Shown in pieces: positions 1 to 64,000 of a stretch of 64,000 nucleotides of DNA. The position numbers were made by a program, and so were the translations under genes. Origin of the DNA: an uncultured Loktanella sp. (lineage in GTDB: Bacteria; Pseudomonadota; Alphaproteobacteria; Rhodobacterales; Rhodobacteraceae); the NCBI GenBank assembly GCA_937132065.1, contig CAKZNT010000032.1, positions 1 through 64,000 of the forward strand, in the 5' to 3' direction. The first letter of the stretch is position 1; every line of letters begins with the position of its first letter. Below the pieces are notes generated by a model, which worked only from the letters and a program-made list of their open reading frames with translations, was not told where the DNA came from and made no database searches.

Positions 1-111
1 AAGTTGAAGCAGCGCTTTTTTGTGCCGGATGGTGCGTTGGAAGAATTCATCGAACGCAAAATGGTTGTGCCGAAATCTAGGGCTGGAGCGAGCCCGGGGG
101 GATCGTCGTGA
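1..111 (+). CDS. C-terminal fragment of a small (probably DNA-binding) protein, cut by window edge
   Basis: An open frame enters at base 1 and ends with TGA at 109-111, giving about 36 residues that finish ...EEFIERKMVVPKSR followed by a Gly/Ser tail. The stop overlaps the GTG start of the next gene (GTGA), so the two are translationally coupled. The short length, basic tail and position just before an excisionase-like gene and an integrase suggest a small helix-turn-helix protein of the integrated element. The fold cannot be confirmed because the N-terminus is outside the window. Confidence 0.5.
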   Translation, partial: KLKQRFFVPDGALEEFIERKMVVPKSRAGASPGGSS

Positions 112-464
112 CAACTACACCCAGTGAACTTCTTGGATCCGAAATACTGGATACCGGGCTGACACCCTGCCAATGGGTCGAACTCCTTGCTGACCGGGGG
201 ATCGTAATCAAGGAACGCACGCTGCGCGAGCGCGCCAACCGCCTCGGCGCGCGATTCAGGCTGGGTAACGCGATGATTATTACATCGTCTCAAATGGATA
301 CAATTTTGACGGAGAGTTCAGAATGCCTCTCGAACCGTGCGTCCGCAAAGACAGCAAATACTTCTACGCGAAGGGTAAAGTCGAATACAACGGCAGACCA
401 ATCACCCGCTCATACTACAAAAGCACTGGCTCACTTACGGAAGCTGGCGCACGGGACTGGATAG
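108..464 (+). CDS. Excisionase-like small DNA-binding protein
   Basis: This 118-residue product starts at a GTG that overlaps the previous stop. Residues about 18-68 read like a helix-turn-helix excisionase domain: an amphipathic helix, then RTLRERANRLGA followed by a short wing and ITSSQMD. The Ser/Thr-rich tail (from about residue 72) lies out of frame inside the integrase start, a 142-nt overlap. Its place directly before a tyrosine recombinase suggests a recombination directionality factor. Family membership is inferred from layout and helix pattern, not from a diagnostic motif. Confidence 0.5.
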   Translation: MTTTPSELLGSEILDTGLTPCQWVELLADRGIVIKERTLRERANRLGARFRLGNAMIITSSQMDTILTESSECLSNRASAKTANTSTRRVKSNTTADQSPAHTTKALAHLRKLAHGTG

Positions 465-1438
465 CACGCGAAACTGAAATTCAGATTCGTCGGCATCTTT
501 TCGGAGAAGAAAAGATGTACACTTTTGCTGACGCGGTCCTTGCATATCGAGCGACCAAAACCTCGGCAAAGCAGCTCATTCCAATAACTGAGAGGATTGG
601 GCACTTGCCTGTAGCTGACATAACCGAAGAACAACTGAAGCAGCTGGGACCAGAGCTTAAGCCTCATGTCTCAACAGATACATGGTGGCGAGAAATCGTT
701 ACTCCAGCACGAGCGGTCATTAACAATCTGCATAAGTTGAAACGAACAGCATCAATCCGAGTAAGTCACTTCACATCTGAAGAGCGTAACTACCAAGACA
801 AGAAACGCGGAAAGAACAGTCGGGTTGAACGAAAACCGTCAAACAAAGCTTGGGTAAATGCGTTTTGCGATACTGCGGACCCGCACAATGCGGCGTTGGC
901 TCGCTTTATGTTCGAAACAGCTGCTCGGATAGACCAAGCAACCAGCATTAGACCGGTCGTCGATGTGAACGCTGAAGAACGGAAGGTTCGCCTGAAGGCG
1001 CAAAAAGGGCACAAAGAAGAGTGGGTGACAGTAACAGATGAGATGATGGATGAAATTCAAGCCCTTTCCTCAAAACGGACGAGAAGTCCACTGACTGGTC
1101 AGCTCTTGGAGGAACGTCTCTTTGGTTACGGAACTCCCACAGGATATCGAAAACGTTGGATTACAATCTGTAAGAAGGCGGGAATTCCGTATTTGTCAGC
1201 GCACGCTGCGGGTCGCCACGGTTTTTTCACCGAGTTGGTGGTTCGTCAAAAGGTTGATCCAGTTACCGCTGCCAAGGCTGGGAGGTGGTCCGACCCGACG
1301 CTTCCGCTTAGCACCTATGCCCATTCTGAGACCGATGAAGAGGAAATTCGACGTCGATTTCGGACAAAACCCAAACAGAAGCGGAAGTCCAAAGCTTCTA
1401 AGAAATTGAAAAAGAAAGGAAAAGATAGTGTTGAATAG
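323..1438 (+). CDS. int: Tyrosine recombinase (phage/island integrase)
   Basis: A 371-residue site-specific recombinase with an N-terminal arm-binding region, a core-binding region (about 65-150) and a C-terminal catalytic domain. Likely catalytic residues are R202 (AARID), K228 (KGHK), R298 (HAAGRHG), W322 and the nucleophile Y332 (STYAHS). The HxxR box is atypical: His sits one residue earlier than usual (H294-A-A-G-R298). The start at 323 follows GGAGAG at a good distance. The C-terminus is Lys-rich. The stop codon TAG touches a tRNA 3' fragment, as expected for an integrase at the end of a tRNA-targeted element. Codon use is more AT-rich than in the downstream chromosomal genes. Confidence 0.92.
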   Translation: MPLEPCVRKDSKYFYAKGKVEYNGRPITRSYYKSTGSLTEAGARDWIARETEIQIRRHLFGEEKMYTFADAVLAYRATKTSAKQLIPITERIGHLPVADITEEQLKQLGPELKPHVSTDTWWREIVTPARAVINNLHKLKRTASIRVSHFTSEERNYQDKKRGKNSRVERKPSNKAWVNAFCDTADPHNAALARFMFETAARIDQATSIRPVVDVNAEERKVRLKAQKGHKEEWVTVTDEMMDEIQALSSKRTRSPLTGQLLEERLFGYGTPTGYRKRWITICKKAGIPYLSAHAAGRHGFFTELVVRQKVDPVTAAKAGRWSDPTLPLSTYAHSETDEEEIRRRFRTKPKQKRKSKASKKLKKKGKDSVE

Positions 1439-1487
1439 CCCCCTCCTAAGGGGCAGGTTACTGGTTCGAATCCAGTCGGGGTCACCA
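1438..1487 (+). repeat. Attachment site: 3' half of tRNA-Arg(CCT), not a working tRNA
   Basis: The fragment reads anticodon stem GCCCC, 7-nt loop CTCCTAA (anticodon CCT at 1445-1447), stem GGGGC, variable region, T-arm ACTGG-TTCGAAT-CCAGT, the acceptor 3' strand and CCA at 1485-1487. There is no D-arm or 5' acceptor strand: the integrase coding sequence occupies that place. Integrases that target tRNA genes leave an intact tRNA at one end and a 3' duplicate at the other. From the orientation, the intact gene should lie to the left, outside this window, and the chromosome resumes to the right. Confidence 0.85.
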
Positions 1488-1577
1488 GATTTCAGCGAGC
1501 TTGCCTATTTTGCCTGCTATAGCTTCGTTTTTCCTTTTATAAACTTAGACAATTAAACACTCGCAAAGGTCATTCAC

Positions 1578-2219
1578 ATGCCTGCCATCATTTCGATTTC
1601 AAATTTCAACTTTACTGACAGGAATTGGGAGTCGGGCGGCGATATTGCAATCACCTTTACCTAGCAAAACACAGGAACAGAAACGCTGTCCTACGGGAAT
1701 GTCGAGGTGAAGGTGCAAGATGCCAATGGCAACTATTTGCTCGACCTCGACTCGTTCACCGCACCAGATGTGCCTGCGGGGCAGACCACAAGCGTGACGG
1801 GCTCGATCCCGATCTGAAATACGCAAATGGCGGCGGGGAGCTATTCGGTTTACCTCAACCTGAACGACTACGAGAGCATCATCGAGGTTTCGACAGTATT
1901 GTCATTTTCGACTTCAGGGGTCGCGCCGCTCACGATCTATGACGATGTCTATTTTACGCCCGGCAGCGGGACGTATGATGCGCTCGCTGGGGGCATTGGC
2001 GCGGATACGTTTGAATTTTCTGTTGGTCACGGGAACAACCGGATCGAAGATTTCGAGGACGGGGTCGGTCTCATCCACATCAACGCGAACACCTCGACGC
2101 AAGGAACGCTGATCGTGGCGAACCATGCGGATGGGGCTTTGATCACATTCGCAAACGTAACGATCATCGTAGAGGATATGCACTACACCGACATCACGCT
2201 CGCAGACATTACGTTCTAG
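1578..2219 (+). pseudogene. Decayed paralogue of the adjacent CARDB/RTX protein
   Basis: Read from ATG 1578, the frame stays constant to TAG-terminated ...DITF at 2219 but is interrupted by TAG at 1662-1664 and TGA at 1815-1817. The product matches the downstream gene end to end: an N-terminal CARDB-like domain, GTYDALAG, then the C-terminal block (FEDGV, IVANHADGA, YTDITL). The Ca-binding repeat region between them is missing. Both stops are one base away from TGG. The upstream ribosome site is weak (AAAGG), whereas the intact copy has GGAGG. The result is a duplicate that lost its repeats and was then inactivated. Confidence 0.8.
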
Positions 2220-2242
2220 GCGGACTGCGGAGAAACCTTGAA

Positions 2243-2273
2243 AAGCGGCCAACTTTGCGTAAGCTGGCCGCTT
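2243..2273 (+). terminator. Strong hairpin between pseudogene and RTX gene
   Basis: Perfect 9-bp arms AAGCGGCCA and TGGCCGCTT enclose a 13-nt loop that can pair further (CTT/AAG). The run after it (GTTACTACTC) is not T-rich, so it is at best a weak intrinsic terminator or a leader structure of the downstream gene. Confidence 0.45.
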
Positions 2274-2319
2274 GTTACTACTCATATTTTAATGACCAAA
2301 TCTTTCTGGAGGAATTTTC

Positions 2320-3903
2320 ATGCCAGCCGATCTAACACTCTCAAGCTTCGCGTTTACGGACACCACGTGGGAAACAGGGGACGTTATCGCGCTTTCGTTC
2401 TCGATGCAGAACACAGGGACCGACGAGCTGAATAGCAATTATGTGCGCATCGGTATTGTCGATTCCAACGGGGACTTTGTTGGCTTTATGGATGATATCC
2501 AGACAGCGAGTATCGCTGCGGGCCAAACTGTGCCTGTCACAGCAAACCTTGTTGTTCATAACATGGAATTGCCCGCAGGCAGCTATTCAGCGTTTGTGCG
2601 CTTTGATTCTTACGGCCCTCGAATCTTTGAACAATCATCTCTCCTCAACTTCACGACCACAGGCGTCGAGCCCTTCTCGATCTATGACGACAGCTTTACC
2701 GCAACGACGGCAGGGACATATGACGCGCTCGCGGGGGATGACTTTATCGAAGGGTCATCAGGCGACGACACATTATTCGGCAATGACGGAGATGACTTTG
2801 TTTACGTCGATGGCGGCGATGATGTGGCCTATGGCGGCAACGGGGATGACAGAATTCATGCCACCTATTCCTTTTGGAACGGCAGCTCCTCGATCCAGAC
2901 TCTTCCTGGCAGTAACGAGCTATACGGCGACGCGGGGAATGACCGGTTCTCCTCCTATGGCCTGCAAGACACGATTGACGGGGGCACTGGGAACGACACG
3001 ATTGAAATCTTCCAGATCGACATGACCCAAGCCGAGGCGGATGTTTATAGCGGCAGCACTCTTTACGGGGGTGACGGGGATGACACCATCACGAGCCGCG
3101 GCACGGGGATGCAATACGTAATGGGTGCGACGATCTATGGCGGCGCGGGCGATGACATGATCAGCACAAATAACGCAGCCGATGTTGTCTTTGGTGGCGG
3201 TGGGGCTGATACGATCGACCTCAATCTCGCACCGCTCCAAGGTATCGTCCTTCAAAAGGAAACGGCGCGCGTTGGTGATGGACCTGCGGCCTCTGGTGGC
3301 GGCGGCAACGACAATATCTCGGGAACACGGCTCAACGACAACCTCAAGGGTGGGTCCGGAGAAGACGTCATTCGCGGCGGGATCGGGGCGGACCTGATCA
3401 AAGGCGGAAGCGGCGCAGATCAACTGCACGGTCAGCGCGGCGACGATAACATCAAAGGCGGCGGCGGCGCAGACGTCATCAACGGCAACAAAGGTAGCGA
3501 CCGGCTTGCTGGCGGTAGAGGCGACGACAAGCTGAACGGCAGCAGAGGCAACGATGTCATTGACGGCAACAAGGGCGACGACAAGCTGATTGGCGGCAAG
3601 GGCAACGACGAACTCGATGGCGGCAAGGGTGACGACATCATCAACGGCGGCAAGGGAACCGATGTGCTCACTGGCGGCCTTGGGGCCGATGTCTTTGTCT
3701 TCGCGAATGGCGACGGGAACAACACGATCACCGACTTTGAAGACGGCGTCGATATGATCGAAATCAACGCAAGCGCGAACGCGCAAGGTAGCCTGATCGT
3801 CGCCAGTCACGCAGATGGCGCATTGCTAACATTTGGCAATGTGACGGTGCTGATCGAAGACGTGAGCTACACCGACATCACGCTTGACGACATTACGTTC
3901 TAA
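2320..3903 (+). CDS. CARDB plus RTX calcium-binding repeat protein (putative type I secreted)
   Basis: A 527-residue protein without an N-terminal signal peptide. Residues about 5-118 form a beta-rich CARDB-like domain. Scattered acidic GGxGxDxI units follow (about 140-310), then about 14 nearly continuous nonapeptide repeats (about 325-460) that are Lys/Arg-rich (GNKGDDKL, GGKGNDEL). The last 67 residues form a conserved beta-rich block ending DDITF. RTX repeats bind Ca2+ and fold outside the cell after export by ABC/TolC type I systems, which use an uncleaved C-terminal signal. No such transporter is seen in this window. The start is set by CTGGAGGAATTTTC before ATG. Function is unknown; adhesion or surface coating is possible. 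Confidence 0.8.
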   Translation: MPADLTLSSFAFTDTTWETGDVIALSFSMQNTGTDELNSNYVRIGIVDSNGDFVGFMDDIQTASIAAGQTVPVTANLVVHNMELPAGSYSAFVRFDSYGPRIFEQSSLLNFTTTGVEPFSIYDDSFTATTAGTYDALAGDDFIEGSSGDDTLFGNDGDDFVYVDGGDDVAYGGNGDDRIHATYSFWNGSSSIQTLPGSNELYGDAGNDRFSSYGLQDTIDGGTGNDTIEIFQIDMTQAEADVYSGSTLYGGDGDDTITSRGTGMQYVMGATIYGGAGDDMISTNNAADVVFGGGGADTIDLNLAPLQGIVLQKETARVGDGPAASGGGGNDNISGTRLNDNLKGGSGEDVIRGGIGADLIKGGSGADQLHGQRGDDNIKGGGGADVINGNKGSDRLAGGRGDDKLNGSRGNDVIDGNKGDDKLIGGKGNDELDGGKGDDIINGGKGTDVLTGGLGADVFVFANGDGNNTITDFEDGVDMIEINASANAQGSLIVASHADGALLTFGNVTVLIEDVSYTDITLDDITF

Positions 3904-3916
3904 ATCGAAAATCAGG

Positions 3917-3944
3917 CGCAGGCAGACACGTCACCCTGCCTGCG
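3917..3944. terminator. Bidirectional hairpin between convergent genes
   Basis: Perfect 9-bp inverted repeat CGCAGGCAG / CTGCCTGCG with a 10-nt loop. It fills the gap between the stop of the RTX gene (3903) and the stop of the leftward gene (3945). No long T-run flanks it. Confidence 0.55.
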
Positions 3945-4643
3945 TCAGACCATGCGGATCACATCCTTGTCGATAGCAAGCATGTAGCCCTTACGGGCGA
4001 TATTCTTCACCAACAATTCGCTGACCATCTGGTTGCCAAGGGTATCACGCAAGCGCTTGATACGGGTCGCACCTGCGGCCTCGTCACAATCGGATGCATC
4101 GCGGCCCGAAATCACGCCTTCTATTTCGGCGCCAGACAAAACCTCGTCGTCCATACGGGCCTCGGCCAAAACGGACAGAGTTTCAATCGCGGCCTCAGTG
4201 AGACGAAATTCAAAGTTGTTAAGGTAAACCGATTTTTGATCGCGGCTGATCAACAAGGAGTTCACTTCAATGCCTTTGCGTTCGATCTGGCTCATGCGGC
4301 GGTTCATCGCGACCAGCATGACCAGAAACGCGACGGCAGCAATCAACAGCGCGGTCGCAAACACCAACAGCACGAAAATGACAAAGCGGTAAGACGACAA
4401 GGTGTCCGAAAACGCCGTGCCAGATCCGGCAAGAATCTCAAGCAACTTGATCTCTGCATTCCCTGTTAAAGTGTCGTTCTCAACAAACAACTGCTCGACC
4501 CGTAGGTTAAACGCATTGGCGTCAGGCAGGTTGATAAACAACAAAACGGCGGCGACCAGCAAGATCAGGACAATCGCGGCAATGCCCGCAATGACCGTCC
4601 GATTGCCAAGTTCGCGGGCCTCAATAGCGGAGGAAGTATTCAC
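3945..4643 (-). CDS. Membrane protein with C-terminal OmpR-type winged helix (putative one-component regulator)
   Basis: From GTG 4643 the product is 232 residues. It has two membrane helices (about 16-38 and 86-113) with a roughly 47-residue loop between them, predicted periplasmic. A cytoplasmic region follows, and about 138-225 resembles the Trans_reg_C winged helix: LTEAAIETLSVLAE, then ATRIKRLRDTLG and the wing-like IARKGYML. ToxR/CadC proteins have the opposite order, with the DNA-binding domain first. GTG 4643 is preferred over the ATG at 4691 because AAAGGA lies about 8 nt upstream and the longer form would overlap the neighbour more. It overlaps the upstream secreted-protein gene by 23 nt. 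Target genes are unknown. Confidence 0.6.
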   Translation of the reverse strand: MNTSSAIEARELGNRTVIAGIAAIVLILLVAAVLLFINLPDANAFNLRVEQLFVENDTLTGNAEIKLLEILAGSGTAFSDTLSSYRFVIFVLLVFATALLIAAVAFLVMLVAMNRRMSQIERKGIEVNSLLISRDQKSVYLNNFEFRLTEAAIETLSVLAEARMDDEVLSGAEIEGVISGRDASDCDEAAGATRIKRLRDTLGNQMVSELLVKNIARKGYMLAIDKDVIRMV

Positions 4644-4902
4644 CTGCGCTGTCCTTTCGTTCCTGAAGCCCGGCGTCATCAAAGACACCAAGCACGTTCA
4701 GCAGCTGCCAGTTGTCGGCGGCAAGGCGATCTGCAAGTTCCGCCTCGGCATCTGATTTGGTGCAGTCGGCTGCGATCTCGGCAACGCCATAGTGAAGCCG
4801 CAGCGGGTCGTCGCGCTTGGCCTTATAATCAGCGTAGCACGCGGCCTGCACGGCACTGGCCCAAAGGGACGTCATCAGGATTGATAAGAGAATGTGTTTC
4901 AT
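4621..4902 (-). CDS. Small secreted protein, conserved-looking, unknown function
   Basis: 93 residues from ATG 4902. An earlier in-frame start at 4938 would put 12 residues before the signal peptide. The signal peptide MKHILLSILMTSLWASAVQA ends before ACYADY, giving a mature acidic domain of about 73 residues with two Cys (ACYAD and ADCTK), probably a disulfide. It ends SAGEYFLRY. It is the first gene of a two-gene leftward unit with the membrane winged-helix protein, so it could feed a periplasmic signal to it. That link is inference from the overlap only. Confidence 0.65.
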   Translation of the reverse strand: MKHILLSILMTSLWASAVQAACYADYKAKRDDPLRLHYGVAEIAADCTKSDAEAELADRLAADNWQLLNVLGVFDDAGLQERKDSAGEYFLRY

Positions 4903-5054
4903 GACCAAGACCTGACCCAACTCGCGGCTGCTATTCAATATCGCACGATGTTATCGCGCCAGCCATGACTTAGCCATCCCTTGCTATTGAATGGCAACCC
5001 CGCCCTTTCGCAACATCGGCCCATCACCGAAATCGCCGAAAAAAGGGAAACGAA

Positions 5055-5504
5055 ATGTATAAGTCATTAATTGCAGGGATCACCGCGATCTCGCTCACCA
5101 TCACCGCCGCGAACCCCGCTCAAGCGCAGGGTCTTAACGAAGAACAGATCGGCAAGATCATCTTCGGGCTATTTGCGACCGCCGCCGTGGCGTCGATCAT
5201 CAACAACCAGCAAGAAAAATCCGAGCGGGTAGAGGAGCCTGCGCGCAACACTTGGCAACCCCGGCCAAGGGGCGAGCGGCCCCGTGATCAATTCGCCGTG
5301 CCACGCAGATGCCTCGCGACCTTTCAGACACGCACAGGATCGGTGCGCATGTTCGAACGTGGATGCATGCGCGAAAACTACAGACGGGTTGCGCAACTGC
5401 CGCGCTCTTGCGCCGTGCGTTCGGTAACCCGCGTCGGCGCGCGCGGCGGTTGGGATCCGCAATGCCTGCGCGACGAGGGTTACTACATCAGTCGCCGCCG
5501 CTAA
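5055..5504 (+). CDS. Exported hypothetical protein with Cys/Arg-rich C-terminus
   Basis: 149 residues. The signal peptide (about 1-24) ends AQAQ. A hydrophobic stretch (about 32-48, IIFGLFATAAVASII) could span a membrane. A polar proline/arginine linker follows, then a basic domain with four Cys (RRCLATF, RGCMREN, RSCAVRS, PQCLRDE), a spacing compatible with two disulfides. GGGAAACGAA precedes the ATG. It stands alone between divergent and co-directional neighbours. I do not recognise a function. Confidence 0.65.
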   Translation: MYKSLIAGITAISLTITAANPAQAQGLNEEQIGKIIFGLFATAAVASIINNQQEKSERVEEPARNTWQPRPRGERPRDQFAVPRRCLATFQTRTGSVRMFERGCMRENYRRVAQLPRSCAVRSVTRVGARGGWDPQCLRDEGYYISRRR

Positions 5505-5605
5505 CAATATCGGCGCGCTGACACTATGGGGGCGGTGGGTATGGACATAACCCTTTGCCCCCACTTTCTGCTTGAACCCATGGGCGCGCTCTGGTCACTG
5601 GACGC

Positions 5606-6232
5606 ATGACAAAATCACAACCCGACTTCGCGTTTGAAACCGCCGCCATGGCCCAAGGATACTCTGCAATCGCGGGGGTCGACGAGGTGGGGCGCGGCCC
5701 GCTTGCTGGTCCAGTCTGCGCCGCTGCGGTCGTGCTTGACCTGCACAACATCCCCGAGGGGTTGAATGACAGCAAAAAACTCACGGCGAAAAAGCGGGAC
5801 GCGCTCTTTGATACATTGATGGCCTGCGCCGATGTCTCAATTGCAGAGGCCACAGTGCGCGAAATCGAAGAGATCAATATCCTGCGTGCGTCTCACCTCG
5901 CCATGGTGCGGGCGATCAACGGGCTCTCTGCGCCTGCCGACTTTATCCTGATCGACGGCAATCAAATCCCGCATGGTTTGAACACGCCCAACCAGACAAT
6001 CGTAAAGGGTGATGCCCGTTCTTTGACCATCGCAGCGGCCTCAATTGTGGCTAAAGTGTGGCGCGATCGGCTGATGGTGGATTTGGCGCAACAGCATCCG
6101 GGTTATGGATGGGAAACAAACGCGGGTTACCCGACACCTGTGCACAAAAAAGCACTGCAAGAATTGGGGGTGACCACACACCATAGACGAACCTTCGCAC
6201 CAGTCCACAAAATGTTGTGGCAACAAAAATAA
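5606..6232 (+). CDS. rnhB: Ribonuclease HII
   Basis: 208 residues, typical length. RNase HII removes ribonucleotides and RNA primers from DNA. The metal-binding signature is present: GVDEVGRGPLAGPV near residue 25 (Asp-Glu pair), the Asp in ILIDGNQ, and the later VKGDARS segment. The final conserved YPTPVHKKAL is also intact. It lies about 100 nt before ccrM in the same direction, an arrangement common in alphaproteobacteria. Confidence 0.95.
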   Translation: MTKSQPDFAFETAAMAQGYSAIAGVDEVGRGPLAGPVCAAAVVLDLHNIPEGLNDSKKLTAKKRDALFDTLMACADVSIAEATVREIEEINILRASHLAMVRAINGLSAPADFILIDGNQIPHGLNTPNQTIVKGDARSLTIAAASIVAKVWRDRLMVDLAQQHPGYGWETNAGYPTPVHKKALQELGVTTHHRRTFAPVHKMLWQQK

Positions 6233-6263
6233 CTAAGTGTTTGATTAGATAAACTTATTGCCA

Positions 6264-6281
6264 GATTCGCGGTGCTGAATC
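6264..6281. promoter_or_regulatory. Two GANTC methylation sites in the ccrM leader
   Basis: GATTC at 6264-6268 and GAATC at 6277-6281 lie 54-71 bases before the ccrM start. CcrM methylates GANTC. In Caulobacter, GANTC sites in the ccrM promoter/leader make its transcription respond to methylation state. The same autoregulation is plausible here. I see no clean CtrA box (TTAA-N7-TTAA) beside them. Confidence 0.5.
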
Positions 6282-6334
6282 ACATTAGAGCCAACCACAG
6301 AGCGGACTAACCGCCGGGCAACGAGGCAGTATAA

Positions 6335-7456
<1,122 letters not shown>

Positions 7457-7534
7457 TTTTCAAAGAATACCGCCAGTGCGCATGGCCAACGATCCCACAT
7501 TCGTGTGGGGTTGTTCACCACGCGCACAAACTTC

Positions 7535-7570
7535 AAACCCGCTGTGCCCTAGTGCCAGCGGGTTTTTTTT
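7535..7570 (+). terminator. Intrinsic terminator after ccrM
   Basis: Perfect 10-bp stem AAACCCGCTG / CAGCGGGTTT with an 11-nt loop, followed by eight T. It is rho-independent, serving ccrM. Confidence 0.85.
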
Positions 7571-7616
7571 AACAAATGCACCTGCATGAGTGCCCTTCGG
7601 AATGCTGTGCGCGCGG

Positions 7617-7802
7617 TTACTGGGCCGCTGCCAAGGCCTCGCGCAACACGTCATTCTCCCCGATCTGGTTGGCGAGAATAAGGATCAGGCGGGCGTTATA
7701 CGCCTCGCTCTGCGCATCCGTCTTGCCGTCATGTGCCGCGATCAGGTCAGCGTAGAAATCATCGGGCACTTGCAAATTCGGGGCGGTGATGAGCTTGGTC
7801 AT
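7617..7802 (-). CDS. DUF2783 small protein
   Basis: 61 residues from ATG 7802, with AAAGGA upstream. The sequence pattern (TAPNL..PDDFY..LI.AH, then NARLILILANQIG) matches my memory of the DUF2783 family, found next to FAD monooxygenases of aromatic degradation. It starts 2 nt after the monooxygenase stop and is the last gene of the leftward unit MBL-hydrolase, monooxygenase, DUF2783. It is probably a cytosolic accessory of the monooxygenase; no activity is known to me. Confidence 0.75.
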   Translation of the reverse strand: MTKLITAPNLQVPDDFYADLIAAHDGKTDAQSEAYNARLILILANQIGENDVLREALAAAQ

Positions 7803-7804
7803 GG

Positions 7805-9430
7805 TTAGTCCTTTCCGCAAAATTTGAGGACGGCAGCGCGGCAGGCTGCGGCGTCAAACGATGGCCAGCGCGCAGTTACATGCTGGTCAGGTCGAATGAG
7901 GTAAATCGCGCTTTGCGCCCCGCCAAGGTAACGACGCGAAAGCGCACCGCTTGGATCATCGTCTGCCGAGATACGCACTGTCCGCACCGTGATCCCGTCG
8001 ATCTCGATTGCGTCAGGCGCATCCGCATTGATCGCCAAAAGAACAAAATCGTCGCCAAGATGGTCAAGCAAATAACCATCCCCGACAGGTGCATCAGTGC
8101 AGGCGCTGCCAACGCGGGTTTCATGTGGGCCGTCTGGCAGGGCATCAGGTCCGTTGAGGGGCGAGGTGTCGTAAACACAAGGCAGCGAAAGCCGCCCCGA
8201 ATTGACCAATGGCCGCGCAAATGCATGCTTTTCTGCAAGCGATAGGACCGCATTGCGAAAGGTGTGGCTGACCTTCGACTTGGGAGAAATGAAGTCCGTC
8301 GATCTTGTCGAGTTCAGGATATTCTCGTCAGCGCCGAAAATACGTTCATCGTTATAGGTGTCGAGCAAGGCATCGCCAGCAAGCCCCTTGATCACATAGG
8401 CCAGTTTCCACCCAAGGTTGTCGACATCCTGCATGCCCGAGTTGGCCCCGCGCGCGCCAAACGGCGAAACCTGATGGGCGCTGTCGCCTGCAAAAATAAC
8501 GCGGTTATGGCGGAATTGATCCATACGGCGGCATTGGAAGGTATAGATCGACGACCATACCATTTCGTAATCCACGTCGTCCCCCAGCATCGCATCGAGG
8601 CGACGACGGATGTTTTCTTCCTTCATTTCTTCCTTGCGATCAACGTCCCAGCCGATCTGGAAATCAATGCGCCAGACATCATCGGGCTGGCGGTGAAGCA
8701 GGGCAGATGCACCCGATTTGAAATAGGGCTCGAACCAGAACCACCGTTCGGTCGGGAACCTGTCCGACTTCATCTTGATGTCGGCAATCAGGAAACTGTC
8801 CTGAAACACACGACCGTCAAAGTCGAGGTTCATCATCGCGCGAAGCGGCGAACTTGCGCCGTCACATCCGACAACCCAATCGGCTTCTATCTGATAGGGA
8901 CCATCCGGGGTTGTGATCGACAGAACGGAATGATCGTCGTGCGTCTCGATCGCATCAAGCCGGTTTTTACCTCGAATTTCGATCGGAGCGCCGCGCTTTT
9001 GCTCTGCGACAATCTGCTCGAACAGGAACTTTTCAAAGGCAGGCTGCGGCAGGTTGATAAAGGCAGGATTGGCATGGCCGACCTCAGGCAATAGATCGAA
9101 TTCATAAACCATACGGTCATCCTGAAACACCTTGCCCACATTCCAGACGATACCCTTGTCGAGCAACGGCGCAGCACACCCATAGCGCCCCGCAATGTCG
9201 AGCGTGCGCTTGGAAAAGCAGAGGGCGCGACTGCCCATACCAACACCCTCATGGTCATCCAGCACAACGACCGAAATTCCCTGACGACCAAGGTCAAGCG
9301 CCATCGCGAGCCCGATCGGGCCGCCACCAACAACAACAACCGGATGGCGGGTTGGTGTTGCGGCATCCTGATCGGGGTGCTTTGCATACGGGTATAACTT
9401 GTAGGCCAGTGAATATCGGTCTTGTAACAT
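7805..9430 (-). CDS. FAD-dependent aromatic-ring monooxygenase (MhpA/PheA type)
   Basis: 541 residues of the class A flavoprotein hydroxylase family. The FAD-binding GGGPIGLAMAL is near residue 33, VGCDGASSPLR near 188, and GDSAHQVSPFGARGANSG near 317, so all three dinucleotide/FAD motifs are intact. These enzymes hydroxylate phenolic rings using NAD(P)H and O2. With hmgA, maiA and fahA nearby and no 4-hydroxyphenylpyruvate dioxygenase gene in the window, a plausible product is homogentisate from 2- or 3-hydroxyphenylacetate. The substrate is inference. GGAG precedes the ATG. Confidence 0.85.
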   Translation of the reverse strand: MLQDRYSLAYKLYPYAKHPDQDAATPTRHPVVVVGGGPIGLAMALDLGRQGISVVVLDDHEGVGMGSRALCFSKRTLDIAGRYGCAAPLLDKGIVWNVGKVFQDDRMVYEFDLLPEVGHANPAFINLPQPAFEKFLFEQIVAEQKRGAPIEIRGKNRLDAIETHDDHSVLSITTPDGPYQIEADWVVGCDGASSPLRAMMNLDFDGRVFQDSFLIADIKMKSDRFPTERWFWFEPYFKSGASALLHRQPDDVWRIDFQIGWDVDRKEEMKEENIRRRLDAMLGDDVDYEMVWSSIYTFQCRRMDQFRHNRVIFAGDSAHQVSPFGARGANSGMQDVDNLGWKLAYVIKGLAGDALLDTYNDERIFGADENILNSTRSTDFISPKSKVSHTFRNAVLSLAEKHAFARPLVNSGRLSLPCVYDTSPLNGPDALPDGPHETRVGSACTDAPVGDGYLLDHLGDDFVLLAINADAPDAIEIDGITVRTVRISADDDPSGALSRRYLGGAQSAIYLIRPDQHVTARWPSFDAAACRAAVLKFCGKD

Positions 9431-9472
9431 GGGATCTCCATTTCAAACCAAAGTGGAACAGGATGTGCGGGT

Positions 9473-10423
9473 TCAGCCTTGGAGCTGTTCCCACATTTCA
9501 AGGTCGCGCTTGTCGGTCCAAATGCGTGGATGCATGATCCCGCGGGCTTCGTCATAGGCACGCGAGACGTTGAAAGGCAGGCAGTGCTCGTAAATCGCGT
9601 AGTCTGCAAACTTTGGATCACAGGCATCACGCACCGCATCCCATGCATCCTTCAGCGAACCGCCATTGGCCGCTACACGTGCCGCAGGTTTATAGGTGCT
9701 ATCCACAAAGTCGCGGGTGCTCTCAATTGCGCTTTTGACGGCGTCCTTGCCGATTAATGCGCCGCCACGACCCGGGGCAACGGCATCAACATCATAGGCC
9801 AGAATATTATCGAGAGTATTGCCCCAGTCGGCAAAGTGACCATCGCCACAATAGCACGCAGAGTGGTCTTCTACGATATCACCGGTGAACATGACGTTCT
9901 GATCAGGCACGTGAATGATCGCATCACCAGCAGTATGGGCGCGGCCAACATGTTTGATATCAACGCGGCGGTTGCCAAGATAGACGGTCATGCTGTCGCT
10001 GAATGTCGCCGTGGGCCACGTCAGGCCGGGGATGGATTCATGACCTTCAAACAAGCGCGGGAAGCGTTGGAATTCGCTATCCCAATCTTCCTGACCGCGC
10101 TCGACAACCATTGCGCGGGCGGCATCAGACATAATGATATTCTCGGCGCCAAAAGCCGAAGCACCCAACACGCGCACCGCATGATAGTGGGTCAAAACAA
10201 CGTGGCTGATTGGCTTGTCCGTGACGCTGCGCACGCATTCGATGACCTTATCGGCCAAACGGGGGGTTGCCTGCGCCTCGACAATCATGACGCTGTCGTC
10301 ACCGATGATGACGCCCGAATTCGGGTCACCTTCGGCGGTGAACGCATATAGGCCTTCGCCAACTTCATCGAACGTGATTTTCTTTTCGCCCATATCGCCT
10401 TGGGATGCGAATGCTTTTGCCAT
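9473..10423 (-). CDS. MBL-fold metallo-hydrolase with altered metal motif
   Basis: 316 residues with the metallo-beta-lactamase fold. The first zinc motif reads THYHAVRVLG where the family normally has HxHxDH, so the Asp-His pair is replaced by Val-Arg. Later motifs are present: GRAHTAGD, then FTGDIVEDHSACYCGDGHF. The second metal site may be lost or rearranged. I recall that this variant recurs in MBL proteins beside aromatic flavoprotein monooxygenases, so it may be a subfamily trait. It is the first gene of the leftward unit. AAAGGATACCCC precedes ATG 10423. Confidence 0.8.
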   Translation of the reverse strand: MAKAFASQGDMGEKKITFDEVGEGLYAFTAEGDPNSGVIIGDDSVMIVEAQATPRLADKVIECVRSVTDKPISHVVLTHYHAVRVLGASAFGAENIIMSDAARAMVVERGQEDWDSEFQRFPRLFEGHESIPGLTWPTATFSDSMTVYLGNRRVDIKHVGRAHTAGDAIIHVPDQNVMFTGDIVEDHSACYCGDGHFADWGNTLDNILAYDVDAVAPGRGGALIGKDAVKSAIESTRDFVDSTYKPAARVAANGGSLKDAWDAVRDACDPKFADYAIYEHCLPFNVSRAYDEARGIMHPRIWTDKRDLEMWEQLQG

Positions 10424-10487
10424 TGGGGTATCCTTTGTGCCGCTATTGCGAAGCGCCTGAGTAAGTCAAAATTTCCAGCACATCATT

Positions 10488-10503
10488 CGTTGCAAATGCA
10501 ACG
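10488..10503. promoter_or_regulatory. MarR-type operator 1
   Basis: CGTTGCAAATGCAACG: 7-bp perfect inverted arms around AA, in the divergent region between the MBL gene and marR1. It lies 30 bp (about three helix turns) from an almost identical site. Confidence 0.65.
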
Positions 10504-10517
10504 ATGTCAAGATGCAT

Positions 10518-10533
10518 TATTGCAAATGCAACG
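10518..10533. promoter_or_regulatory. MarR-type operator 2
   Basis: TATTGCAAATGCAACG shares 14 of 16 bases with operator 1. It is closer to marR1 (start 10573), and binding here would block transcription of marR1 and, with site 1, of the leftward MBL unit. Confidence 0.6.
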
Positions 10534-10572
10534 AATTTGCGTGCATAATGCCCTATCTCGAAGGAAATTATC

Positions 10573-11016
10573 ATGTCTGTCAACGCCGCAAACTTCGATC
10601 TCGAGCGCTATTTGCCCTATCGGCTTACGGTCATTGCAGAGCAACTAAGCGCCGAGTTGGCGAAGCAGTATAAACAGACCTACGGCATTTCGATTCCCGA
10701 ATGGCGTGTGCTCGTGAATGTCGGCTACACCAGAAAACCGTCGATCAGGGACATCGAGAAAAAGGCAGGGCTTGAGAAATCAAAGGTCAGTCGGGCTGCC
10801 TCGAGGCTTGAGGCAAATGGCTATTTGATCAAGCATACCGATGATCAGGATCGCAGGCTGCTCAAGCTGTCACTGACTGAAAAGGGGCAGGCGCTTCTCG
10901 ACGAACTCATCCCGATCGCTCAGGCGTTCCAAACCAGACTAGAGAGCAAAATCGGGGCGGGTGTTCCAGAATTTCATGCCAGTCTGGACAGGTTGGACGC
11001 TAAAATTATCGACTAA
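10573..11016 (+). CDS. MarR-family transcriptional regulator 1
   Basis: 147 residues with a MarR winged helix: IPEWRVLVNVG, the recognition helix region GLEKSKVSRAASRLEANGYL, and the wing DDQDRRLLKLSLTEKG. It presumably binds the paired CGTTGCAAATGCAACG sites just upstream and controls itself and the divergent monooxygenase unit in response to an aromatic ligand. AGGAAATTATC precedes the ATG. Its stop overlaps by 4 nt the stop of the convergent marR2. The two MarR proteins are distant paralogues (both have a YFPYQL/YLPYRL N-terminus). Confidence 0.88.
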   Translation: MSVNAANFDLERYLPYRLTVIAEQLSAELAKQYKQTYGISIPEWRVLVNVGYTRKPSIRDIEKKAGLEKSKVSRAASRLEANGYLIKHTDDQDRRLLKLSLTEKGQALLDELIPIAQAFQTRLESKIGAGVPEFHASLDRLDAKIID

Positions 11017-11456
11017 TCGACTTCGGACATGTGCTGGTGAACCGCTTTCTTCAGGGCGATCAGACCGCGTTCAAGGTTCGCGCGCTCGTCACCGTCCAAA
11101 AGATCAAGGATCGAGGTGGCCTGATTCTCCACCTTCGGGAACAGTTCCGCAAATAGCTGCGCGCCCGAATCAGTGCAGGCGTAGACCTTCAAACGCTTGT
11201 CCGTTTCCAAGACAGAACGGGTAATCAGCCCCTTGTCGTCCAGCTTCTGGGCGGCGCGGCTTACCTGCACTTTGTCCAAAGTAGTGCGCCGTGCAAGCTC
11301 CAGCGAGCTAAGTTCCTTTGCATCCGCCAACAGCAACAAAAGCCGCCATTCCTCGCGCGAAAGCCCGTAATCGCGTCCGTATATATCCGTCAGCTTTTGG
11401 GAAAATGCCTCGGCGGTAGAAGCAAGCTGATAGGGGAAATAGGTGTCGAGGTTCAT
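11013..11456 (-). CDS. MarR-family transcriptional regulator 2
   Basis: 147 residues from ATG 11456, with AGGAAA 5 nt upstream. An in-frame start at 11495 exists but lies inside the operator and lacks a good ribosome site. The MarR fold is clear: REEWRLLLLLAD, then TTLDKVQVSRAAQKLDDKGLI, then the wing. It is divergent from the TRAP/hmg operon and probably controls that operon and itself. The ligand is unknown but is likely an aromatic acid or homogentisate intermediate. Confidence 0.88.
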   Translation of the reverse strand: MNLDTYFPYQLASTAEAFSQKLTDIYGRDYGLSREEWRLLLLLADAKELSSLELARRTTLDKVQVSRAAQKLDDKGLITRSVLETDKRLKVYACTDSGAQLFAELFPKVENQATSILDLLDGDERANLERGLIALKKAVHQHMSEVD

Positions 11457-11476
11457 AGTGGTTTCCTGATAGCGGT

Positions 11477-11502
11477 AACTTCGTTTCATTTGCAACGAAG
11501 TT
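11477..11502. promoter_or_regulatory. MarR-type operator 3, between marR2 and the TRAP/hmg operon
   Basis: Perfect 9-bp arms AACTTCGTT / AACGAAGTT with an 8-nt spacer. On the complementary strand the core reads CGTTGCAAATGAAACG, which differs by one base from operator 1. It lies 21-46 bp upstream of the marR2 start. Confidence 0.65.
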
Positions 11503-11674
11503 GACTGGGTGCATTTTTTAAGGTAGACATCTGGGGGAGCGAGTCAATGCTACCGCACCAAGTGGAGGGGGTGCGCAGCGGCTGGATTGCACGAAAACTG
11601 GAATGCCAGCTTGCTTCGGAACACATATTTTCCACACTGATACGGATTTAACTTTGTCCTGAGGAGGAGACAGA

Positions 11675-12709
11675 ATGAAACTCGGAAAAACCAATTTTGC
11701 AATGATGCTGGCATCGGCGGTGACTGCCGTTAGCATGATGGCAACACCTGTTGTTGCTGAAACCGAGCTGGTGTTGTCCAGCTGGTTGCCACCACGTCAC
11801 ACAATCGTTGTGAACGCGATCAAACCTTGGGCGCGGCAGGTTTCCGAAGTGACCGACGGTCGCGTCAAAGTGCGCATTCTCGCGGCTCCGGCTGGCGCGC
11901 CACCTGCCCATTACGACATGGCAGCAGACGGCATTGCAGACATCACATACGGCCTGCATTCTTTCACCACTGACGACCGCTTTCTTGGGTCGCGCATTGG
12001 TCAGTTCTCATTCCTCGCCGAAGACGCCGTTAGCGGCTCGCGCGCATTCTGGGACGTTTACACAGGTCAGTTGAATGCCGAGGAAGAGCACGAGGGCGTC
12101 AAGCTGCTTGGCTTGTTCCTGCACGGACCTGGCATGTTGAACAACGGCACGCGCAAAATCGAGCAGCCGTCCGATCTGGACGGTCTGAAAATCCGCACAC
12201 CGGGTGGCTACATCGCTGACTTGATGGGCGACCTTGGCGCAACGACTGTCTTTATGTCCTCTGGCGAAGTGTTCGAACAGCTGTCGCGCGGCATCATCGA
12301 CGGCGTAGCATTCCCGCCAGATGGCGTGACCTCGTTCAAACTGACCGACTACCTGTCACACTCGATGACGATCCCGGGCGGCTTCTACAACACAAGCTGG
12401 TTCTTCGTCATGAACGAAGGCAAGTGGGACGAAATCTCGCCAGAAGATCAGGCAGCAATCGACGCCATTTCTGGTCCGGTTTTTGCTGATGCCGTAGGTG
12501 CAGCATGGGACGCCTCCGACATTGAATCAATCGAAGAAATCACCGAAGCGGGCATCGAAATCCACGAGGCTTCGCCAGCAATGGTTGATGCGATCAAACA
12601 GGCTGCCGCTGCACGCGAGGCAGAGTGGGCCGAAGCCGTAGCCGCGACAGGCGCAGACGGTGTTGCGGCTCTCAAGGCATTCCGCGCACAGACAGGCGTG
12701 GAGTACTAA
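11675..12709 (+). CDS. dctP: TRAP transporter substrate-binding protein (DctP type)
   Basis: 344 residues. The signal peptide (about 1-29) ends VVAE. The mature DctP fold includes GLKIRTPGGYIADLMGDLGA (about 168-187), which carries the Arg that usually clamps a carboxylate, followed by SSGEVFEQLSRGIIDG. It binds an organic acid in the periplasm and passes it to the DctQM permease encoded next. Linkage to hmgA-maiA-fahA suggests an aromatic carboxylate such as a hydroxyphenylacetate. GAGGAGGAGACAG precedes the ATG. Confidence 0.9.
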   Translation: MKLGKTNFAMMLASAVTAVSMMATPVVAETELVLSSWLPPRHTIVVNAIKPWARQVSEVTDGRVKVRILAAPAGAPPAHYDMAADGIADITYGLHSFTTDDRFLGSRIGQFSFLAEDAVSGSRAFWDVYTGQLNAEEEHEGVKLLGLFLHGPGMLNNGTRKIEQPSDLDGLKIRTPGGYIADLMGDLGATTVFMSSGEVFEQLSRGIIDGVAFPPDGVTSFKLTDYLSHSMTIPGGFYNTSWFFVMNEGKWDEISPEDQAAIDAISGPVFADAVGAAWDASDIESIEEITEAGIEIHEASPAMVDAIKQAAAAREAEWAEAVAATGADGVAALKAFRAQTGVEY

Positions 12710-12712
12710 GCC

Positions 12713-13264
12713 ATGTCGGTTCAGCCGCATCTCAACGACAGGGGTCCCCGCGCACGCGTGGGGGCCACTATTCAACCCTTTCTTGAGCGAAGCCTCGGCA
12801 TCGTCGCGGCTGTGCTCTTGATGGTTCTCGTCGCGGTGACATGCATTGACGTCATCGGGCGCTACTTTCTGAACGCACCGCTAAACGGGGCGTTTGAAAT
12901 GACCGAGGTCTTGCTCGTCGCGCTCGTCTTTGCGGCCTTGCCCCTTACCACAGAACGGCGCGAACACGTCGAGGTAGACCTGCTCGCCTTTGCGTTCGGC
13001 GACAAAGCCAACCGGTTTCTGATCGCGTTCGGGGGGCTGTTTAGCGCGGCCGTGTTCTTCACGTTCGCTTGGCGGTTGTGGATTCACTCGGCAAAAGCGG
13101 CCAGTGATGGCGCTGTGACAAACGCCTTGGAAATCCCGCTTGCGCCCTTTGGATATGCCGCCGCAGCCGCCTGCTTTGCGAGTGCGCTGATTGCTATTTT
13201 GCGGGGGTTCATTCTTCCGATCGAGTCAACTCCAACCCCTAAATCCAGTGAGGGCACACCGTGA
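12713..13264 (+). CDS. dctQ: TRAP transporter small permease (DctQ type)
   Basis: 183 residues, four predicted membrane helices (about 27-50, 58-75, 97-120, 140-163). The DctQ-like segment after helix 1 reads DVIGRYFLNAPLNGAFEMTE. It pairs with DctM to form a Na+-driven uptake channel. It starts 3 nt after dctP and overlaps dctM by 4 nt, so the three are one operon. Confidence 0.9.
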   Translation: MSVQPHLNDRGPRARVGATIQPFLERSLGIVAAVLLMVLVAVTCIDVIGRYFLNAPLNGAFEMTEVLLVALVFAALPLTTERREHVEVDLLAFAFGDKANRFLIAFGGLFSAAVFFTFAWRLWIHSAKAASDGAVTNALEIPLAPFGYAAAAACFASALIAILRGFILPIESTPTPKSSEGTP

Positions 13265-14577
13265 CCACGTCCCTGATCGCCTTTGCTATTCTACTCGGCC
13301 TCATCCTGCTGCGCGTCCCGATTGCCTTGGCAATGGCGGCGGTTGGCGGCTTCGGTTTCGCCTATTTGCGCGGGTTGGAGCCAGCATGGTCCATGGTTGG
13401 CCAAATCGCTTTCGACACGGGCCTGTCATATAGCCTCTCTGTCATTCCGCTGTTTGTCTTCATGGGGAACGTGCTGGCAAAATCGGGCGTGGCCCAAGGG
13501 CTGTTTGCAGGGGCAAACCGCTTGTTCGGCAAAATGCCAGGGGGTTTGTCCATGGCGGCGGTGCTCTCATGTGGCGGGTTCTCGGCTGTCTGCGGATCGT
13601 CCCTTGCGACGGCTGCAACGATGTCAAAGGTTGCGATGCCGTCGATGCGCAAATTCGGCTACGACGACCGCCTTGCAACTGGGTCCATCGCCGCTGGCGG
13701 GACACTCGGGATTCTGATCCCGCCCAGTGTTATTCTTATCATCTACGGGCTACTGACCGAATCCAATATCGCGCACCTCTTTATTGCGGGCGTTATTCCC
13801 GGGATCATCGGGGTTGTCTTTTACCTGATCGCGGTGCGTATTGCGGTCGCCATCAATCCGGATCTCGCGCCGCCTGTGGCAGAAATCCCTGAAATGACGC
13901 GGGCCGACAAAATTGGCGTGACCTGTGTGCTTGGGCTGTTTCTGTTCATCATGGTCGGCATCTACGGGAACTTCTTTACGCCAATCGAAGCGGCAGGCAT
14001 GGGGGCAGCAGCCTCAATCGCGATTGCGCTCGCGCTGCGGTCAATGTCGCCTGCGGGCTTTTTCGATGCGATTCTTGATAGCGTGCGGACAACGGCAATG
14101 ATCTTTGCGATCATTATCGGTGCGGAAATCTTTACGAACTTCATCAACTTTGCGGGACTGCCGGATGCCTTGGCAACTGTCGTCTACGAATGGGAACTGT
14201 CGCCGTGGATGGTCATTGGCGCAATCATCATCATCTATATGCTTCTTGGCTGCGTGCTCGAGAGCCTGTCGATGGTGTTGCTTACCGTGCCGGTTTTCTA
14301 CCCGTTGATGTTTGAATTGCAGTTCGCAAATGAACTGCTGATGGATCCGGAATATGCGCTGATCTGGTTCGCCATCGTCGTGGTGGTCGCAACCGAAATC
14401 AGCCTCATAACGCCGCCCGTCGGGATGAACGTTTTCGTGCTCAAATCGGTCCTGAAAGACGTGCCGATTTCCACGATCTTCCGCGGCGTCCTGCCGTTCT
14501 GGATCGCTGATATCTTCCGCCTGGCATTCATCGTTCTGATCCCGGGCCTGTCACTCTGGCTGGTCGCCGCAATGTAG
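13261..14577 (+). CDS. dctM: TRAP transporter large permease (DctM type)
   Basis: 438 residues with about 12 hydrophobic segments, typical DctM length. Recognisable stretches are [16 protein letters not shown], the [17 protein letters not shown] loop and [14 protein letters not shown] near the end. It starts at GTG inside the dctQ stop (GTGA). It is the transport core and uses an ion gradient to import the ligand bound by DctP. Confidence 0.93.
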
Positions 14578-14621
14578 CGGCCACCCCTTTTTCTGCTTCG
14601 TCACATCAAGAGGAACGTCCT

Positions 14622-15977
14622 ATGACTAAAGACACGCAATTAAGCGGCATGACACAGGCCGCAACACCCGTCGGCACGACGCCGGGGTATATGCCGGGCT
14701 TTGGCAATGATTTCGAAACCGAAGCCCTCGAAGGCGCTTTGCCCCAAGGCATGAACTCGCCGCAAAAATGTAACTACGGGCTTTATGGCGAGCAGCTGTC
14801 AGGCACGGCATTTACCGACGTGCGGCCCGAGCGGACATGGTGCTACCGCATTCGCCCCTCCGTGAAGCACTCGCACCGCTATGAGAAAATCGACCTGCCG
14901 CACTTCCGCTCTGCACCCGATATCCATCCCGATGTGACCTCGCTTGGACAGTATCGCTGGGATCCGATCCCGCACACCGACACGCCGCTTACATGGCTGA
15001 CGGGTATGCGCACGATGACAACAGCGGGTGATGTGAACACACAAGTCGGCATGGCCTCGCATGTGTATCTGGTCACCGAGTCGATGAAGGACGAATACTT
15101 CTTCTCGGCGGACAGCGAGATGCTTGTCGTGCCACAGGAAGGGCGGCTGCGTTTTGCAACCGAGCTTGGGATCATCGACGTCGCTCCACAAGAAATCGCC
15201 ATCCTGCCGCGCGGCCTCGTTTACCGCGTAGAGCTTCTGGACGGGCCTGCGCGCGGGTTCGTTTGTGAAAACTACGGGCAGAAATTCGAGCTGCCGGGTC
15301 GTGGGCCAATCGGCGCGAACTGCATGGCCAACCCGCGTGACTTCAAGGCGCCAGTTGCCGCCTTTGAGGACCGCGAAGTGCCCTCGACCATCACGATCAA
15401 GTGGTGCGGTCAGTTCCACATCACCAAGATCGAGCAAAGCCCGCTCGATGTGGTCGCATGGCACGGTAACTACGCGCCCTACAAATATGATCTCAAGACC
15501 TATTGTCCGGTCGGCGCGATCCTATTCGATCACCCTGATCCTTCAATCTTTACGGTCCTGACCGCGCCGTCGGGCCAGCCCGGGACCGCGAATATCGACT
15601 TTGTGCTGTTCCGTGATCGGTGGATGGTGATGGAAGACACGTTCCGCCCGCCGTGGTATCACAAGAACATCATGTCCGAAATGATGGGCAACATTTACGG
15701 CGAATATGACGCCAAGCCGCAGGGCTTTGTGCCTGGTGGCGTGAGCCTTCACAACATGATGATCCCGCATGGGCCAGACCGCGAGGCATTCGACAAGGCG
15801 TCCAACGCCAACCTCGGACCAGACAAGCTGGAAAACACCATGTCCTTCATGTTCGAGACCCGTTTCCCGCAGCAGTTGACCGAATTCGCGGGCAAAGAAG
15901 CGCCAATTCAGGACGATTACATCAACTGCTGGAAAGATATCGAAAAGAAATTCGATGGAACGCCGGGCAAGAAATGA
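14622..15977 (+). CDS. hmgA: Homogentisate 1,2-dioxygenase
   Basis: 451 residues. It opens homogentisate with O2 to 4-maleylacetoacetate, using Fe(II). It shows the family hallmarks [20 protein letters not shown] at the start, [23 protein letters not shown] (about 266-288) and [12 protein letters not shown] near residue 376, which carries iron-region His residues. Its stop is overlapped by the maiA start (ATGA). The order transporter-hmgA-maiA-fahA gives import and complete ring breakdown in one operon. AAGAGGAACGTCCT precedes the ATG. Confidence 0.96.
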
Positions 15978-16600
15978 AGCTATATAGCTATTGGCGATCC
16001 ACCACGGCCTACCGTGTGCGGGTCGCCCTGAACTTGAAGGGTATCGACTACACCGTTGTCCCCGTCGATCTGGTGGGTGGTGCGCAAAAGACTTCGGACT
16101 TTAGCGCACTCAACCCCAGCCAAAGCGTTCCCGCGCTGGTGCTGGACGACGGGACAGTCCTGACGCAATCCATGGCGATCCTCGACTGGCTCGAGGAAAC
16201 CCACCCGCAACCTGCGCTGCTGCCCGAGACCGCAATTCAACGCGCGCATGTGCGTGCCGCCGCGCTGTGCATTGCCGCTGACGTGCACCCCGTCAACAAT
16301 CTGCGGATCGTGCAGCGGTTGAAATCAATGGGGCACAGTGGGCCGGAAACGGTTGAATGGATGAACGACTGGATGACGCGCGGGTTCACGGCCTTTGCGC
16401 AGTTGATCAATTCGCAGTCATCATTCTGCTTTGGCGAGACCCCGGGGCTGGCCGATCTGTGCCTGATACCGCAGCTCTACAACGCGCGGCGCTGGGGCTG
16501 CGACCTAACACCTTTTGCGCGCCTGACCGAGATCGAGCAAAGGTGTTTAGCCCTGCCCGCATTCGATCACGCGCGCCCCGAAAACCAAATCGACGCTTAA
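15974..16600 (+). CDS. maiA: Maleylacetoacetate isomerase (zeta-class GST)
   Basis: 208 residues. It converts maleylacetoacetate to fumarylacetoacetate with glutathione as cofactor. The N-terminal thioredoxin-like domain has [20 protein letters not shown] and the cis-Pro [10 protein letters not shown]. The helical C-terminal domain has HPVNNLR. The active-site SSC of eukaryotic enzymes is STT here; as I recall, bacterial members often lack the Cys. It is translationally coupled to hmgA by a 4-nt overlap. Confidence 0.93.
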
Positions 16601-16616
16601 CGACGAAGGAAATAAA

Positions 16617-17852
16617 ATGACCGATCTTATCCGCTCTTGGGTAGACTCCGCCAACGATGCGCAATGCCCATTCCCCGTCAACAACCTGCCGTTCGGGGTC
16701 TTCTCGGCGGGAGATACGCCACGCTGCGCAGTGGCCATTGGCGATCACGTGCTTGATCTCGCCGCGCTGCAATCGGCTGGAATCTTGCCTGATCACGGGT
16801 TCGACCAGCCTGCGCTCAATACGTTCATGGAGAAAGGGAAGGGCGTCTGGGACGCCGTGCGCCAGACGCTGACTGATGCGCTGCGCGAGGGCGCTCAAAC
16901 CGATGTGCTGCGTGATGCGCTTCACGACATGGACGCCGTGACAATGCACATGCCATTTACCGTGGCCGAATACACCGATTTTTACGCGGGCCGCCAACAC
17001 GCGTTTAACGTGGGCTCGCTGTTTCGCGATCCTGCGAACGCGCTTCCGCCAAACTGGCTACATATCCCGATCGGGTATAACGGGCGCGCCTCGACTGTGG
17101 TTGTCTCGGGAACAGACTTCCATCGGCCAAAGGGCCAGTTGAAAGGGCCACAAGTCGAGATGCCGCATTTTGGTGCATGCAAACGGCTCGACATCGAACT
17201 GGAGATGGGCGCCGTTGTTGGCACACCGACCAAGATGGGCACATCGGTCTCAGTCGACGAAGCCGATGACATGATCTTTGGCTATGTGCTTTTGAACGAC
17301 TGGTCAGCCCGCGACATTCAAGCATGGGAATACCAACCGCTCGGGCCGTTTCAGGCAAAGGCATTCGCAACCACGATTAGCCCGTGGGTCGTGACCAAGG
17401 CCGCCTTGCACGCCTTCCGCTGCGACACCCCGCCGCGCGAAAAAGAGTTGCTGCCCCATATCAAAGACACAGGACCGATGCTCTATGACATCGACCTGTC
17501 TGTGACCATGACGCCAAAGGGCGGTGCGCCAACGCAGATTTGCAAGACGAACTACAATACGATGTATTATTCGGCGGCGCAGCAACTCGCGCATCACGCG
17601 TCATCTGGATGTGCCATGCGCACAGGCGATTTGCTTGGGTCTGGCACGATCTCTGGTCCCGACAAGGGAATGTTCGGGTCACTGCTCGAGATGACTTGGG
17701 GTGGCAAGGATCCGATGACGCTGACAGGTGGCGAGACGCGCACCTTTATCGAAGACGGGGATACGCTTGCGCTGCACGGTCACGCGCAGGGTGACGGCTA
17801 CCGTATCGGCTTTGGCCCTTGCGTTGGTGCGATCCTGCCAGCTAACGACTAA
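16617..17852 (+). CDS. fahA: Fumarylacetoacetase
   Basis: 411 residues. It hydrolyses fumarylacetoacetate to fumarate and acetoacetate, the last step of the homogentisate route. The N-terminal SH3-like domain runs to about 115, then comes the catalytic FAH domain: YTDFYAGRQHAFNVG (metal Asp and catalytic His), DIELEMGAVVG (metal Glu) and NDWSARDIQAWEYQPLGPF. GAAGGAAATAAA precedes the ATG. It is the last gene of the rightward operon and is followed by a hairpin. Confidence 0.95.
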   Translation: MTDLIRSWVDSANDAQCPFPVNNLPFGVFSAGDTPRCAVAIGDHVLDLAALQSAGILPDHGFDQPALNTFMEKGKGVWDAVRQTLTDALREGAQTDVLRDALHDMDAVTMHMPFTVAEYTDFYAGRQHAFNVGSLFRDPANALPPNWLHIPIGYNGRASTVVVSGTDFHRPKGQLKGPQVEMPHFGACKRLDIELEMGAVVGTPTKMGTSVSVDEADDMIFGYVLLNDWSARDIQAWEYQPLGPFQAKAFATTISPWVVTKAALHAFRCDTPPREKELLPHIKDTGPMLYDIDLSVTMTPKGGAPTQICKTNYNTMYYSAAQQLAHHASSGCAMRTGDLLGSGTISGPDKGMFGSLLEMTWGGKDPMTLTGGETRTFIEDGDTLALHGHAQGDGYRIGFGPCVGAILPAND

Positions 17853-17869
17853 GGCGCGCTAGAAACAAA

Positions 17870-17903
17870 ACGCTGCACATCGGGTCGACCCTTTGTGCAG
17901 CGT
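17870..17903. terminator. Terminator hairpin between fahA and paaX
   Basis: 10-bp perfect arms ACGCTGCACA / TGTGCAGCGT enclose a loop that is itself a palindrome (GGGTCGACCC). On the leftward strand the stem is followed by TTTTGTTTC, so it should terminate paaX. On the rightward strand it is not followed by T. Confidence 0.65.
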
Positions 17904-17904
17904 G

Positions 17905-18690
17905 CTACCCGACAACGTCCTTGGCAGCAGCCTCTAGCGTGTCCAGTCGGGGTGTCGGATACTGGGCGAGCAAGGCGGCAACCATCTCTCTGCACTGCGG
18001 GCCAGCCCATCCCTTTGCAAACACGTGATCGGGCAAAAGCGGCGTCTTCAAAATGATCCGCCGCCAGCCATGCACAACCAGCACACGTAATGCCGCAACC
18101 TCCAAGGGGGGCAGCACAGGCGCAAGTTGCGGCGCGGCTCTGCACAAGGCAGCGGCAAAACCCTCGCACATCTGCAAGGTCTGGCGCTCGCAAATCTTGG
18201 CCGAAATCCAGTCGGGCACGGCTGTCTGCGCTGTTAGAGGGGTCACAAACGCTTGTAGCGAGGCGGGTTGCTGCGCGGTGACCAAGACATTCGAAGAGAC
18301 CCATGTGCCTGCCGCCGTGTCACCCTGAACAGGTTTGCTAGGGTTGAAAACTGCCAGCCATGCATGATCTGCGGCAGGTCCGTCTGCGTAGATGCGTGGT
18401 GTCGCTTGGGCGCTTTGGGCGCGGCCCCACGGGGTCAGGAAGTAGACGCTATTGCGGCCAATACGCTGGCTGTCGATCCAGCCTTCCTTGCGCAGGCGGT
18501 GGATCGCGACGCGCATGGCTTCGGGCTTGATCCCGATCTTCTCGGTCAGCTGGCTAAGCAAAGCACCACTGACCTGCGACCCCTCGTCTTGGGCAAGGTC
18601 ACCGAATACCGAAATCAAAAGGGACCAGACCCGCGGGTTTTGGTCCTGTGTCAGATGGCTAACGGCAGCGGTGAACGACGGGCTTTGCAT
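17905..18690 (-). CDS. paaX: PaaX-family repressor of phenylacetate catabolism
   Basis: 261 residues. N-terminal winged helix (about 20-95: VWSLLISVFGDLA, then MRVAIHRLRKEGWIDSQRIGRNSVYFLTPWG), then the PaaX central and C-terminal domains. PaaX proteins repress paa genes until phenylacetyl-CoA binds. It sits 38 nt after paaZ in the same leftward unit. With the TetR-type gene at 25455, this cluster carries two candidate regulators. Confidence 0.88.
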   Translation of the reverse strand: MQSPSFTAAVSHLTQDQNPRVWSLLISVFGDLAQDEGSQVSGALLSQLTEKIGIKPEAMRVAIHRLRKEGWIDSQRIGRNSVYFLTPWGRAQSAQATPRIYADGPAADHAWLAVFNPSKPVQGDTAAGTWVSSNVLVTAQQPASLQAFVTPLTAQTAVPDWISAKICERQTLQMCEGFAAALCRAAPQLAPVLPPLEVAALRVLVVHGWRRIILKTPLLPDHVFAKGWAGPQCREMVAALLAQYPTPRLDTLEAAAKDVVG

Positions 18691-18728
18691 AGGCGGTGTG
18701 TAGACCGCCCATGCTCATTTTCCAAGCC

Positions 18729-20765
18729 TCATGCGTTATAGGCGTTCATCGTCAACAGCTCGTATTCCGCGACCAACTCATCGTCTTGATTGGTCAGGGT
18801 CACATGCCAACGGACCTCGCCGTATTCTTCATTGCGCGGGGTCTTATGCTTGACCGTCAGGCGGACCTTGATGGTGTCACCTGCCTCAACTGGCTTCATA
18901 AAGCGCAGTGAATCGAGGCCCGTATTCGCCAGAACAGGCCCTTCGTTCGGCTCGACAAACATGCCCGCAGCAAAGCTTAGCAATAGATACCCGTGCGCCA
19001 CACGACCCGGAAAGAACGGGTTCCGCTTGGCGGCAGCATCATCCATGTGGGCATAGAACGTATCACCCGTAAAGTTTGCGAAATGCGCGATGTCGTCCAG
19101 CGTGATCTCGCGCGGATCCGTGTGGATCGTTTCACCAATTTCGAGGTCGGTAAACGTGCGGGTGAACGGATGGGCTGGCGCGGGTTTCTCGGTCGCACCG
19201 GGAGCCCACTTTCGGCCAATCGCAGTCAGGATGTCAGGGCTACCCTGAATTGCCGTGCGCTGCATGTAATGCATCACGCCACGCACACCGCCCAGCTCCT
19301 CGCCACCACCAGCACGGCCAGGACCACCATGCACCATATGGGGCAGGGGCGATCCGTGACCTGTCGATTCCTTCATACTGTCGCGGTTGTTGAAATACAG
19401 ACGACCGTGGAACGCACCAGCACCCAGCGCGACCTCGCGGGCCACCTCGGGGTCATGGGTGATTACCGATGCGACAAGTGACCCCTCGCCACGGTTGACC
19501 AATGCGATGGCGTGATCCAGATCGCGGTAGCCCATGATCGTGGAAACAGGGCCAAAGGCTTCTGTGTCATGAACACGGGTCGCACCATCAGGGTCGCCAC
19601 AGTGGAATAGCATCGGCGGCAGGAACGCACCCTTCTCGGCATCCGCGCCCTGCACAGCAAAATCATCGGGGTCGCCATAAACGCGCTCGGCTTCACTGCC
19701 AATGATCTTGATCTTCTCCAGCACATCGCGCTTTTGGCTGCCTGATACCAATGCGCCCATGCGGGTGGTCTCTAGCTGCGGGTCGCCGATCACGGTCTTG
19801 GCCAGTCGCGCGCTCAGGGCTTGGATCACATCATCGACCTGCGCTTGCGGCGCAATGATACGGCGCACGGCGGTGCATTTCTGACCGGCTTTGGTCGTCA
19901 TCTCGCGGTGAACCTCTTTGATGAACAAATCAAATTCAGGGGTTCCCATTACGGCATCAGGCCCAAGAATGGAGGCGTTCAGACTATCTTGCTCGGCCAC
20001 AAACTTGATCGAATTGCGCAGGATATGCGGCGCAGAGCGTAACTTGAACGCGGTTTGCGCAGAGCCGGTAAAGCTGACGATATCCTGACAGGTCAAACGG
20101 TCGAGCATGTCGCCCAACCCACCCGAAACCAGCTGCAACGCACCGGCGGGCAAAATGCCGCTGTCGAGCATGATCTTCACAGCAAGCTCGGTGACATAGC
20201 TTGTCGCCGTGGCGGGCTTCACAATCGCGGGCACACCCGCAAGCAAGGTCGGCGCGAGCTTCTCAAGCATCCCCCAAACAGGAAAGTTGAAGGCGTTGAT
20301 GTGAACGGCAACACCCTGCATCGACGTGGCAATATGTTGGCCCAGAAACGTGCCATTTCGCGACAGTTGCTCGACGTCGCCATCAAGATAAACATGCGCG
20401 TCAGGCATTTCGCGCCGCCCCTTGGAGGCGAACACGAACATCGTCCCGATGCCGCCGTCGATATCGACCATGTGATCGGATTGGGTCGCACCCGTCGCAA
20501 ATGATAGATCATATAGCGCCTGCTTGTGTTTACCCAATTCAGCGGCCAGCGCCTTGAGCATGCGCGCGCGATCATGAAACGTCAGGGCGCGCAGGGCAGG
20601 GCCGCCCGTCTTGCGGGCATAATCCAGCATCTCCTGCACATCGAGCGCATCATTGCCAGCGCGGCCAAGTGGCGCGCCCGTGACCGCGTTTTCGATCATC
20701 CGCGCGTTCGCATCAGGGGTGATCCATTGACCAGCGGCAAAACTTTTGACGTCGATGAGGCTCAT
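18729..20765 (-). CDS. paaZ: Bifunctional oxepin-CoA hydrolase / semialdehyde dehydrogenase PaaZ
   Basis: 678 residues from ATG 20765 (AAAGGAAACGAC upstream; an in-frame start at 20828 lies inside the upstream gene). The N-terminal aldehyde dehydrogenase domain (about 1-520) has the catalytic Glu in FVAEQDSLNAS and Cys in AGQKCTAVRRI. The C-terminal MaoC-type hydratase (about 540-678) has the Asp/His pair in FTGDTFYAHMDD. Both active sites are intact, so it should open the oxepin-CoA ring and oxidise the aldehyde to 3-oxo-5,6-dehydrosuberyl-CoA. Confidence 0.95.
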   Translation of the reverse strand: MSLIDVKSFAAGQWITPDANARMIENAVTGAPLGRAGNDALDVQEMLDYARKTGGPALRALTFHDRARMLKALAAELGKHKQALYDLSFATGATQSDHMVDIDGGIGTMFVFASKGRREMPDAHVYLDGDVEQLSRNGTFLGQHIATSMQGVAVHINAFNFPVWGMLEKLAPTLLAGVPAIVKPATATSYVTELAVKIMLDSGILPAGALQLVSGGLGDMLDRLTCQDIVSFTGSAQTAFKLRSAPHILRNSIKFVAEQDSLNASILGPDAVMGTPEFDLFIKEVHREMTTKAGQKCTAVRRIIAPQAQVDDVIQALSARLAKTVIGDPQLETTRMGALVSGSQKRDVLEKIKIIGSEAERVYGDPDDFAVQGADAEKGAFLPPMLFHCGDPDGATRVHDTEAFGPVSTIMGYRDLDHAIALVNRGEGSLVASVITHDPEVAREVALGAGAFHGRLYFNNRDSMKESTGHGSPLPHMVHGGPGRAGGGEELGGVRGVMHYMQRTAIQGSPDILTAIGRKWAPGATEKPAPAHPFTRTFTDLEIGETIHTDPREITLDDIAHFANFTGDTFYAHMDDAAAKRNPFFPGRVAHGYLLLSFAAGMFVEPNEGPVLANTGLDSLRFMKPVEAGDTIKVRLTVKHKTPRNEEYGEVRWHVTLTNQDDELVAEYELLTMNAYNA

Positions 20766-20800
20766 GTCGTTTCCTTTCGTGTGGGCCGATTGCCCTGCAT

Positions 20801-22810
20801 TTATTGATAGCGGCGCGCGCGGGTCCAAGAGCCGGGGCTCTGGGCATCCAGCACCTTGAGAGCGGCACGGATCGGGGCGTCACCAAGGGTTTGTGCGGCA
20901 AACATCGGGCCACCCCGCCAGCGGGGAAAACCGTAACCGTGCAGCTTCACGATATCGACGGCGGCATCGTTTTCTGCGATCCCCTCGTCAACAATCCGCG
21001 CGCCCTCATTGGCCATAGCCGCGAGGAGTTGGGTCTGAATCTGGTCTTGGGTGTAAGGCTGGCGGATGATGGCATTTTGCGCCGAATACTGCACAATCAG
21101 GTCGGTCACGATGGGATCAACCTGCGGGGCGCGGTCTTCAGGCGAATAGGCATACCAGCCCTTTGCGGCACGTTGGCCCAAACGGCCAAGGTCGCAAAGC
21201 TGGTCGGAAATCGCGACATAGCGCTCGTTTGGTGCGCGTGTTGCATCCTGTCTGCGGCGGTTGGCTTGGGCGATTTGCAGTCCGCTCATGTCTTGTGCTT
21301 CAAAGGGGCCCATCGCCATGCCATAGGCGCGCATCGCATCGTCAATCTGTCGGGGCAACGCGCCATCAGCCAGCATATATTCCGCCGCACGCCGATAGGC
21401 CGCGAGCATGCGATTGCCAATGAAACCATCACAAATACCCGACAGAACGCCGACCTTGCGCAACCGCTTTGCCAAGGAAAAAGCGGTCGCAAGGGTATCG
21501 GTCGATGTCGCGGGCAGCTTGACCACCTCAAGCAGTTTCATGATGTGGGCGGGCGAAAAGAAGTGCAGTCCAACACAGCGGGACGGATTGGCGATACCTG
21601 CAAAAATGTCGCGCGGATCTAGATATGACGTGTTCGTCGCAAGTATGGCATCCTCTGCCATGACCGCCGCGAGACTGGCAAACGCTGCGTTCTTCACCGC
21701 GACATCCTCGAACACCGCCTCGATCGCGAGATCGGCATCACGGGCAATGCCAAAATCCGTGCCGACGGAAAATGATCCCACTTGCGCGTCGTGTTTCGCC
21801 TGATTGATCTTGCCACGCTTGAGAGCACCGGCAATCAGCCCCCGCACACGGTCCTGCGCGGCATCCGCGCTCGGCTGGTCACGCTCGATTGTTGCAACCG
21901 TGTAGCCCGCCGCCAGAAACGCCGCAGCAATCCCTGCGCCCATGAGGCCACCGCCAACGATTGCCACCCGCGCAATATCCTTTGCCGTTGCGCCCGCAAT
22001 TTCGGCAGGCTGGGCCACGGCGCGCTCCGCGAAAAATGCGTGGCGCAATGCACGGCTTTCGTCCGAGGACCGCAGTGAAAGATGCAATGCACGCTCTTTG
22101 GGTTGCCCGATTTCATATGGGTCAACGGCCCATTGCAGCGCATCCAGATTGTGCAGCGGCGCCGCCTGACCGCGCGCACGTTTCTTCAACACATCGCGCT
22201 TTTGAGCAAACCAGTCGGGTGCAACGGGCGGGGCCGTGCGCTTTGAAACAGGGGTTGGCGTCGCCTTTGCAAGGTCCGACAATGCACCCTCGAAATCGTC
22301 GCTGATCACATCAATCGCGCCAAGCGAAAGCGCCTCTTGCGCGCTCAGCAATTTACCCGAACAGGCCAGATCGACGGCAGCTTCCCAGCCAAACAAACGG
22401 GGGCCACGCTGCGTGCCGCCCGCGCCTGGAACAAGCCCGACATTCACTTCGGGCAGGCCGAATTTTGTGGTCGCAGCGGCGATCCGATAGGCGCATCCCA
22501 TCGCAATTTCCAAGCCGCCGCCCAGCACAGTGCCATGCATGGCTGCAACAAAAGGGGTCTCGCTGGCCTCAATCGCATCTATAACATCGGGAAGGTGGGG
22601 TTCCTGCGCGGGGGCGTCAAACTCGCTCATGTCGCCACCCGCAATGAACGTGCGACCTTCACAGCGCAGGATAGCGAGGCGCGCACCCTGCACCTTTTGG
22701 ACGGCATCAAGAAGCCCTTGGCGCAAAGCGGTCGAGGTTGCGTTGACAGGGGGGTTGTTCACCGTCACCCAAGCCAACCCGTTTTGCGTGTGAATATCGA
22801 CAATGCCCAC
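20801..22810 (-). CDS. Fused enoyl-CoA hydratase / 3-hydroxyacyl-CoA dehydrogenase
   Basis: 669 residues from GTG 22810 with a strong GGAGG. The N-terminal crotonase domain (about 1-190) includes AAMHGTVLGGGLEIAMGC. The NAD-binding GGGLMGAGIAAAFLAAGY is near 290, and the dehydrogenase C-terminal domains run to the end (FFSPAHIMKLLEVV). It would replace separate PaaF and PaaH in the beta-oxidation part of phenylacetate breakdown, and might also serve general fatty acids (FadJ-like). It is the first gene of the unit with paaZ and paaX. Confidence 0.9.
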   Translation of the reverse strand: MGIVDIHTQNGLAWVTVNNPPVNATSTALRQGLLDAVQKVQGARLAILRCEGRTFIAGGDMSEFDAPAQEPHLPDVIDAIEASETPFVAAMHGTVLGGGLEIAMGCAYRIAAATTKFGLPEVNVGLVPGAGGTQRGPRLFGWEAAVDLACSGKLLSAQEALSLGAIDVISDDFEGALSDLAKATPTPVSKRTAPPVAPDWFAQKRDVLKKRARGQAAPLHNLDALQWAVDPYEIGQPKERALHLSLRSSDESRALRHAFFAERAVAQPAEIAGATAKDIARVAIVGGGLMGAGIAAAFLAAGYTVATIERDQPSADAAQDRVRGLIAGALKRGKINQAKHDAQVGSFSVGTDFGIARDADLAIEAVFEDVAVKNAAFASLAAVMAEDAILATNTSYLDPRDIFAGIANPSRCVGLHFFSPAHIMKLLEVVKLPATSTDTLATAFSLAKRLRKVGVLSGICDGFIGNRMLAAYRRAAEYMLADGALPRQIDDAMRAYGMAMGPFEAQDMSGLQIAQANRRRQDATRAPNERYVAISDQLCDLGRLGQRAAKGWYAYSPEDRAPQVDPIVTDLIVQYSAQNAIIRQPYTQDQIQTQLLAAMANEGARIVDEGIAENDAAVDIVKLHGYGFPRWRGGPMFAAQTLGDAPIRAALKVLDAQSPGSWTRARRYQ

Positions 22811-22848
22811 GACGTATCCTCCAGAGAATCACCAGTGCAATATTAATT

Positions 22849-22863
22849 GACCAACCGGTCGGT
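22849..22863. promoter_or_regulatory. PaaR (TetR) box in the divergent paa promoter
   Basis: GACCAACCGGTCGGT lies between the leftward hydratase/dehydrogenase gene and rightward paaG. Inverted arms GACC-N4-GGTC form the core. 13 of 15 bases match the site before paaJ at 31705, with mismatches only in the centre. Confidence 0.65.
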
Positions 22864-22905
22864 TTATGCAAGTCTTTATCCAACAACGTAAGGGCGCAAT
22901 TCCAA

Positions 22906-23691
22906 ATGACAGATACAATTCTCGTGCAAACCCATGATAACTGGGCAGAAATCACGCTAAACCGTCCCGAGCGACTCAACAGCTTTAATAGCGAGATGCA
23001 TCTGGCCTTGCGCGCCGCAATCGAGACCGCACGCGACAATGGCGCACGCGCGATCCTTTTGACAGGCGCAGGGCGCGGGTTTTGCGCAGGTCAGGATCTC
23101 GGGGACCGTGACCCTTCCAAAATGACCGGACCGCCCGATTTGGGAGAAACCGTGCGCACATACTACGGCCCTTTGGTGCGCCTGATCCGGTCCTTGGAGT
23201 TCCCCGTTGTCTGTGCCGTCAACGGCGTGGCGGCGGGTGCGGGGGCCAATCTGGCGCTGGCTTGCGACATCGTCCTTGCCGCGCAAAGTGCAAAGTTTAT
23301 CCAGTCGTTTTCCAAGGTTGGGCTGATCCCTGACACAGGGGGGAGCTGGCACTTGCCGCGACTTCTGGGCGAAGCGCGCGCCAAGGGGCTGGCCTTCACC
23401 GCACAACCCTTGCCCGCACAGCAGGCCGAGGACTGGGGGCTGATCTGGAAGGCCTTGCCCGACGACGACCTGATGACACAAGCGCGGGACATGACGGCAA
23501 ACTTCGCCAATGGCCCCACACTTGGGCTCGGCCTTAGCAAGGCAGCGATTCAGGCAGCGGCGACAGACACGCTCCAAGAGCACCTCGATCTGGAAGCGAC
23601 CTACATGAAGACCTGTGGCGAAAGCGCGGACTACGCCGAAGGTGTATCTGCCTTTCTTGAAAAGCGCGCGCCGCACTTCAAAGGGAAATGA
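22906..23691 (+). CDS. paaG: 1,2-epoxyphenylacetyl-CoA isomerase PaaG
   Basis: 261 residues, crotonase family. It isomerises the ring epoxide to oxepin-CoA, and possibly the later enoyl-CoA double bond. Features are AILLTGAGRGFCAGQDLGDRD (oxyanion-hole region, about 47-67), VNGVAAGAGANLALACDIV and the helix GLIPDTGGSW, whose Asp is the likely catalytic residue. It is first in the rightward unit paaG-paaI-paaK-paaR. Its stop is overlapped by the paaI start. Confidence 0.92.
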   Translation: MTDTILVQTHDNWAEITLNRPERLNSFNSEMHLALRAAIETARDNGARAILLTGAGRGFCAGQDLGDRDPSKMTGPPDLGETVRTYYGPLVRLIRSLEFPVVCAVNGVAAGAGANLALACDIVLAAQSAKFIQSFSKVGLIPDTGGSWHLPRLLGEARAKGLAFTAQPLPAQQAEDWGLIWKALPDDDLMTQARDMTANFANGPTLGLGLSKAAIQAAATDTLQEHLDLEATYMKTCGESADYAEGVSAFLEKRAPHFKGK

Positions 23692-24119
23692 GCATGACAG
23701 CAAAAGAGCGGGCACAAAAAGCCGCCGCAGCAATGTGGGGCGCAGACGGGGCATCACAATGGCTCGGCATGACACTGGATCACGTGGACGAGGGGCACGC
23801 GATCCTTGGGCTGACCGTTCAAAAGCATCATTGCAACGGCCACGGAAACTGCCACGGCGGTATCATCTTTGCTTTGGCCGATAGCGCTTTTGCGTTTGCC
23901 TGCAACAGCAGAAATCAGGCCACCGTGGGGCAGCACGCCAACATTAGCTACGTCGCCCCCGTGCGGCTTGGCGACCAGTTGACGGCGACCGCCAATGAGA
24001 CATCACAGGTCGGGCGCAACGGCATCTATGACGTGCGCGTGACGAACCAGAACAACATAGCAGTCGCAGAAATGCGCGGCATGTCGCGGTCAATCAAAGG
24101 CCAGCTGTTTACAGAATAA
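23688..24119 (+). CDS. paaI: Hydroxyphenylacetyl-CoA thioesterase PaaI
   Basis: 143 residues with a hotdog fold. The signature HCNGHGNCHGGIIFALADSA (about 45-64) carries the catalytic Asn/Asp region. PaaI rescues CoA trapped as dead-end thioesters in this pathway. It starts inside the paaG stop (ATGA); ATG 23694 is an alternative two codons later. Confidence 0.92.
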   Translation: MSMTAKERAQKAAAAMWGADGASQWLGMTLDHVDEGHAILGLTVQKHHCNGHGNCHGGIIFALADSAFAFACNSRNQATVGQHANISYVAPVRLGDQLTATANETSQVGRNGIYDVRVTNQNNIAVAEMRGMSRSIKGQLFTE

Positions 24120-24141
24120 GCGAGGGATGGAGGTCCACACC

Positions 24142-25452
24142 ATGAAAGATTTAAGCCCGAAGACATCGGATTTGGAAGCAATCGAAACCGCCAGCCGTGA
24201 CGAAATTCAGGCGCTTCAATTAAAGCGGATGCAATGGTCGCTGCGCCACGCCTACGACAACGTTGCGATGTATCGCGAACGGTTCGACGCGGCAGGGGTG
24301 CACCCCGATGACCTGAAAGACCTCAAAGATCTCGCGAAATTTCCCTTCACCTACAAAAACGATCTGCGCGATAACTATCCGTTCGGGTTGACGGCTGTGC
24401 CACGGGACAAACTGGCGCGGGTCCATGCCTCTTCGGGAACAACAGGCAAGGCGACCGTTGTTGTTTACACCAAAAACGACCTCGACGTTTGGGCCGACAC
24501 ACTGGCGCGCAGCTTGCGGGCGTCGGGGCTTCGCGCTGGCGATATGGTCCATAACGCCTATGGGTATGGGCTGTTCACTGGCGGGCTTGGCGCGCATTAC
24601 GGTATCGAACGGCTGGGCGGAACCGTCGTGCCAATGGGCGGCGGACAGACGGAAAAACAGGTCGGCCTGATTACCGATTTCCAACCCAAAGGGATCATGG
24701 TCACCCCGTCATACATGCTCAATATCCTCGAAGGGTTCCACAAGGCGGGCATTGATCCGCGATCCTCGTCCCTTCAGGTCGGTGTCTTTGGCGCCGAGCC
24801 GTGGACCAACGCGATGCGTAAAGAGGTGGAAGACGCCTTTGATATGCATGCCGTCGATATCTACGGGCTGAGCGAAATCATGGGGCCGGGTGTGGCCAAC
24901 GAGTGCGTCGAAACCAAGGACGGGTTGCACGTCTGGGAAGACCACTATTACCCCGAGATCATCAACCCCGCGACGGGAGAGGTCGTCGAGGACGGTGAAG
25001 AGGGCGAGCTTGTCTTTACCACCCTGACCAAAGAAGGGATGCCGATGATCCGCTACCGCACCCGCGATTTGACGCGGCTCTTGCCGGGGACTGCGCGGAG
25101 CATGCGGCGGATGGAAAAGATCACGGGGCGCTCTGACGATATGATCATTTTGCGCGGCGTGAACGTGTTCCCGACCCAGATCGAGGAACAGGTCATGGCC
25201 ACAGGTGGACTTGCGCCTTACTTCCAGATCGAACTCTTCAAGTCGGGGCGCATGGACGCCATGCGAGTGTTCGTGGAGGCCACGCCCAATGCTGCGGATG
25301 AACTATCCAAGACTGCTGCGGCGCGGATGTTGACCAAGCACGTCAAGGATATGGTTGGTGTCTCGACCGAAGTTGTCGTAGGTGATCCGGGATCCGTTGC
25401 GCGCAGCCAAGGCAAGGCCGTCCGCGTTCTGGACAACCGGAACAAGGATTAA
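24142..25452 (+). CDS. paaK: Phenylacetate-CoA ligase
   Basis: 436 residues from ATG 24142, chosen over ATG 24127 because GGAGG overlaps the earlier codon and is well spaced from the later one. It activates phenylacetate with ATP and CoA, the first step. AMP-forming motifs are SSGTTGKATVVVYT (about 96-109), YGLSEIMGPG, YRTRDLTRLLPG and the RSDDMIILRGVNVFP segment near the C-terminal domain. It is followed after 2 nt by the TetR gene. Confidence 0.95.
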   Translation: MKDLSPKTSDLEAIETASRDEIQALQLKRMQWSLRHAYDNVAMYRERFDAAGVHPDDLKDLKDLAKFPFTYKNDLRDNYPFGLTAVPRDKLARVHASSGTTGKATVVVYTKNDLDVWADTLARSLRASGLRAGDMVHNAYGYGLFTGGLGAHYGIERLGGTVVPMGGGQTEKQVGLITDFQPKGIMVTPSYMLNILEGFHKAGIDPRSSSLQVGVFGAEPWTNAMRKEVEDAFDMHAVDIYGLSEIMGPGVANECVETKDGLHVWEDHYYPEIINPATGEVVEDGEEGELVFTTLTKEGMPMIRYRTRDLTRLLPGTARSMRRMEKITGRSDDMIILRGVNVFPTQIEEQVMATGGLAPYFQIELFKSGRMDAMRVFVEATPNAADELSKTAAARMLTKHVKDMVGVSTEVVVGDPGSVARSQGKAVRVLDNRNKD

Positions 25453-25454
25453 AC

Positions 25455-26051
25455 GTGTCGCGCCCCATAGCAAAAGACCACGAAGAAAAGCGGTCCCATA
25501 TTTTGAAAGTCGCCGCGCGCGTGTTTGCCGAGACGGGCTATGCGCGTGCGTCAATGTCGCAGGTGGCAAAGGATTGCGGCATCTCGAAAGCCAATATCTA
25601 TCACTACTACAGCAGCAAGGACGCCTTGCTGTTCGACATTCTGGATACCTACCTGTCGGCACTCAGGGATCGCATTATCGGCCTTGATCTGACAGGGCTT
25701 GAACCAAGCAAGCAGCTAGGGCGCATCGTGGGTGAAACCCTACGGGCCTATGAAGGGATGGATCGGGAACACAAAATCCAGACCGAGGGCATTCCATCCC
25801 TGCCCGTCGAGCAGCAACGCACCCTCAAGGCCTATCAACGCGACCTCGTTGAACAACTCAGCGATGTGGTCGCGCAGATTGCCCCCGATGTCTTTGCCAA
25901 TGATCCGCGCAAGCTACGCGCGACCGTGATGTCAATTTTCGGGATGTTGAACTGGTTCTACATGTGGAACGGCAACGCAGACCATAATGCGCGCGACGAC
26001 TATGCAAAACTGGTGACACAGCTCACCGTCGCAGGGGTGCACGGCCTCTAA
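25455..26051 (+). CDS. paaR: TetR-family regulator PaaR
   Basis: 198 residues from GTG 25455. The N-terminal TetR helix-turn-helix (about 10-57) reads ARVFAETGYARASMSQVAKD then KANIYHYYSSKDALLF. Co-transcription with paaGIK and the presence of two GACCAnnCGGTCGGT palindromes at paa promoters fit a repressor released by phenylacetyl-CoA, as described for PaaR in betaproteobacteria. A small CGGCCT-CTAA-AGGCCG hairpin spans its stop codon. Confidence 0.85.
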   Translation: MSRPIAKDHEEKRSHILKVAARVFAETGYARASMSQVAKDCGISKANIYHYYSSKDALLFDILDTYLSALRDRIIGLDLTGLEPSKQLGRIVGETLRAYEGMDREHKIQTEGIPSLPVEQQRTLKAYQRDLVEQLSDVVAQIAPDVFANDPRKLRATVMSIFGMLNWFYMWNGNADHNARDDYAKLVTQLTVAGVHGL

Positions 26052-26067
26052 AGGCCGCGCTTTCAAC

Positions 26068-26832
26068 TTAGGGCGCAGGGTGGGTGATGCCCAGTTCCTT
26101 GAGTGCCGCCGTAGCAACCTCGACCCACTCAGTGCGCAAGTCGGCATTGCTCTTGCTGCGCAGACCCATCGCATTCAAGGCCTCGCCGCGCGGGGACACC
26201 CCAGCGCCAAAGCTCTCGCTAACGCGGGGCCACCAATAGGCAGCGGCTTGGTTCACGGCGTCCAGCTCCCCTTGGGCAATCAGCTTTTGCAAGCCTTCAA
26301 CCGCAAGCTCGGTGTGACGCTGCTCGCGTGGGGCAACCTCGCGGATGGCTTCGGCAAACGGCTGGTAAGAACTGGTTAGAAATTCCGTCAACTGCACCCC
26401 GACGGCCAGCCCCATAAGCAGGTTCATCACCACCGCATCCGCCCAATCCGTGAGCGGGTAATTCAGAACCGAAAGCCGCATATCATGGGCGCTGCGCGGC
26501 GTGCCAGGGGCGGTGTCGCGCGGCAGGCGATCGGACCAAGGGTGGTGATTTGCATAGCGATCCGTGTTCGCACCAAACTCCCCCATAAGGCGCAGCACCC
26601 TGTCGGCATTGTCGGTCTTTTCCAGAACGATGCGGGCGGCGGCAATCCGTTCCTTGATGCCCGGACCTGCATTAATAACATTTGCGAAACCCGCAGCTCC
26701 AGCCAGTTCACTGTCAACAAAAGTGGCCATGATCTTCATCAACTCGGCGCGGTAGCGAGAGGGGACATTGGCAGGATTTGTGAGGCGTCCGCCCTGTGCG
26801 AGGTAGTCGGTAATATCCATTGTGTCGGTCAT
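26068..26832 (-). CDS. PaaA paralogue with degenerate di-iron site
   Basis: 254 residues. It aligns along its length with PaaA from the same operon: YRxxLxxxxxxxxxSELAG, then NYPLTDWAD, then IREVAPREQRHTELA. The metal ligands compare as follows: E42 matches PaaA E56, and E170xxH173 matches E169xxH172. The first ExxH of PaaA (E86-A-G-H89) is replaced by K72-T-D-N75. A normal di-iron centre is therefore unlikely. It is last in the paaJABCDE unit, 11 nt after paaE. A structural or regulatory subunit is the best guess. Confidence 0.75.
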   Translation of the reverse strand: MTDTMDITDYLAQGGRLTNPANVPSRYRAELMKIMATFVDSELAGAAGFANVINAGPGIKERIAAARIVLEKTDNADRVLRLMGEFGANTDRYANHHPWSDRLPRDTAPGTPRSAHDMRLSVLNYPLTDWADAVVMNLLMGLAVGVQLTEFLTSSYQPFAEAIREVAPREQRHTELAVEGLQKLIAQGELDAVNQAAAYWWPRVSESFGAGVSPRGEALNAMGLRSKSNADLRTEWVEVATAALKELGITHPAP

Positions 26833-26843
26833 TGGCGCGGCTC

Positions 26844-27911
26844 CTATTGATCGTAATCGACGACCACACGGTCGGAGATGGGGAAAGACTGGCAGGACAA
26901 AACGTAGCCTTGGGCGACTTCGTAATCCTCAAGGGCGTGGTTGGCGACCATCTCGACGTCGCCTTCCAATACCTTGCATTTGCAGGTCGAACAGACGCCA
27001 GCCTTGCAGGCATAGGGCGCATCAAGCGCATTTTCGAGCGCGGCATCAAGGATAGACTGGTCCTTGTCCATCGTGAAGCTACGCGCAGCCCCATCCATCG
27101 TGATCGTCGCTTCGGTGGACTTGGCCTGCGCGCCACTTTCGGCTGTGCTGGCCTTACGCTTAAGACGGCCGGGCTGGGCACTGGCGAACAACTCGAACTT
27201 GATCTGATCGTCAGACAACCCGTGGTCACGCAACGCGGCAGCAATACCAAGCATCATCGGCTCAGGACCGCAAATAAACGAGGTGTCCACGCTTTCGATG
27301 TCAATCCAATGTTCAAACAGAGCTTTGCACTTTTCGGTGTCAACACGACCGGTGAAAAGGTCGATATCTTGCGCGTCGCTTTCAAGAATATGGATGACGG
27401 TCAAACGGCCCATGTAAAGGTTCTTGAGGTCTTCCAGCTCTTCGCGGAACATGATCGTGTTCACCCCGCGATTGGCATAAACCAGCGTGAACGTGCTTAG
27501 GGGTTCGCGCATCAAAACCGTTTTCATGATCGACAAAACAGGGGTGATTCCAGACCCGCCCGCAAAGCCGAGATAGGTCTTGCCCGCATCTGGCGTAATC
27601 GGCGTGTGGAAACTGCCCATCGGCTCCATGGCTTCGATCGTCATGCCTGCTGCGAGGGTCTCATTGGCCCATGTCGAAAACGCGCCGCCCTCGACCTTTT
27701 TGATGCCAACCTGCAAAACACCATCGTCCTTGCCTGCACAGATGGAATACGAGCGGCGGACTTCAGTGCCGTCAAAATCCTGCCGGAAGGTCAGATACTG
27801 GCCTTGGGTGAAATCGAAATCGCCGCCATTCACGGGCTTCAGCGTCACAACGACAGCATCGCGGATCGTTTTCGTGACATCCGTTACGGACAATTGATGA
27901 AAGCGTGCCAT
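26844..27911 (-). CDS. paaE: Phenylacetyl-CoA epoxidase reductase PaaE
   Basis: 355 residues from ATG 27911 (AAGGAGC upstream). Order: FAD-binding beta-barrel with RRSYSICAG (about 50-58), NAD-binding GFAGGSGITPVLSIMK, and a C-terminal plant-type 2Fe-2S ferredoxin CKAGVCSTCKCKVLEG plus the fourth Cys in LSCQSF. It passes electrons from NADPH to the PaaA di-iron centre. Confidence 0.95.
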   Translation of the reverse strand: MARFHQLSVTDVTKTIRDAVVVTLKPVNGGDFDFTQGQYLTFRQDFDGTEVRRSYSICAGKDDGVLQVGIKKVEGGAFSTWANETLAAGMTIEAMEPMGSFHTPITPDAGKTYLGFAGGSGITPVLSIMKTVLMREPLSTFTLVYANRGVNTIMFREELEDLKNLYMGRLTVIHILESDAQDIDLFTGRVDTEKCKALFEHWIDIESVDTSFICGPEPMMLGIAAALRDHGLSDDQIKFELFASAQPGRLKRKASTAESGAQAKSTEATITMDGAARSFTMDKDQSILDAALENALDAPYACKAGVCSTCKCKVLEGDVEMVANHALEDYEVAQGYVLSCQSFPISDRVVVDYDQ

Positions 27912-27921
27912 CACATGCTCC

Positions 27922-28380
27922 TTAGATACATTTGAAATAGTCGAAGGGTTCAAGGCAGTCGGCGCAGCGCCACTGCGCCTTGCATGGGGTAGAGCCAAAG
28001 CGGCTGATTTCGCCAACATTGGTTGATTTGCACAGCGGGCAACATTCAGGACCACCCGCAGGGCGGGGCGGGGCAATGCCATAATCCATCAGCTTGGCGC
28101 GGCCCTTTTCAGAGAGCCAATCCGTTGTCCAAGGCGGGCTGATCTGTGTCTTGATCCTGACGGCATTGATGCCGCGATCGCGCATTGCAGTTTCGATATC
28201 CATCGAGATAACACCCGTTGCAGGGCAGCCCGAATAGGTCGGGGTTACGGCGACCTCAAGGGTGTCACCGTCCCACGCAACGCCGCGCACGATGCCCAGA
28301 TCAACCACCGAGATCACGGGGATCTCGGGGTCGGGCACTTGGTCAAGCCAGTCCCATATCTGTGCCTCGGACGGTTTCAT
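27922..28380 (-). CDS. paaD: Phenylacetyl-CoA epoxidase assembly protein PaaD
   Basis: 152 residues. The N-terminal MIP18/DUF59 domain has DPEIPVISVVDLGIVR and PTYSGCPATGVI (reactive Cys). The C-terminal zinc ribbon has CCPLCKSTN and WRCADCLEPF. PaaD helps build iron centres of the epoxidase. It starts 1 nt after the paaC stop. Confidence 0.94.
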   Translation of the reverse strand: MKPSEAQIWDWLDQVPDPEIPVISVVDLGIVRGVAWDGDTLEVAVTPTYSGCPATGVISMDIETAMRDRGINAVRIKTQISPPWTTDWLSEKGRAKLMDYGIAPPRPAGGPECCPLCKSTNVGEISRFGSTPCKAQWRCADCLEPFDYFKCI

Positions 28381-28381
28381 G

Positions 28382-29149
28382 CTACCACGATGCTCCGGGA
28401 TAAGCGCGCTGCAACCACTGCATCTGGGTCAACAAATGGCCCAGATGCTCGGAATGCTGAAAGCCTGATTTGCCGCCCTTATGGGCAAAACTGCCCTCGG
28501 GGGTTTTCAACGTGGCTTGCGCCAGAACCGAAGCAACCAGCGCGTCATAGTCGCCGCGTAAATCCGTCAAATCGGGGGCAATGCCCGCCGCTGCCATCGC
28601 GTCATCCACAGGATCGGGAACAAACATCTCGCCCACATAGGGCCAGAGCAAATCCAACGCTTTTTGCATCCGCTGGTGGCTCTCTGTTGTGCCATCGCCA
28701 AGGCCGATGACCGTGTCACCCGCGCGCTCGACGTGATATTGCACTTCCTTGACCGACTTGGCGGCAATCGCGGCGACATCGGCGTTTGTCGATTTGGTCA
28801 GGGCGGTCAGCATCGCAAGATGCCACGCATCAAATAGAAACTGGCGCATGATTGTCTGGCCGAAATCACCGTTAGGCTGCTCGACCAGCAAGACATTGCG
28901 AAAGTCCCAGACATCACGCAGCATCGCCAGATCATCTGCGGTGCGATCCTTGCCCTCAACCTTGGCCGCAAGGCCAAGCCACATCTGCGTTTGACCGATC
29001 AGGTCCAAGGCGGTGTTGGCAAGTGCGATGTCTTCCTCAAGCACAGGCGCATGGCCGCACCATTCACTGACGCGGTGGCCTAACACCAAAGTGTTGTCAC
29101 CCATGCGGCAAAGAAACGTGAACAGGTGCGCTTGATCAACCGCGGCCAT
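28382..29149 (-). CDS. paaC: Phenylacetyl-CoA epoxidase structural subunit PaaC
   Basis: 255 residues, a four-helix ferritin-like protein that pairs with PaaA without holding a working iron site in known systems. Typical stretches are LGHRVSEWCGHAPVLEEDIAL, FLFDAWHLAML and VKEVQYHVERAGDTVIGLGDG. Its start shares one base with the paaB stop (TAATG). Confidence 0.93.
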   Translation of the reverse strand: MAAVDQAHLFTFLCRMGDNTLVLGHRVSEWCGHAPVLEEDIALANTALDLIGQTQMWLGLAAKVEGKDRTADDLAMLRDVWDFRNVLLVEQPNGDFGQTIMRQFLFDAWHLAMLTALTKSTNADVAAIAAKSVKEVQYHVERAGDTVIGLGDGTTESHQRMQKALDLLWPYVGEMFVPDPVDDAMAAAGIAPDLTDLRGDYDALVASVLAQATLKTPEGSFAHKGGKSGFQHSEHLGHLLTQMQWLQRAYPGASW

Positions 29150-29487
29150 TACATTGCCCCCACTTCGTCAGGGATGTCGAAAAATGTCGGGTGACGATAC
29201 ACCTTGCTTTCGGACGGCTCATAGAGCGGGCCTTTGTCAGACGGGGAAGAGGCCGCGATATGGCGGGCTTCAACGACCCAGATGCTGACGCCTTCGTTGC
29301 GGCGCGTGTAAACATCGCGGGCGTTCTTGATCGCCATTTCCTCGTCGGCGGCATGAAGGCTGCCAACATGGCGGTGGCTCATACCGTGTTGGCCACGGAT
29401 GAACACCTCCCACAGCGGCCATTCCTGACGCTTGGGCTTGTCTTGGGCTTCGGGTGTGTCGGGATATGCGGAATTAGGAGAGCTCAT
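29149..29487 (-). CDS. paaB: Phenylacetyl-CoA epoxidase subunit PaaB
   Basis: 112 residues. [20 protein letters not shown] is the family signature, followed by [17 protein letters not shown] and the SIWVVEA strand. PaaB links PaaAC heterodimers in the known complex. It overlaps the paaA stop by 4 nt. Confidence 0.95.
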
Positions 29488-30461
29488 TCTGCTGCCACCT
29501 TTCTCATTTTGCGTTTCTGGGCGTGGGCCAACAGGCCGTCACGCACCCACTTGCCATCGTCCCACGCCTTGTTGCGGGCCGCGAGGCGCTCGGTGTTACA
29601 CGGGCCGTTGCCAGTGATAACCTCAAAGAACTCGTCCCAATCGGGTTCGGCAAAATCGTAGCCGCCCTTTTCGGCGTTCCAATTCAAGGTCTCGTCAGGA
29701 ACCGTCAGGCCCAGATACTCGGCCTGTGGCACGGTCTGATCGACAAACTTCTGGCGCAACTCGTCGTTGGTGTTCATCTTGATCTTCCACGCCATCGACT
29801 GCACCGAATGGGTGCTGTCCGCGTCAGACGGGCCAAACATCATCAGGGACGGAAACCAAAGGCGGTTCAACGCGTTCTGGGCCATCGCCTTTTGGGCGGG
29901 TGTGCCTTGGGCCATCTTCATCATCACGGCATAACCTTGGCGCTGATGAAACGACTCCTCTTTGCAAACGCGGATCATCGCGCGCGAGTAGGGGCCAAAT
30001 GATGTGCGTTGCAGCGGCACTTGGTTCATGATCGCAGCGCCATCAACCAACCAGCCCACGGCGCCCATGTCGGCCCATGTCAGGGTCGGATAGTTAAAGA
30101 TAGAACTATACTTCATGCGGCCATCCAGCAGCATTTCCGTCATCTCGTCGCGCGTCACACCGAGGGTCTCGGCGGCGCAATACAGATACAAACCGTGGCC
30201 CGCCTCGTCTTGGACTTTCGCCAAAAGGATCGCCTTGCGCTCCAATGTCGGCGCGCGGGTAATCCAGTTGCCCTCGGGCAATTGGCCGACAATCTCGGAA
30301 TGGGCGTGCTGGCCGATCTGACGGATCAGCGTTTTGCGATACCCCGCAGGCATCCAGTCTTTCGGCTCGATCTTTTCACCCGCATCAATGCGCGCCTGAA
30401 AAGCAGCAAGCATTTCGGGATCTTCCTGTGTCGCTTCGGATTTTACCATCTGTGCATACAT
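29484..30461 (-). CDS. paaA: Phenylacetyl-CoA epoxidase catalytic subunit PaaA
   Basis: 325 residues. It forms the 1,2-epoxide of phenylacetyl-CoA with O2. The di-iron ligands are visible: E56 (HSEIVG), E86xxH89 ([11 protein letters not shown]) and E169xxH172 ([11 protein letters not shown]). [12 protein letters not shown] is a conserved family stretch. It lies 17 nt after paaJ and leads into paaBCDE. Confidence 0.96.
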
Positions 30462-30478
30462 GTCGTTTTCCTTCCGGT

Positions 30479-31681
30479 TCAGACGCGTTCAATTATCATA
30501 GCTGTGCCTTGGCCCACGCCCACACACATCGTGCAAAGGGCATAACGCCCGCCCGTGCGCTTCAGGTGATGGGCCGCCGTCAACACAAGACGCGCACCCG
30601 ACATGCCAAGCGGATGACCCATCGCAATCGCCCCGCCATGCGGGTTCACTCTGGGATCGTCATCCGCCACGCCAAGCTGGCGCAGGGTGGCAAGACCCTG
30701 AGAGGCAAAGGCTTCGTTCAATTCGATCACGTCCATTTGGTCAATCGTCAGTCCGGCACGGTCCAGAACCTTCTGGCTCGCAGGCGCGGGGCCAATGCCC
30801 ATAATGCGGGGGGCAACGCCCGCCGACGACATGCCCACAACGCGGGCCATCGGGGTCAAACCGTGGGCCTTCGCTGCGGCTTGCGACGCAATCAGCAGGG
30901 CAGCAGCACCATCGTTGACACCGCTTGCATTGCCAGCCGTCACCGACAGATCAGGCCCGTTCACACCGCGCAGCTTGGAAAGTCTGGCAGCGTCAGTTCC
31001 GGGGCGCGGATGTTCATCGGTGTCAAAGTTAATCGGATCGCCTTTGCGCTGTGGAATGGCAACGGGAACGATCTCATCGGCAAAAATGCCCGCCTCATTG
31101 GCAGCGGCCCAACGGGCCTGCGAACGGGCGGCAAAGGCATCCTGATCGGCGCGGCTGACGTCAAAATCAGCGGCAACATTATCAGCAGTCTGGGGCATGG
31201 AATCGACCCCATACAGCGCCTGCATTTTCGGGTTCACAAAACGCCAGCCAATCGTCGTGTCATAAACGGCATTCGCGCGGGTAAAGGCAGCATCGGCCTT
31301 GGGCATCACAAACGGGGCGCGGCTCATGCTCTCTACGCCACCAGCGATCGTGAGGTCATAATCGCCCGCCTTGATCCCGCGGGCGGCAAATCCGATTGCA
31401 TCCATGCCGCTGGCACAAAGACGGTTCACTGTCGTGCCGGGCACATCGTCCGGAAGACCGGCAAGCAGGGCCGCCATGCGGGCAACGTTGCGATTGTCTT
31501 CGCCTGCCTGATTGGCCGCGCCATAAATCACCTCGTCGACAGCCGACCAGTTCACATCTGGATTGCGGGCGATCAGGGCGGCGATTGGCAAAGCGGCAAG
31601 ATCATCCGCGCGCACCGAAGACAGCGCACCACCATAGCGGCCAATAGGCGTGCGAACCCCGTCACAAATCAAAGCGTCCAT
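30479..31681 (-). CDS. paaJ: 3-oxoadipyl-CoA / 3-oxo-5,6-dehydrosuberyl-CoA thiolase PaaJ
   Basis: 400 residues. Thiolase with the nucleophilic Cys in [13 protein letters not shown] (near 90), [17 protein letters not shown] (near 353) and a second Cys in [12 protein letters not shown]. It cleaves the ring-derived acyl-CoAs at two points to acetyl-CoA and finally succinyl-CoA. It is first gene of the leftward epoxidase operon, with a PaaR-like box 24-38 bases upstream of its start. Confidence 0.93.
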
Positions 31682-31704
31682 TGCGAATCCTCTCGAAATT
31701 AGTC

Positions 31705-31719
31705 GACCATGCGGTCGGT
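31705..31719. promoter_or_regulatory. PaaR (TetR) box before paaJ
   Basis: GACCATGCGGTCGGT. CGACC-ATGC-GGTCG is a perfect 5-bp inverted repeat. It matches the box at 22849-22863 in 13 of 15 bases. Its position just upstream of paaJ suits a repressor site. Confidence 0.65.
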
Positions 31720-31792
31720 ATATGTCGGAGCGCAGCCCCGATCAAGAAAAAGTTACACAAATCGCACGTAGGCGAGTTCTTGTAACATTTGA

Positions 31793-32278
31793 TTAACCGG
31801 CCCGCGCGTGCATCGGAAGGATCAACCCCCAAGGGGTGTCCTCAGCGGGACCAGCAACCGCAAAGCCGACCTTGTGATAAACTGCAATTGCGCGTGCATT
31901 CTCCGGATGGGGGTCTGTCGCGATCACGGGTGCGCCCGCGTCAAACAGGGCACGCATCCGCTCTGTGATAAACGCCGTGCCGTGGCCCGCGCCTATCATA
32001 TCTGGCGCGCCGATATACTGATCAATGCCGCGCGACCCTGCGGGCAAGGCGGCAAAATGGTGCTCTTCCCAGCCATGCACCGCATAGTCTTGCATAAACG
32101 CGAATGGACGGCCCTTTGCGGTTACAATCCTGCGATCCACGCGGGGGTCGGCAAGCGCGGCTTTGTCGTAAGGCACGTCATCATCCCACCACGCGCGCAC
32201 ATGGGCATGTGATTGCCACGCGCCAAGCAGAGGTAAATCAGCCATCGTTGCCCTGCGGAATTGATAAAGGCTACCCAT
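31793..32278 (-). CDS. GNAT-family N-acetyltransferase, AAC(6')-like
   Basis: 161 residues from ATG 32278, which overlaps the upstream stop by 8 nt. Earlier in-frame starts lie inside the upstream gene. The acetyl-CoA loop reads IGAGHGTAFI. DPHPENARAIAVYHKVGF is the typical C-terminal GNAT stretch, and GIDQYIGAPDMIG resembles aminoglycoside 6'-acetyltransferases. Chromosomal relatives often act on other amines, so resistance should not be assumed. It is the second gene of a unit with the DUF6151-like protein. Confidence 0.8.
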   Translation of the reverse strand: MGSLYQFRRATMADLPLLGAWQSHAHVRAWWDDDVPYDKAALADPRVDRRIVTAKGRPFAFMQDYAVHGWEEHHFAALPAGSRGIDQYIGAPDMIGAGHGTAFITERMRALFDAGAPVIATDPHPENARAIAVYHKVGFAVAGPAEDTPWGLILPMHARAG

Positions 32279-32807
32279 CCAACGGCTGCGTTGCAGCGAC
32301 CTTCGGAACACGAAACCGCATTGCGATCCATGCGCCCAGCAGCCTTTTGAAAAATCCGAAACTCTGGCTTTTCGCGTTGGGCACATCATCGGGAAGAACA
32401 ACACCCGCAACCACATCAGAGGCCATCGTGCGCATCTCGACGGGCGGGCGCAGGTCGTCTGGCCAAAGCCCCGCATAGATGCTCAACCAATGGCCGTGGG
32501 AAAATTCCAGAAACATCGGCGTGTTGCAGCAGGTCGCAACAACACGTCTGGTTTTCGCCTCAGGAGAGATGCGGATTTCGCGCAGCCCCGCGACACCAGA
32601 AACAAATGTGACACGATCCTTGCGATACATGACAAACGGCGTTGCGCCGTAAGGGGTCAAAATGTCTGGCGCACCCTCGAGGCGTTCGATCTTTTCACTC
32701 ACCGTGCGACAGGAAGTGCAACAGCACTCAACACTCGCGATCGGCGCGCCTTGCACCGCCAGACGGGTTTGGCCACAGCCGCATGAAATCGTCACAGTCT
32801 CACTCAT
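32271..32807 (-). CDS. DUF6151 / GFA-like zinc protein
   Basis: 178 residues from ATG 32807 (GGGGGAGCAG upstream; the earlier in-frame start has no such site). Cysteines SCGCGQTR, ECCCTSCRTV and ATCCNTPMF fit the zinc-binding pattern of glutathione-dependent formaldehyde-activating (GFA) folds and DUF6151. The biochemical role is unknown. It is preceded by a triple GTGCAC array and is coupled to the acetyltransferase gene. Confidence 0.72.
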   Translation of the reverse strand: MSETVTISCGCGQTRLAVQGAPIASVECCCTSCRTVSEKIERLEGAPDILTPYGATPFVMYRKDRVTFVSGVAGLREIRISPEAKTRRVVATCCNTPMFLEFSHGHWLSIYAGLWPDDLRPPVEMRTMASDVVAGVVLPDDVPNAKSQSFGFFKRLLGAWIAMRFRVPKVAATQPLDG

Positions 32808-32829
32808 ATCTGCTCCCCCGCTTTTGGTC

Positions 32830-32858
32830 AGGCTAGCAGCAAATGCGCGACCCGCAAA
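32830..32858 (-). promoter_or_regulatory. Candidate sigma-70-type promoter of the DUF6151 gene
   Basis: On the leftward strand TTTGCG (32858-32853), a 17-nt spacer and TAGCCT (32835-32830). The TAGCCT box and 17-nt spacing recur before the DoxX-like gene, which also has the triple GTGCAC array. Weak match to consensus. Confidence 0.35.
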
Positions 32859-32879
32859 CGCATGGGGCCGGATTTTTCG

Positions 32880-32907
32880 GTGCACGCTTGGTGCACGCGC
32901 TGTGCAC
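32880..32907 (-). repeat. Triple GTGCAC array, copy 1
   Basis: GTGCAC at 32880-32885, 32891-32896 and 32902-32907, each 11 bp apart. Including the flank, a 43-bp stretch matches the array at 62930-62957 in 37 positions, in the same orientation relative to the downstream gene. The distal flank reads GGTGTGATTTGC on the leftward strand. Confidence 0.75.
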
Positions 32908-32919
32908 GCAAATCACACC

Positions 32920-34059
32920 TTATTTCGGCAAAGGCAAAGAGCCGTCCTTATAAGGCAACCAATCGGTGATCTCGGGGTAATACATTGCGCGCCATTTGCG
33001 CACACGCGGGTTCATCGCGCGGCGCCATATCGTTGGGGACAAGGCCGCCAAAGTCATCACAGGATACCCGTAAGGCAGTTGCGGCGCATCAGCCGCGTCA
33101 TGGTTTTGCAGCAATGGAAAGCGGCGATCAGGCTTGTAATGATGGTCCGAATGGCGCTGCAAATTGATCAGCAACCAGTTCGACGCTCGCTGCGCCGTGT
33201 TCCACGAATGGCGCGGCATCACGTGCTCGTATTTGCCATCACCAAGGTGCTTGCGGGTCAGTCCATAGTGCTCGACGTAGTTCACCAATTCCAGTTGGAA
33301 AATTGCGGTAAATGCTTGAACTGTAAACAAAAACAGGCCCCAAACATCACCGATCAATAGCGCCAGAAGCAGGAAACTCGCCTGCATAAGCCAATAGGTC
33401 CAGAACGGGTTAGAGCGGTCGTGCCACGGCAATCCCTTGCGGGCGAGCATGGCCTTTTCGGCTGCAAAAGCGGAGTGATAACACTGTCGCACAACGCGCG
33501 GGAAGAACCGCCAGAAGCTTTCGTTATAACGCGCCGTCACAGGGTCGCGCCGCGTCCCGACATAGCGATGATGCACAAGCAAATGTTCCGACCGGAAATG
33601 CGAATACAGAACCATGCCCAGCAAGGCATCCCCCATCCTCCGCTCGATCTTGGGCTTCTGATGCATCAATTCATGACTGTAATTGATCCCGATTGTGCCA
33701 GTCACAACACCAACGCCGATCATTAAAAAGTATTGTTCCCAACCACTTAGATGATCCGCACGGGTGACGTAGTATAGCGTGCCAAAGATCATGACGAACT
33801 GGATAGGGGCCCAAACTGCGGTGATGAGCTTATACCAGAACAGCTGATCATCTGGCGTTTGCGGATCGGCGTTATTCTCGTTCAGGCCAGCAAAAAGGTC
33901 GATGATCGTGAACAGATACCATGTCGAAATCGGCAAAAGTAAAACCGACCAACCCCCTGTTGTTACACTATAAAAAACCAGCGGAACCAGCAAAAGCGAA
34001 AGCCAGAAAGGCAACGCGGATGTCAGCTTCGCAACTTTGGATGGTGGAATCATGCTCAT
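32920..34059 (-). CDS. alkB: Alkane 1-monooxygenase (AlkB type)
   Basis: 379 residues from ATG 34059. A GTG three codons earlier is possible, but TAGGTG suits the ATG. An integral membrane non-haem di-iron hydroxylase that oxidises the terminal carbon of alkanes. The histidine boxes are HELMH, HLLVHHRYVG and LQRHSDHHYKPDRRFPLL, plus NYVEHYGL before the last, all present. About six hydrophobic helices. No rubredoxin gene is adjacent. The substrate could be a medium-chain alkane or another lipid. Confidence 0.9.
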   Translation of the reverse strand: MSMIPPSKVAKLTSALPFWLSLLLVPLVFYSVTTGGWSVLLLPISTWYLFTIIDLFAGLNENNADPQTPDDQLFWYKLITAVWAPIQFVMIFGTLYYVTRADHLSGWEQYFLMIGVGVVTGTIGINYSHELMHQKPKIERRMGDALLGMVLYSHFRSEHLLVHHRYVGTRRDPVTARYNESFWRFFPRVVRQCYHSAFAAEKAMLARKGLPWHDRSNPFWTYWLMQASFLLLALLIGDVWGLFLFTVQAFTAIFQLELVNYVEHYGLTRKHLGDGKYEHVMPRHSWNTAQRASNWLLINLQRHSDHHYKPDRRFPLLQNHDAADAPQLPYGYPVMTLAALSPTIWRRAMNPRVRKWRAMYYPEITDWLPYKDGSLPLPK

Positions 34060-34112
34060 TGGGGTCACCTACTGTGAGAATATGGCGACCCTATGAAATC
34101 GCTGATCAAATC

Positions 34113-35165
34113 TCAATTGTCGCGTAACGTCGCATCCACCAAGGCGTAAACCTTGCGCATCGCCGTTGGTAAATCACGCGGATTAAATTCTGCCTTTTCA
34201 ACAAAGTAGCCGCGATCGACCGTGTCCTCTGGTCCAATAGTGGCGGTCATAATCGTCAGTTCCAGATGGAAATGCGTGAATGTATGACGCGCTACGTCAT
34301 TCATGGTTGTCCACGCGACATCCAGCGGCGGGTCGGGTTGCGGTGCTTCGCTCCAATCTGTGCCCGGAAATGCGCGCATCCCACCCAAAAGCCCCTTTTC
34401 GGGGCGCGTTTCCAACAGCCAAGCCCCGTCATTGCGCCGCACGACATAGGCAATGCCATAGCGTGTCGGCACTTTCTTTTTGGGGGTCTTCTTGGGCAGT
34501 TCTGCCGCTGTTCCCTCCGCACGCGCGGCACATGGTTCGCGCCAAGGACAGATGACGCAGGCAGGGTTGCGTGGCGTGCAGATCGTCGCGCCAAGGTCCA
34601 TCACCGCCTGCGCATAATCACCCGCGCGCAGACGCGGGGTGAGCGCCGCAGCATGTGCTGTCAGCGCGGGCTTTGAGGCTGGTAACGGGTCGTGCACATT
34701 ATGCAAACGCGCCATGACCCGCTCGACATTCCCATCAACAACAACGGACGGCTGATCAAAGGCAATCGCTGAAATCGCGGCGGCGGTATAAGGCCCGATT
34801 CCGGGCAATGTCAGCAACTCGTCATTTGTTTCAGGGAAAACGCCAGCATGTTCGTCGACGATCTTGCAGGCACATTTCAACAGGTTGCGCGCGCGGGCAT
34901 AATACCCAAGACCCGCCCAAGCGGCCATGACATCGGCATCTTGCGCCGCAGCAAGCACAGAGACAGTCGGCCATAACCCCATGAATTTGTTATGATATGC
35001 GCGCACCGCGGCCACGGTCGTCTGCTGCAACATGACTTCCGAGAGCCAAACGGCGTAGGGGTCTGGGCGCACGCCGGCCTTGCGATCAGCAGGGCCAATG
35101 CGCCACGGCATTTCGCGGGCATGCACATCATACCAAGCCAGCAGGTCGAGAGACAGATCACGCAA
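34113..35165 (-). CDS. mutY: A/G-specific adenine DNA glycosylase MutY
   Basis: 350 residues. It removes adenine opposite 8-oxoguanine. Helix-hairpin-helix LLTLPGIGPYTAAAISAIAF with the catalytic Asp in VVVDGNVERV, an EVMLQQT helix, a 4Fe-4S cluster C-x6-C-x2-C-x5-C (CTPRNPACVICPWREPC), and a C-terminal NUDIX-like domain from about 230. It is divergent from the DciA-like gene. Confidence 0.95.
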   Translation of the reverse strand: MRDLSLDLLAWYDVHAREMPWRIGPADRKAGVRPDPYAVWLSEVMLQQTTVAAVRAYHNKFMGLWPTVSVLAAAQDADVMAAWAGLGYYARARNLLKCACKIVDEHAGVFPETNDELLTLPGIGPYTAAAISAIAFDQPSVVVDGNVERVMARLHNVHDPLPASKPALTAHAAALTPRLRAGDYAQAVMDLGATICTPRNPACVICPWREPCAARAEGTAAELPKKTPKKKVPTRYGIAYVVRRNDGAWLLETRPEKGLLGGMRAFPGTDWSEAPQPDPPLDVAWTTMNDVARHTFTHFHLELTIMTATIGPEDTVDRGYFVEKAEFNPRDLPTAMRKVYALVDATLRDN

Positions 35166-35233
35166 TCTTTATTCATCCTGATATCGGGTTTCGCTGGCAT
35201 GACGCCCGCTTTCCACTAGATTAGCGCTTAGAT

Positions 35234-35743
35234 ATGAAACAGCCACGCCACACCAGCACCACTTACGGTTTTTCCCGTGCAGCGACCTTAATGCAAACAC
35301 GCATCAAGAGCGCAAGCGAAAGTCGTGGATTCGCGGTGACCCGTCTGTTGACCCATTGGGCCGAGATCGTGGGCGCAGCAACCGCAGGCATCGCGACACC
35401 TGTGAACGTGTCCTATGGCAAAGGCGGATTTGGCGCGACGCTGACGGTTTTGACCACGGGCGCACAAGCCCCGATGCTTGAAATGCAAAAAGAGCAAATT
35501 CGCGAAAAGGTAAACGCCTGCTACGGCTACAAGGCGATTGCGCGGGTGCGGATCACGCAGACTGCGCCTGTCGGGTTTAACGATGGCCGCGTGGCGTTCG
35601 AACAGAAAACGGCCAAGCGCAAAACACCTGATGCAAAGGCCGTTGAGGTCTCGAGCGACCTTTCCAAAGATGTCCAAAGTGACGAATTGCGCGCGGCGCT
35701 TGCCGCCCTTGGTGCAAACGTCATATCAAAACACAAATCCTGA
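35234..35743 (+). CDS. DUF721 / DciA-family protein
   Basis: 169 residues. The N-terminal DUF721 domain (about 20-110) includes LLTHWAEIVGAATAGIATPVNV and a beta-rich part ending KAIARVRITQT. The tail is Lys-rich. DciA proteins help load the replicative helicase in bacteria without DnaC, but this alphaproteobacterial version is short of experimental backing. It sits 17 nt before the DsbA-like gene. Confidence 0.8.
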   Translation: MKQPRHTSTTYGFSRAATLMQTRIKSASESRGFAVTRLLTHWAEIVGAATAGIATPVNVSYGKGGFGATLTVLTTGAQAPMLEMQKEQIREKVNACYGYKAIARVRITQTAPVGFNDGRVAFEQKTAKRKTPDAKAVEVSSDLSKDVQSDELRAALAALGANVISKHKS

Positions 35744-35760
35744 AGAACGAAGGAAATTCG

Positions 35761-36423
35761 ATGCAACGTAGAAATCTGATTGTTGGCGGCGCGGCGGCTC
35801 TTGGCCTTGGTGGTTGGGCATTGTCCCGCCCCTCAAAAGACCTCCCTTTTGATCCGTTTATGGCGGCAAATGCGCAAGAGGCAACGGCAGAACCCGCGAT
35901 GATCCCCGACATGGTTTTGGGTGACGCAAACGCGCCAATCGAGATCATCGAATACGCGTCCTACACGTGCCCGCACTGCGCGACGTTTCATGCGAACGTA
36001 TTCCCGAAGCTGAAGGCCGACTACATCGACACCGGCAAGGTGCGCTTCATTTACCGTGAAGTTTACTTTGATCGCTTTGGCCTTTGGGCGTCGATGATCG
36101 CGCGCTGTGGTGGCGAAATGCGCTACTTTGGTCTGGCCGGATTGATCTATGAAAACCAGCGCGCCTGGACCGCGAGCGGTGATCCTGCGACGATCATCGA
36201 AGATTTGCGCAAGCTGGCCAAGACTGCGGGCCTCACCGACGAGATGCTGGATGCTTGCATGAATGATGCAGAGCAGGCAAAGGCGCTTGTTGGCTGGTAT
36301 CAGGAAAATGCCGAGCGCGATGACATCAAATCGACTCCGTCTTTCATGATTGATGGCGAAAAGTATTCCAACATGGCTTACGGCGATTTCCAGTCAATCC
36401 TTGACGAAAAGATCGGCGGTTAA
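35761..36423 (+). CDS. DsbA-family thiol:disulfide oxidoreductase
   Basis: 220 residues. The N-terminus MQRRNLIVGGAAALGLGG resembles a Tat/Sec signal (twin Arg at 3-4), so it should be periplasmic. The thioredoxin-fold active site is CPHC in YASYTCPHCATFH (near 70-73), with cis-Pro STPSF near 196. It oxidises or reshuffles disulfides in exported proteins. GAAGGAAATTCG precedes the ATG. Confidence 0.9.
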   Translation: MQRRNLIVGGAAALGLGGWALSRPSKDLPFDPFMAANAQEATAEPAMIPDMVLGDANAPIEIIEYASYTCPHCATFHANVFPKLKADYIDTGKVRFIYREVYFDRFGLWASMIARCGGEMRYFGLAGLIYENQRAWTASGDPATIIEDLRKLAKTAGLTDEMLDACMNDAEQAKALVGWYQENAERDDIKSTPSFMIDGEKYSNMAYGDFQSILDEKIGG

Positions 36424-36424
36424 G

Positions 36425-37537
36425 ATGCAGCCGCTTGCAGGCCTCAAGGTTGTAGAGCTGGCGCGGATTCTGGCTGGCCCATGGGCCGGTCAGACCCTCG
36501 CTGATCTAGGTGCGGACGTGATCAAGGTCGAGGCTCCCGCAGGCGATGACACGCGCCAGTGGGGTCCGCCGTTTATCGAGCGGGACGGCGAAAAGTCGGC
36601 GGCATATTTTCATGCCTGCAACCACGGAAAGCGGTCGGTCGTCCTTGATTTCAAAACCCCTGAGGGGCTGGCCAAGTTACGCGCGTTGATTGCTGACGCC
36701 GACATCCTGATCGAGAATTTCAAGGTCGGCGGCTTGGCGAAATACGGGCTGGATTATGCAACGCTATCGGCGGATTTCCCAAAGCTGATCTATTGCTCGG
36801 TCACGGGGTTCGGACAGACCGGCCCCTATGCCCACCGCGCAGGCTACGATTATATTATCCAAGGCATGTCTGGCCTGATGTCGGTGACGGGCGAACCTGA
36901 CGGGCAACCGCAAAAAGTGGGCGTCGCGGTCACGGACCTGTTTTCGGGACTATACGCCAGCACCGCGATTCTGGCGGCGGTTCAACAGCGGCACACGACG
37001 GGTAAGGGGCAGCAAATTGACGTTGCGCTCTTTGATGTTGCGACTGCTGTGATGGCCAATCAGGGGATGAACTATCTGGCGACTGGTGTTGCACCAAAGC
37101 GATTAGGCAATGCCCATCCAAACATCGTGCCCTACGCGGTTTTTGACTGTGCTGACGGGTATATCATCATCGCCTCTGGCAATGACGGCCAGTTTGGCAA
37201 GTTGTGCAAGCTCCTTGGCCTGTCTCTGGATGATCGTTATGCGACAAATGCCGACCGCCTTGAAAACCGCGCAGAATTGACCGCGATTCTGACTGAGCAG
37301 ACCTGCAAGTGGACGAAAGAAAAACTGCTAGCCGCCTGCGAGGAGCATGGCGTGCCTGCGGGGCCGATCAACGATATGGAAGAGGTTTTTGCCGACCCGC
37401 AGATCGTCAGTCGTGGCATGCGCGTTGATCTTGATGGCGTGCCATCGGTGCGGTTGCCTGTGGTGTTTTCGGATGCGGACACAACGCCCAAGGCGGCGTC
37501 ACCCAAGCTTGGTCAGGATCAGGATTTGCTGGATTAA
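36425..37537 (+). CDS. CaiB/BaiF-family CoA transferase
   Basis: 370 residues from ATG 36425, 1 nt after the DsbA stop; an in-frame upstream start lies within that gene. Class III CoA-transferase features are [60 protein letters not shown] (the catalytic Asp region follows) and [17 protein letters not shown]. The acyl donor and acceptor cannot be told from sequence. Its stop overlaps that of convergent lpxK by 4 nt. Confidence 0.88.
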
Positions 37538-38502
37538 AGCCCCAGCTTTGCGAGAGCGGCGTCCATGGCTGTCCAGTCGTCCAGCTCTAGCCGCACAGGC
37601 ACGGTCAACACCTTGGCGCGAAAACGCTCGGGTAGTCGCACCGCATCTTTTTCCGTCGTCACCATCTGGGCGCGCCGTAGTTTTGCCTCTGCCTCAAGCC
37701 GGATCATAAGTGGATCGGAAAGTGGTTGGTGATCCGCTAGCGCCTCGGCGTGAATGACCTTGGCGCCCATGCTGCGCAGGGTGTCAAAGAACTTCTCGGG
37801 GTGACCGATGCCCGCAAAGGCGAGCACAGGCAAATCCTGCCAAGACATGCCAGTCTGCAACGGCGCCAAATACCCCGTGACATGCGGCAGATCGAAAGTC
37901 ATTGGCCGCTTGGCCTTCCCGATTGTGACAACCAGATCGGCGCGTGCCAATCCAACGTGCGCAGGTTCACGCAGCGGGCCCGCAGGGATGACCCGCCCGT
38001 TCCCGAAACCGCGTGCTGCATCAACCACCACAATGCTAAGGTCTTTGTGAACCGCAGGGTTCTGGAAGCCGTCATCCAGAATGATCACATCAGCACCAGC
38101 CTTGGCGGCGGCGATGACGCCTGCCTTGCGATCCTTAGCCACCCATGTCGGCGCAAAGGCGGAGAGCAATAACGGCTCGTCCCCTGTTTGTTGCGCCTTA
38201 TGGGTTTGCTCAATCACGAGGGTTGGCCCCTCAAGCGAGCCGCCATACCCGCGTGTCACAAAGTGGGGCTGCTTTCCCTGCGCTATGATCCGCTGGGCGA
38301 TTGCAATCGCGGTGGGTGTCTTGCCCGTGCCGCCCGCGTTGATATTGCCCACGCAAATAACGGGGACGGGTGCATGAAACGGGTCCCCTTTTGCCAGCCT
38401 GCGCGCCGTTGCGGCGGCATAAAGAGCGGCAAGTGGCGCAAGCAGCCGCGCCTTCCATGCGGGTTTTTCAGGGGCAGTGAACCAGAAGTCGGGCGTGCGC
38501 AT
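37534..38502 (-). CDS. lpxK: Tetraacyldisaccharide 4'-kinase
   Basis: 322 residues from ATG 38502, whose A is shared with the waaA stop (TAATG). It phosphorylates the lipid A precursor at the inner membrane. The P-loop is [18 protein letters not shown] (about 52-69), with [18 protein letters not shown] carrying the catalytic Asp region. An N-terminal hydrophobic helix binds the membrane. Confidence 0.94.
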
Positions 38503-39689
38503 TATTGATCTACCTTGTCCAGTTGCCCGTAAATCGCGTTCACAAGCATATTGGTGGCATCTGCCCCGCGCGATGTTGCATCCCATGCGCTATGGGCGAG
38601 TTGAGCGGCCAGATCGGTTGCAAGCAAGCTTTCTACTGCACGGCCCAATTCCCGCGTTTCTCCAACATGTTGCAAGGCGCTCGCGGCCAAAAGGCGGTTA
38701 TACTGGGTCTTGTGATCGCCGACCTTTGGTCCCGATAGAACCGCAGAGCCGACAGTGGCGGGGGCAAATGGATCAAGCGTTTCGCCATCTGACAAGCTAC
38801 CGCCCAGATAGGTTATGGACGACAACCGACACCACAGCCCCGGCCCGTCACCAGTATCGACAACATAAATCTGCGTCGATTCTCTGGGGGGATCATCTGC
38901 CGAACGGCATGCCACGCTAAACCCGTCACCCCGCAATATTCGGGTCATCTCGATGCCATCCGCAAGGGTGCGCGGTGACACAAGCAACAACGTGCGGTGG
39001 GCCCGTCTGGCAGCGAGCCGATGGGCATCAGCCACGGCCATCAGTTCGGCCATTGGAATATCGGCGGCATACCACATGGGGCGGCCGCCAAGGGACTGGG
39101 AGAGTTCAAGGCGCTCTGCCTCAACATAAGCTGGCGGTATTGCCCCCGCCTCCAAGACACCCGTAGTGGTCGTCGTTGTCGGATCTGCGCCAGACCTGAC
39201 GAGCCGCGCTGTTGTCTCGTCATCAAGCGTTTGAATTGCGCAGAAACCCTCTAGGAGGTTGCGCATCAGGCCAGGCACGCGGCGGCCAATGGTCTTGTCG
39301 ATGTCCCTGCTGGTTGCCTCGGCAAGGATCATGGGAATGCCGCTATCCCTGATCTCGAACAGAGGCGCGGCCTCAAGCGGGCCACCAACCCAAAGCACAA
39401 TTTGCGGCTTCCAATGGGCGATAAATGCACGTGTGCTGCGCTTGGTATTGGGGCTAATCAATCGGGAGGCATGATGGGCGGTCGCGGTGGTGGCGATGAG
39501 GGTGATATTCTCGCCGTCGTCCGTGAGGCGCCCCGCGACACTCTTCATCGAAGCGACCTGATCGTCGTTTGCACAGATCGCCCAAACCACCGCACCACGC
39601 GGGCGCGGCGGGGTCTCTTCCCCAAGCAACCCGCGTTCAGCAGGGTTTTGGGTCGCTAGATAAGCCGCGATGATTGGTGAACGCGCCAT
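38502..39689 (-). CDS. waaA: Kdo transferase (3-deoxy-D-manno-octulosonic acid transferase)
   Basis: 395 residues, GT-B glycosyltransferase that adds Kdo to lipid IVA. Motifs include [36 protein letters not shown] and the C-terminal [20 protein letters not shown]. The N-terminal membrane anchor is less hydrophobic than in E. coli. It is coupled to lpxK; the DUF4170 gene lies just upstream in the same unit. Confidence 0.9.
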
Positions 39690-39707
39690 TTTTGCAGTCA
39701 GCAGGCG

Positions 39708-39953
39708 TTAGTTGCCAAGCTCTTCTGTCGGGGACGCAGCCGTTTCCTCATCGCGAAGACGGTGAATATGCGCAATGAAGTAACGCATATGCGCATTATC
39801 TACAGTGCGCTGGGCCGCGTTTTTCCACGCGTTATAGGCGCTGTCGTAGTCAGGATACATGCCCACGATGTCGATGTTTTCGACGTCTTTAAAGGCATTC
39901 TTTGTTGGGTCGATCAATTCGCCACCAAAGACGAGGTGCAAGCGTTGGGTCAT
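39708..39953 (-). CDS. DUF4170 protein
   Basis: 81 residues from ATG 39953. The sequence MTQRLHLVFGGELIDPTKN followed by VGMYPDYDSAYNAWKNAAQRTVDNAHMRYFIAHIHRL matches the alphaproteobacterial DUF4170 pattern as I remember it. It is usually found beside waaA/lpxK, as here. Function unknown. Confidence 0.8.
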   Translation of the reverse strand: MTQRLHLVFGGELIDPTKNAFKDVENIDIVGMYPDYDSAYNAWKNAAQRTVDNAHMRYFIAHIHRLRDEETAASPTEELGN

Positions 39954-40010
39954 TTTCAAACTTTCAAGTTAGCGTGTTTGGCGCGACACTATGCCTTTGC
40001 GGCGTTGTTC

Positions 40011-40784
40011 TCAAGCGAGTTGCGCAAGCAAGGTTGCGTGAAGGTTACCAGCGGCGACCAAACCGTTCAGTTGCGGATGGGGGTTGTTGAATTTGACAGC
40101 CCCGCCCGCCTGATCCGTTGCAACGCCGCCCGCTTCGGACACGATCAAAGTGCCCGCCGCGACATCCCATTCCCACGTCGGGCGCAGGGTAAACATCGCG
40201 TCAAACCGGCCCTGCGCCACGAGGCATAGCCTATAGGCAAGCGATGAGCGGAAGGCGATTTTTGTTTCGGGAAACACACCCTCGCGCCAATATTTCGCTT
40301 GGCAGTTCGCCTTGTGGGTCAGCAGGGTGGCGTCCGCAAGATTCGAGGTGGCCGTTGATTTGATGGCTTGGCCGTTCAGGAATGCCCCCCCGCCCAAGGA
40401 TGCCGTGAACATCAAGTCGCGCATTGGCAGGTAAACCGCCGCTGCGGTCACTTGCCCTTTATGGGCGATGGCAATCGAGTGTGCCCAGTCTTTTGACCCG
40501 TTGATAAATGCGCGCGTCCCATCAATCGGATCGACGACGAACAAGGTGTCGGCATTCAGACGATCGGCCCCGTCTTCGGTCTCCTCGGAAAGCCAGCCAT
40601 AGCCGGATCGGGCCGCCCGAAGGGTGTCTTGCAACATCGTGTTGACCGCAAGGTCGGCAGCCGTGACCGGCCCCGCGTCATCGGGTTTGTGCCAGACTTC
40701 CGGGTCTCGCCCAAAGAACCCTTTTGCAATGTCACCTGACTTGCGTGCCGCAAACGTGAGAAGCTCTAGGTCAGTCGCCTGCAA
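40011..40784 (-). CDS. cysQ: Inositol monophosphatase-family 3'(2'),5'-bisphosphate nucleotidase (CysQ-like)
   Basis: 257 residues from TTG 40784. An in-frame TGA two codons upstream and the absence of a nearby ATG force this start, giving a 14-nt overlap with pmbA. Metal-binding motifs are LSEETEDG (near 67), VDPIDGTRAFINGS (near 83) and the late WEWDVAAGTLIVSEAGG. It probably removes the 3'-phosphate from PAP made in sulfate assimilation. A sugar-phosphate substrate cannot be excluded. Confidence 0.85.
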   Translation of the reverse strand: MQATDLELLTFAARKSGDIAKGFFGRDPEVWHKPDDAGPVTAADLAVNTMLQDTLRAARSGYGWLSEETEDGADRLNADTLFVVDPIDGTRAFINGSKDWAHSIAIAHKGQVTAAAVYLPMRDLMFTASLGGGAFLNGQAIKSTATSNLADATLLTHKANCQAKYWREGVFPETKIAFRSSLAYRLCLVAQGRFDAMFTLRPTWEWDVAAGTLIVSEAGGVATDQAGGAVKFNNPHPQLNGLVAAGNLHATLLAQLA

Positions 40785-42117
40785 GTGTCAGCCCCTCGAC
40801 AAGGAGGGAAGGGACAACATGGCTCAGGTGCGCGCGCGCGTCATTCGCAGGTGTCATCCGCATCAGCATATCGCGCAGGTTCCCTGCAACGGTGCATTCG
40901 TTGATGGCGTGGGTGATCTCGCCATTCTCGATCCAGAACCCCGAAGCACCACGCGAATAGTCGCCGGTATTGGGGTTGATCGTCGAGCCGATCATCGAGG
41001 TGACAAGCAGGCCAGTGCCCATCTGCGCGATCAGGTCAGCGCGGCTTTTGTCACCCTGCGTGAGGGCGATATTGCTTAGGCTGGGAGAAGGCGGCGAGGA
41101 CGTGCCGCGCGCCGCGTTTGCGGTGCTTTGCATCCCCAACTTGCGCGCGTTCGCGAGGTCCAGCGTCCAGCCAGTCAAAACACCGTCATCGACGATTGCC
41201 CGTCTTGCGGTTGCCAACCCTTCGGCGTCAAACATGCGCGACGAGGCGGTGCGGATGCGATGCGGGTCTTCGATAATCGACATGCCGTTTGGTAAAATCT
41301 GCTCGCCCAGCGCATCGCGCAGCCACCCCGACCCGCGTGCGATTGTCGCGCCATTCACGGCCTGCAATAAATGCCCGATCAGCGAGGATGAAATCCGCTC
41401 GTCAAAGAGCACAGGATATGCGCCAGTCTTGGGTTTGCGTGCGCCAACCCGCTCGACGGCACGTGCGGCGGCAATGCGGCCAATCTCGGCTGCGTCGCGC
41501 ATATCGGACTGAAAGATTCGGCTGTCGTAATCGTAGTCCCGCTCCATGTCTGCGCCCGTGCCGCTAATGGCCACACAAGACAGGCCGCGGCTGGTGCGCG
41601 CATAGCCTGCGGAGAACCCGTTGGATGCGGAGAGATGCACGCGGCTGCTGGAATATCCAGCGGAGGCAGATTGCACCTGTGAGATACCTTTGTTCTCTAG
41701 CGCCGCCGCCTCTGCGCGGGCCGCCTCTGCCTGTAGGTCGGCGGGGTCTGGCTCGGCGCTTGGGTCATGCAACTCAAGCATGGAATTATCGGTCATTGTG
41801 GCAAGCTGTGATGGATCAGCAAGCCCTGCATGGGGGTCTTCGGGTGCTTCATTCGCCATCGCGATTGCACGCTCGACCATCTGGCGCAGGGTGTCCGGCT
41901 TTGTGTCGGAGGAGGAGACATTTGCCTGCCGCTGGCCGACCAGCACGCGCAGGCCGATATCGACACCTTCCGCGCGTTCGGCGTGCTCTAGCGCTCCTGC
42001 GCGCACGTCAATCGAGACAGATGTGCCATCAACGGCAATTGCATCGGCCTGATCGGCGCCAGCCTTGCGGGCCATATCAAGAAGTTGGTGGGTCAGATCG
42101 GATAGGGGCTGGGTCAT
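40771..42117 (-). CDS. pmbA: TldD/PmbA-family metalloprotease subunit
   Basis: 448 residues. The N-terminal PmbA_TldD domain (ADAIAVDGTSVSIDVRAGALEHAERAEG) and C-terminal beta-rich domain (GASGFWIENGEITHAINECT) are both recognisable. PmbA lacks the HExxxH zinc motif that sits in its partner TldD. No tldD is present in this window. It may process or proofread peptides. It overlaps cysQ. Confidence 0.92.
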   Translation of the reverse strand: MTQPLSDLTHQLLDMARKAGADQADAIAVDGTSVSIDVRAGALEHAERAEGVDIGLRVLVGQRQANVSSSDTKPDTLRQMVERAIAMANEAPEDPHAGLADPSQLATMTDNSMLELHDPSAEPDPADLQAEAARAEAAALENKGISQVQSASAGYSSSRVHLSASNGFSAGYARTSRGLSCVAISGTGADMERDYDYDSRIFQSDMRDAAEIGRIAAARAVERVGARKPKTGAYPVLFDERISSSLIGHLLQAVNGATIARGSGWLRDALGEQILPNGMSIIEDPHRIRTASSRMFDAEGLATARRAIVDDGVLTGWTLDLANARKLGMQSTANAARGTSSPPSPSLSNIALTQGDKSRADLIAQMGTGLLVTSMIGSTINPNTGDYSRGASGFWIENGEITHAINECTVAGNLRDMLMRMTPANDARAHLSHVVPSLLVEGLTLAGD

Positions 42118-42193
42118 GTGTCTTCCTTCATTCCCCTATCAGGTAGTCTGCGGCGCGGTCTGCTGCAAGGCTTGGACCGCGCCGCTAGTGCGC

Positions 42194-43696
42194 TTACTGA
42201 ATGCGCTGGCCGTTTGCGATGACGTGGCCCTCTTTGTTGATCTCGATCTTGGAGGTCAACTCGTCGTCACCAACAGTGCGGGCAAACATGCCCATCATCA
42301 TGCGGCTCATCATCGCTTGGTCCTCTGGGATCAGGCCCATCTTTACCAGCTTGTCGATCAACGCATTTGCGCCTTTGATATTCACGGTGACGTCACCGGC
42401 GGGGCGGGGCATTCCGTCGAATGTCTCAAGATCGGTGTTGTCAAAGGTGAAGTCACCAACGCCTGTCACCTCTGCGCCAGCGGCTGACAGCTTGAGGGCG
42501 TTCAGGGTCAAGGCGTTCAACTCGCCTGGAACATCGGCCATTGCGATTGCCTCTGCTTGCTCGGGGTCGAGCAGGTCAAAGAACAGCTTTGCCTTGCCCG
42601 ATAGATCAACAAGCAGGGTCACCGGATCATGGGGCAATGCGCCCGCTGGGTCGGCAAGCATCCAGATCATATCGTTCACTGCAAGTTCGGACAGGTTCAC
42701 CCGCAAGCCAAAATCGGCAGGCTCGTCCGTTTTGCCAAGGGGCATATCAAGCCCGATGCCATATTGCGCCATGCTGATTTCGATGGGGAATGGAATCGAG
42801 CCACCCTGCATTGCAATCGCAAGATCATTCGCAAGCGTGTCATAGCTGATCGCCTTGTCGCTCATCGCGACATCCAGCGTGCCCGGACCAGTTGTCACTG
42901 TGCCTGATGTTTGCTCGCCCTCGGCCTTCACGTCGAAAATGTAGCTACCGCTGCCGTAAGTGTAACCACCGTCCATCGCGAACCCTTGAGCGAACATATC
43001 GGCGGGGTCTTTGATGTTCTCGGCCAAAGGCATCGTCATCGTCGCCTTCGTGCCAATCCCGTCAAGTTTGCCGCTTAGGGTGAAATAATCGCCTGCGGTG
43101 TCTGGCGGGGTGACATCAGCAATCATATCGAGGGATGCGGCGCTAATGTCATAGGTCACATCGCGCATTTCGCCGACCTTGGAGGTATACGTGCCCACAA
43201 GATCATTGGCGATGACACGGATATCGGCCTTGATCGGCTTCCCGTCCTCTTCGATTTGATCAATGACAAGCGCGTATTTGTCCGCGCTCATGTCGTATTT
43301 CATATCGGTGGCCGTGCCGCTGACAATCAATTCCATGCCGGTTTGCTGGATCGTCATAGTTACGACGCCACCTTCTTGGGCTTCGACCGTGATCGGATAG
43401 GATTCGGACATTTGGACCGAAACCGTGCCGTCACCTTGCTCGGTCAGGACAATATCACCCATTGAGGCAGTCACATTTGTGATGTCGTCGTTCATCGTCA
43501 GGGTAATGCCCGAAATCGTAAGCGTGTCGCCATTGGCGGTTTCGCTCTCGATGGACACGCCATCTTCGCCATAAAGAGCAAGGTTTTCCTTCCAGTCGGC
43601 CCAAACTTCGGCGGCGGTGACATCTGCACTTGCGGCGCTCGCCGAAAGCAGGGCGATGACGCAGGCGGTGCTACGTAACGGAATAAAACGGTTCAT
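42194..43696 (-). CDS. DUF2125 exported protein
   Basis: 500 residues from ATG 43696 (GAAAGGACACAAAC upstream). The open frame extends further back only as an artefact across the SDR gene. The signal peptide ends ASAASADV. The mature protein is acidic and rich in beta strands, resembling AsmA/YdgA-like periplasmic proteins. DUF2125 assignment rests on overall pattern. Probably periplasmic or membrane-associated; role unknown. Confidence 0.75.
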   Translation of the reverse strand: MNRFIPLRSTACVIALLSASAASADVTAAEVWADWKENLALYGEDGVSIESETANGDTLTISGITLTMNDDITNVTASMGDIVLTEQGDGTVSVQMSESYPITVEAQEGGVVTMTIQQTGMELIVSGTATDMKYDMSADKYALVIDQIEEDGKPIKADIRVIANDLVGTYTSKVGEMRDVTYDISAASLDMIADVTPPDTAGDYFTLSGKLDGIGTKATMTMPLAENIKDPADMFAQGFAMDGGYTYGSGSYIFDVKAEGEQTSGTVTTGPGTLDVAMSDKAISYDTLANDLAIAMQGGSIPFPIEISMAQYGIGLDMPLGKTDEPADFGLRVNLSELAVNDMIWMLADPAGALPHDPVTLLVDLSGKAKLFFDLLDPEQAEAIAMADVPGELNALTLNALKLSAAGAEVTGVGDFTFDNTDLETFDGMPRPAGDVTVNIKGANALIDKLVKMGLIPEDQAMMSRMMMGMFARTVGDDELTSKIEINKEGHVIANGQRIQ

Positions 43697-43814
43697 GTTT
43701 GTGTCCTTTCGGGCGATTGCCGATACTAAATCGAATGCCTTGCACATGTCCGCAAGGTCGGGAATTCTAGCACTAACGTAGCGGTAGCCGCCGCTAACAA
43801 AAAGGGGAGAGCCG

Positions 43815-44573
43815 ATGAAAAGTTTCGATATGAGCGGGAAAACCGTCATGATTACGGGTGCGAGCCGTGGAATCGGAGAGGCGGCAGCCCATGCATTTGC
43901 GCAAGCGGGGGCCAATGTCGCCTTGCTGGCGCGGAGCGTTGACGAGATCGCGAAGACGGCGGGTGACATTGGAAAAACGGCGCTCGCGATCCCGTGTGAC
44001 GTGTCGCGCCACGCCGAAGTCGAGGCGGCGGTTGCAGCAACGGCGCGGGCCTTTGGCGGGCTGGATGTCTTGGTTGGGAACGCTGGGATGATTGCACCGA
44101 TCGGGAAACTGACAGACACCGACCCCGAGGCTTGGGGGCATGCGGTCGATGTCAATCTCAAGGGGGTTTACTATGGGATGCACGCCGTCCTGCCTGGCAT
44201 GATTGCGCAGGGGCATGGGACGATCCTGACGGTGTCATCAGGCGCGGCGCACGGCCCGATTGAAGGGTGGTCGGCCTACTGTAGCGCAAAGGCCGGCGCG
44301 TATATGTTGACCCGCTCGGTCGATATGGAAGCCCGCGACAGCGGTATCCGCGTCATGGGCCTGTCTCCGGGGACGGTCGCAACGCAGATGCAGCGCGATA
44401 TCAAAACCTCAGGGATAAATCCGGTTAGCAAGCTGGACTGGGCGGATCATTATCCACCGGAATGGCCTGCAAAAACATTGGTTTGGATGTGCTCACCCGC
44501 TGCGGATGCGCACCTTGGCCAAGACGTGCTGTTGCGCGAGCAGGCAATTCAGGACGCGGTCGGTCTGTCATGA
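43815..44573 (+). CDS. Short-chain dehydrogenase/reductase
   Basis: 252 residues. NAD(P)-binding TGASRGIGEAAAHAFAQAG (about 15-33), NAGMIAPIG near 89 and the catalytic Tyr/Lys in SAYCSAKAG (near 156-160). The substrate is unknown. It is coupled by ATGA to the enoyl-CoA hydratase-like gene, hinting at a shared acyl-CoA or alcohol route. Confidence 0.88.
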   Translation: MKSFDMSGKTVMITGASRGIGEAAAHAFAQAGANVALLARSVDEIAKTAGDIGKTALAIPCDVSRHAEVEAAVAATARAFGGLDVLVGNAGMIAPIGKLTDTDPEAWGHAVDVNLKGVYYGMHAVLPGMIAQGHGTILTVSSGAAHGPIEGWSAYCSAKAGAYMLTRSVDMEARDSGIRVMGLSPGTVATQMQRDIKTSGINPVSKLDWADHYPPEWPAKTLVWMCSPAADAHLGQDVLLREQAIQDAVGLS

Positions 44574-45175
44574 TCACCTGCGAAAAGGACGGCGACCTGT
44601 GGATCGTAACGCTTGATCGCACAGACAAGGCAAACGCCCTAACGGCAGACATGTTGACGGCCCTTTGCGAGGTCGTTGAAGGGGCCGACAGCGCAAAGGT
44701 CATTATCCTGACCGGAGCTGGCAAGGTGTTTAGCGCGGGCGCAGATTTGGATGAAGCGCGCGCGGGGCTTGCAACCAGCCCGCTTTGGGAGCGGCTATCG
44801 GGGGCGATTAGCGCCTTCAAGGGGCTCACGATCGCAGCACTAAATGGCACGGCTGCGGGTGGGGCAATGGGCATGGTGCTTGCCTGTGATTTACGGATCG
44901 CTGTGGCTGGCGCCAAGTTCTTTTACCCCGTGATGAGGCTCGGGTTTCTGCCACAGCCGAGCGACCCCAAACGAATGCGCGCGCTTATAGGGCCAGCGCG
45001 CACAAAACTTGTGTTGATGGGGGGCGCAAAAATCTTGGCTGACGAAGCGCTAGCTTGGGGGTTGATCGACAAAATTGTAGACGCCGACCAGCTAATGTCG
45101 CTTGCGCGCACGCTTTCCAATGATGCGCTACACGCAGACCCGGGCCACATCGCAGGCATCAAGGCGCTCGTCTAA
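44570..45175 (+). CDS. Short enoyl-CoA hydratase/isomerase-like protein
   Basis: 201 residues from ATG 44570, overlapping the SDR stop. The crotonase core is present: LTGAGKVFSAGADLDEARAG (oxyanion hole) and ALNGTAAGGAMGMVLACDL. It is about 50 residues shorter than normal members and ends soon after ADQLMSLARTL, so most of the C-terminal helical cap is missing. No frame change is visible that would restore it. It may be a naturally short form or a truncated one. Confidence 0.78.
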   Translation: MITCEKDGDLWIVTLDRTDKANALTADMLTALCEVVEGADSAKVIILTGAGKVFSAGADLDEARAGLATSPLWERLSGAISAFKGLTIAALNGTAAGGAMGMVLACDLRIAVAGAKFFYPVMRLGFLPQPSDPKRMRALIGPARTKLVLMGGAKILADEALAWGLIDKIVDADQLMSLARTLSNDALHADPGHIAGIKALV

Positions 45176-45233
45176 GCCTTGTTTTACTACGCGACACGGG
45201 GCAATAGGGGCAAAAGCAAGGGAAACGGGTCGC

Positions 45234-46538
45234 ATGGATAGCACAATCGTTGAAAACGGCATCGCGCTACTGAACAAGGGGATGGACCTTGCGATGCAGT
45301 GGCTCTTGTCGCCTGCCGCATGGACCCAGTTTGCCCTGCTGGTGGGGGCTTATATCCTTGCCGTGATCGTAAATCGGATTGTCACACCGCGACTATCGAC
45401 GTTTTTAACACCCGACACACAAAGCCTGACCTTGCTGTCAAAAGGGCGGCGCTTTGTGCTGATCTTTCTGCCGCTATTGCTACCGCTATTTGCCTATGGA
45501 TTTACGGCAATCGGTGAGCAGGTCACGCGGTCGCTCTTTGGCTCGGGGGCGGTCATTGCATTTGGTAAACGGGTATTCCTGTTCCTCGTGCTACGGGCAT
45601 TTGCGCGCGATATTCTGACGGACCCGTTCCTGCACCTTTTGGGCAAATTCGTCGTTATTCCGATTGGGGCGCTCTATGCGCTGGGCGTCCTGGACCCGGT
45701 GATGGTCGGCATGGCCGAAACGGGCGTCAGCATCGGCAATATCAACTTTAGCGTTCTGGCGCTTGTGCGCGGGATTATCGCGGGGAGCCTTCTGTTCTGG
45801 CTCGGGCATTGGTCAAACACGCAGTCCGTTGCATATATCGAGCGGCAACGGATGCGGCCCGCGATCCGACAGTTGCTGACCAAGGTGGCAGAGTTCGCAA
45901 TCTTCGGCTTCGCGTTCCTGCTGCTGATGAATATCATGGGCGTCGATCTCGGGTCTCTCGCCGTTCTGGGTGGCGCGATCGGTGTCGGGCTTGGATTTGG
46001 CCTGCAAAAAATCGCGTCCAACTTTATCTCTGGCGTCATCTTGCTTGTAGAAGGGCAGGCGACTGTCGGGGATTATGTCGAGCTTGATGGCGGCGAGGCA
46101 GGCACGATCATCAAAATGACGGCGCGGGCGACCTTCCTCGAGACATTTGACGGGCGCTGGATCGTTGTGCCTAACGAAGACTTTATCACGACCCGTGTGG
46201 TCAACTATTCGGATAGTGGGTCGGCCAACCGTCTGGAGGCTCCTTTCTCGGTCAGTTACGACACCGATATCAACAAAATTCCGGCCATCATCGAAGCGGC
46301 AGTGTCTGCGCACCCTTCGGTCTTGCAGTCGCCAGAGCCGCCCGACTGCGAGTTGCGCGGATTTGGCGAAAGCGGCATCGATTTTGTGGTCGAATTTTGG
46401 GTCAACGGCATTGATGACGGCAAGAACAAATACACGTCCGATATCCTGTTTGTTGTGTGGAACGCATTGCGCGACAACGACATCGAAATTCCGTTCCCGC
46501 AGCGGGTCATCGAGATCAAGGGCGGGCTTCCCAAATGA
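45234..46538 (+). CDS. MscS-family mechanosensitive channel
   Basis: 434 residues from ATG 45234; an earlier in-frame start is inside the previous gene. About five membrane helices, then the pore helix and MscS core (LAVLGGAIGVGLGFGLQKIASNFISGVILL, about 255-285) and the beta domain VGDYVELDGGEAGTIIKM...VPNEDF. It releases solutes on hypo-osmotic shock. Its stop overlaps the next start by 4 nt. Confidence 0.92.
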   Translation: MDSTIVENGIALLNKGMDLAMQWLLSPAAWTQFALLVGAYILAVIVNRIVTPRLSTFLTPDTQSLTLLSKGRRFVLIFLPLLLPLFAYGFTAIGEQVTRSLFGSGAVIAFGKRVFLFLVLRAFARDILTDPFLHLLGKFVVIPIGALYALGVLDPVMVGMAETGVSIGNINFSVLALVRGIIAGSLLFWLGHWSNTQSVAYIERQRMRPAIRQLLTKVAEFAIFGFAFLLLMNIMGVDLGSLAVLGGAIGVGLGFGLQKIASNFISGVILLVEGQATVGDYVELDGGEAGTIIKMTARATFLETFDGRWIVVPNEDFITTRVVNYSDSGSANRLEAPFSVSYDTDINKIPAIIEAAVSAHPSVLQSPEPPDCELRGFGESGIDFVVEFWVNGIDDGKNKYTSDILFVVWNALRDNDIEIPFPQRVIEIKGGLPK

Positions 46539-47680
46539 ACACTGCACTTGTTATCGGGGCAGGGCCGGCTGGCTTGATGGCGGCTGAAACGATGGCGGCG
46601 GCTGGCATGTCCGTGACCATTGTTGACGCGATGCCCTCCGTGGGCCGCAAGTTTTTGATGGCTGGCAAGTCGGGCCTGAACCTGACGAAAAACGAGAGCA
46701 AGGACATGTTTCTGGCGGCCTATGGCGACCTGCCCGCACCGATGAAAGATGCGGTGGCGGCTTTTGGCCCCGCCGAGGTCATGCGCTGGGCCGAAGGTTT
46801 GGGGGAGCCCCTTTTTACAGGATCAACGGGGCGGGTGTTTCCCGTTGCGATGAAATCGTCGCCGCTTTTGCGCAAATGGATGGCGCGGTTGGCAGGGCTC
46901 GATGTGACACTGCATACCCGCTGGCGATGGACGGGGTGGGACGGTGCGGATTGCACCTTTGACACGCCAGACGGGCACAAGGTTTTTACCGCGTCAAAGA
47001 TCGTCTTGGCGCTGGGCGGAGCGAGCTGGGCACGGTTAGGGTCCAACGGCGCATGGTCGGCGCATTTGGGTGACGCAGTTGCCCCATTCGCACCTGCAAA
47101 TATGGGGTTTGGGGTCGATTGGACTGACCACATGACGCCGCATTTCGGCAAACCTGTGAAGGCGATCAAGCTCATGGCGGGTCAATCGGAATCGCGAGGC
47201 GAGTTTGTGATTTCACGGGCGGGAATTGAGGGCGGCGGTGTCTACACCATTAGCAAGGCTGTGCGAGAGGGCGCGCCACTGTCCATTGATCTGCTGCCTG
47301 ATTGGGATGTCGCGCGCGTGCGCACCGCTTTGGATAAGCCGCGGGGTAAAAACAGCCTCTCAAATCATCTGCGCAAGGTGTTGAAACTCGCTCCAGCCCA
47401 GATCGCTTTGCTGTCGGAGTTTGGACGCCCGTTTCCTGATGATCTGGCCGCGTTGATCAAGGCCTTGCCATTGACGCTCATCGGGCCGTTGCCAATGGAT
47501 CAGGCGATTTCAACGGCAGGCGGTGTTCAGTTTGAAGCAATGGACGGTTTTATGTTGCGGGACCGCCCGAACACGTTTTGCGCGGGCGAAATGCTTGATT
47601 GGGAAGCCCCGACAGGTGGTTACCTGATCACGGGTTGCCTCGCATCCGGTCGTGCCGCCGCGCTGCAAGCGATTGGCTAA
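46535..47680 (+). CDS. HI0933-like NAD(P)/FAD-dependent oxidoreductase (TIGR03862 type)
   Basis: 381 residues from ATG 46535. The FAD-binding GAGPAGLMAAETMAAAG (about 8-24) is followed by the family hallmark GRKFLMAGKSGLNLTKNE, and the end has CAGEMLDWEAPTGGYLITGC. The substrate is not known for this group. It is coupled to mscS (ATGA) and convergent, with 4-nt stop overlap, to the sulfotransferase-like gene. Confidence 0.88.
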   Translation: MNTALVIGAGPAGLMAAETMAAAGMSVTIVDAMPSVGRKFLMAGKSGLNLTKNESKDMFLAAYGDLPAPMKDAVAAFGPAEVMRWAEGLGEPLFTGSTGRVFPVAMKSSPLLRKWMARLAGLDVTLHTRWRWTGWDGADCTFDTPDGHKVFTASKIVLALGGASWARLGSNGAWSAHLGDAVAPFAPANMGFGVDWTDHMTPHFGKPVKAIKLMAGQSESRGEFVISRAGIEGGGVYTISKAVREGAPLSIDLLPDWDVARVRTALDKPRGKNSLSNHLRKVLKLAPAQIALLSEFGRPFPDDLAALIKALPLTLIGPLPMDQAISTAGGVQFEAMDGFMLRDRPNTFCAGEMLDWEAPTGGYLITGCLASGRAAALQAIG

Positions 47681-48339
47681 GCCGCTTTGCGTTGGCGCGG
47701 CGTCGAATATCCGTATTGCGCCAAGTCCCAACAATACCGCTGTGCCATAAATTCGATGGCATGTGGGTCATAGCGTTGCCGCCAGACATCGCGGATCATC
47801 TCGTCTTGTTTGGTGATCTCTAACGCGGGGGCGATTCCAAGCGCGCCAAGAACCGGCACGATATCTTCCTCGATTTCTTCGGTGCGTATAGTGTGATTGA
47901 TGCGGCCACACTCCCAAGCCTTACCGGACCAAGACCCCCGCTGTCGCCAGATCGGGCTGTTGCGATGACCAGCGCCAAGCCCGTCCGCATGTGTTGAACG
48001 TAACCAATGTGAGAAAGATGGCGCGCCGATTCCCGCAAGATGGCGGAGCTGCCAAACAGTGTCGGTCTGGGCGATACGATCATAGAGGCGGGCAAGACGC
48101 GAGAACGGATCTTCGATCGTCGAAAGCCGTAAGTAGGTGTGGAACGCATAGCCAGCAGCATCAAAGGCCCATTCCGCCTCGAGGGGGGTCATGCCATGAA
48201 AGAACGGGTTACATTCGCGATTGCGGGGGGTCGCCCCGATTTCAGCATCGCCAAAAGGCGCAAGAAGCGACTGAACCTGCTCTCCCGCCCCAAGCGGATC
48301 GGTGAATAAGATGAATTTGCGACTGTGCGATATAATCAT
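47677..48339 (-). CDS. Sulfotransferase-like protein with an altered PAPS loop
   Basis: 220 residues. The N-terminus ISHSRKFILFTDPLGAGEQV parallels the start of family-2 sulfotransferases, where the region after the first strand normally reads HIPKTAGTS. Here it is DPLGAGEQV, so the phosphosulfate loop is not canonical. The rest (WAFDAAGYAFHTYLRLSTI..., RINHTIRTEEIEEDI) is compatible with the fold but not diagnostic. It may be inactive or use another donor. Family call is tentative. Confidence 0.45.
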   Translation of the reverse strand: MIISHSRKFILFTDPLGAGEQVQSLLAPFGDAEIGATPRNRECNPFFHGMTPLEAEWAFDAAGYAFHTYLRLSTIEDPFSRLARLYDRIAQTDTVWQLRHLAGIGAPSFSHWLRSTHADGLGAGHRNSPIWRQRGSWSGKAWECGRINHTIRTEEIEEDIVPVLGALGIAPALEITKQDEMIRDVWRQRYDPHAIEFMAQRYCWDLAQYGYSTPRQRKAA

Positions 48340-48776
48340 TTCAATAGGCTACAGCGCAGTTATGAATAAAGGGTTCAGACCGCCATCACAGTGCAATTGA
48401 CCGTAGAGAGGACGAGTCGCCAGCCTGTTGGAATCACCAAAACCGACCCGTTTTCTGCTATGAGTGTTGCAGCGCAGCATCGTTTTTGGCGGTGAAATGC
48501 CGATGCTGATTCGTGTCGGTGTTTTAGATATTTTATCGTTTGCGAACTGCATTCCTGCATAAGATCGTTTAATAACAGTGACTTGACGATGTATTATGTA
48601 ACAACAGCGAGCGCCAAATTACCGCCCAGCAAAACTAAAGACGTGACTTATTCAAAGAATTAGGTCCTAATTGGGGCACTAAATATTGGTTTTGAATTAC
48701 CGACTTGTTTTATTGGACCAACGTGGATAGAAATCCCTTGATCGTCCACAATGTGCATTTTTATTGGAGTACCGAC
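48340..48776. other. 437-bp intergenic region before the tandem mini-genes
   Basis: AT-rich compared with neighbours. Contains a TTAGGTCCTAA palindrome (48661-48671), an inverted repeat GTGGA/TCCAC (around 48724-48749) that could fold in the leader, and the site TTGGAGTACCGAC before ATG 48777. I found no convincing gene, tRNA or repeat array. It could hold the promoter and a long 5' leader of the mini-genes, or a small RNA. Confidence 0.5.
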
Positions 48777-48974
48777 ATGCGCCTTACAACTACTCTCGCT
48801 GCCGCAGCTGTTATCGCAGTTTCCGGCGTTGCTGCAAACGCTGGTGGCCTTCAGGTTCCAGCTCAAAACGAAGTAACAATGATTACACCAATGGCGCCAA
48901 CTGGCTCCTTGAACAGCGGCTACGTTGTGCTTGGCCTCTTGGCAGCACTTGTTGCAGCTTCCGGCTCTTTCTAA
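48777..48974 (+). CDS. Tiny exported hydrophobic protein A
   Basis: 65 residues from ATG 48777 (GGAG 9 nt upstream; a longer in-frame start at 48705 would precede the signal peptide). Signal peptide MRLTTTLAAAAVIAVSGVAANA, a polar linker, then LNSGYVVLGLLAALVAASGSF, a predicted membrane helix at the C-terminus. The mature part is about 43 residues. The last 21 residues are identical to those of protein B. No database family comes to mind. Confidence 0.7.
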   Translation: MRLTTTLAAAAVIAVSGVAANAGGLQVPAQNEVTMITPMAPTGSLNSGYVVLGLLAALVAASGSF

Positions 48975-48994
48975 GACGCCTCACTAAGTATGAT

Positions 48995-49032
48995 TTACGG
49001 AAGGGGCTGGCGAGTGTGCTGGCCTTTTTCAC
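48995..49032 (+). terminator. Hairpin with T-run between the two mini-genes
   Basis: AAGGGGCTGGC, a 6-nt loop, then GCTGGCC followed by five T. The stem includes G-T pairs, so it is a moderate terminator or attenuator that would lower expression of protein B relative to A, or separate two transcripts. Confidence 0.5.
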
Positions 49033-49054
49033 TCCAACTGAAGGAATTCTGAAT

Positions 49055-49261
49055 ATGCGTATTACAACAACACTCGCAGCAGCAGCTGCAATCGCAATCA
49101 CTGCTGGTGCAGCTAACGCTGGTAACCCAGGTCTTGCAATCCAAGAACCTGCAATCGCGCCAATCATGATTGACACGCCAGTAGCAGGCAGCTCTTTGAA
49201 CAGCGGCTATGTTGTTCTTGGCCTTTTGGCAGCACTCGTTGCAGCATCCGGCTCTTTCTAA
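49055..49261 (+). CDS. Tiny exported hydrophobic protein B
   Basis: 68 residues from ATG 49055 (GAAGGAATTCTGAAT upstream). Signal peptide MRITTTLAAAAAIAITAGAANA, a 25-residue linker rich in Ala, Ile and Pro, then the same terminal LNSGYVVLGLLAALVAASGSF as protein A. The signal and tail are conserved while the linker differs, so the tail rather than the linker seems to carry the common function (membrane insertion or assembly). Confidence 0.72.
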   Translation: MRITTTLAAAAAIAITAGAANAGNPGLAIQEPAIAPIMIDTPVAGSSLNSGYVVLGLLAALVAASGSF

Positions 49262-49288
49262 GTCTAACTTAGAAAACCTAAAGATTTG

Positions 49289-49315
49289 AAAAGACGGGCT
49301 TCGGCCCGTCTTTTT
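49289..49315 (+). terminator. Intrinsic terminator after the mini-genes
   Basis: Stem AAAAGACGGGC / GCCCGTCTTTT with a TTCG tetraloop, followed by T residues. A very strong rho-independent terminator; its A-run may also serve convergent holA. Confidence 0.88.
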
Positions 49316-49319
49316 GCTT

Positions 49320-50342
49320 TTAACGGCGGGCCATCATGGCAAGTCGAATAAGGGTGCGCTCCATCAACGCATTCTGCGGCGCTGTATTCGCAGAGCGAAG
49401 TTGAAGATCAACGTCTGTGAGGGCGATCAATGCCCGTTCCAGACGATCACGGCCCCATTGCCCTGCCTGTCGCACGATCTTGTCACGCCGTGGCCCAAAA
49501 ACGGGCGGGCGCAGCCGGCCGATCCCCGCGCTTGCTCCGCCTGGATCACTTGCAACAGTATGCAACCGCTTGAAATGGCGGGTCGCCCCGATGCATAGCG
49601 TGACAGGTGTGACGCCCTGCGCATAGAGATTGCGCAAAACAGGGCCCAATTCATTGGCGTGCCCCATCGTGACAACATCCAGCACATCGTCCACTTCGAC
49701 CTCGGCGGATTGTGGGGCGCAGGCCAATACCTCTGTCATGGACAAGGGCGAGGGATCCCCGTGCTTATAAAGGCCGACTTTCTCGATTGTTTGGCGAAAA
49801 TCCCCCGGCTCAAGCATCTGCGCGAGGCCAAACAACGCATCCATCACCTCGCCACTCGGCGGCGCAAGCCCTGCCGTTTGTATCGCGGATTGAATGTCAT
49901 CCCTGCTGGGTGGATCGTCGTAGATGCCGATAGCCACCGCGTTGCGATGCCCCTCAAACAGCTTACGCAAGCCCGATTTAGCCGTCAGTTGGCCAGCCGT
50001 GACAACAACCTGTGCGTCACCAGCCTGCCAGTCATTCAGAGCGGCTGTCAGGATTTTGGCGGCAGTTTCGGTCGCATCCTCGACAAAGGCCACGCGGTGT
50101 CCGGGAAAGAATCCCTGCGCCTTGATGGCGTCATCAAGGAGCGCCGCATCTTTGCGCAGATCAGCCGCAGGAAGCCGCGTCAGGCGCATTTCTTCCTCGC
50201 CGTTCGGGCCAACGAGTGCCGTAATCACGGATTGGCGCGCAGTCGCCACGCGCATCGAGTCAGATCCAAAGATCAGAATGGCGGTATGGGATGGATCGGG
50301 TTTGCGCAAATAAGCTTGCGCGCCGCTCCCCGCGAGCTTCAT
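49320..50342 (-). CDS. holA: DNA polymerase III delta subunit
   Basis: 340 residues. Clamp-loader delta subunit: AILIFGSDSMRVATARQSVI near the N-terminus (no P-loop lysine needed), QVVVTAGQLTAKSGLRKLFEGH in the middle and the C-terminal RLERALIALTDVDLQLRS. It overlaps the lptE stop by 4 nt, giving the common alphaproteobacterial order leuS-lptE-holA. Confidence 0.9.
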   Translation of the reverse strand: MKLAGSGAQAYLRKPDPSHTAILIFGSDSMRVATARQSVITALVGPNGEEEMRLTRLPAADLRKDAALLDDAIKAQGFFPGHRVAFVEDATETAAKILTAALNDWQAGDAQVVVTAGQLTAKSGLRKLFEGHRNAVAIGIYDDPPSRDDIQSAIQTAGLAPPSGEVMDALFGLAQMLEPGDFRQTIEKVGLYKHGDPSPLSMTEVLACAPQSAEVEVDDVLDVVTMGHANELGPVLRNLYAQGVTPVTLCIGATRHFKRLHTVASDPGGASAGIGRLRPPVFGPRRDKIVRQAGQWGRDRLERALIALTDVDLQLRSANTAPQNALMERTLIRLAMMARR

Positions 50343-50842
50343 AGGCCCAACTCGGGCGCAGCCAGCAAGAGGCGTGACACGATCAGATCAGCCATCGCAA
50401 CGGCAAGGCGTGCACTGGCATCTGCTTGCGCGGCTTGTGTGGCGACAGTTGATCCCGTGGCCGAATAGCTAGTGAAGGTGCTGACATCGCCAGCCGTCAC
50501 AGCGCCACCCGCCATATCGCTCAATGTCCAGTCAGCCGTGCCAACAAGGTTGAACCGCGTTGTGTCACCATCAAGGGTAATCGTCGCGGGTGTCGGGGTC
50601 TCGGTCAATGAAACGCGCAACGTCCAACGCGGCTGAACGGTGTCACCTAGGCGCGCGATCAATTGCGTGCGCAGTTGATAGTCTGCCACCGATTCTGGTG
50701 TTGCAAAGGCGATCGACCCACGCAGCGCAGTGCCCGCGCCGTTCGGCCCGTAAACAGGCGTCAGGCCACATCCGGCCAACCCCACGAGGCCCGATAGGGC
50801 GGCGCGGCGGGACCAACCAGAGTGTGTCGTTCTAAATGACAA
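50339..50842 (-). CDS. lptE: LPS-assembly lipoprotein LptE
   Basis: 167 residues from TTG 50842, overlapping the leuS stop by 11 nt; no ATG or GTG lies near a better position. Lipobox LVGLAGC at about 19-25, followed by [10 protein letters not shown], the alphaproteobacterial LptE pattern. It plugs LptD in the outer membrane during lipopolysaccharide export. The short positive N-terminus suits lipoprotein export. Confidence 0.85.
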
Positions 50843-53399
50843 TGTTCACGATCCGCCCGGGTACAATGATCAGCTTTTTGGGTGTCGCCCCATCAAGGGC
50901 CCTTGTGACAGCGTCCATTGCCAGCACCAGCTTTTCAATCTCTTCTTTTGGCATATCGGCAGCAACGGCGATTTCTGACCGACGTTTGCCGTTGATCTGG
51001 ATCGGCAGGGTAACTGTTGATTCCACCAGCATCGCCTCATCGGCAACAGGCCACGGCGCGTCAATAATCAGACCTGCGCCACCCATCATCGTCCAGATTT
51101 CCTCTGATAGGTGCGGGGTCATCGGGGCCATCAATTGTGCAAGAATGCGCATGGATTCGCGCTTAGCTGCGCCACCAGCCTTGGATTTCGACAGCACAGC
51201 GGTAAAGCCGTAAAGCTTTGCAATCGCGGCATTAAACCCGAAGCTTTCGACCCCGTTGGTCACGTCAACGATGGCTCGGTGCGTGGCACGCAACAGGTCT
51301 TCGTCACCAGCGCCTGCGCCTTCATCCATCGACGCAATGTCAGCGGCGAGCCGATAAACGCGGCCAATGTGCTTGAATGTGGCCTCGGCCCCTGACGCGG
51401 TCCACTCGACGTCCCGCTCTGGAGGGCTATCGGAAAGCACAAACCAGCGGGCAGTGTCCGCGCCGTATTTCGCAAGAATGTCATCCGGATCGACAACGTT
51501 GTTCTTGGATTTCGACATTTTGGCGGACGGAATCACATTGATCGCCTCACCAGTCTCGGCCACCACAACGGCGCCATCCCGCTCTTCGATCTGCTCTGGG
51601 TAGTGGTAGATCGGGCGGCCATTCTCGGACTTGCGCGCGGCATTCTCGTAGATTGCGTGCGTCACCATACCTTGCGTAAACAGGGCGTTGAACGGCTCAA
51701 TCGCGCTATCGGGCAAATGGCCCGTCATGTTCATCGCACGGGCAAAGAAGCGGCTGTAAAGCAGGTGCAAAATGGCGTGCTCAATCCCGCCGATATACTG
51801 ATCGACGTTCATCCAATAGGCGGCTTCGGCCATATCTGTCGGGGTCGCTGCATCGGGCGAGGTAAAGCGGGCGAAATACCAGGAACTGTCCACAAACGTG
51901 TCCATCGTATCGGTTTCACGCTGTGCATCTGCACCACAAGACGGGCACTTGCAGTTGCGCCAAGTGGGGTGGCGGTCAAGCGGGTTACCCGGCACGTCAA
52001 AGGTCACATCATAAGGGAGCTCGATCGGCAGGTTCTCTTTCTTCTCGGGAACCGCACCGCAGGCATCACAATGCACGACAGGGATAGGCGTGCCCCAGAA
52101 CCGTTGACGCGACAGGCCCCAATCACGCAGGCGGAACTTGGTCACCCCATGGCCGACACCGTTTTCCTCGCAGAATGCAATCGCCGCATTCACCGCCTCA
52201 TCGCCCGTCTGCTCGATCTCGCCCGCAAAGCCCTTCACGTAGGTGACAGTCTCTGATTTCAGCGGAACATAGGCCTCGGTCAGCGCAGGATTAGCGTCAG
52301 CGTTCGGCAGATAAGTCGCAATGATCGGCAGGTCGTATTTCGTCGCAAACTCAAAGTCACGCTGGTCATGCGCAGGGCAGCCAAAGATGCCGCCAGTGCC
52401 GTAATCCATCATGATGAAATTGGCGATATAAACCGGCAATTCCCACGATGTATCAAACGGATGGCGCACAGTCAGGCCCGTGTCATAGCCCTTCTTTTCG
52501 GCAGTCTCCAACTCGGCGGCAGTCGTGCCACCACGGCGGCAATCAGCGGTGAAGGCAGCAACCTCGGGGTTGTCACGCTCCAACTCGCGGGCCAGCGGGT
52601 GATCGGGGGAAATGCCGACGAACGAGGCGCCCATCAGGGTATCAGGGCGGGTTGTGTAGACCTCGACGCGATCAAAACCGGCGGGTCCGTCAACAAGGCT
52701 AAACGAGAACTGCAAACCACGACTTTTGCCGATCCAGTTTGCTTGCATCAGCTTGACCTTGGCGGGCCAGTTGTCAAGGCTGTCAATCGCGGTCAGCAAC
52801 TCCTCGGAATAGTCAGAGATTTTAAAGAACCACTGCACCAGCTCGCGGCGCTCGACTTCCGCACCCGACCGCCAGCCCTTGCCGTCAATCACCTGCTCGT
52901 TGGCGAGCACGGTCATGTCGATCGGATCCCAGTTGACCACGGCCTTCTTGCGGTAAATCAGCCCCTTCTCGAGGAAATCAATGAACAGTGCCTGTTGCTG
53001 GCCATAGTATTCAGGGTCGCATGTGGCAAATTCGCGGGACCAGTCGATAGAGAGGCCAAGCGGCTTCATCTGGGCCTTCATGTCCGCGATGTTCTGGTAG
53101 GTCCAGTCCTTGGGGTGGCCACCTGACGCCATCGCGGCATTTTCGGCGGGCATCCCGAAGGCGTCCCAACCCATTGGATGCAGCACACTATGGCCTGTCG
53201 CCATCTTGTAGCGGGCAATCACATCACCCATCGTATAGTTGCGCACATGGCCCATATGGATGCGGCCAGACGGGTAGGGGAACATCTCTAGGACGTAATA
53301 CTTCGGCTTGTCCTCGGAGCGAACGGCCTTGAAAGTATCCGCCTTGTCCCAAGCGGACTGCCATTTAGCTTCGATTTCGGATGGGGTGTAGGTGGACAT
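50832..53399 (-). CDS. leuS: Leucyl-tRNA synthetase
   Basis: 855 residues from ATG 53399 (a GTG six codons earlier is less likely because family members begin close to [11 protein letters not shown]). Class I synthetase with [15 protein letters not shown] (HIGH motif) near 42, an editing domain (about 225-420, with the [21 protein letters not shown] stretch) and KMSKSKNN near 610. Confidence 0.97.
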
Positions 53400-53479
53400 A
53401 TCTGGCTGATCTTTCACATAGAAACGCCGGGCAGTTTCAGCCCGGCGTGAGAATAATTCGGGCGATTGCGGTCGGGGAC

Positions 53480-53950
53480 TTACAGGCCGCCGTCAGCAAT
53501 ACGGATTTGGCGGGCGCGCGTCAGGATCGCGTCCTCGATTGCGCGCTGCGTTTCGGTCGGCACTGCGCCGCCACGTGATTGCAACGCAACACTGAGTGAA
53601 CGGGCATCTAGCGCGGGATCGGTGATATAAACCGTGGCGCGATAGGCGCGACTACCACCGGGAGGTGTGCCAAAGCCCATGACGATCACACCAGTGAACG
53701 GATCAACGCTTTGCACTGGCAGGAAGTTAAGCACATCAAGCGATGCAGCCCATAGATAGCGATTGACCGCGACATTCTCTGATCCGCGTGTGCGGGTGGC
53801 CTGTCGGGTTGCGCTTTCGTCGGCGTTTGAGCCAAAGCCAAGGCTACCAAACGGACTGCTGCCAGAGCACGCAGAGAGCGCTGTCAGGAGGGTTGCGGCC
53901 ATCAGGCCCTTTGCGACGCGTGGAAAAGTTCTCAAAACTCTGTCCCCCAA
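53480..53950 (-). CDS. DUF3576 lipoprotein
   Basis: 156 residues. Lipobox LTALSAC near residue 28 then [12 protein letters not shown]. The folded part (about 62-156) reads [17 protein letters not shown]...[13 protein letters not shown]-like and ends with a DNA-like [12 protein letters not shown]. The pattern is that of alphaproteobacterial DUF3576. Periplasmic outer-leaflet role unknown. Monocistronic after leuS. Confidence 0.75.
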
Positions 53951-54041
53951 GGGATTTCTATTCCCAAAATATGTAGCGAACAGGCGGCTTGGTCACAAGG
54001 GATTTGCGCAAAACAGGGGCAAATCAGGGAGGGATACCCCC

Positions 54042-54072
54042 AAAAGAAAAGAGCGGCCCCGAAGGACCGCTC
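54042..54072 (-). terminator. Terminator of the porin gene
   Basis: On the leftward strand GAGCGGTCC-TTCG-GGGCCGCTC with one bulge, followed by TTTTCTTTT. Placed 24 nt after the porin stop. Confidence 0.8.
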
Positions 54073-54095
54073 AATCTTAGATCAAGACATTCGAC

Positions 54096-55208
54096 TTAGA
54101 ATGTGAAGGAAACACCAACAGTTGTGCCTTCAGCGAAATCTTCGTCTGGGTCGTTTTCTTCAGTAGTTGCGTACTGGATGTAAGCGGAAGCGCCTTCACC
54201 CAAAGCGTAAGATACGCCAGCATACTGCTCGTCGCCGTTTTCAGCGATACCAGCAATAACAACTACGCCGTTGCCCATGTCGTAAGAAGCGTCGAGGGAG
54301 AATTCAGCGTCAACGCCTGTTCCACCTTCGATAGCACCGGAAACGGATACTGCACCAGCAGCGTAGCCGCCAGTAACTTCCCAAGATTCGTCTGATTCGT
54401 ACAGAACGCCAGCAGTCATGCCGTTGCCGTTGTCGTAGTCAGCGCGAACGCCCCAAGCATCGTCAGTTGCGGAGTTTACAGAGTAGTAACCACCAACAGT
54501 CACAGCACCAACAGGGTATGCAACGTCAACACCGAAGGAGTTTTCGTTCATGTCTGTGAGGTATGCGAGTGTTACGTCAGCACCGGAAACAGTCATTGCA
54601 GCGGACACACCGAGCAATTCGCCGGCTGTGAATTCGCCAGCAGTACCGTCGTCAGCACCGTCATGGTCAACGTCTTGGTAAGCAAGAACAACAGTTGCAG
54701 CACCGAATGTGGATGTTACTGCAGCCTGCATGCCAACAAGTTCGTTAGCTGTCAGGTCAACGCCGTAAGAGATAGCAGCTGTTGTGCCACCGAATGTTGC
54801 TGTGCCAACAAGGCCAGCATCAGCGTTTGCTTCCAGATCTTCGTCGAAACCGTCGAAGGAAGAACCGTCTACACCGCCCCAAGCTGCTGCTGCAACTGGG
54901 TCAACGTCGCCGTAGGACAGGCTAGCTGTGTCGGAAGAAAGTGTCAGAACGTAGTCAACGGACTCAAGAGCAACGCCACCGTTTGCTTCAACGTCTACGG
55001 AAACCGTAGCAGAAGCTGTCAGGCCGTTGTCCAGAGCGCGGGACATGGATACGTCAAGTGTAGCTTCGGAGTTGAAGCCAGTGATGTCGTTGTACTCAAG
55101 AGCAGCGGAGCCACCGAAAGATACGCCATCAGCAGATGCGTGTGATTCAGCAGAAGCGGCGCCTGCGAAGGCTACCAGAGCTGTCGTTGTAAGAAGGATG
55201 CTTTTCAT
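54096..55208 (-). CDS. Outer-membrane porin
   Basis: 370 residues. Signal peptide ends ASAESHA. The mature protein alternates polar and hydrophobic residues with many aromatic-Gly-Asp turns, is very acidic and ends TTVGVSFTF with the terminal Phe used for BamA recognition. It resembles the Rhodobacter/Roseobacter general porins (16-strand trimer). Codon use is biased, in keeping with high expression. The 240-bp upstream region probably holds its promoter and leader. Confidence 0.9.
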   Translation of the reverse strand: MKSILLTTTALVAFAGAASAESHASADGVSFGGSAALEYNDITGFNSEATLDVSMSRALDNGLTASATVSVDVEANGGVALESVDYVLTLSSDTASLSYGDVDPVAAAAWGGVDGSSFDGFDEDLEANADAGLVGTATFGGTTAAISYGVDLTANELVGMQAAVTSTFGAATVVLAYQDVDHDGADDGTAGEFTAGELLGVSAAMTVSGADVTLAYLTDMNENSFGVDVAYPVGAVTVGGYYSVNSATDDAWGVRADYDNGNGMTAGVLYESDESWEVTGGYAAGAVSVSGAIEGGTGVDAEFSLDASYDMGNGVVVIAGIAENGDEQYAGVSYALGEGASAYIQYATTEENDPDEDFAEGTTVGVSFTF

Positions 55209-55448
55209 AATGTAAAACCCTCGTGTGTTTGTGCATTCCCAAGAATGCTAGATTGGACCAGCATTGAGGGTGTAATTGCGCCTAACTGGCTGCACACTCA
55301 AGGGATTTGGCGCACTTGGGGGTCGGTCCATCAAAAATGATGCATCAAGGTCACACAAGCAAATCTGCGTTTTGGCTCATGACAACCCAACAAATACGGC
55401 CTATTTCGTCTTTACCAGTTAAAGAGCAAGCAAAATCAGGAGTATGCC

Positions 55449-56102
55449 ATGTCCCTCGAGGCCATTCGCGACCTTATCTCGAAATCCTGCCAAAAGGCGG
55501 GGCGCGCAACGGATGACGTCACTCTCATTGCAGTCTCAAAGGTGCAACCCAACGAGAGGGTCGCCGCGATTCTGGATCAGGGACACCGCATATTTGGCGA
55601 AAACAAGGTGCAAGAGGCCGCTGGTAAGTGGCCCGCCTTCCGTGAAACCTACGGGAAAGTTGATTTACACCTGATCGGACCGCTGCAAACCAACAAGGCA
55701 CGGCAAGCCATGGAGCTTGCGCAGGCGATCCATACGCTCGACCGCCCCAAGCTCGCCAATACAATCGCGCGATTGGCGCAGGAGATAGGGCAATGCCCTG
55801 ACCTGTTTATTCAGGTGAACACGGGTGAAGAGCCGCAAAAGGCTGGCTGCCTGCCCGCAGACGCAGACGGTTTCATTCAAGAGGCGCGCGCGCTTGATTT
55901 GCCAATCAAGGGATTGATGTGCATCCCGCCTGCCGACGAAGAGCCGTCATTGCACTTTGCGCTCTTGGGAAAGATCGCCGCGCGCAATGGCCTTTCGGGC
56001 CTGTCGATGGGGATGAGTAGCGACTTTGAAAGCGCAATCGCCCTTGGGGCCACACATGTGCGGGTCGGATCGGCAATCTTTGGTGACCGCTCCTATGAGT
56101 AG
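55449..56102 (+). CDS. yggS: Pyridoxal-phosphate homeostasis protein (YggS family)
   Basis: 217 residues, TIM-barrel. The PLP-binding Lys is in LIAVSKVQP (near 29-37), with GENKVQEAAGKW, HLIGPLQTNK and GLSMGMSSDFESAIALGATHVRVGSAIFG, all diagnostic. It keeps free vitamin B6 in balance. Its stop is overlapped by the rluA start (8 nt). Confidence 0.94.
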   Translation: MSLEAIRDLISKSCQKAGRATDDVTLIAVSKVQPNERVAAILDQGHRIFGENKVQEAAGKWPAFRETYGKVDLHLIGPLQTNKARQAMELAQAIHTLDRPKLANTIARLAQEIGQCPDLFIQVNTGEEPQKAGCLPADADGFIQEARALDLPIKGLMCIPPADEEPSLHFALLGKIAARNGLSGLSMGMSSDFESAIALGATHVRVGSAIFGDRSYE

Positions 56103-56742
56103 TGACTACAACCCGCCCCAAGAGCCGCTCGAATTCCTGCACGACGATCACGAGGTCGTTTTGGTCAACAAGCCTGCGGGGCTTTTGTCGGTTCCGGGCA
56201 AGGGCGAACATCTCGCAGATTGCCTCATGGCGCGGGTCAAGGCGGTGTTTCCAACTGCTCTCCTTATACATAGGCTTGATCGGGACACCTCGGGCGTCAT
56301 GATTTTCGGGCTGACGCCACATGCGCAGCGCCACCTTGGCCTGCAATTTGAAAAGCGACAGACCAAGAAAACCTATATCGCCCGCGTTGCAGGTGAGATG
56401 ACGCAAAAGACGGGAACTGTCGATCTGCCGATCTGCGTCGACTGGGAAAACCGCCCCCGTCAAAAGATCGACCATGAGAACGGGCGGAGCGCATTGACCG
56501 ATTGGCGCGTTGTGCGCGCTGGCAATGGCGAGACCCGCGTGCGGCTTATGCCCAAAACGGGGCGCTCGCACCAACTGCGCGTGCATATGCTGTCGCTGGG
56601 TCACCCGATCTTGGGCGACCCGTTCTATGCAACAGGCGAGGCCTTGGACCATCCGCGGATGATGCTGCACTCGGAGACATTCCAGTTCCGCCACCCTGAC
56701 GGGGGGCAAGGAACCCGTATCACCGCTAAAGCCCCCTTTTAG
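56095..56742 (+). CDS. RluA-family pseudouridine synthase
   Basis: 215 residues from ATG 56095. The catalytic motif HRLDRDTSGVMIFG is near residue 60, with KKTYIARV and the later RSHQLRVHMLSLGHPILGDPFY. It lacks an S4 domain, so it resembles RluA rather than RluC/D. It probably modifies 23S rRNA or tRNA. Its end overlaps by 4 nt the convergent dioxygenase stop. Confidence 0.92.
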   Translation: MSSDYNPPQEPLEFLHDDHEVVLVNKPAGLLSVPGKGEHLADCLMARVKAVFPTALLIHRLDRDTSGVMIFGLTPHAQRHLGLQFEKRQTKKTYIARVAGEMTQKTGTVDLPICVDWENRPRQKIDHENGRSALTDWRVVRAGNGETRVRLMPKTGRSHQLRVHMLSLGHPILGDPFYATGEALDHPRMMLHSETFQFRHPDGGQGTRITAKAPF

Positions 56743-57665
56743 GGGAGCGGCACAAGCGTGGCCTCTAGCGTCTCGCGCAAATGCGCGTGGCGGCTTGGCA
56801 GTTTAAGAGCCTCGCCCAGATGTGCGGTATCCTCGTCGCGATCAAAGCCGGGCTCGTTCGTGGCAATCTCGAACAACACGCCAGCAGGGGTGCGGAAATA
56901 GATCGCATGAAAGTAGTCACGATCAATCACGGGGGTCACTTGATACCCCGTGTCCAGCAACGCTTCGCGGACCTCAAGCTGGCGGGCACGGTTTTCAACA
57001 GCAAAGGCGATGTGATGCACCGAGCCAGCACTTGATGCGGCAGCGGGCGCGTTTGGCAGGGTCTCGATATCAATGACGTTCGCGGCATTGCCATCTGGCA
57101 CGATAAAGCGGGTCACATTGTCTTGGGTGTCAAACACCTCATAGCCCATGAACTGCAATAGCTCAGAAGTCGCGCCGCCATCCGCGATCCGCATATCAGC
57201 CCCCTGAAAGCCGCGAATGCCCATGTCGGTGCTGACACCGCCACCTGTCCAAGGGGCGCGATCATCGTCCAGCTCGACAAGTGCGAACCGCTCGCCGTCA
57301 GGGCCGTCAAACAACACCCGCGACTGGCCAAAGCGGATATCTTGGGTGATCCCGTTCACGTCAAACGTGGCGAGCCGCTCGGCCCAAGCGGACGCGCTGC
57401 CTCTAGGAATAGAGAAGTAAGTCACACCAACTTCGCCGACGCCGCGCTTGCCACGGGCCGCATTCGGGAAGGGGAAGTAGGTCATCACCGACCCGGGCGT
57501 GCCCACCTCGTCACCGTAATACAGGTGATAGACGTCAGGCGCGTCAAAGTTGACCGTCTTTTTCACGCGGCGCAGGCCGAGGGTATTGGTAAAGAATGCG
57601 TTGTTGTCAGGCGCACTGCTCGCCAGTGACGTGACGTGGTGCAGGCCTTTGATCTGTTTCAGCAT
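56739..57665 (-). CDS. VOC-family ring-cleaving dioxygenase
   Basis: 308 residues made of repeated glyoxalase-like modules. Metal-ligand candidates are GLHHVTSLASSAPDNNAFF (His near 8-9), GSVHHIAFAVENRARQ (near 222) and the Glu in GVLFEIATNEPGFD. It resembles LinE/MhqO hydroquinone dioxygenases. The substrate may be a hydroquinone but no ring hydroxylase is adjacent. Confidence 0.85.
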   Translation of the reverse strand: MLKQIKGLHHVTSLASSAPDNNAFFTNTLGLRRVKKTVNFDAPDVYHLYYGDEVGTPGSVMTYFPFPNAARGKRGVGEVGVTYFSIPRGSASAWAERLATFDVNGITQDIRFGQSRVLFDGPDGERFALVELDDDRAPWTGGGVSTDMGIRGFQGADMRIADGGATSELLQFMGYEVFDTQDNVTRFIVPDGNAANVIDIETLPNAPAAASSAGSVHHIAFAVENRARQLEVREALLDTGYQVTPVIDRDYFHAIYFRTPAGVLFEIATNEPGFDRDEDTAHLGEALKLPSRHAHLRETLEATLVPLP

Positions 57666-57763
57666 AGCGAGGCTCCTTTATTGGGTTACCTCATAAGTAG
57701 CACTTTCGCCGATGCACGAAATGGCAAGGGGCGCACGTCTATAGTGCGCCCCTGCACATGATA

Positions 57764-59203
57764 TTAGTCGATAGACCACGCAGAGATTGCCTTGGACTCG
57801 AGGTATTCCTCGATGCCCCAGACGCCACCTTCACGGGCGCGACCAGACAGCTTCACGCCACCAAACGGTGCGCCATTACTGCGCGATGCGCCGTTCATCT
57901 CGATCATGCCCGCCTTGAGGGCGCGGGCCATGCGGTTACGCTTGGCGCCATCGGTTGACTGCACATAGTTGGTCAAACCATAGGGCGTGTCGTTTGCAAT
58001 ACGGATCGCATCCGCCTCATCTTCAAACGGGATAAGCACCAGAACAGGGCCGAAAATCTCTTCTTGAGCAACGCGCATGTCGTTGGTCACATCAGCAAAG
58101 ATCGTCGGGCGGACATAGAACCCGCGGTTCACGCCCTCGGGCAGGCCCGTGCCGCCCGCAACCAGCTTTGCGCCCTCGTCGATACCGACCTGAATCATGC
58201 CTTGGATTTTTTCCCACTGGGATTTGTTCACGACTGGACCCATGTGGCGGCCAGCATCGGCTGTTGGGCCGACCTTGATCTTATTGGCTGTATCAATCGC
58301 TTGCGTGACAGCTTCGTCATACCGCGAGCGCTCGATCAGCATGCGGGTCGGGGCGTTGCAGGATTGACCAGAGTTGTTCATGCAATGGCGCACGCCGCGC
58401 ACAACTGCCTTGGGGTCAGCATCGGCAAACACGACGTTTGCACCCTTACCGCCCAACTCAAGGCCAACGCGCTTGAGGGTTTCAGCTGCGCCCTTGGTGA
58501 TCAATCGACCGGCACGGGTGGAGCCGGTAAAGCTGATCATCGCCACGTCTTCATGTGCAGTAAGCTGCGAGCCGACACCAACGCCGTCACCATTGACGAC
58601 ATTGACAACACCGGCAGGAATCCCTGCTTCGTGCAGAATTTCGGCAAATACGATGCCTGACAAAGGCGCCTCTTCGGACGGTTTCAAAACCATCGTGCAA
58701 CCCGCGATCATCGCAGGAAAGACCTTGAGCGCGATCTGGCTAATCGGCCAGTTCCATGGGGTGATCATCCCGACCACGCCGATAGGTTCCATCAAGATAC
58801 GGTCTGTCGGGGCATGGTCACCAAGGGGGCGATCCCAGCCGATGTGCTTGGCGGCTTCAATGGCGTCATTCAACGCCCAAGGCATCGCAGGCGCCTGAGA
58901 ACCATGCGCCAGATCATGCGGCGCGCCCATTTCCAGACGGATCGCCTCGGCCATATCGGCGGCGCGGGTCTCGTAAACCTTCATCACGTTCTGGACGTGG
59001 GCGACACGTTCATCAACGCTAAGGGCTGCCCAAGCAGGGAAAGCCGCCTTTGCTGCGGCGACAGCAGCATCCGTATCCGCCTGATCACCAAGCGAGATAA
59101 CGCCCACCTGTTCTTCGGTTGAGGGGTCAATCACTGGGTAGTCGCGTGGGGCCGCCGGGGCCACCCAAGCGCCGTTAATATAGAAATCGCGGTGCGTAAT
59201 CAT
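57764..59203 (-). CDS. Aldehyde dehydrogenase family protein
   Basis: 479 residues from ATG 59203 (TGGAGAGACC upstream; the earlier in-frame start is not supported). Catalytic Glu in ELGGKGANVVFADADP (near 250) and Cys in NNSGQSCNAPTRML (near 284), with MITPWNWPISQIALK in the cofactor region. NAD(P)-dependent oxidation of an aldehyde; substrate unknown. Divergent from the peroxiredoxin. Confidence 0.9.
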   Translation of the reverse strand: MITHRDFYINGAWVAPAAPRDYPVIDPSTEEQVGVISLGDQADTDAAVAAAKAAFPAWAALSVDERVAHVQNVMKVYETRAADMAEAIRLEMGAPHDLAHGSQAPAMPWALNDAIEAAKHIGWDRPLGDHAPTDRILMEPIGVVGMITPWNWPISQIALKVFPAMIAGCTMVLKPSEEAPLSGIVFAEILHEAGIPAGVVNVVNGDGVGVGSQLTAHEDVAMISFTGSTRAGRLITKGAAETLKRVGLELGGKGANVVFADADPKAVVRGVRHCMNNSGQSCNAPTRMLIERSRYDEAVTQAIDTANKIKVGPTADAGRHMGPVVNKSQWEKIQGMIQVGIDEGAKLVAGGTGLPEGVNRGFYVRPTIFADVTNDMRVAQEEIFGPVLVLIPFEDEADAIRIANDTPYGLTNYVQSTDGAKRNRMARALKAGMIEMNGASRSNGAPFGGVKLSGRAREGGVWGIEEYLESKAISAWSID

Positions 59204-59330
59204 AAGGTCTCTCCAAGGCATGTGTTTGGCGCATCGTGGCATTGCGCCGCGCATCGTGCAAGCGGTCTAGCAAGGCCACTGCACAACACCTATATCTGGA
59301 TAAGAGAATTGCAACATAAGGAGTAGCGCC

Positions 59331-59978
59331 ATGAGCTTGCGTATTAACGACACAATCCCGAACCTGACCGTAGACACCGATCAGGGCACGTTGAACTTGC
59401 ATGACTGGATCGGCGATAGCTGGGCAATCCTGTTCTCGCACCCAAAAGATTTTACACCCGTCTGCACAACCGAATTCGGCGCAGTGGCGCAGCTGTCGGA
59501 CGAATGGGCCGCACGCGGAACCAAGGTGATGGGCATCTCTGTGGATAGCGCAGAAGAGCACAAGAAATGGAAAACCGACATTGAAAAGGTCGCAGGCACA
59601 ACCGCTGGCTTTCCGATCATCGCGGACGAAGACCTGACCGTTGCCAAAGCATTCGACATGCTGCCAGCAGAGGCCTACATGCCTGACGGGCGCACGCCAG
59701 CCGATAGCGCCACAGTGCGCGCCGTGTTTATCGTCGGCCCAGACAAGCAGTTGAAGCTGTCGATGACCTACCCGATGAACGTGGGCCGCAACTTTGCCGA
59801 AGTTTTGCGCGCGTTGGACGGGCTGCAAACCGCTGCAAAGCACTCTATCGCGACACCTGCGAACTGGAACGTGGGCGACGATGTTGTCATCCCGACATCG
59901 TTTAACGCAGACGCCGCGAAAGAAAAGTTCGGTGAGTATAACGAAGTGCTGCCTTACCTGCGCATGACCAAGCTCTAA
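59331..59978 (+). CDS. 1-Cys peroxiredoxin (Prx6 type)
   Basis: 215 residues. The peroxidatic Cys is in FTPVCTTEFGA near residue 45, with the upstream WAILFSHPKDFTPV and the C-terminal domain longer than in AhpC. No resolving CP motif is visible, fitting the Prx6 group. It removes peroxides in the cytosol. ATAAGGAGTAGCGCC precedes the ATG. Confidence 0.93.
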   Translation: MSLRINDTIPNLTVDTDQGTLNLHDWIGDSWAILFSHPKDFTPVCTTEFGAVAQLSDEWAARGTKVMGISVDSAEEHKKWKTDIEKVAGTTAGFPIIADEDLTVAKAFDMLPAEAYMPDGRTPADSATVRAVFIVGPDKQLKLSMTYPMNVGRNFAEVLRALDGLQTAAKHSIATPANWNVGDDVVIPTSFNADAAKEKFGEYNEVLPYLRMTKL

Positions 59979-59998
59979 GCAGCGATCACGTCGAAAAC

Positions 59999-60035
59999 AA
60001 ATGGCCCCTGCAAACGCGGGGGCCATTTGCGTTTT
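59999..60035. terminator. Bidirectional terminator between peroxiredoxin and SnoaL-like genes
   Basis: 10-bp perfect arms AAATGGCCCC / GGGGCCATTT. To the right GCGTTTT follows; to the left the A-rich flank gives T on the other strand. Confidence 0.75.
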
Positions 60036-60423
60036 AGGCGCTCTGCTTGATCAGATCGCCAAACGGGTTGTCGATCACCATCAACCAGTTGCCATCAGCC
60101 TGCTTGCGCAGAACCACAACCGAAAATCCTGATTGTGTGAACTCGGAGCCGTCAGGCGCGCTTCCCACCATATCCCAAGTGCTCGAATGCACCGCAATAT
60201 CGCCAGTCTGGATGATCTCATGTGCGGTCAAAGTGATCTGCGGCTTCATGCTCATGAACCCTTCAAACGCGCCGCGAAGTGCGGGCATGCCTGTCGCGAA
60301 CTGGCCTGGCTGGCCTTGCAACAAACCGTTCGGCTCAAAGGTGGCCAATACGGCCTCGATATCACCCGCGCCCACGGCTGCGTTGTTTGCAAGGACGACT
60401 GCGTTGATGTTTTCATTTTCCAT
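60034..60423 (-). CDS. SnoaL/NTF2-fold (DUF4440-like) protein
   Basis: 129 residues. One alpha plus a curved beta sheet pattern: MENENINAVVLANNAAVGAGDIEAVLATFEPNG, then GMPALRGAFEGFMSMKPQITLTAHEI, ending WLMVIDNPFGD. Such folds serve as small enzymes or binding pockets; no catalytic pair is certain. Monocistronic. Confidence 0.8.
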   Translation of the reverse strand: MENENINAVVLANNAAVGAGDIEAVLATFEPNGLLQGQPGQFATGMPALRGAFEGFMSMKPQITLTAHEIIQTGDIAVHSSTWDMVGSAPDGSEFTQSGFSVVVLRKQADGNWLMVIDNPFGDLIKQSA

Positions 60424-60506
60424 TTTTCAAATTCCTTTGTGCTTGTTGATGACACCTAGGTAGCGCAGCATCCTGACAGAAAGTGGCAGTAGGTGGCGCG
60501 CGGATA

Positions 60507-60540
60507 AAAAAAGCCCCGGCGTTTCCACCGGGGCTTTTTA
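60507..60540 (-). terminator. Terminator after pnp
   Basis: Stem AAAAAGCCCCGG / CCGGGGCTTTTT with an 8-nt loop, ending in T on the leftward strand. A strong rho-independent site. Confidence 0.9.
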
Positions 60541-60558
60541 TTTTCAAAACTGTAGAGA

Positions 60559-62691
60559 TTACTCTTCAGTTTTTTCTTCTTTAGCTTCTTCACCAGTTTC
60601 CTGATCAACAACTTTCATGGACAGGCGCACCTTGCCACGATCGTCAAAGCCCAAGAGCTTGACCCAAACTTCCTGACCTTCTTTGAGAACGTCGGATGGG
60701 TGGTTCAGGCGGCGGTTCTCAATCTGGGACACGTGCACCAGACCGTCGCGCTTACCAAAGAAGTTCACGAATGCGCCGAAATCGACGAGCTTCACGACCT
60801 TACCTTTGTAGACTTTGCCTTCTTCTGGCTCGGCTACGATGGAATAGATCATGTCGTAGGCCTTCTTGATGGCCTCGGCGTCGTTAGAGGCCAGCTTGAT
60901 GATGCCTTCGTCGTTGATGTCGACTTTAGCGCCGGACACTTCAACGATTTCACGGATCACTTTACCGCCAGAACCGATAACTTCACGGATCTTGTCAGTC
61001 GGGATCTGCATGGTCTCGATCTTTGGTGCGTGCACGCCCAGATCGTTTGCGCCAGTCAAGGCTTTGCCCATTTCACCAAGGATGTGCAAACGGCCAGCTT
61101 TCGCCTGTGCCAATGCCTTTTCCATGATCTCTGGCGTGATGCCTGCGATCTTGATGTCCATCTGCAAGGATGTGATCCCTGCTTCTGTGCCAGCAACTTT
61201 GAAGTCCATGTCGCCAAGGTGATCTTCGTCACCAAGGATGTCGGAAAGGATCGCATAAGAGCCATCGTCTTCCATGACCAGACCCATCGCAACACCAGCA
61301 ACCGCTGCCTTAAGTGGCACACCTGCGTCCATCATGGACAAGGAGCCACCGCAGACCGAAGCCATTGAGGAAGAGCCGTTGGATTCAGTGATCTCGGACA
61401 CCAAGCGGATGGTGTATGGGAAATCAGTCGCAGGTGGCAGAACCGCCTGAAGCGCACGCCAAGCCAGCTTACCGTGACCGATTTCACGACGACCCGGACC
61501 AGACACACGACCAACTTCACCAACAGAATATGGTGGGAAGTTATAGTGCAGCATGAAGTTCGACTTAAACATGCCAGTCAAGCTGTCGATCATCTGCTCG
61601 TCGTCGCCAGTGCCCAGTGTTGTGACCACAAGACCCTGTGTCTCACCGCGTGTGAACAAGGCAGAGCCGTGTGTGCGTGGCAGGATACCGGTTTCGGAAA
61701 CGATCGGACGGATGGTGTCGAGGGCACGGCCATCGATACGCTTGCCGTTCTTCACAACGTCACCGCGCAGAACTGCGGACTCAAGACCCTTAAGCGCTGG
61801 GCCAAGGTTTTTGTCTTCTTGCTGCTCTTCAGTCAAAGACGCAACGATTTCGTCTTTCGCTGCTGCAACAGCACCAGTGCGCTCTTGCTTGTCAGTGATC
61901 GCATAAGCGGCACGCATCTTGTCTTCGCCAGCGGCTTTCACGGCTGCGGACAGCTCGGAGTAGTCTTCTGGTTGGAAGTCAAACGGCTCTTTTGCGCAAT
62001 CTTCGGCAAGATCAATGATCAGGTCGATGACTGGCTGGATGCTGTCGTGGGCGAATTTCACCGCACCAAGCATTTCAGCTTCGGAAAGCTCGTATGCTTC
62101 TGATTCAACCATCATCACGGCGTCTTTTGTGCCTGCAACAACAAGGTCAAGACGCTGCTCTGGCTGGAGGCGCAGGTTGTGCATGTCGTCGATTTCAGGG
62201 TTCAGGATGTATTCACCATCCACGAAACCAACGCGACAAGCGGCGATTGGGCCACGGAACGGCGCGCCGGAAATTGTCAGCGCAGCAGAAGCCGCGATCA
62301 TCGCAACCATGTCTGGATCGTTGACAAGGTCATGGGACAGCACGGTGCACATCACCAGAACTTCGTTCTTGAAGCCGGGCACGAACAGCGGGCGGATTGG
62401 ACGGTCGATCAGGCGGGATGTCAGCGTCTCTTTTTCAGTAGGACGCGCTTCACGCTTGAAGAAGCCACCGGGCACTTTACCCGCGGCGTAATACTTTTCT
62501 TGGTAGTGCACTGTCAGGGGGAAAAAGTCCTGACCTGGCTTTTGCTTACGTGCAAATGTCACGTTCGCCATGACGCTTGTTTCGCCAAGCGTGGCAATCA
62601 CGGAACCGTCTGCTTGACGGGCGACTTTGCCTGTTTCCAGTGACAGCGTTTCTTCGCCCCACTGGATTGATTTTTTAACTTCGTTAAACAT
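60559..62691 (-). CDS. pnp: Polyribonucleotide nucleotidyltransferase
   Basis: 710 residues. Two RNase PH-like domains (about 1-230 and 320-550), then KH ([20 protein letters not shown], near 565) and S1 ([20 protein letters not shown], near 625). It degrades RNA by phosphorolysis and works in the degradosome. rpsO, the usual upstream neighbour, is not seen to the right in this window. The tail is acidic/Lys-rich. Confidence 0.97.
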
Positions 62692-62705
62692 CTATGTTTT
62701 CCTTT

Positions 62706-62746
62706 GGGCCGCGGCCCTTGTTTTGCGTAGGGGGCGTATTCCCCCT
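62706..62746 (-). promoter_or_regulatory. Two stem-loops in the pnp leader
   Basis: GGGCCGCGGCCC is a perfect 12-nt palindrome 15 nt upstream of the pnp start. AGGGGG-CGTATT-CCCCCT is a perfect 6-bp stem a little further up. In E. coli, pnp mRNA is autoregulated through leader stems cut by RNase III. The same principle is possible here. Confidence 0.45.
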
Positions 62747-62929
62747 CATTCCTACATCTTGCGCGGGCGCTGGAATGCGGACGCCTGTCGTCTCAAGATG
62801 GCTGGGCCATACAGTATTCGACGGCGTTTGGGAAGCGTTGAGGTGCTGCATGAAAATACACAAAAAGCCGCGCGCGTAGAGAATCAGAGTTAACATCAAG
62901 TAGGACTAAGAAATCAGGGTGTGACTTGC

Positions 62930-62957
62930 GTGCACAAGGTGTGCACAAACCGTGCAC
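62930..62957 (+). repeat. Triple GTGCAC array, copy 2
   Basis: GTGCAC at 62930-62935, 62941-62946 and 62952-62957, exact 11-bp spacing. Flanked upstream by GGTGTGACTTGC and downstream by CGA, as in the copy at 32880-32907. It points toward the DoxX-like gene, whose start is 128 bp further on. Confidence 0.75.
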
Positions 62958-63017
62958 CGATTTGTAGGGGCTTGGGTGGTTAAGGGGGCGTGCGGTATAG
63001 GCCGTTGCCTCGTGGCA

Positions 63018-63046
63018 TTGCCTGCGCGCGGCGTTTTGATTAGCCT
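63018..63046 (+). promoter_or_regulatory. Candidate promoter of the DoxX-like gene
   Basis: TTGCCT, 17-nt spacer, TAGCCT. The -10-like box is identical to the one before the DUF6151 gene. Transcription would start close to the palindrome at 63048-63066. Weak consensus match. Confidence 0.35.
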
Positions 63047-63047
63047 G

Positions 63048-63066
63048 CCTGACATCGAATGTCAGG
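63048..63066. promoter_or_regulatory. 19-bp palindrome before the DoxX-like gene
   Basis: CCTGACATCGAATGTCAGG: perfect 8-bp arms with a 3-nt spacer, 18 bp before ATG 63085. Likely an operator or leader hairpin. Confidence 0.5.
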
Positions 63067-63084
63067 TCAAAGTTGGGGAACGTC

Positions 63085-63429
63085 ATGAAGAAATTTCAAA
63101 TCGTAGTATTGAGCATTTTGGTCTTCTTGGCAGTTTCATCGGGCGTGACGAAAATCCTTCTGATGCCGCAGGACGCGGTGTTCTTTGGCAAGTATGGCTT
63201 CACAAGTTTGCTGCTGATTGCGTTTGGAGCGACCCAAGTGGTCGGCGGACTAATGATGCTGGCTTTAAAGACGCGTGAGATCGGCGCGGCAATCGTTGCG
63301 GTCACATTCGCGATTTCTGCGGTGCTACTTATTCTAGAAGGAAGTGTGCCGACGACAATTGCCACCTTCATTGCGTTGGCTTTCCTTGGGCTCACAATAA
63401 AGTGGACTAACGCCGCGCGGAACTCATAG
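63085..63429 (+). CDS. DoxX-like small membrane protein
   Basis: 114 residues from ATG 63085 (GGGGAACGTC upstream). Four hydrophobic helices: about 5-22, 36-58, 65-84 and 90-108. The pattern of short polar loops and FGATQVVGGLMML matches the DoxX-like/DUF4345-type membrane family. Function is unknown. It is the gene behind triple array copy 2. Confidence 0.65.
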   Translation: MKKFQIVVLSILVFLAVSSGVTKILLMPQDAVFFGKYGFTSLLLIAFGATQVVGGLMMLALKTREIGAAIVAVTFAISAVLLILEGSVPTTIATFIALAFLGLTIKWTNAARNS

Positions 63430-63530
63430 GAATCCAGTTTTCGTTGGGCCGTATTGTCACGATATGATGTCTTGCCAATTTTGCTAGATGTTCCTATTTT
63501 GTTCTATATGGTTAATCCGAGGGAAAGCCG

Positions 63531-63803
63531 ATGTTTGATTCTGATGAGACTGCGGACAAGGTTCACTATATTTGCCAGACTTATGTCGAGAAGGCAGGCA
63601 GGCAGGTGACTTTAGCGGTGGATAAGCTGTTTCAATTTACCTCCGCTGCGCAAGCCGAGGAGCGCGCCGAGCGGGAGGCCCGCCGAGAGGGTTGTGCGGG
63701 GGCGGATGCCTATATGGTCACCGAAGACCCGAACTCTGGCGAGGTTTCAGAGCCTACATTTCTGGCCCGCCACGGCCATGTGCCAGAATCGGACGCGTTC
63801 TAG
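63531..63803 (+). CDS. Small cytosolic hypothetical protein
   Basis: 90 residues. N-terminal acidic segment, YICQTYVEKAG, then a coiled helix QAEERAEREARREG and a tail ending HVPESDAF. No signal or membrane segment. GGGAAAGCCG precedes the ATG. I do not recognise a family. It is followed by the convergent gene cut at the window edge. Confidence 0.6.
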   Translation: MFDSDETADKVHYICQTYVEKAGRQVTLAVDKLFQFTSAAQAEERAEREARREGCAGADAYMVTEDPNSGEVSEPTFLARHGHVPESDAF

Positions 63804-63809
63804 TCCCGA

Positions 63810-64000
63810 TTAGTATTCGCGCACCGCGATCACGCCTGCGTCACAAAAGCGGCGGCAGTCATTTGCATCTTTACCGATATCGTCGGCGCCAACGCTTGAT
63901 GCCATGCCAAGCCCTTCAAAGCGCATGTCGTCGCATTCGTGATCATCAGCGTATTCGCCGGAGTTATCGCCAAAGTCGATAGCCGCACATTGCGTGACCT
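63810..64000 (-). CDS. C-terminal part of a protein with the DFGDxSGEYAxDxECDD repeat, cut by window edge
   Basis: The leftward frame from the edge to TAA at 63812-63810 encodes 62 residues with an acidic Cys-containing unit: DFGDNSGEYADDHECDDMR, then FEGLGMASS, DDIGKDANDCRRFCDAG. I recall this unit from the C-termini of many exported proteobacterial proteins. The upstream catalytic or other domain is outside the window. Confidence 0.6.
   Translation of the reverse strand, partial: VTQCAAIDFGDNSGEYADDHECDDMRFEGLGMASSVGADDIGKDANDCRRFCDAGVIAVREY

What the first reader, a model, noticed from the sequence alone, without database searches (positions are those of the whole stretch)
32880..62957. 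A 43-bp element of three 11-bp-phased GTGCAC palindromes upstream of two unrelated genes
At 32880-32907 and 62930-62957, GTGCAC occurs three times at exact 11-bp steps. With flanks, the two sites share about 37 of 43 positions, including GGTGTGA(T/C)TTGCGTGCACA. Both face the same way relative to the next gene (DUF6151/GFA-like; DoxX-like), each of which also has a TAGCCT -10-like box. Single GTGCACs elsewhere in the window are all inside genes. A site repeated once per helix turn suggests a cooperatively binding regulator and a regulon I cannot name.
Basis: seen in the sequence. Interest (0 to 1): 0.72.

Follow-up and report, generated by a model that had tools for sequence, protein, structure and literature searches.

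The report
Genome-wide binding arrays of antitoxin-like protein
The repeated GTGCAC element is one of about sixty sites scattered round this marine bacterium's genome, probably bound by an antitoxin-like protein whose DNA code seems to have been rewritten, protein and sites together, in one lineage after another.

Summary
In detail: two 43-bp elements, 37 of 43 identical, each with three GTGCAC at 11-bp steps. The genome holds 59 strict triplet matches, reversed control 0. The 'upstream regulon' reading fails: arrays hug gene 3' ends (71 of 81 tandem gaps), and some lie in coding sequence. An inserted mobile repeat is unlikely: the znuC array replaces codons without an indel. A stand-alone BrnA-family (PF14384) protein sits 70-188 bp from an array in five genera. 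Upstream of 64 of 97 such genes lies a near-perfect 11-bp triple, against 0 of 288 control windows, but the hexamer differs by lineage. Predicted genome-wide dispersal of the alternative hexamers (3 or more hits) was found in 9 of 11 genomes for RTRCAC, 10 of 10 for GTMTGR, 4 of 7 for GTCGGC and 3 of 7 for GTACAC within the genus. The protein column most associated with the hexamer is the predicted DNA-contact residue 55. Best reading: the arrays are cooperative binding sites of this protein. A chromosome-wide role like CdbA or SegB is inferred only; nothing was tested at the bench.

The parts
32877..32919 (-). array 1: degenerate 5' unit GTGTGATTTGC plus three GTGCAC units at 11-bp steps, directly after the stop codon of the AlkB-like gene
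   Evidence: orthologous array in G010 at the same place
62918..62960 (+). array 2: degenerate unit GTGTGACTTGC plus three GTGCAC units, in the divergent gap between pnp and a small DoxX-like gene
32920..34059 (-). fatty-acid desaturase / AlkB-like gene whose 3' end abuts array 1 (context)
   Evidence: PF00487, 122.9 bits; the name AlkB-like is mine
32271..32807 (-). GFA-like / DUF6151-like gene downstream (context)
   Evidence: GFA PF04828 29.6 bits, cutoff 24.3; DUF6151 26.3 bits, just below its cutoff of 27
60559..62691 (-). pnp, polynucleotide phosphorylase (context)
   Evidence: PF01138 and others
   Evidence: within the ORF; no Pfam match at E 0.001, so the name is not confirmed

Best explanation
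Each element is a three- to four-unit array of 11-bp binding sites for a stand-alone BrnA-family ribbon-helix-helix (RHH) protein, in this genome the 136-aa protein at G000:C13:51136-51540, outside the window. Dimers would sit side by side once per helix turn. Shown by computation: arrays are dispersed genome-wide; an array precedes the binder's own gene; hexamer and binder change together across lineages; positions are partly conserved; in-gene arrays exist without an indel. Inferred: direct, cooperative binding and autorepression. Inferred more weakly (about 0.45): the dispersed sites shape or mark the chromosome, as for the RHH proteins CdbA and SegB, rather than control promoters.
For: Dispersal: 59 triplet matches, reversed control 0. 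BrnA-family genes sit 70-188 bp from an array in 5 genera, PF14384 46.4-48.0 bits against a cutoff of 26.1 in 5 of 5. Triples of 17 of 18 letters or better upstream of 64 of 97 BrnA-like genes, 0 of 288 control windows. Predictions from own-promoter hexamers, both strands counted: RTRCAC, 10 of 11 genomes positive, 9 of 11 with 3 or more (G070 1, G267 0); GTMTGR, 10 of 10 with 6 to 131; genus, GTCGGC G023 55, G026 43, G014 37, G012 4, GTACAC G452 29, G007 19, G006 3. Reversed controls: 4 hits in 394 genomes, 23 in 394, of which 10 in G361, 5 in 40. Co-occurrence: 44 of 48 genomes with 5 or more hits of either family-wide pattern have a BrnA-like match, against 97 of 346 others, p=8e-18, relatedness not corrected. 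Covariation: residue 55 has the largest excess mutual information with the hexamer (1.27, next column 1.02); R55 in 32 of 32 arrays ending CAC. Genus: the five best profile matches are G000, G010, G031, G024 (59, 54, 22, 16 triplets) and G452; G020, G013 and G019 (2, 1, 1) have no match, and G020's znuC array is degenerate. After the alkB stop: G000 and G010 GTGCAC, G025 and G034 GCATAAG, G021 GTACAK.
Against: No binding was measured. G198, G206, G308 and G401 have 5 or more RTRCAC hits, and G360 four, without a BrnA-like match; that search scored at most 10 candidates per genome, so genes may be missed. In the genus the motif is nearly confined to one or two places in G009, G011, G016, G018, G030 and G008, and absent in G022. 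Sixteen of 97 upstream regions lack even a 16-of-18 triple, a level that 11 of 288 control windows reach. The other two expected contact residues, 57 and 59, are not among the 14 columns with the highest association, and many columns score well, as relatedness would produce. NCBIfam has no match above cutoff for the five proteins. The AlphaFold model was poor (pLDDT 48.5), so the RHH fold rests on Pfam and literature. Nothing shows what the dispersed sites do.
Confidence: 0.83

Rival explanations
1. A classical regulon: the protein represses or activates promoters at the dispersed arrays.
For: The array before the binder's own gene fits autoregulation. Some arrays lie in divergent gaps (10 of 53 intergenic arrays with both neighbours called in G000), including window array 2.
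Against: Tandem-gap arrays lie nearer the 3' end in 71 of 81 cases. Eight of 63 own arrays examined, among them those in cobN and znuC, are inside called genes. I saw no shared theme in the flanking genes, by eye only.
Confidence: 0.15
2. A dispersed mobile or selfish repeat (REP/BIME- or MITE-like) that inserts between genes.
For: Dispersed, intergenic-biased, sporadic between species.
Against: Of 19 other znuC orthologues shown, 17 keep the same length without a strict array, G010 has the array and G013 a 33-bp duplication (20 of 30 fetched loci shown). The cobN array lies at the same codon in G000, G010 and G031. Hexamers differ by lineage and match the local binder's promoter.
Confidence: 0.05
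3. Protein-bound transcription roadblocks: arrays act as terminators or insulators at gene 3' ends.
For: Placement just after stop codons (median 15 bp in G000), also after alkB in relatives with other motifs.
Against: Terminator-like hairpins are not significantly rarer at array ends (5 of 35 against 19 of 81, p=0.32, crude scan). Arrays in genes and divergent gaps do not fit. Promoter avoidance explains the placement as well.
Confidence: 0.2
4. Oriented or ori/ter-restricted chromosome-maintenance sites (KOPS-, Chi-, parS- or Noc-like).
For: Scattered, oriented units, often outside promoters.
Against: In G031 the 22 triplets spread over both replichores, 10 of 22 co-oriented with replication (counted by hand; origin and terminus estimated roughly from a dnaA-like gene and 20 noisy GC-skew samples).
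Confidence: 0.04

Closest known systems
CdbA of Myxococcus xanthus (RHH nucleoid-associated protein; PMC7156744, passages read)
   Same: RHH protein, direct repeats one helix turn apart, many sites across the chromosome in genes and between them, minor effect on transcription.
   Different: CdbA has over 500 sites, a loose motif and binds c-di-GMP. Here there are tens of sites with a sharp, lineage-specific motif and a BrnA-family protein.
SegB of Sulfolobales (PMC12284271, passages read)
   Same: RHH protein, tens of scattered sites, sites at its own locus.
   Different: A 13-bp palindrome conserved across genera (more degenerate in Thermococcus), mostly in genes, with the ParA orthologue SegA. 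Here 11-bp direct arrays whose hexamer switches.
ParR/parC plasmid partition (PMC9426499, passages read)
   Same: RHH protein on direct repeats (11 bp in plasmid R1), specificity differing between families.
   Different: A plasmid centromere beside parM, not tens of chromosomal sites. No such partner was sought here.
BrnT/BrnA type II toxin-antitoxin (PMC11980606, passages read)
   Same: Same Pfam antitoxin family; BrnA has an RHH domain and controls its own operon.
   Different: No gene on the same strand within 100 bp upstream in 29 of 29 loci that have an upstream neighbour (30 of 99 loci examined). Sites are genome-wide.

Membership tests
BrnA antitoxin family (PF14384) | profile match above the curated cutoff | tested here: met
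   5 of 5 array-adjacent proteins, 46.4-48.0 bits against 26.1
BrnA antitoxin family (PF14384) | RHH fold | tested here: inconclusive
   AlphaFold pLDDT 48.5 from 4 sequences; best PDB sequence match only E 0.58, a transposase
BrnTA toxin-antitoxin module | BrnT toxin gene just upstream in one operon | tested here: not met
   0 of 29 loci with an upstream neighbour have a same-strand gene within 100 bp; 5 have one at 105-137 bp and 2 farther. Judged by strand and gap; neighbours not scanned for PF04365
CdbA/SegB-type RHH chromosome organiser | RHH protein with tens to hundreds of dispersed sites not confined to promoters | tested here: inconclusive
   met for motif sites; that the protein occupies them, and its RHH fold, were not shown here
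CdbA/SegB-type RHH chromosome organiser | depletion disturbs nucleoid or segregation | not testable with these tools
   needs a mutant
ParR/parC partition | RHH protein with array next to an actin-like or ParA partner | not tested
   neighbours listed but no family scan for ParM or ParA
promoter regulon | sites at promoters of the regulated genes | tested here: not met
   71 of 81 tandem-gap arrays nearer the 3' end, p=2e-12; own-gene promoter excepted
mobile interspersed repeat | insertion relative to empty orthologous sites | tested here: not met
   no indel in znuC; this is the only in-gene array that I aligned to array-less relatives

The most novel reading that the evidence does not exclude
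A domesticated antitoxin runs a genome-wide network of cooperative 11-bp arrays whose recognition code is repeatedly rewritten, protein and tens of sites together, with some positions kept while the hexamer changes (a bacterial counterpart of centromere-like or PRDM9-like turnover). A simple residue-to-base code on its beta-strand drives the switch.
Probability: 0.5. Interest if true: 0.92.

Novelty: new variant of a known kind. Interest (0 to 1): 0.82.

Why it matters
Binding networks of tens of sites are expected to be hard to change. Here one small protein family seems to have changed its DNA code many times within one bacterial family, carrying genome-wide sites along, even inside genes. 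That offers natural replicates for studying how a protein-DNA code and its network evolve together, a possible code for RHH specificity, and a candidate chromosome-organising protein in a major marine bacterial family. I found no paper describing it in ten searches of an open-licence PubMed Central library; subscription papers and most preprints were not covered.

Tried and rejected
Promoter regulon and mobile repeat: rejected as above. Terminator substitution: crude hairpin scan, 5 of 35 against 19 of 81, inconclusive. Replication-linked sites: no bias seen in G031, rough estimate. Phage origin: strict triplets in 25 viral contigs; the 52-bp site gave no phage record and one plasmid record; not followed. 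Structure: model too poor for a fold search. Positions kept across motif classes: G000 shares flanking genes with 4 of 20 (G014) and 2 of 21 (G023) arrays; about 1 each expected by my own estimate, no call, so weak. The alkB site is the clearest case but is one locus, and G021's own-promoter triple is not significant alone (15 of 18, p=0.16).

Dropped rows and selection: own-promoter statistics used 97 of 99 loci (one upstream region reads N, one duplicate row). The 99 are 30 loci returned, 40 fetched from its next-best listed matches, and 29, so weak matches are under-represented. The covariation table used 69 of these (triple 16 of 18 or better, register starting A/G then T); columns with more than 10 gaps were left out. 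The single Fisher tests were chosen after seeing the pattern; the column ranking was not. One search ran that test with a wrong column offset and was repeated. In one search the largest cluster near arrays was ABC ATPases (8 labels, 41-2097 bp away), set aside as a large paralogous family; gltD-like genes (name recalled) were within 19 bp in 4 labels, two of which appear to be the same genome. One search also had G024 1 of 1 and G020 1 of 1, left out of 71 of 81. GTGCAC is palindromic, so RTRCAC counts many places on both strands. Hexamers CGGCTG, GTCTTG, TCTTCC and others were not searched genome-wide.

Full report
Observation. The two elements are as described. They match at 37 of 43 positions, and the only six intergenic GTGCAC of the window's 16 are theirs. 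Each also has a degenerate fourth unit, GTGTGAYTTGC, one step upstream, so the unit is 11 bp and oriented (C-GTGCAC-NNNN).

Genome-wide. The two-unit pattern has 125 matches, reversed control 0; strict triplets give 59, control 0. In the genus sample (36 genomes with own) 7 carry one or more: G000 59, G010 54, G031 22, G024 16, G020 2, G013 1, G019 1. None of the 24 genomes from other families of the class had one. In 394 genomes of the family, 19 had one or more.

Where they sit. In the loci fetched I examined 63 own-genome arrays (triples and some pairs); 8 lie in called genes by one criterion, 7 by another. In tandem gaps the array is nearer the upstream gene's 3' end in 33 of 36 (G000), 10 of 11 (G010), 10 of 13 (G031), 9 of 11 (G023) and 9 of 10 (G014), together 71 of 81 (p=2e-12). 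For the last four genomes I took 20 to 24 arrays each, not all. Median distance to a stop in G000 is 15 bp, to a start 79 bp. G023 and G014 use another hexamer. Genes are from my own simple caller.

Not insertions. In znuC, G000 and G010 carry in-frame arrays where other orthologues have ordinary codons. Twenty of 30 fetched loci were shown: of the 19 besides G000, 17 keep the length without a strict array, G010 has the array and G013 a 33-bp duplication; G020, one of the 17, has a degenerate version. In cobN the array falls at the same codon in G000, G010 and G031. G010's region after alkB, fetched by similarity to the G000 region, has the array directly after the stop as in G000; of the other 28 relatives shown, 3 have an array of another motif and 25 no obvious array (by eye).

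The binder. Clustering genes within 3 kb of arrays gave, besides a broad ABC-ATPase cluster, one family sitting 70-188 bp from an array in five genera: BrnA_antitoxin PF14384. A profile of the five finds matches in 141 of 394 family genomes and 28 of 40 genus genomes. In the genus the five best matches are G000, G010, G031, G024 and G452; G020, G013 and G019, with few or degenerate arrays, have none, which fits loss of the binder followed by decay.

The switch. Upstream of these genes lies an 11-bp-phased array in many genomes that lack GTGCAC arrays, with another hexamer: 64 of 97 upstream regions hold a triple of 17 of 18 letters or better, against 0 of 288 control windows from the same loci; at 16 of 18 it is 81 of 97 against 11 of 288. 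This predicted genome-wide arrays of those hexamers. RTRCAC: 47 of 394 genomes had a match, reversed-control total 4. Predicted alternative-motif genomes, hits on both strands: G091 46, G291 48, G189 3, G143 16, G315 18, G343 14, G245 51, G413 28, G252 5, G070 1, G267 0. GTMTGR: all 10 predicted genomes positive (G126 131, G204 70, G361 36, G164 30, G130 27, G344 26, G399 21, G108 12, G250 8, G098 6), and all 15 genomes with 5 or more hits have a BrnA-like match; reversed-control total 23, of which G361 has 10. Genus: GTCGGC in the predicted G023 55, G026 43, G014 37, G012 4, G030 2, G008 1, G022 0; GTACAC in the predicted G452 29, G007 19, G006 3, G009 2, G011 2, G016 1, G018 1. Several of the low counts include the place before the BrnA-like gene itself. 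Copy number therefore ranges from about one to dozens.

The code. Over 69 loci, protein column 55 (first of three residues, R55, T57, R59, expected on the RHH strand to face DNA; family knowledge, recalled) has the largest excess mutual information with the hexamer, 1.27 against 1.02 for the next column. Columns 57 and 59 are not in the top 14, and many columns score well, so relatedness, which was not corrected, contributes. R55 goes with hexamers ending CAC (32 of 32), K55 with G at base 5 (15 of 18), A or S at 59 with A at base 1 (8 of 10), N57 with CTT (3 of 3). The K55 pairing occurs in genes beside different neighbours. The gene keeps its neighbourhood while the motif changes: beside a ketosynthase-like gene (GTACAC, GTACAT, ATGCAC, GTATGG), beside a prfC-like gene (GTGCAC, CGGCTG), beside an alpha/beta hydrolase (GTGCAC, GTACAC, CATAAG) (ketosynthase and prfC named by recall from their first residues; the hydrolase by Pfam in G000 and Ascidiaceihabitans).

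Positions. G000 and G031, same motif, share flanking genes at 9 of 21 G031 arrays; G000 and G010 at 16 of 24 G010 arrays; G014 and G023, same motif, at 5 of 20; across motif classes 4 of 20 (G014) and 2 of 21 (G023). The alkB 3' end bears arrays of three motif types in different relatives, in G025 and G021 resembling the array before their own BrnA-like gene (G021's is weak).

What it probably does. Known RHH proteins with dispersed sites organise or segregate chromosomes: CdbA (direct repeats one turn apart, 569 peaks in and between genes, minor effect on transcription) and SegB (46-49 sites). ParR shows that direct 11-bp repeats suit RHH binding and that specificity differs between families. 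BrnA is an autoregulating antitoxin, but no gene sits in the expected toxin place in the 29 loci checked. I infer a domesticated antitoxin acting on the chromosome as a whole. This step is inference; a roadblock or insulator role at gene ends is the main rival. In G031 the 22 triplets show no evident ori/ter or strand bias.

Noticed in passing
L150 (G013 znuC): A 33-bp in-frame tandem duplication lies at the place where G000 and G010 carry the array.
   Followed up: no
L047:5862-5957 (G010): Two arrays, of three and four units, lie about 30 bp apart between the same two genes.
   Followed up: no
L360/L369 (G025): The BrnA-like gene reads as two pieces in different frames while CATAAG-type arrays remain: possibly a recently broken binder. 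Left as it is.
   Followed up: partly
L246 and L256: A MAG titled Flavobacteriia (AQU-04) and a Roseobacter MAG (AQU-03) list a contig of the same name and length, so the Flavobacteriia label is doubtful.
   Followed up: no
L176-L200; plasmid NZ_CP136685.1: Strict triplets occur in 25 viral contigs, and a Sulfitobacter conjugative plasmid has a partial match (62% of the query); whether mobile elements carry or exploit these sites is open.
   Followed up: no
G198, G308, G401, G206, G360: Genomes with RTRCAC arrays but no BrnA-like match: a diverged binder, a missed gene or another protein.
   Followed up: no
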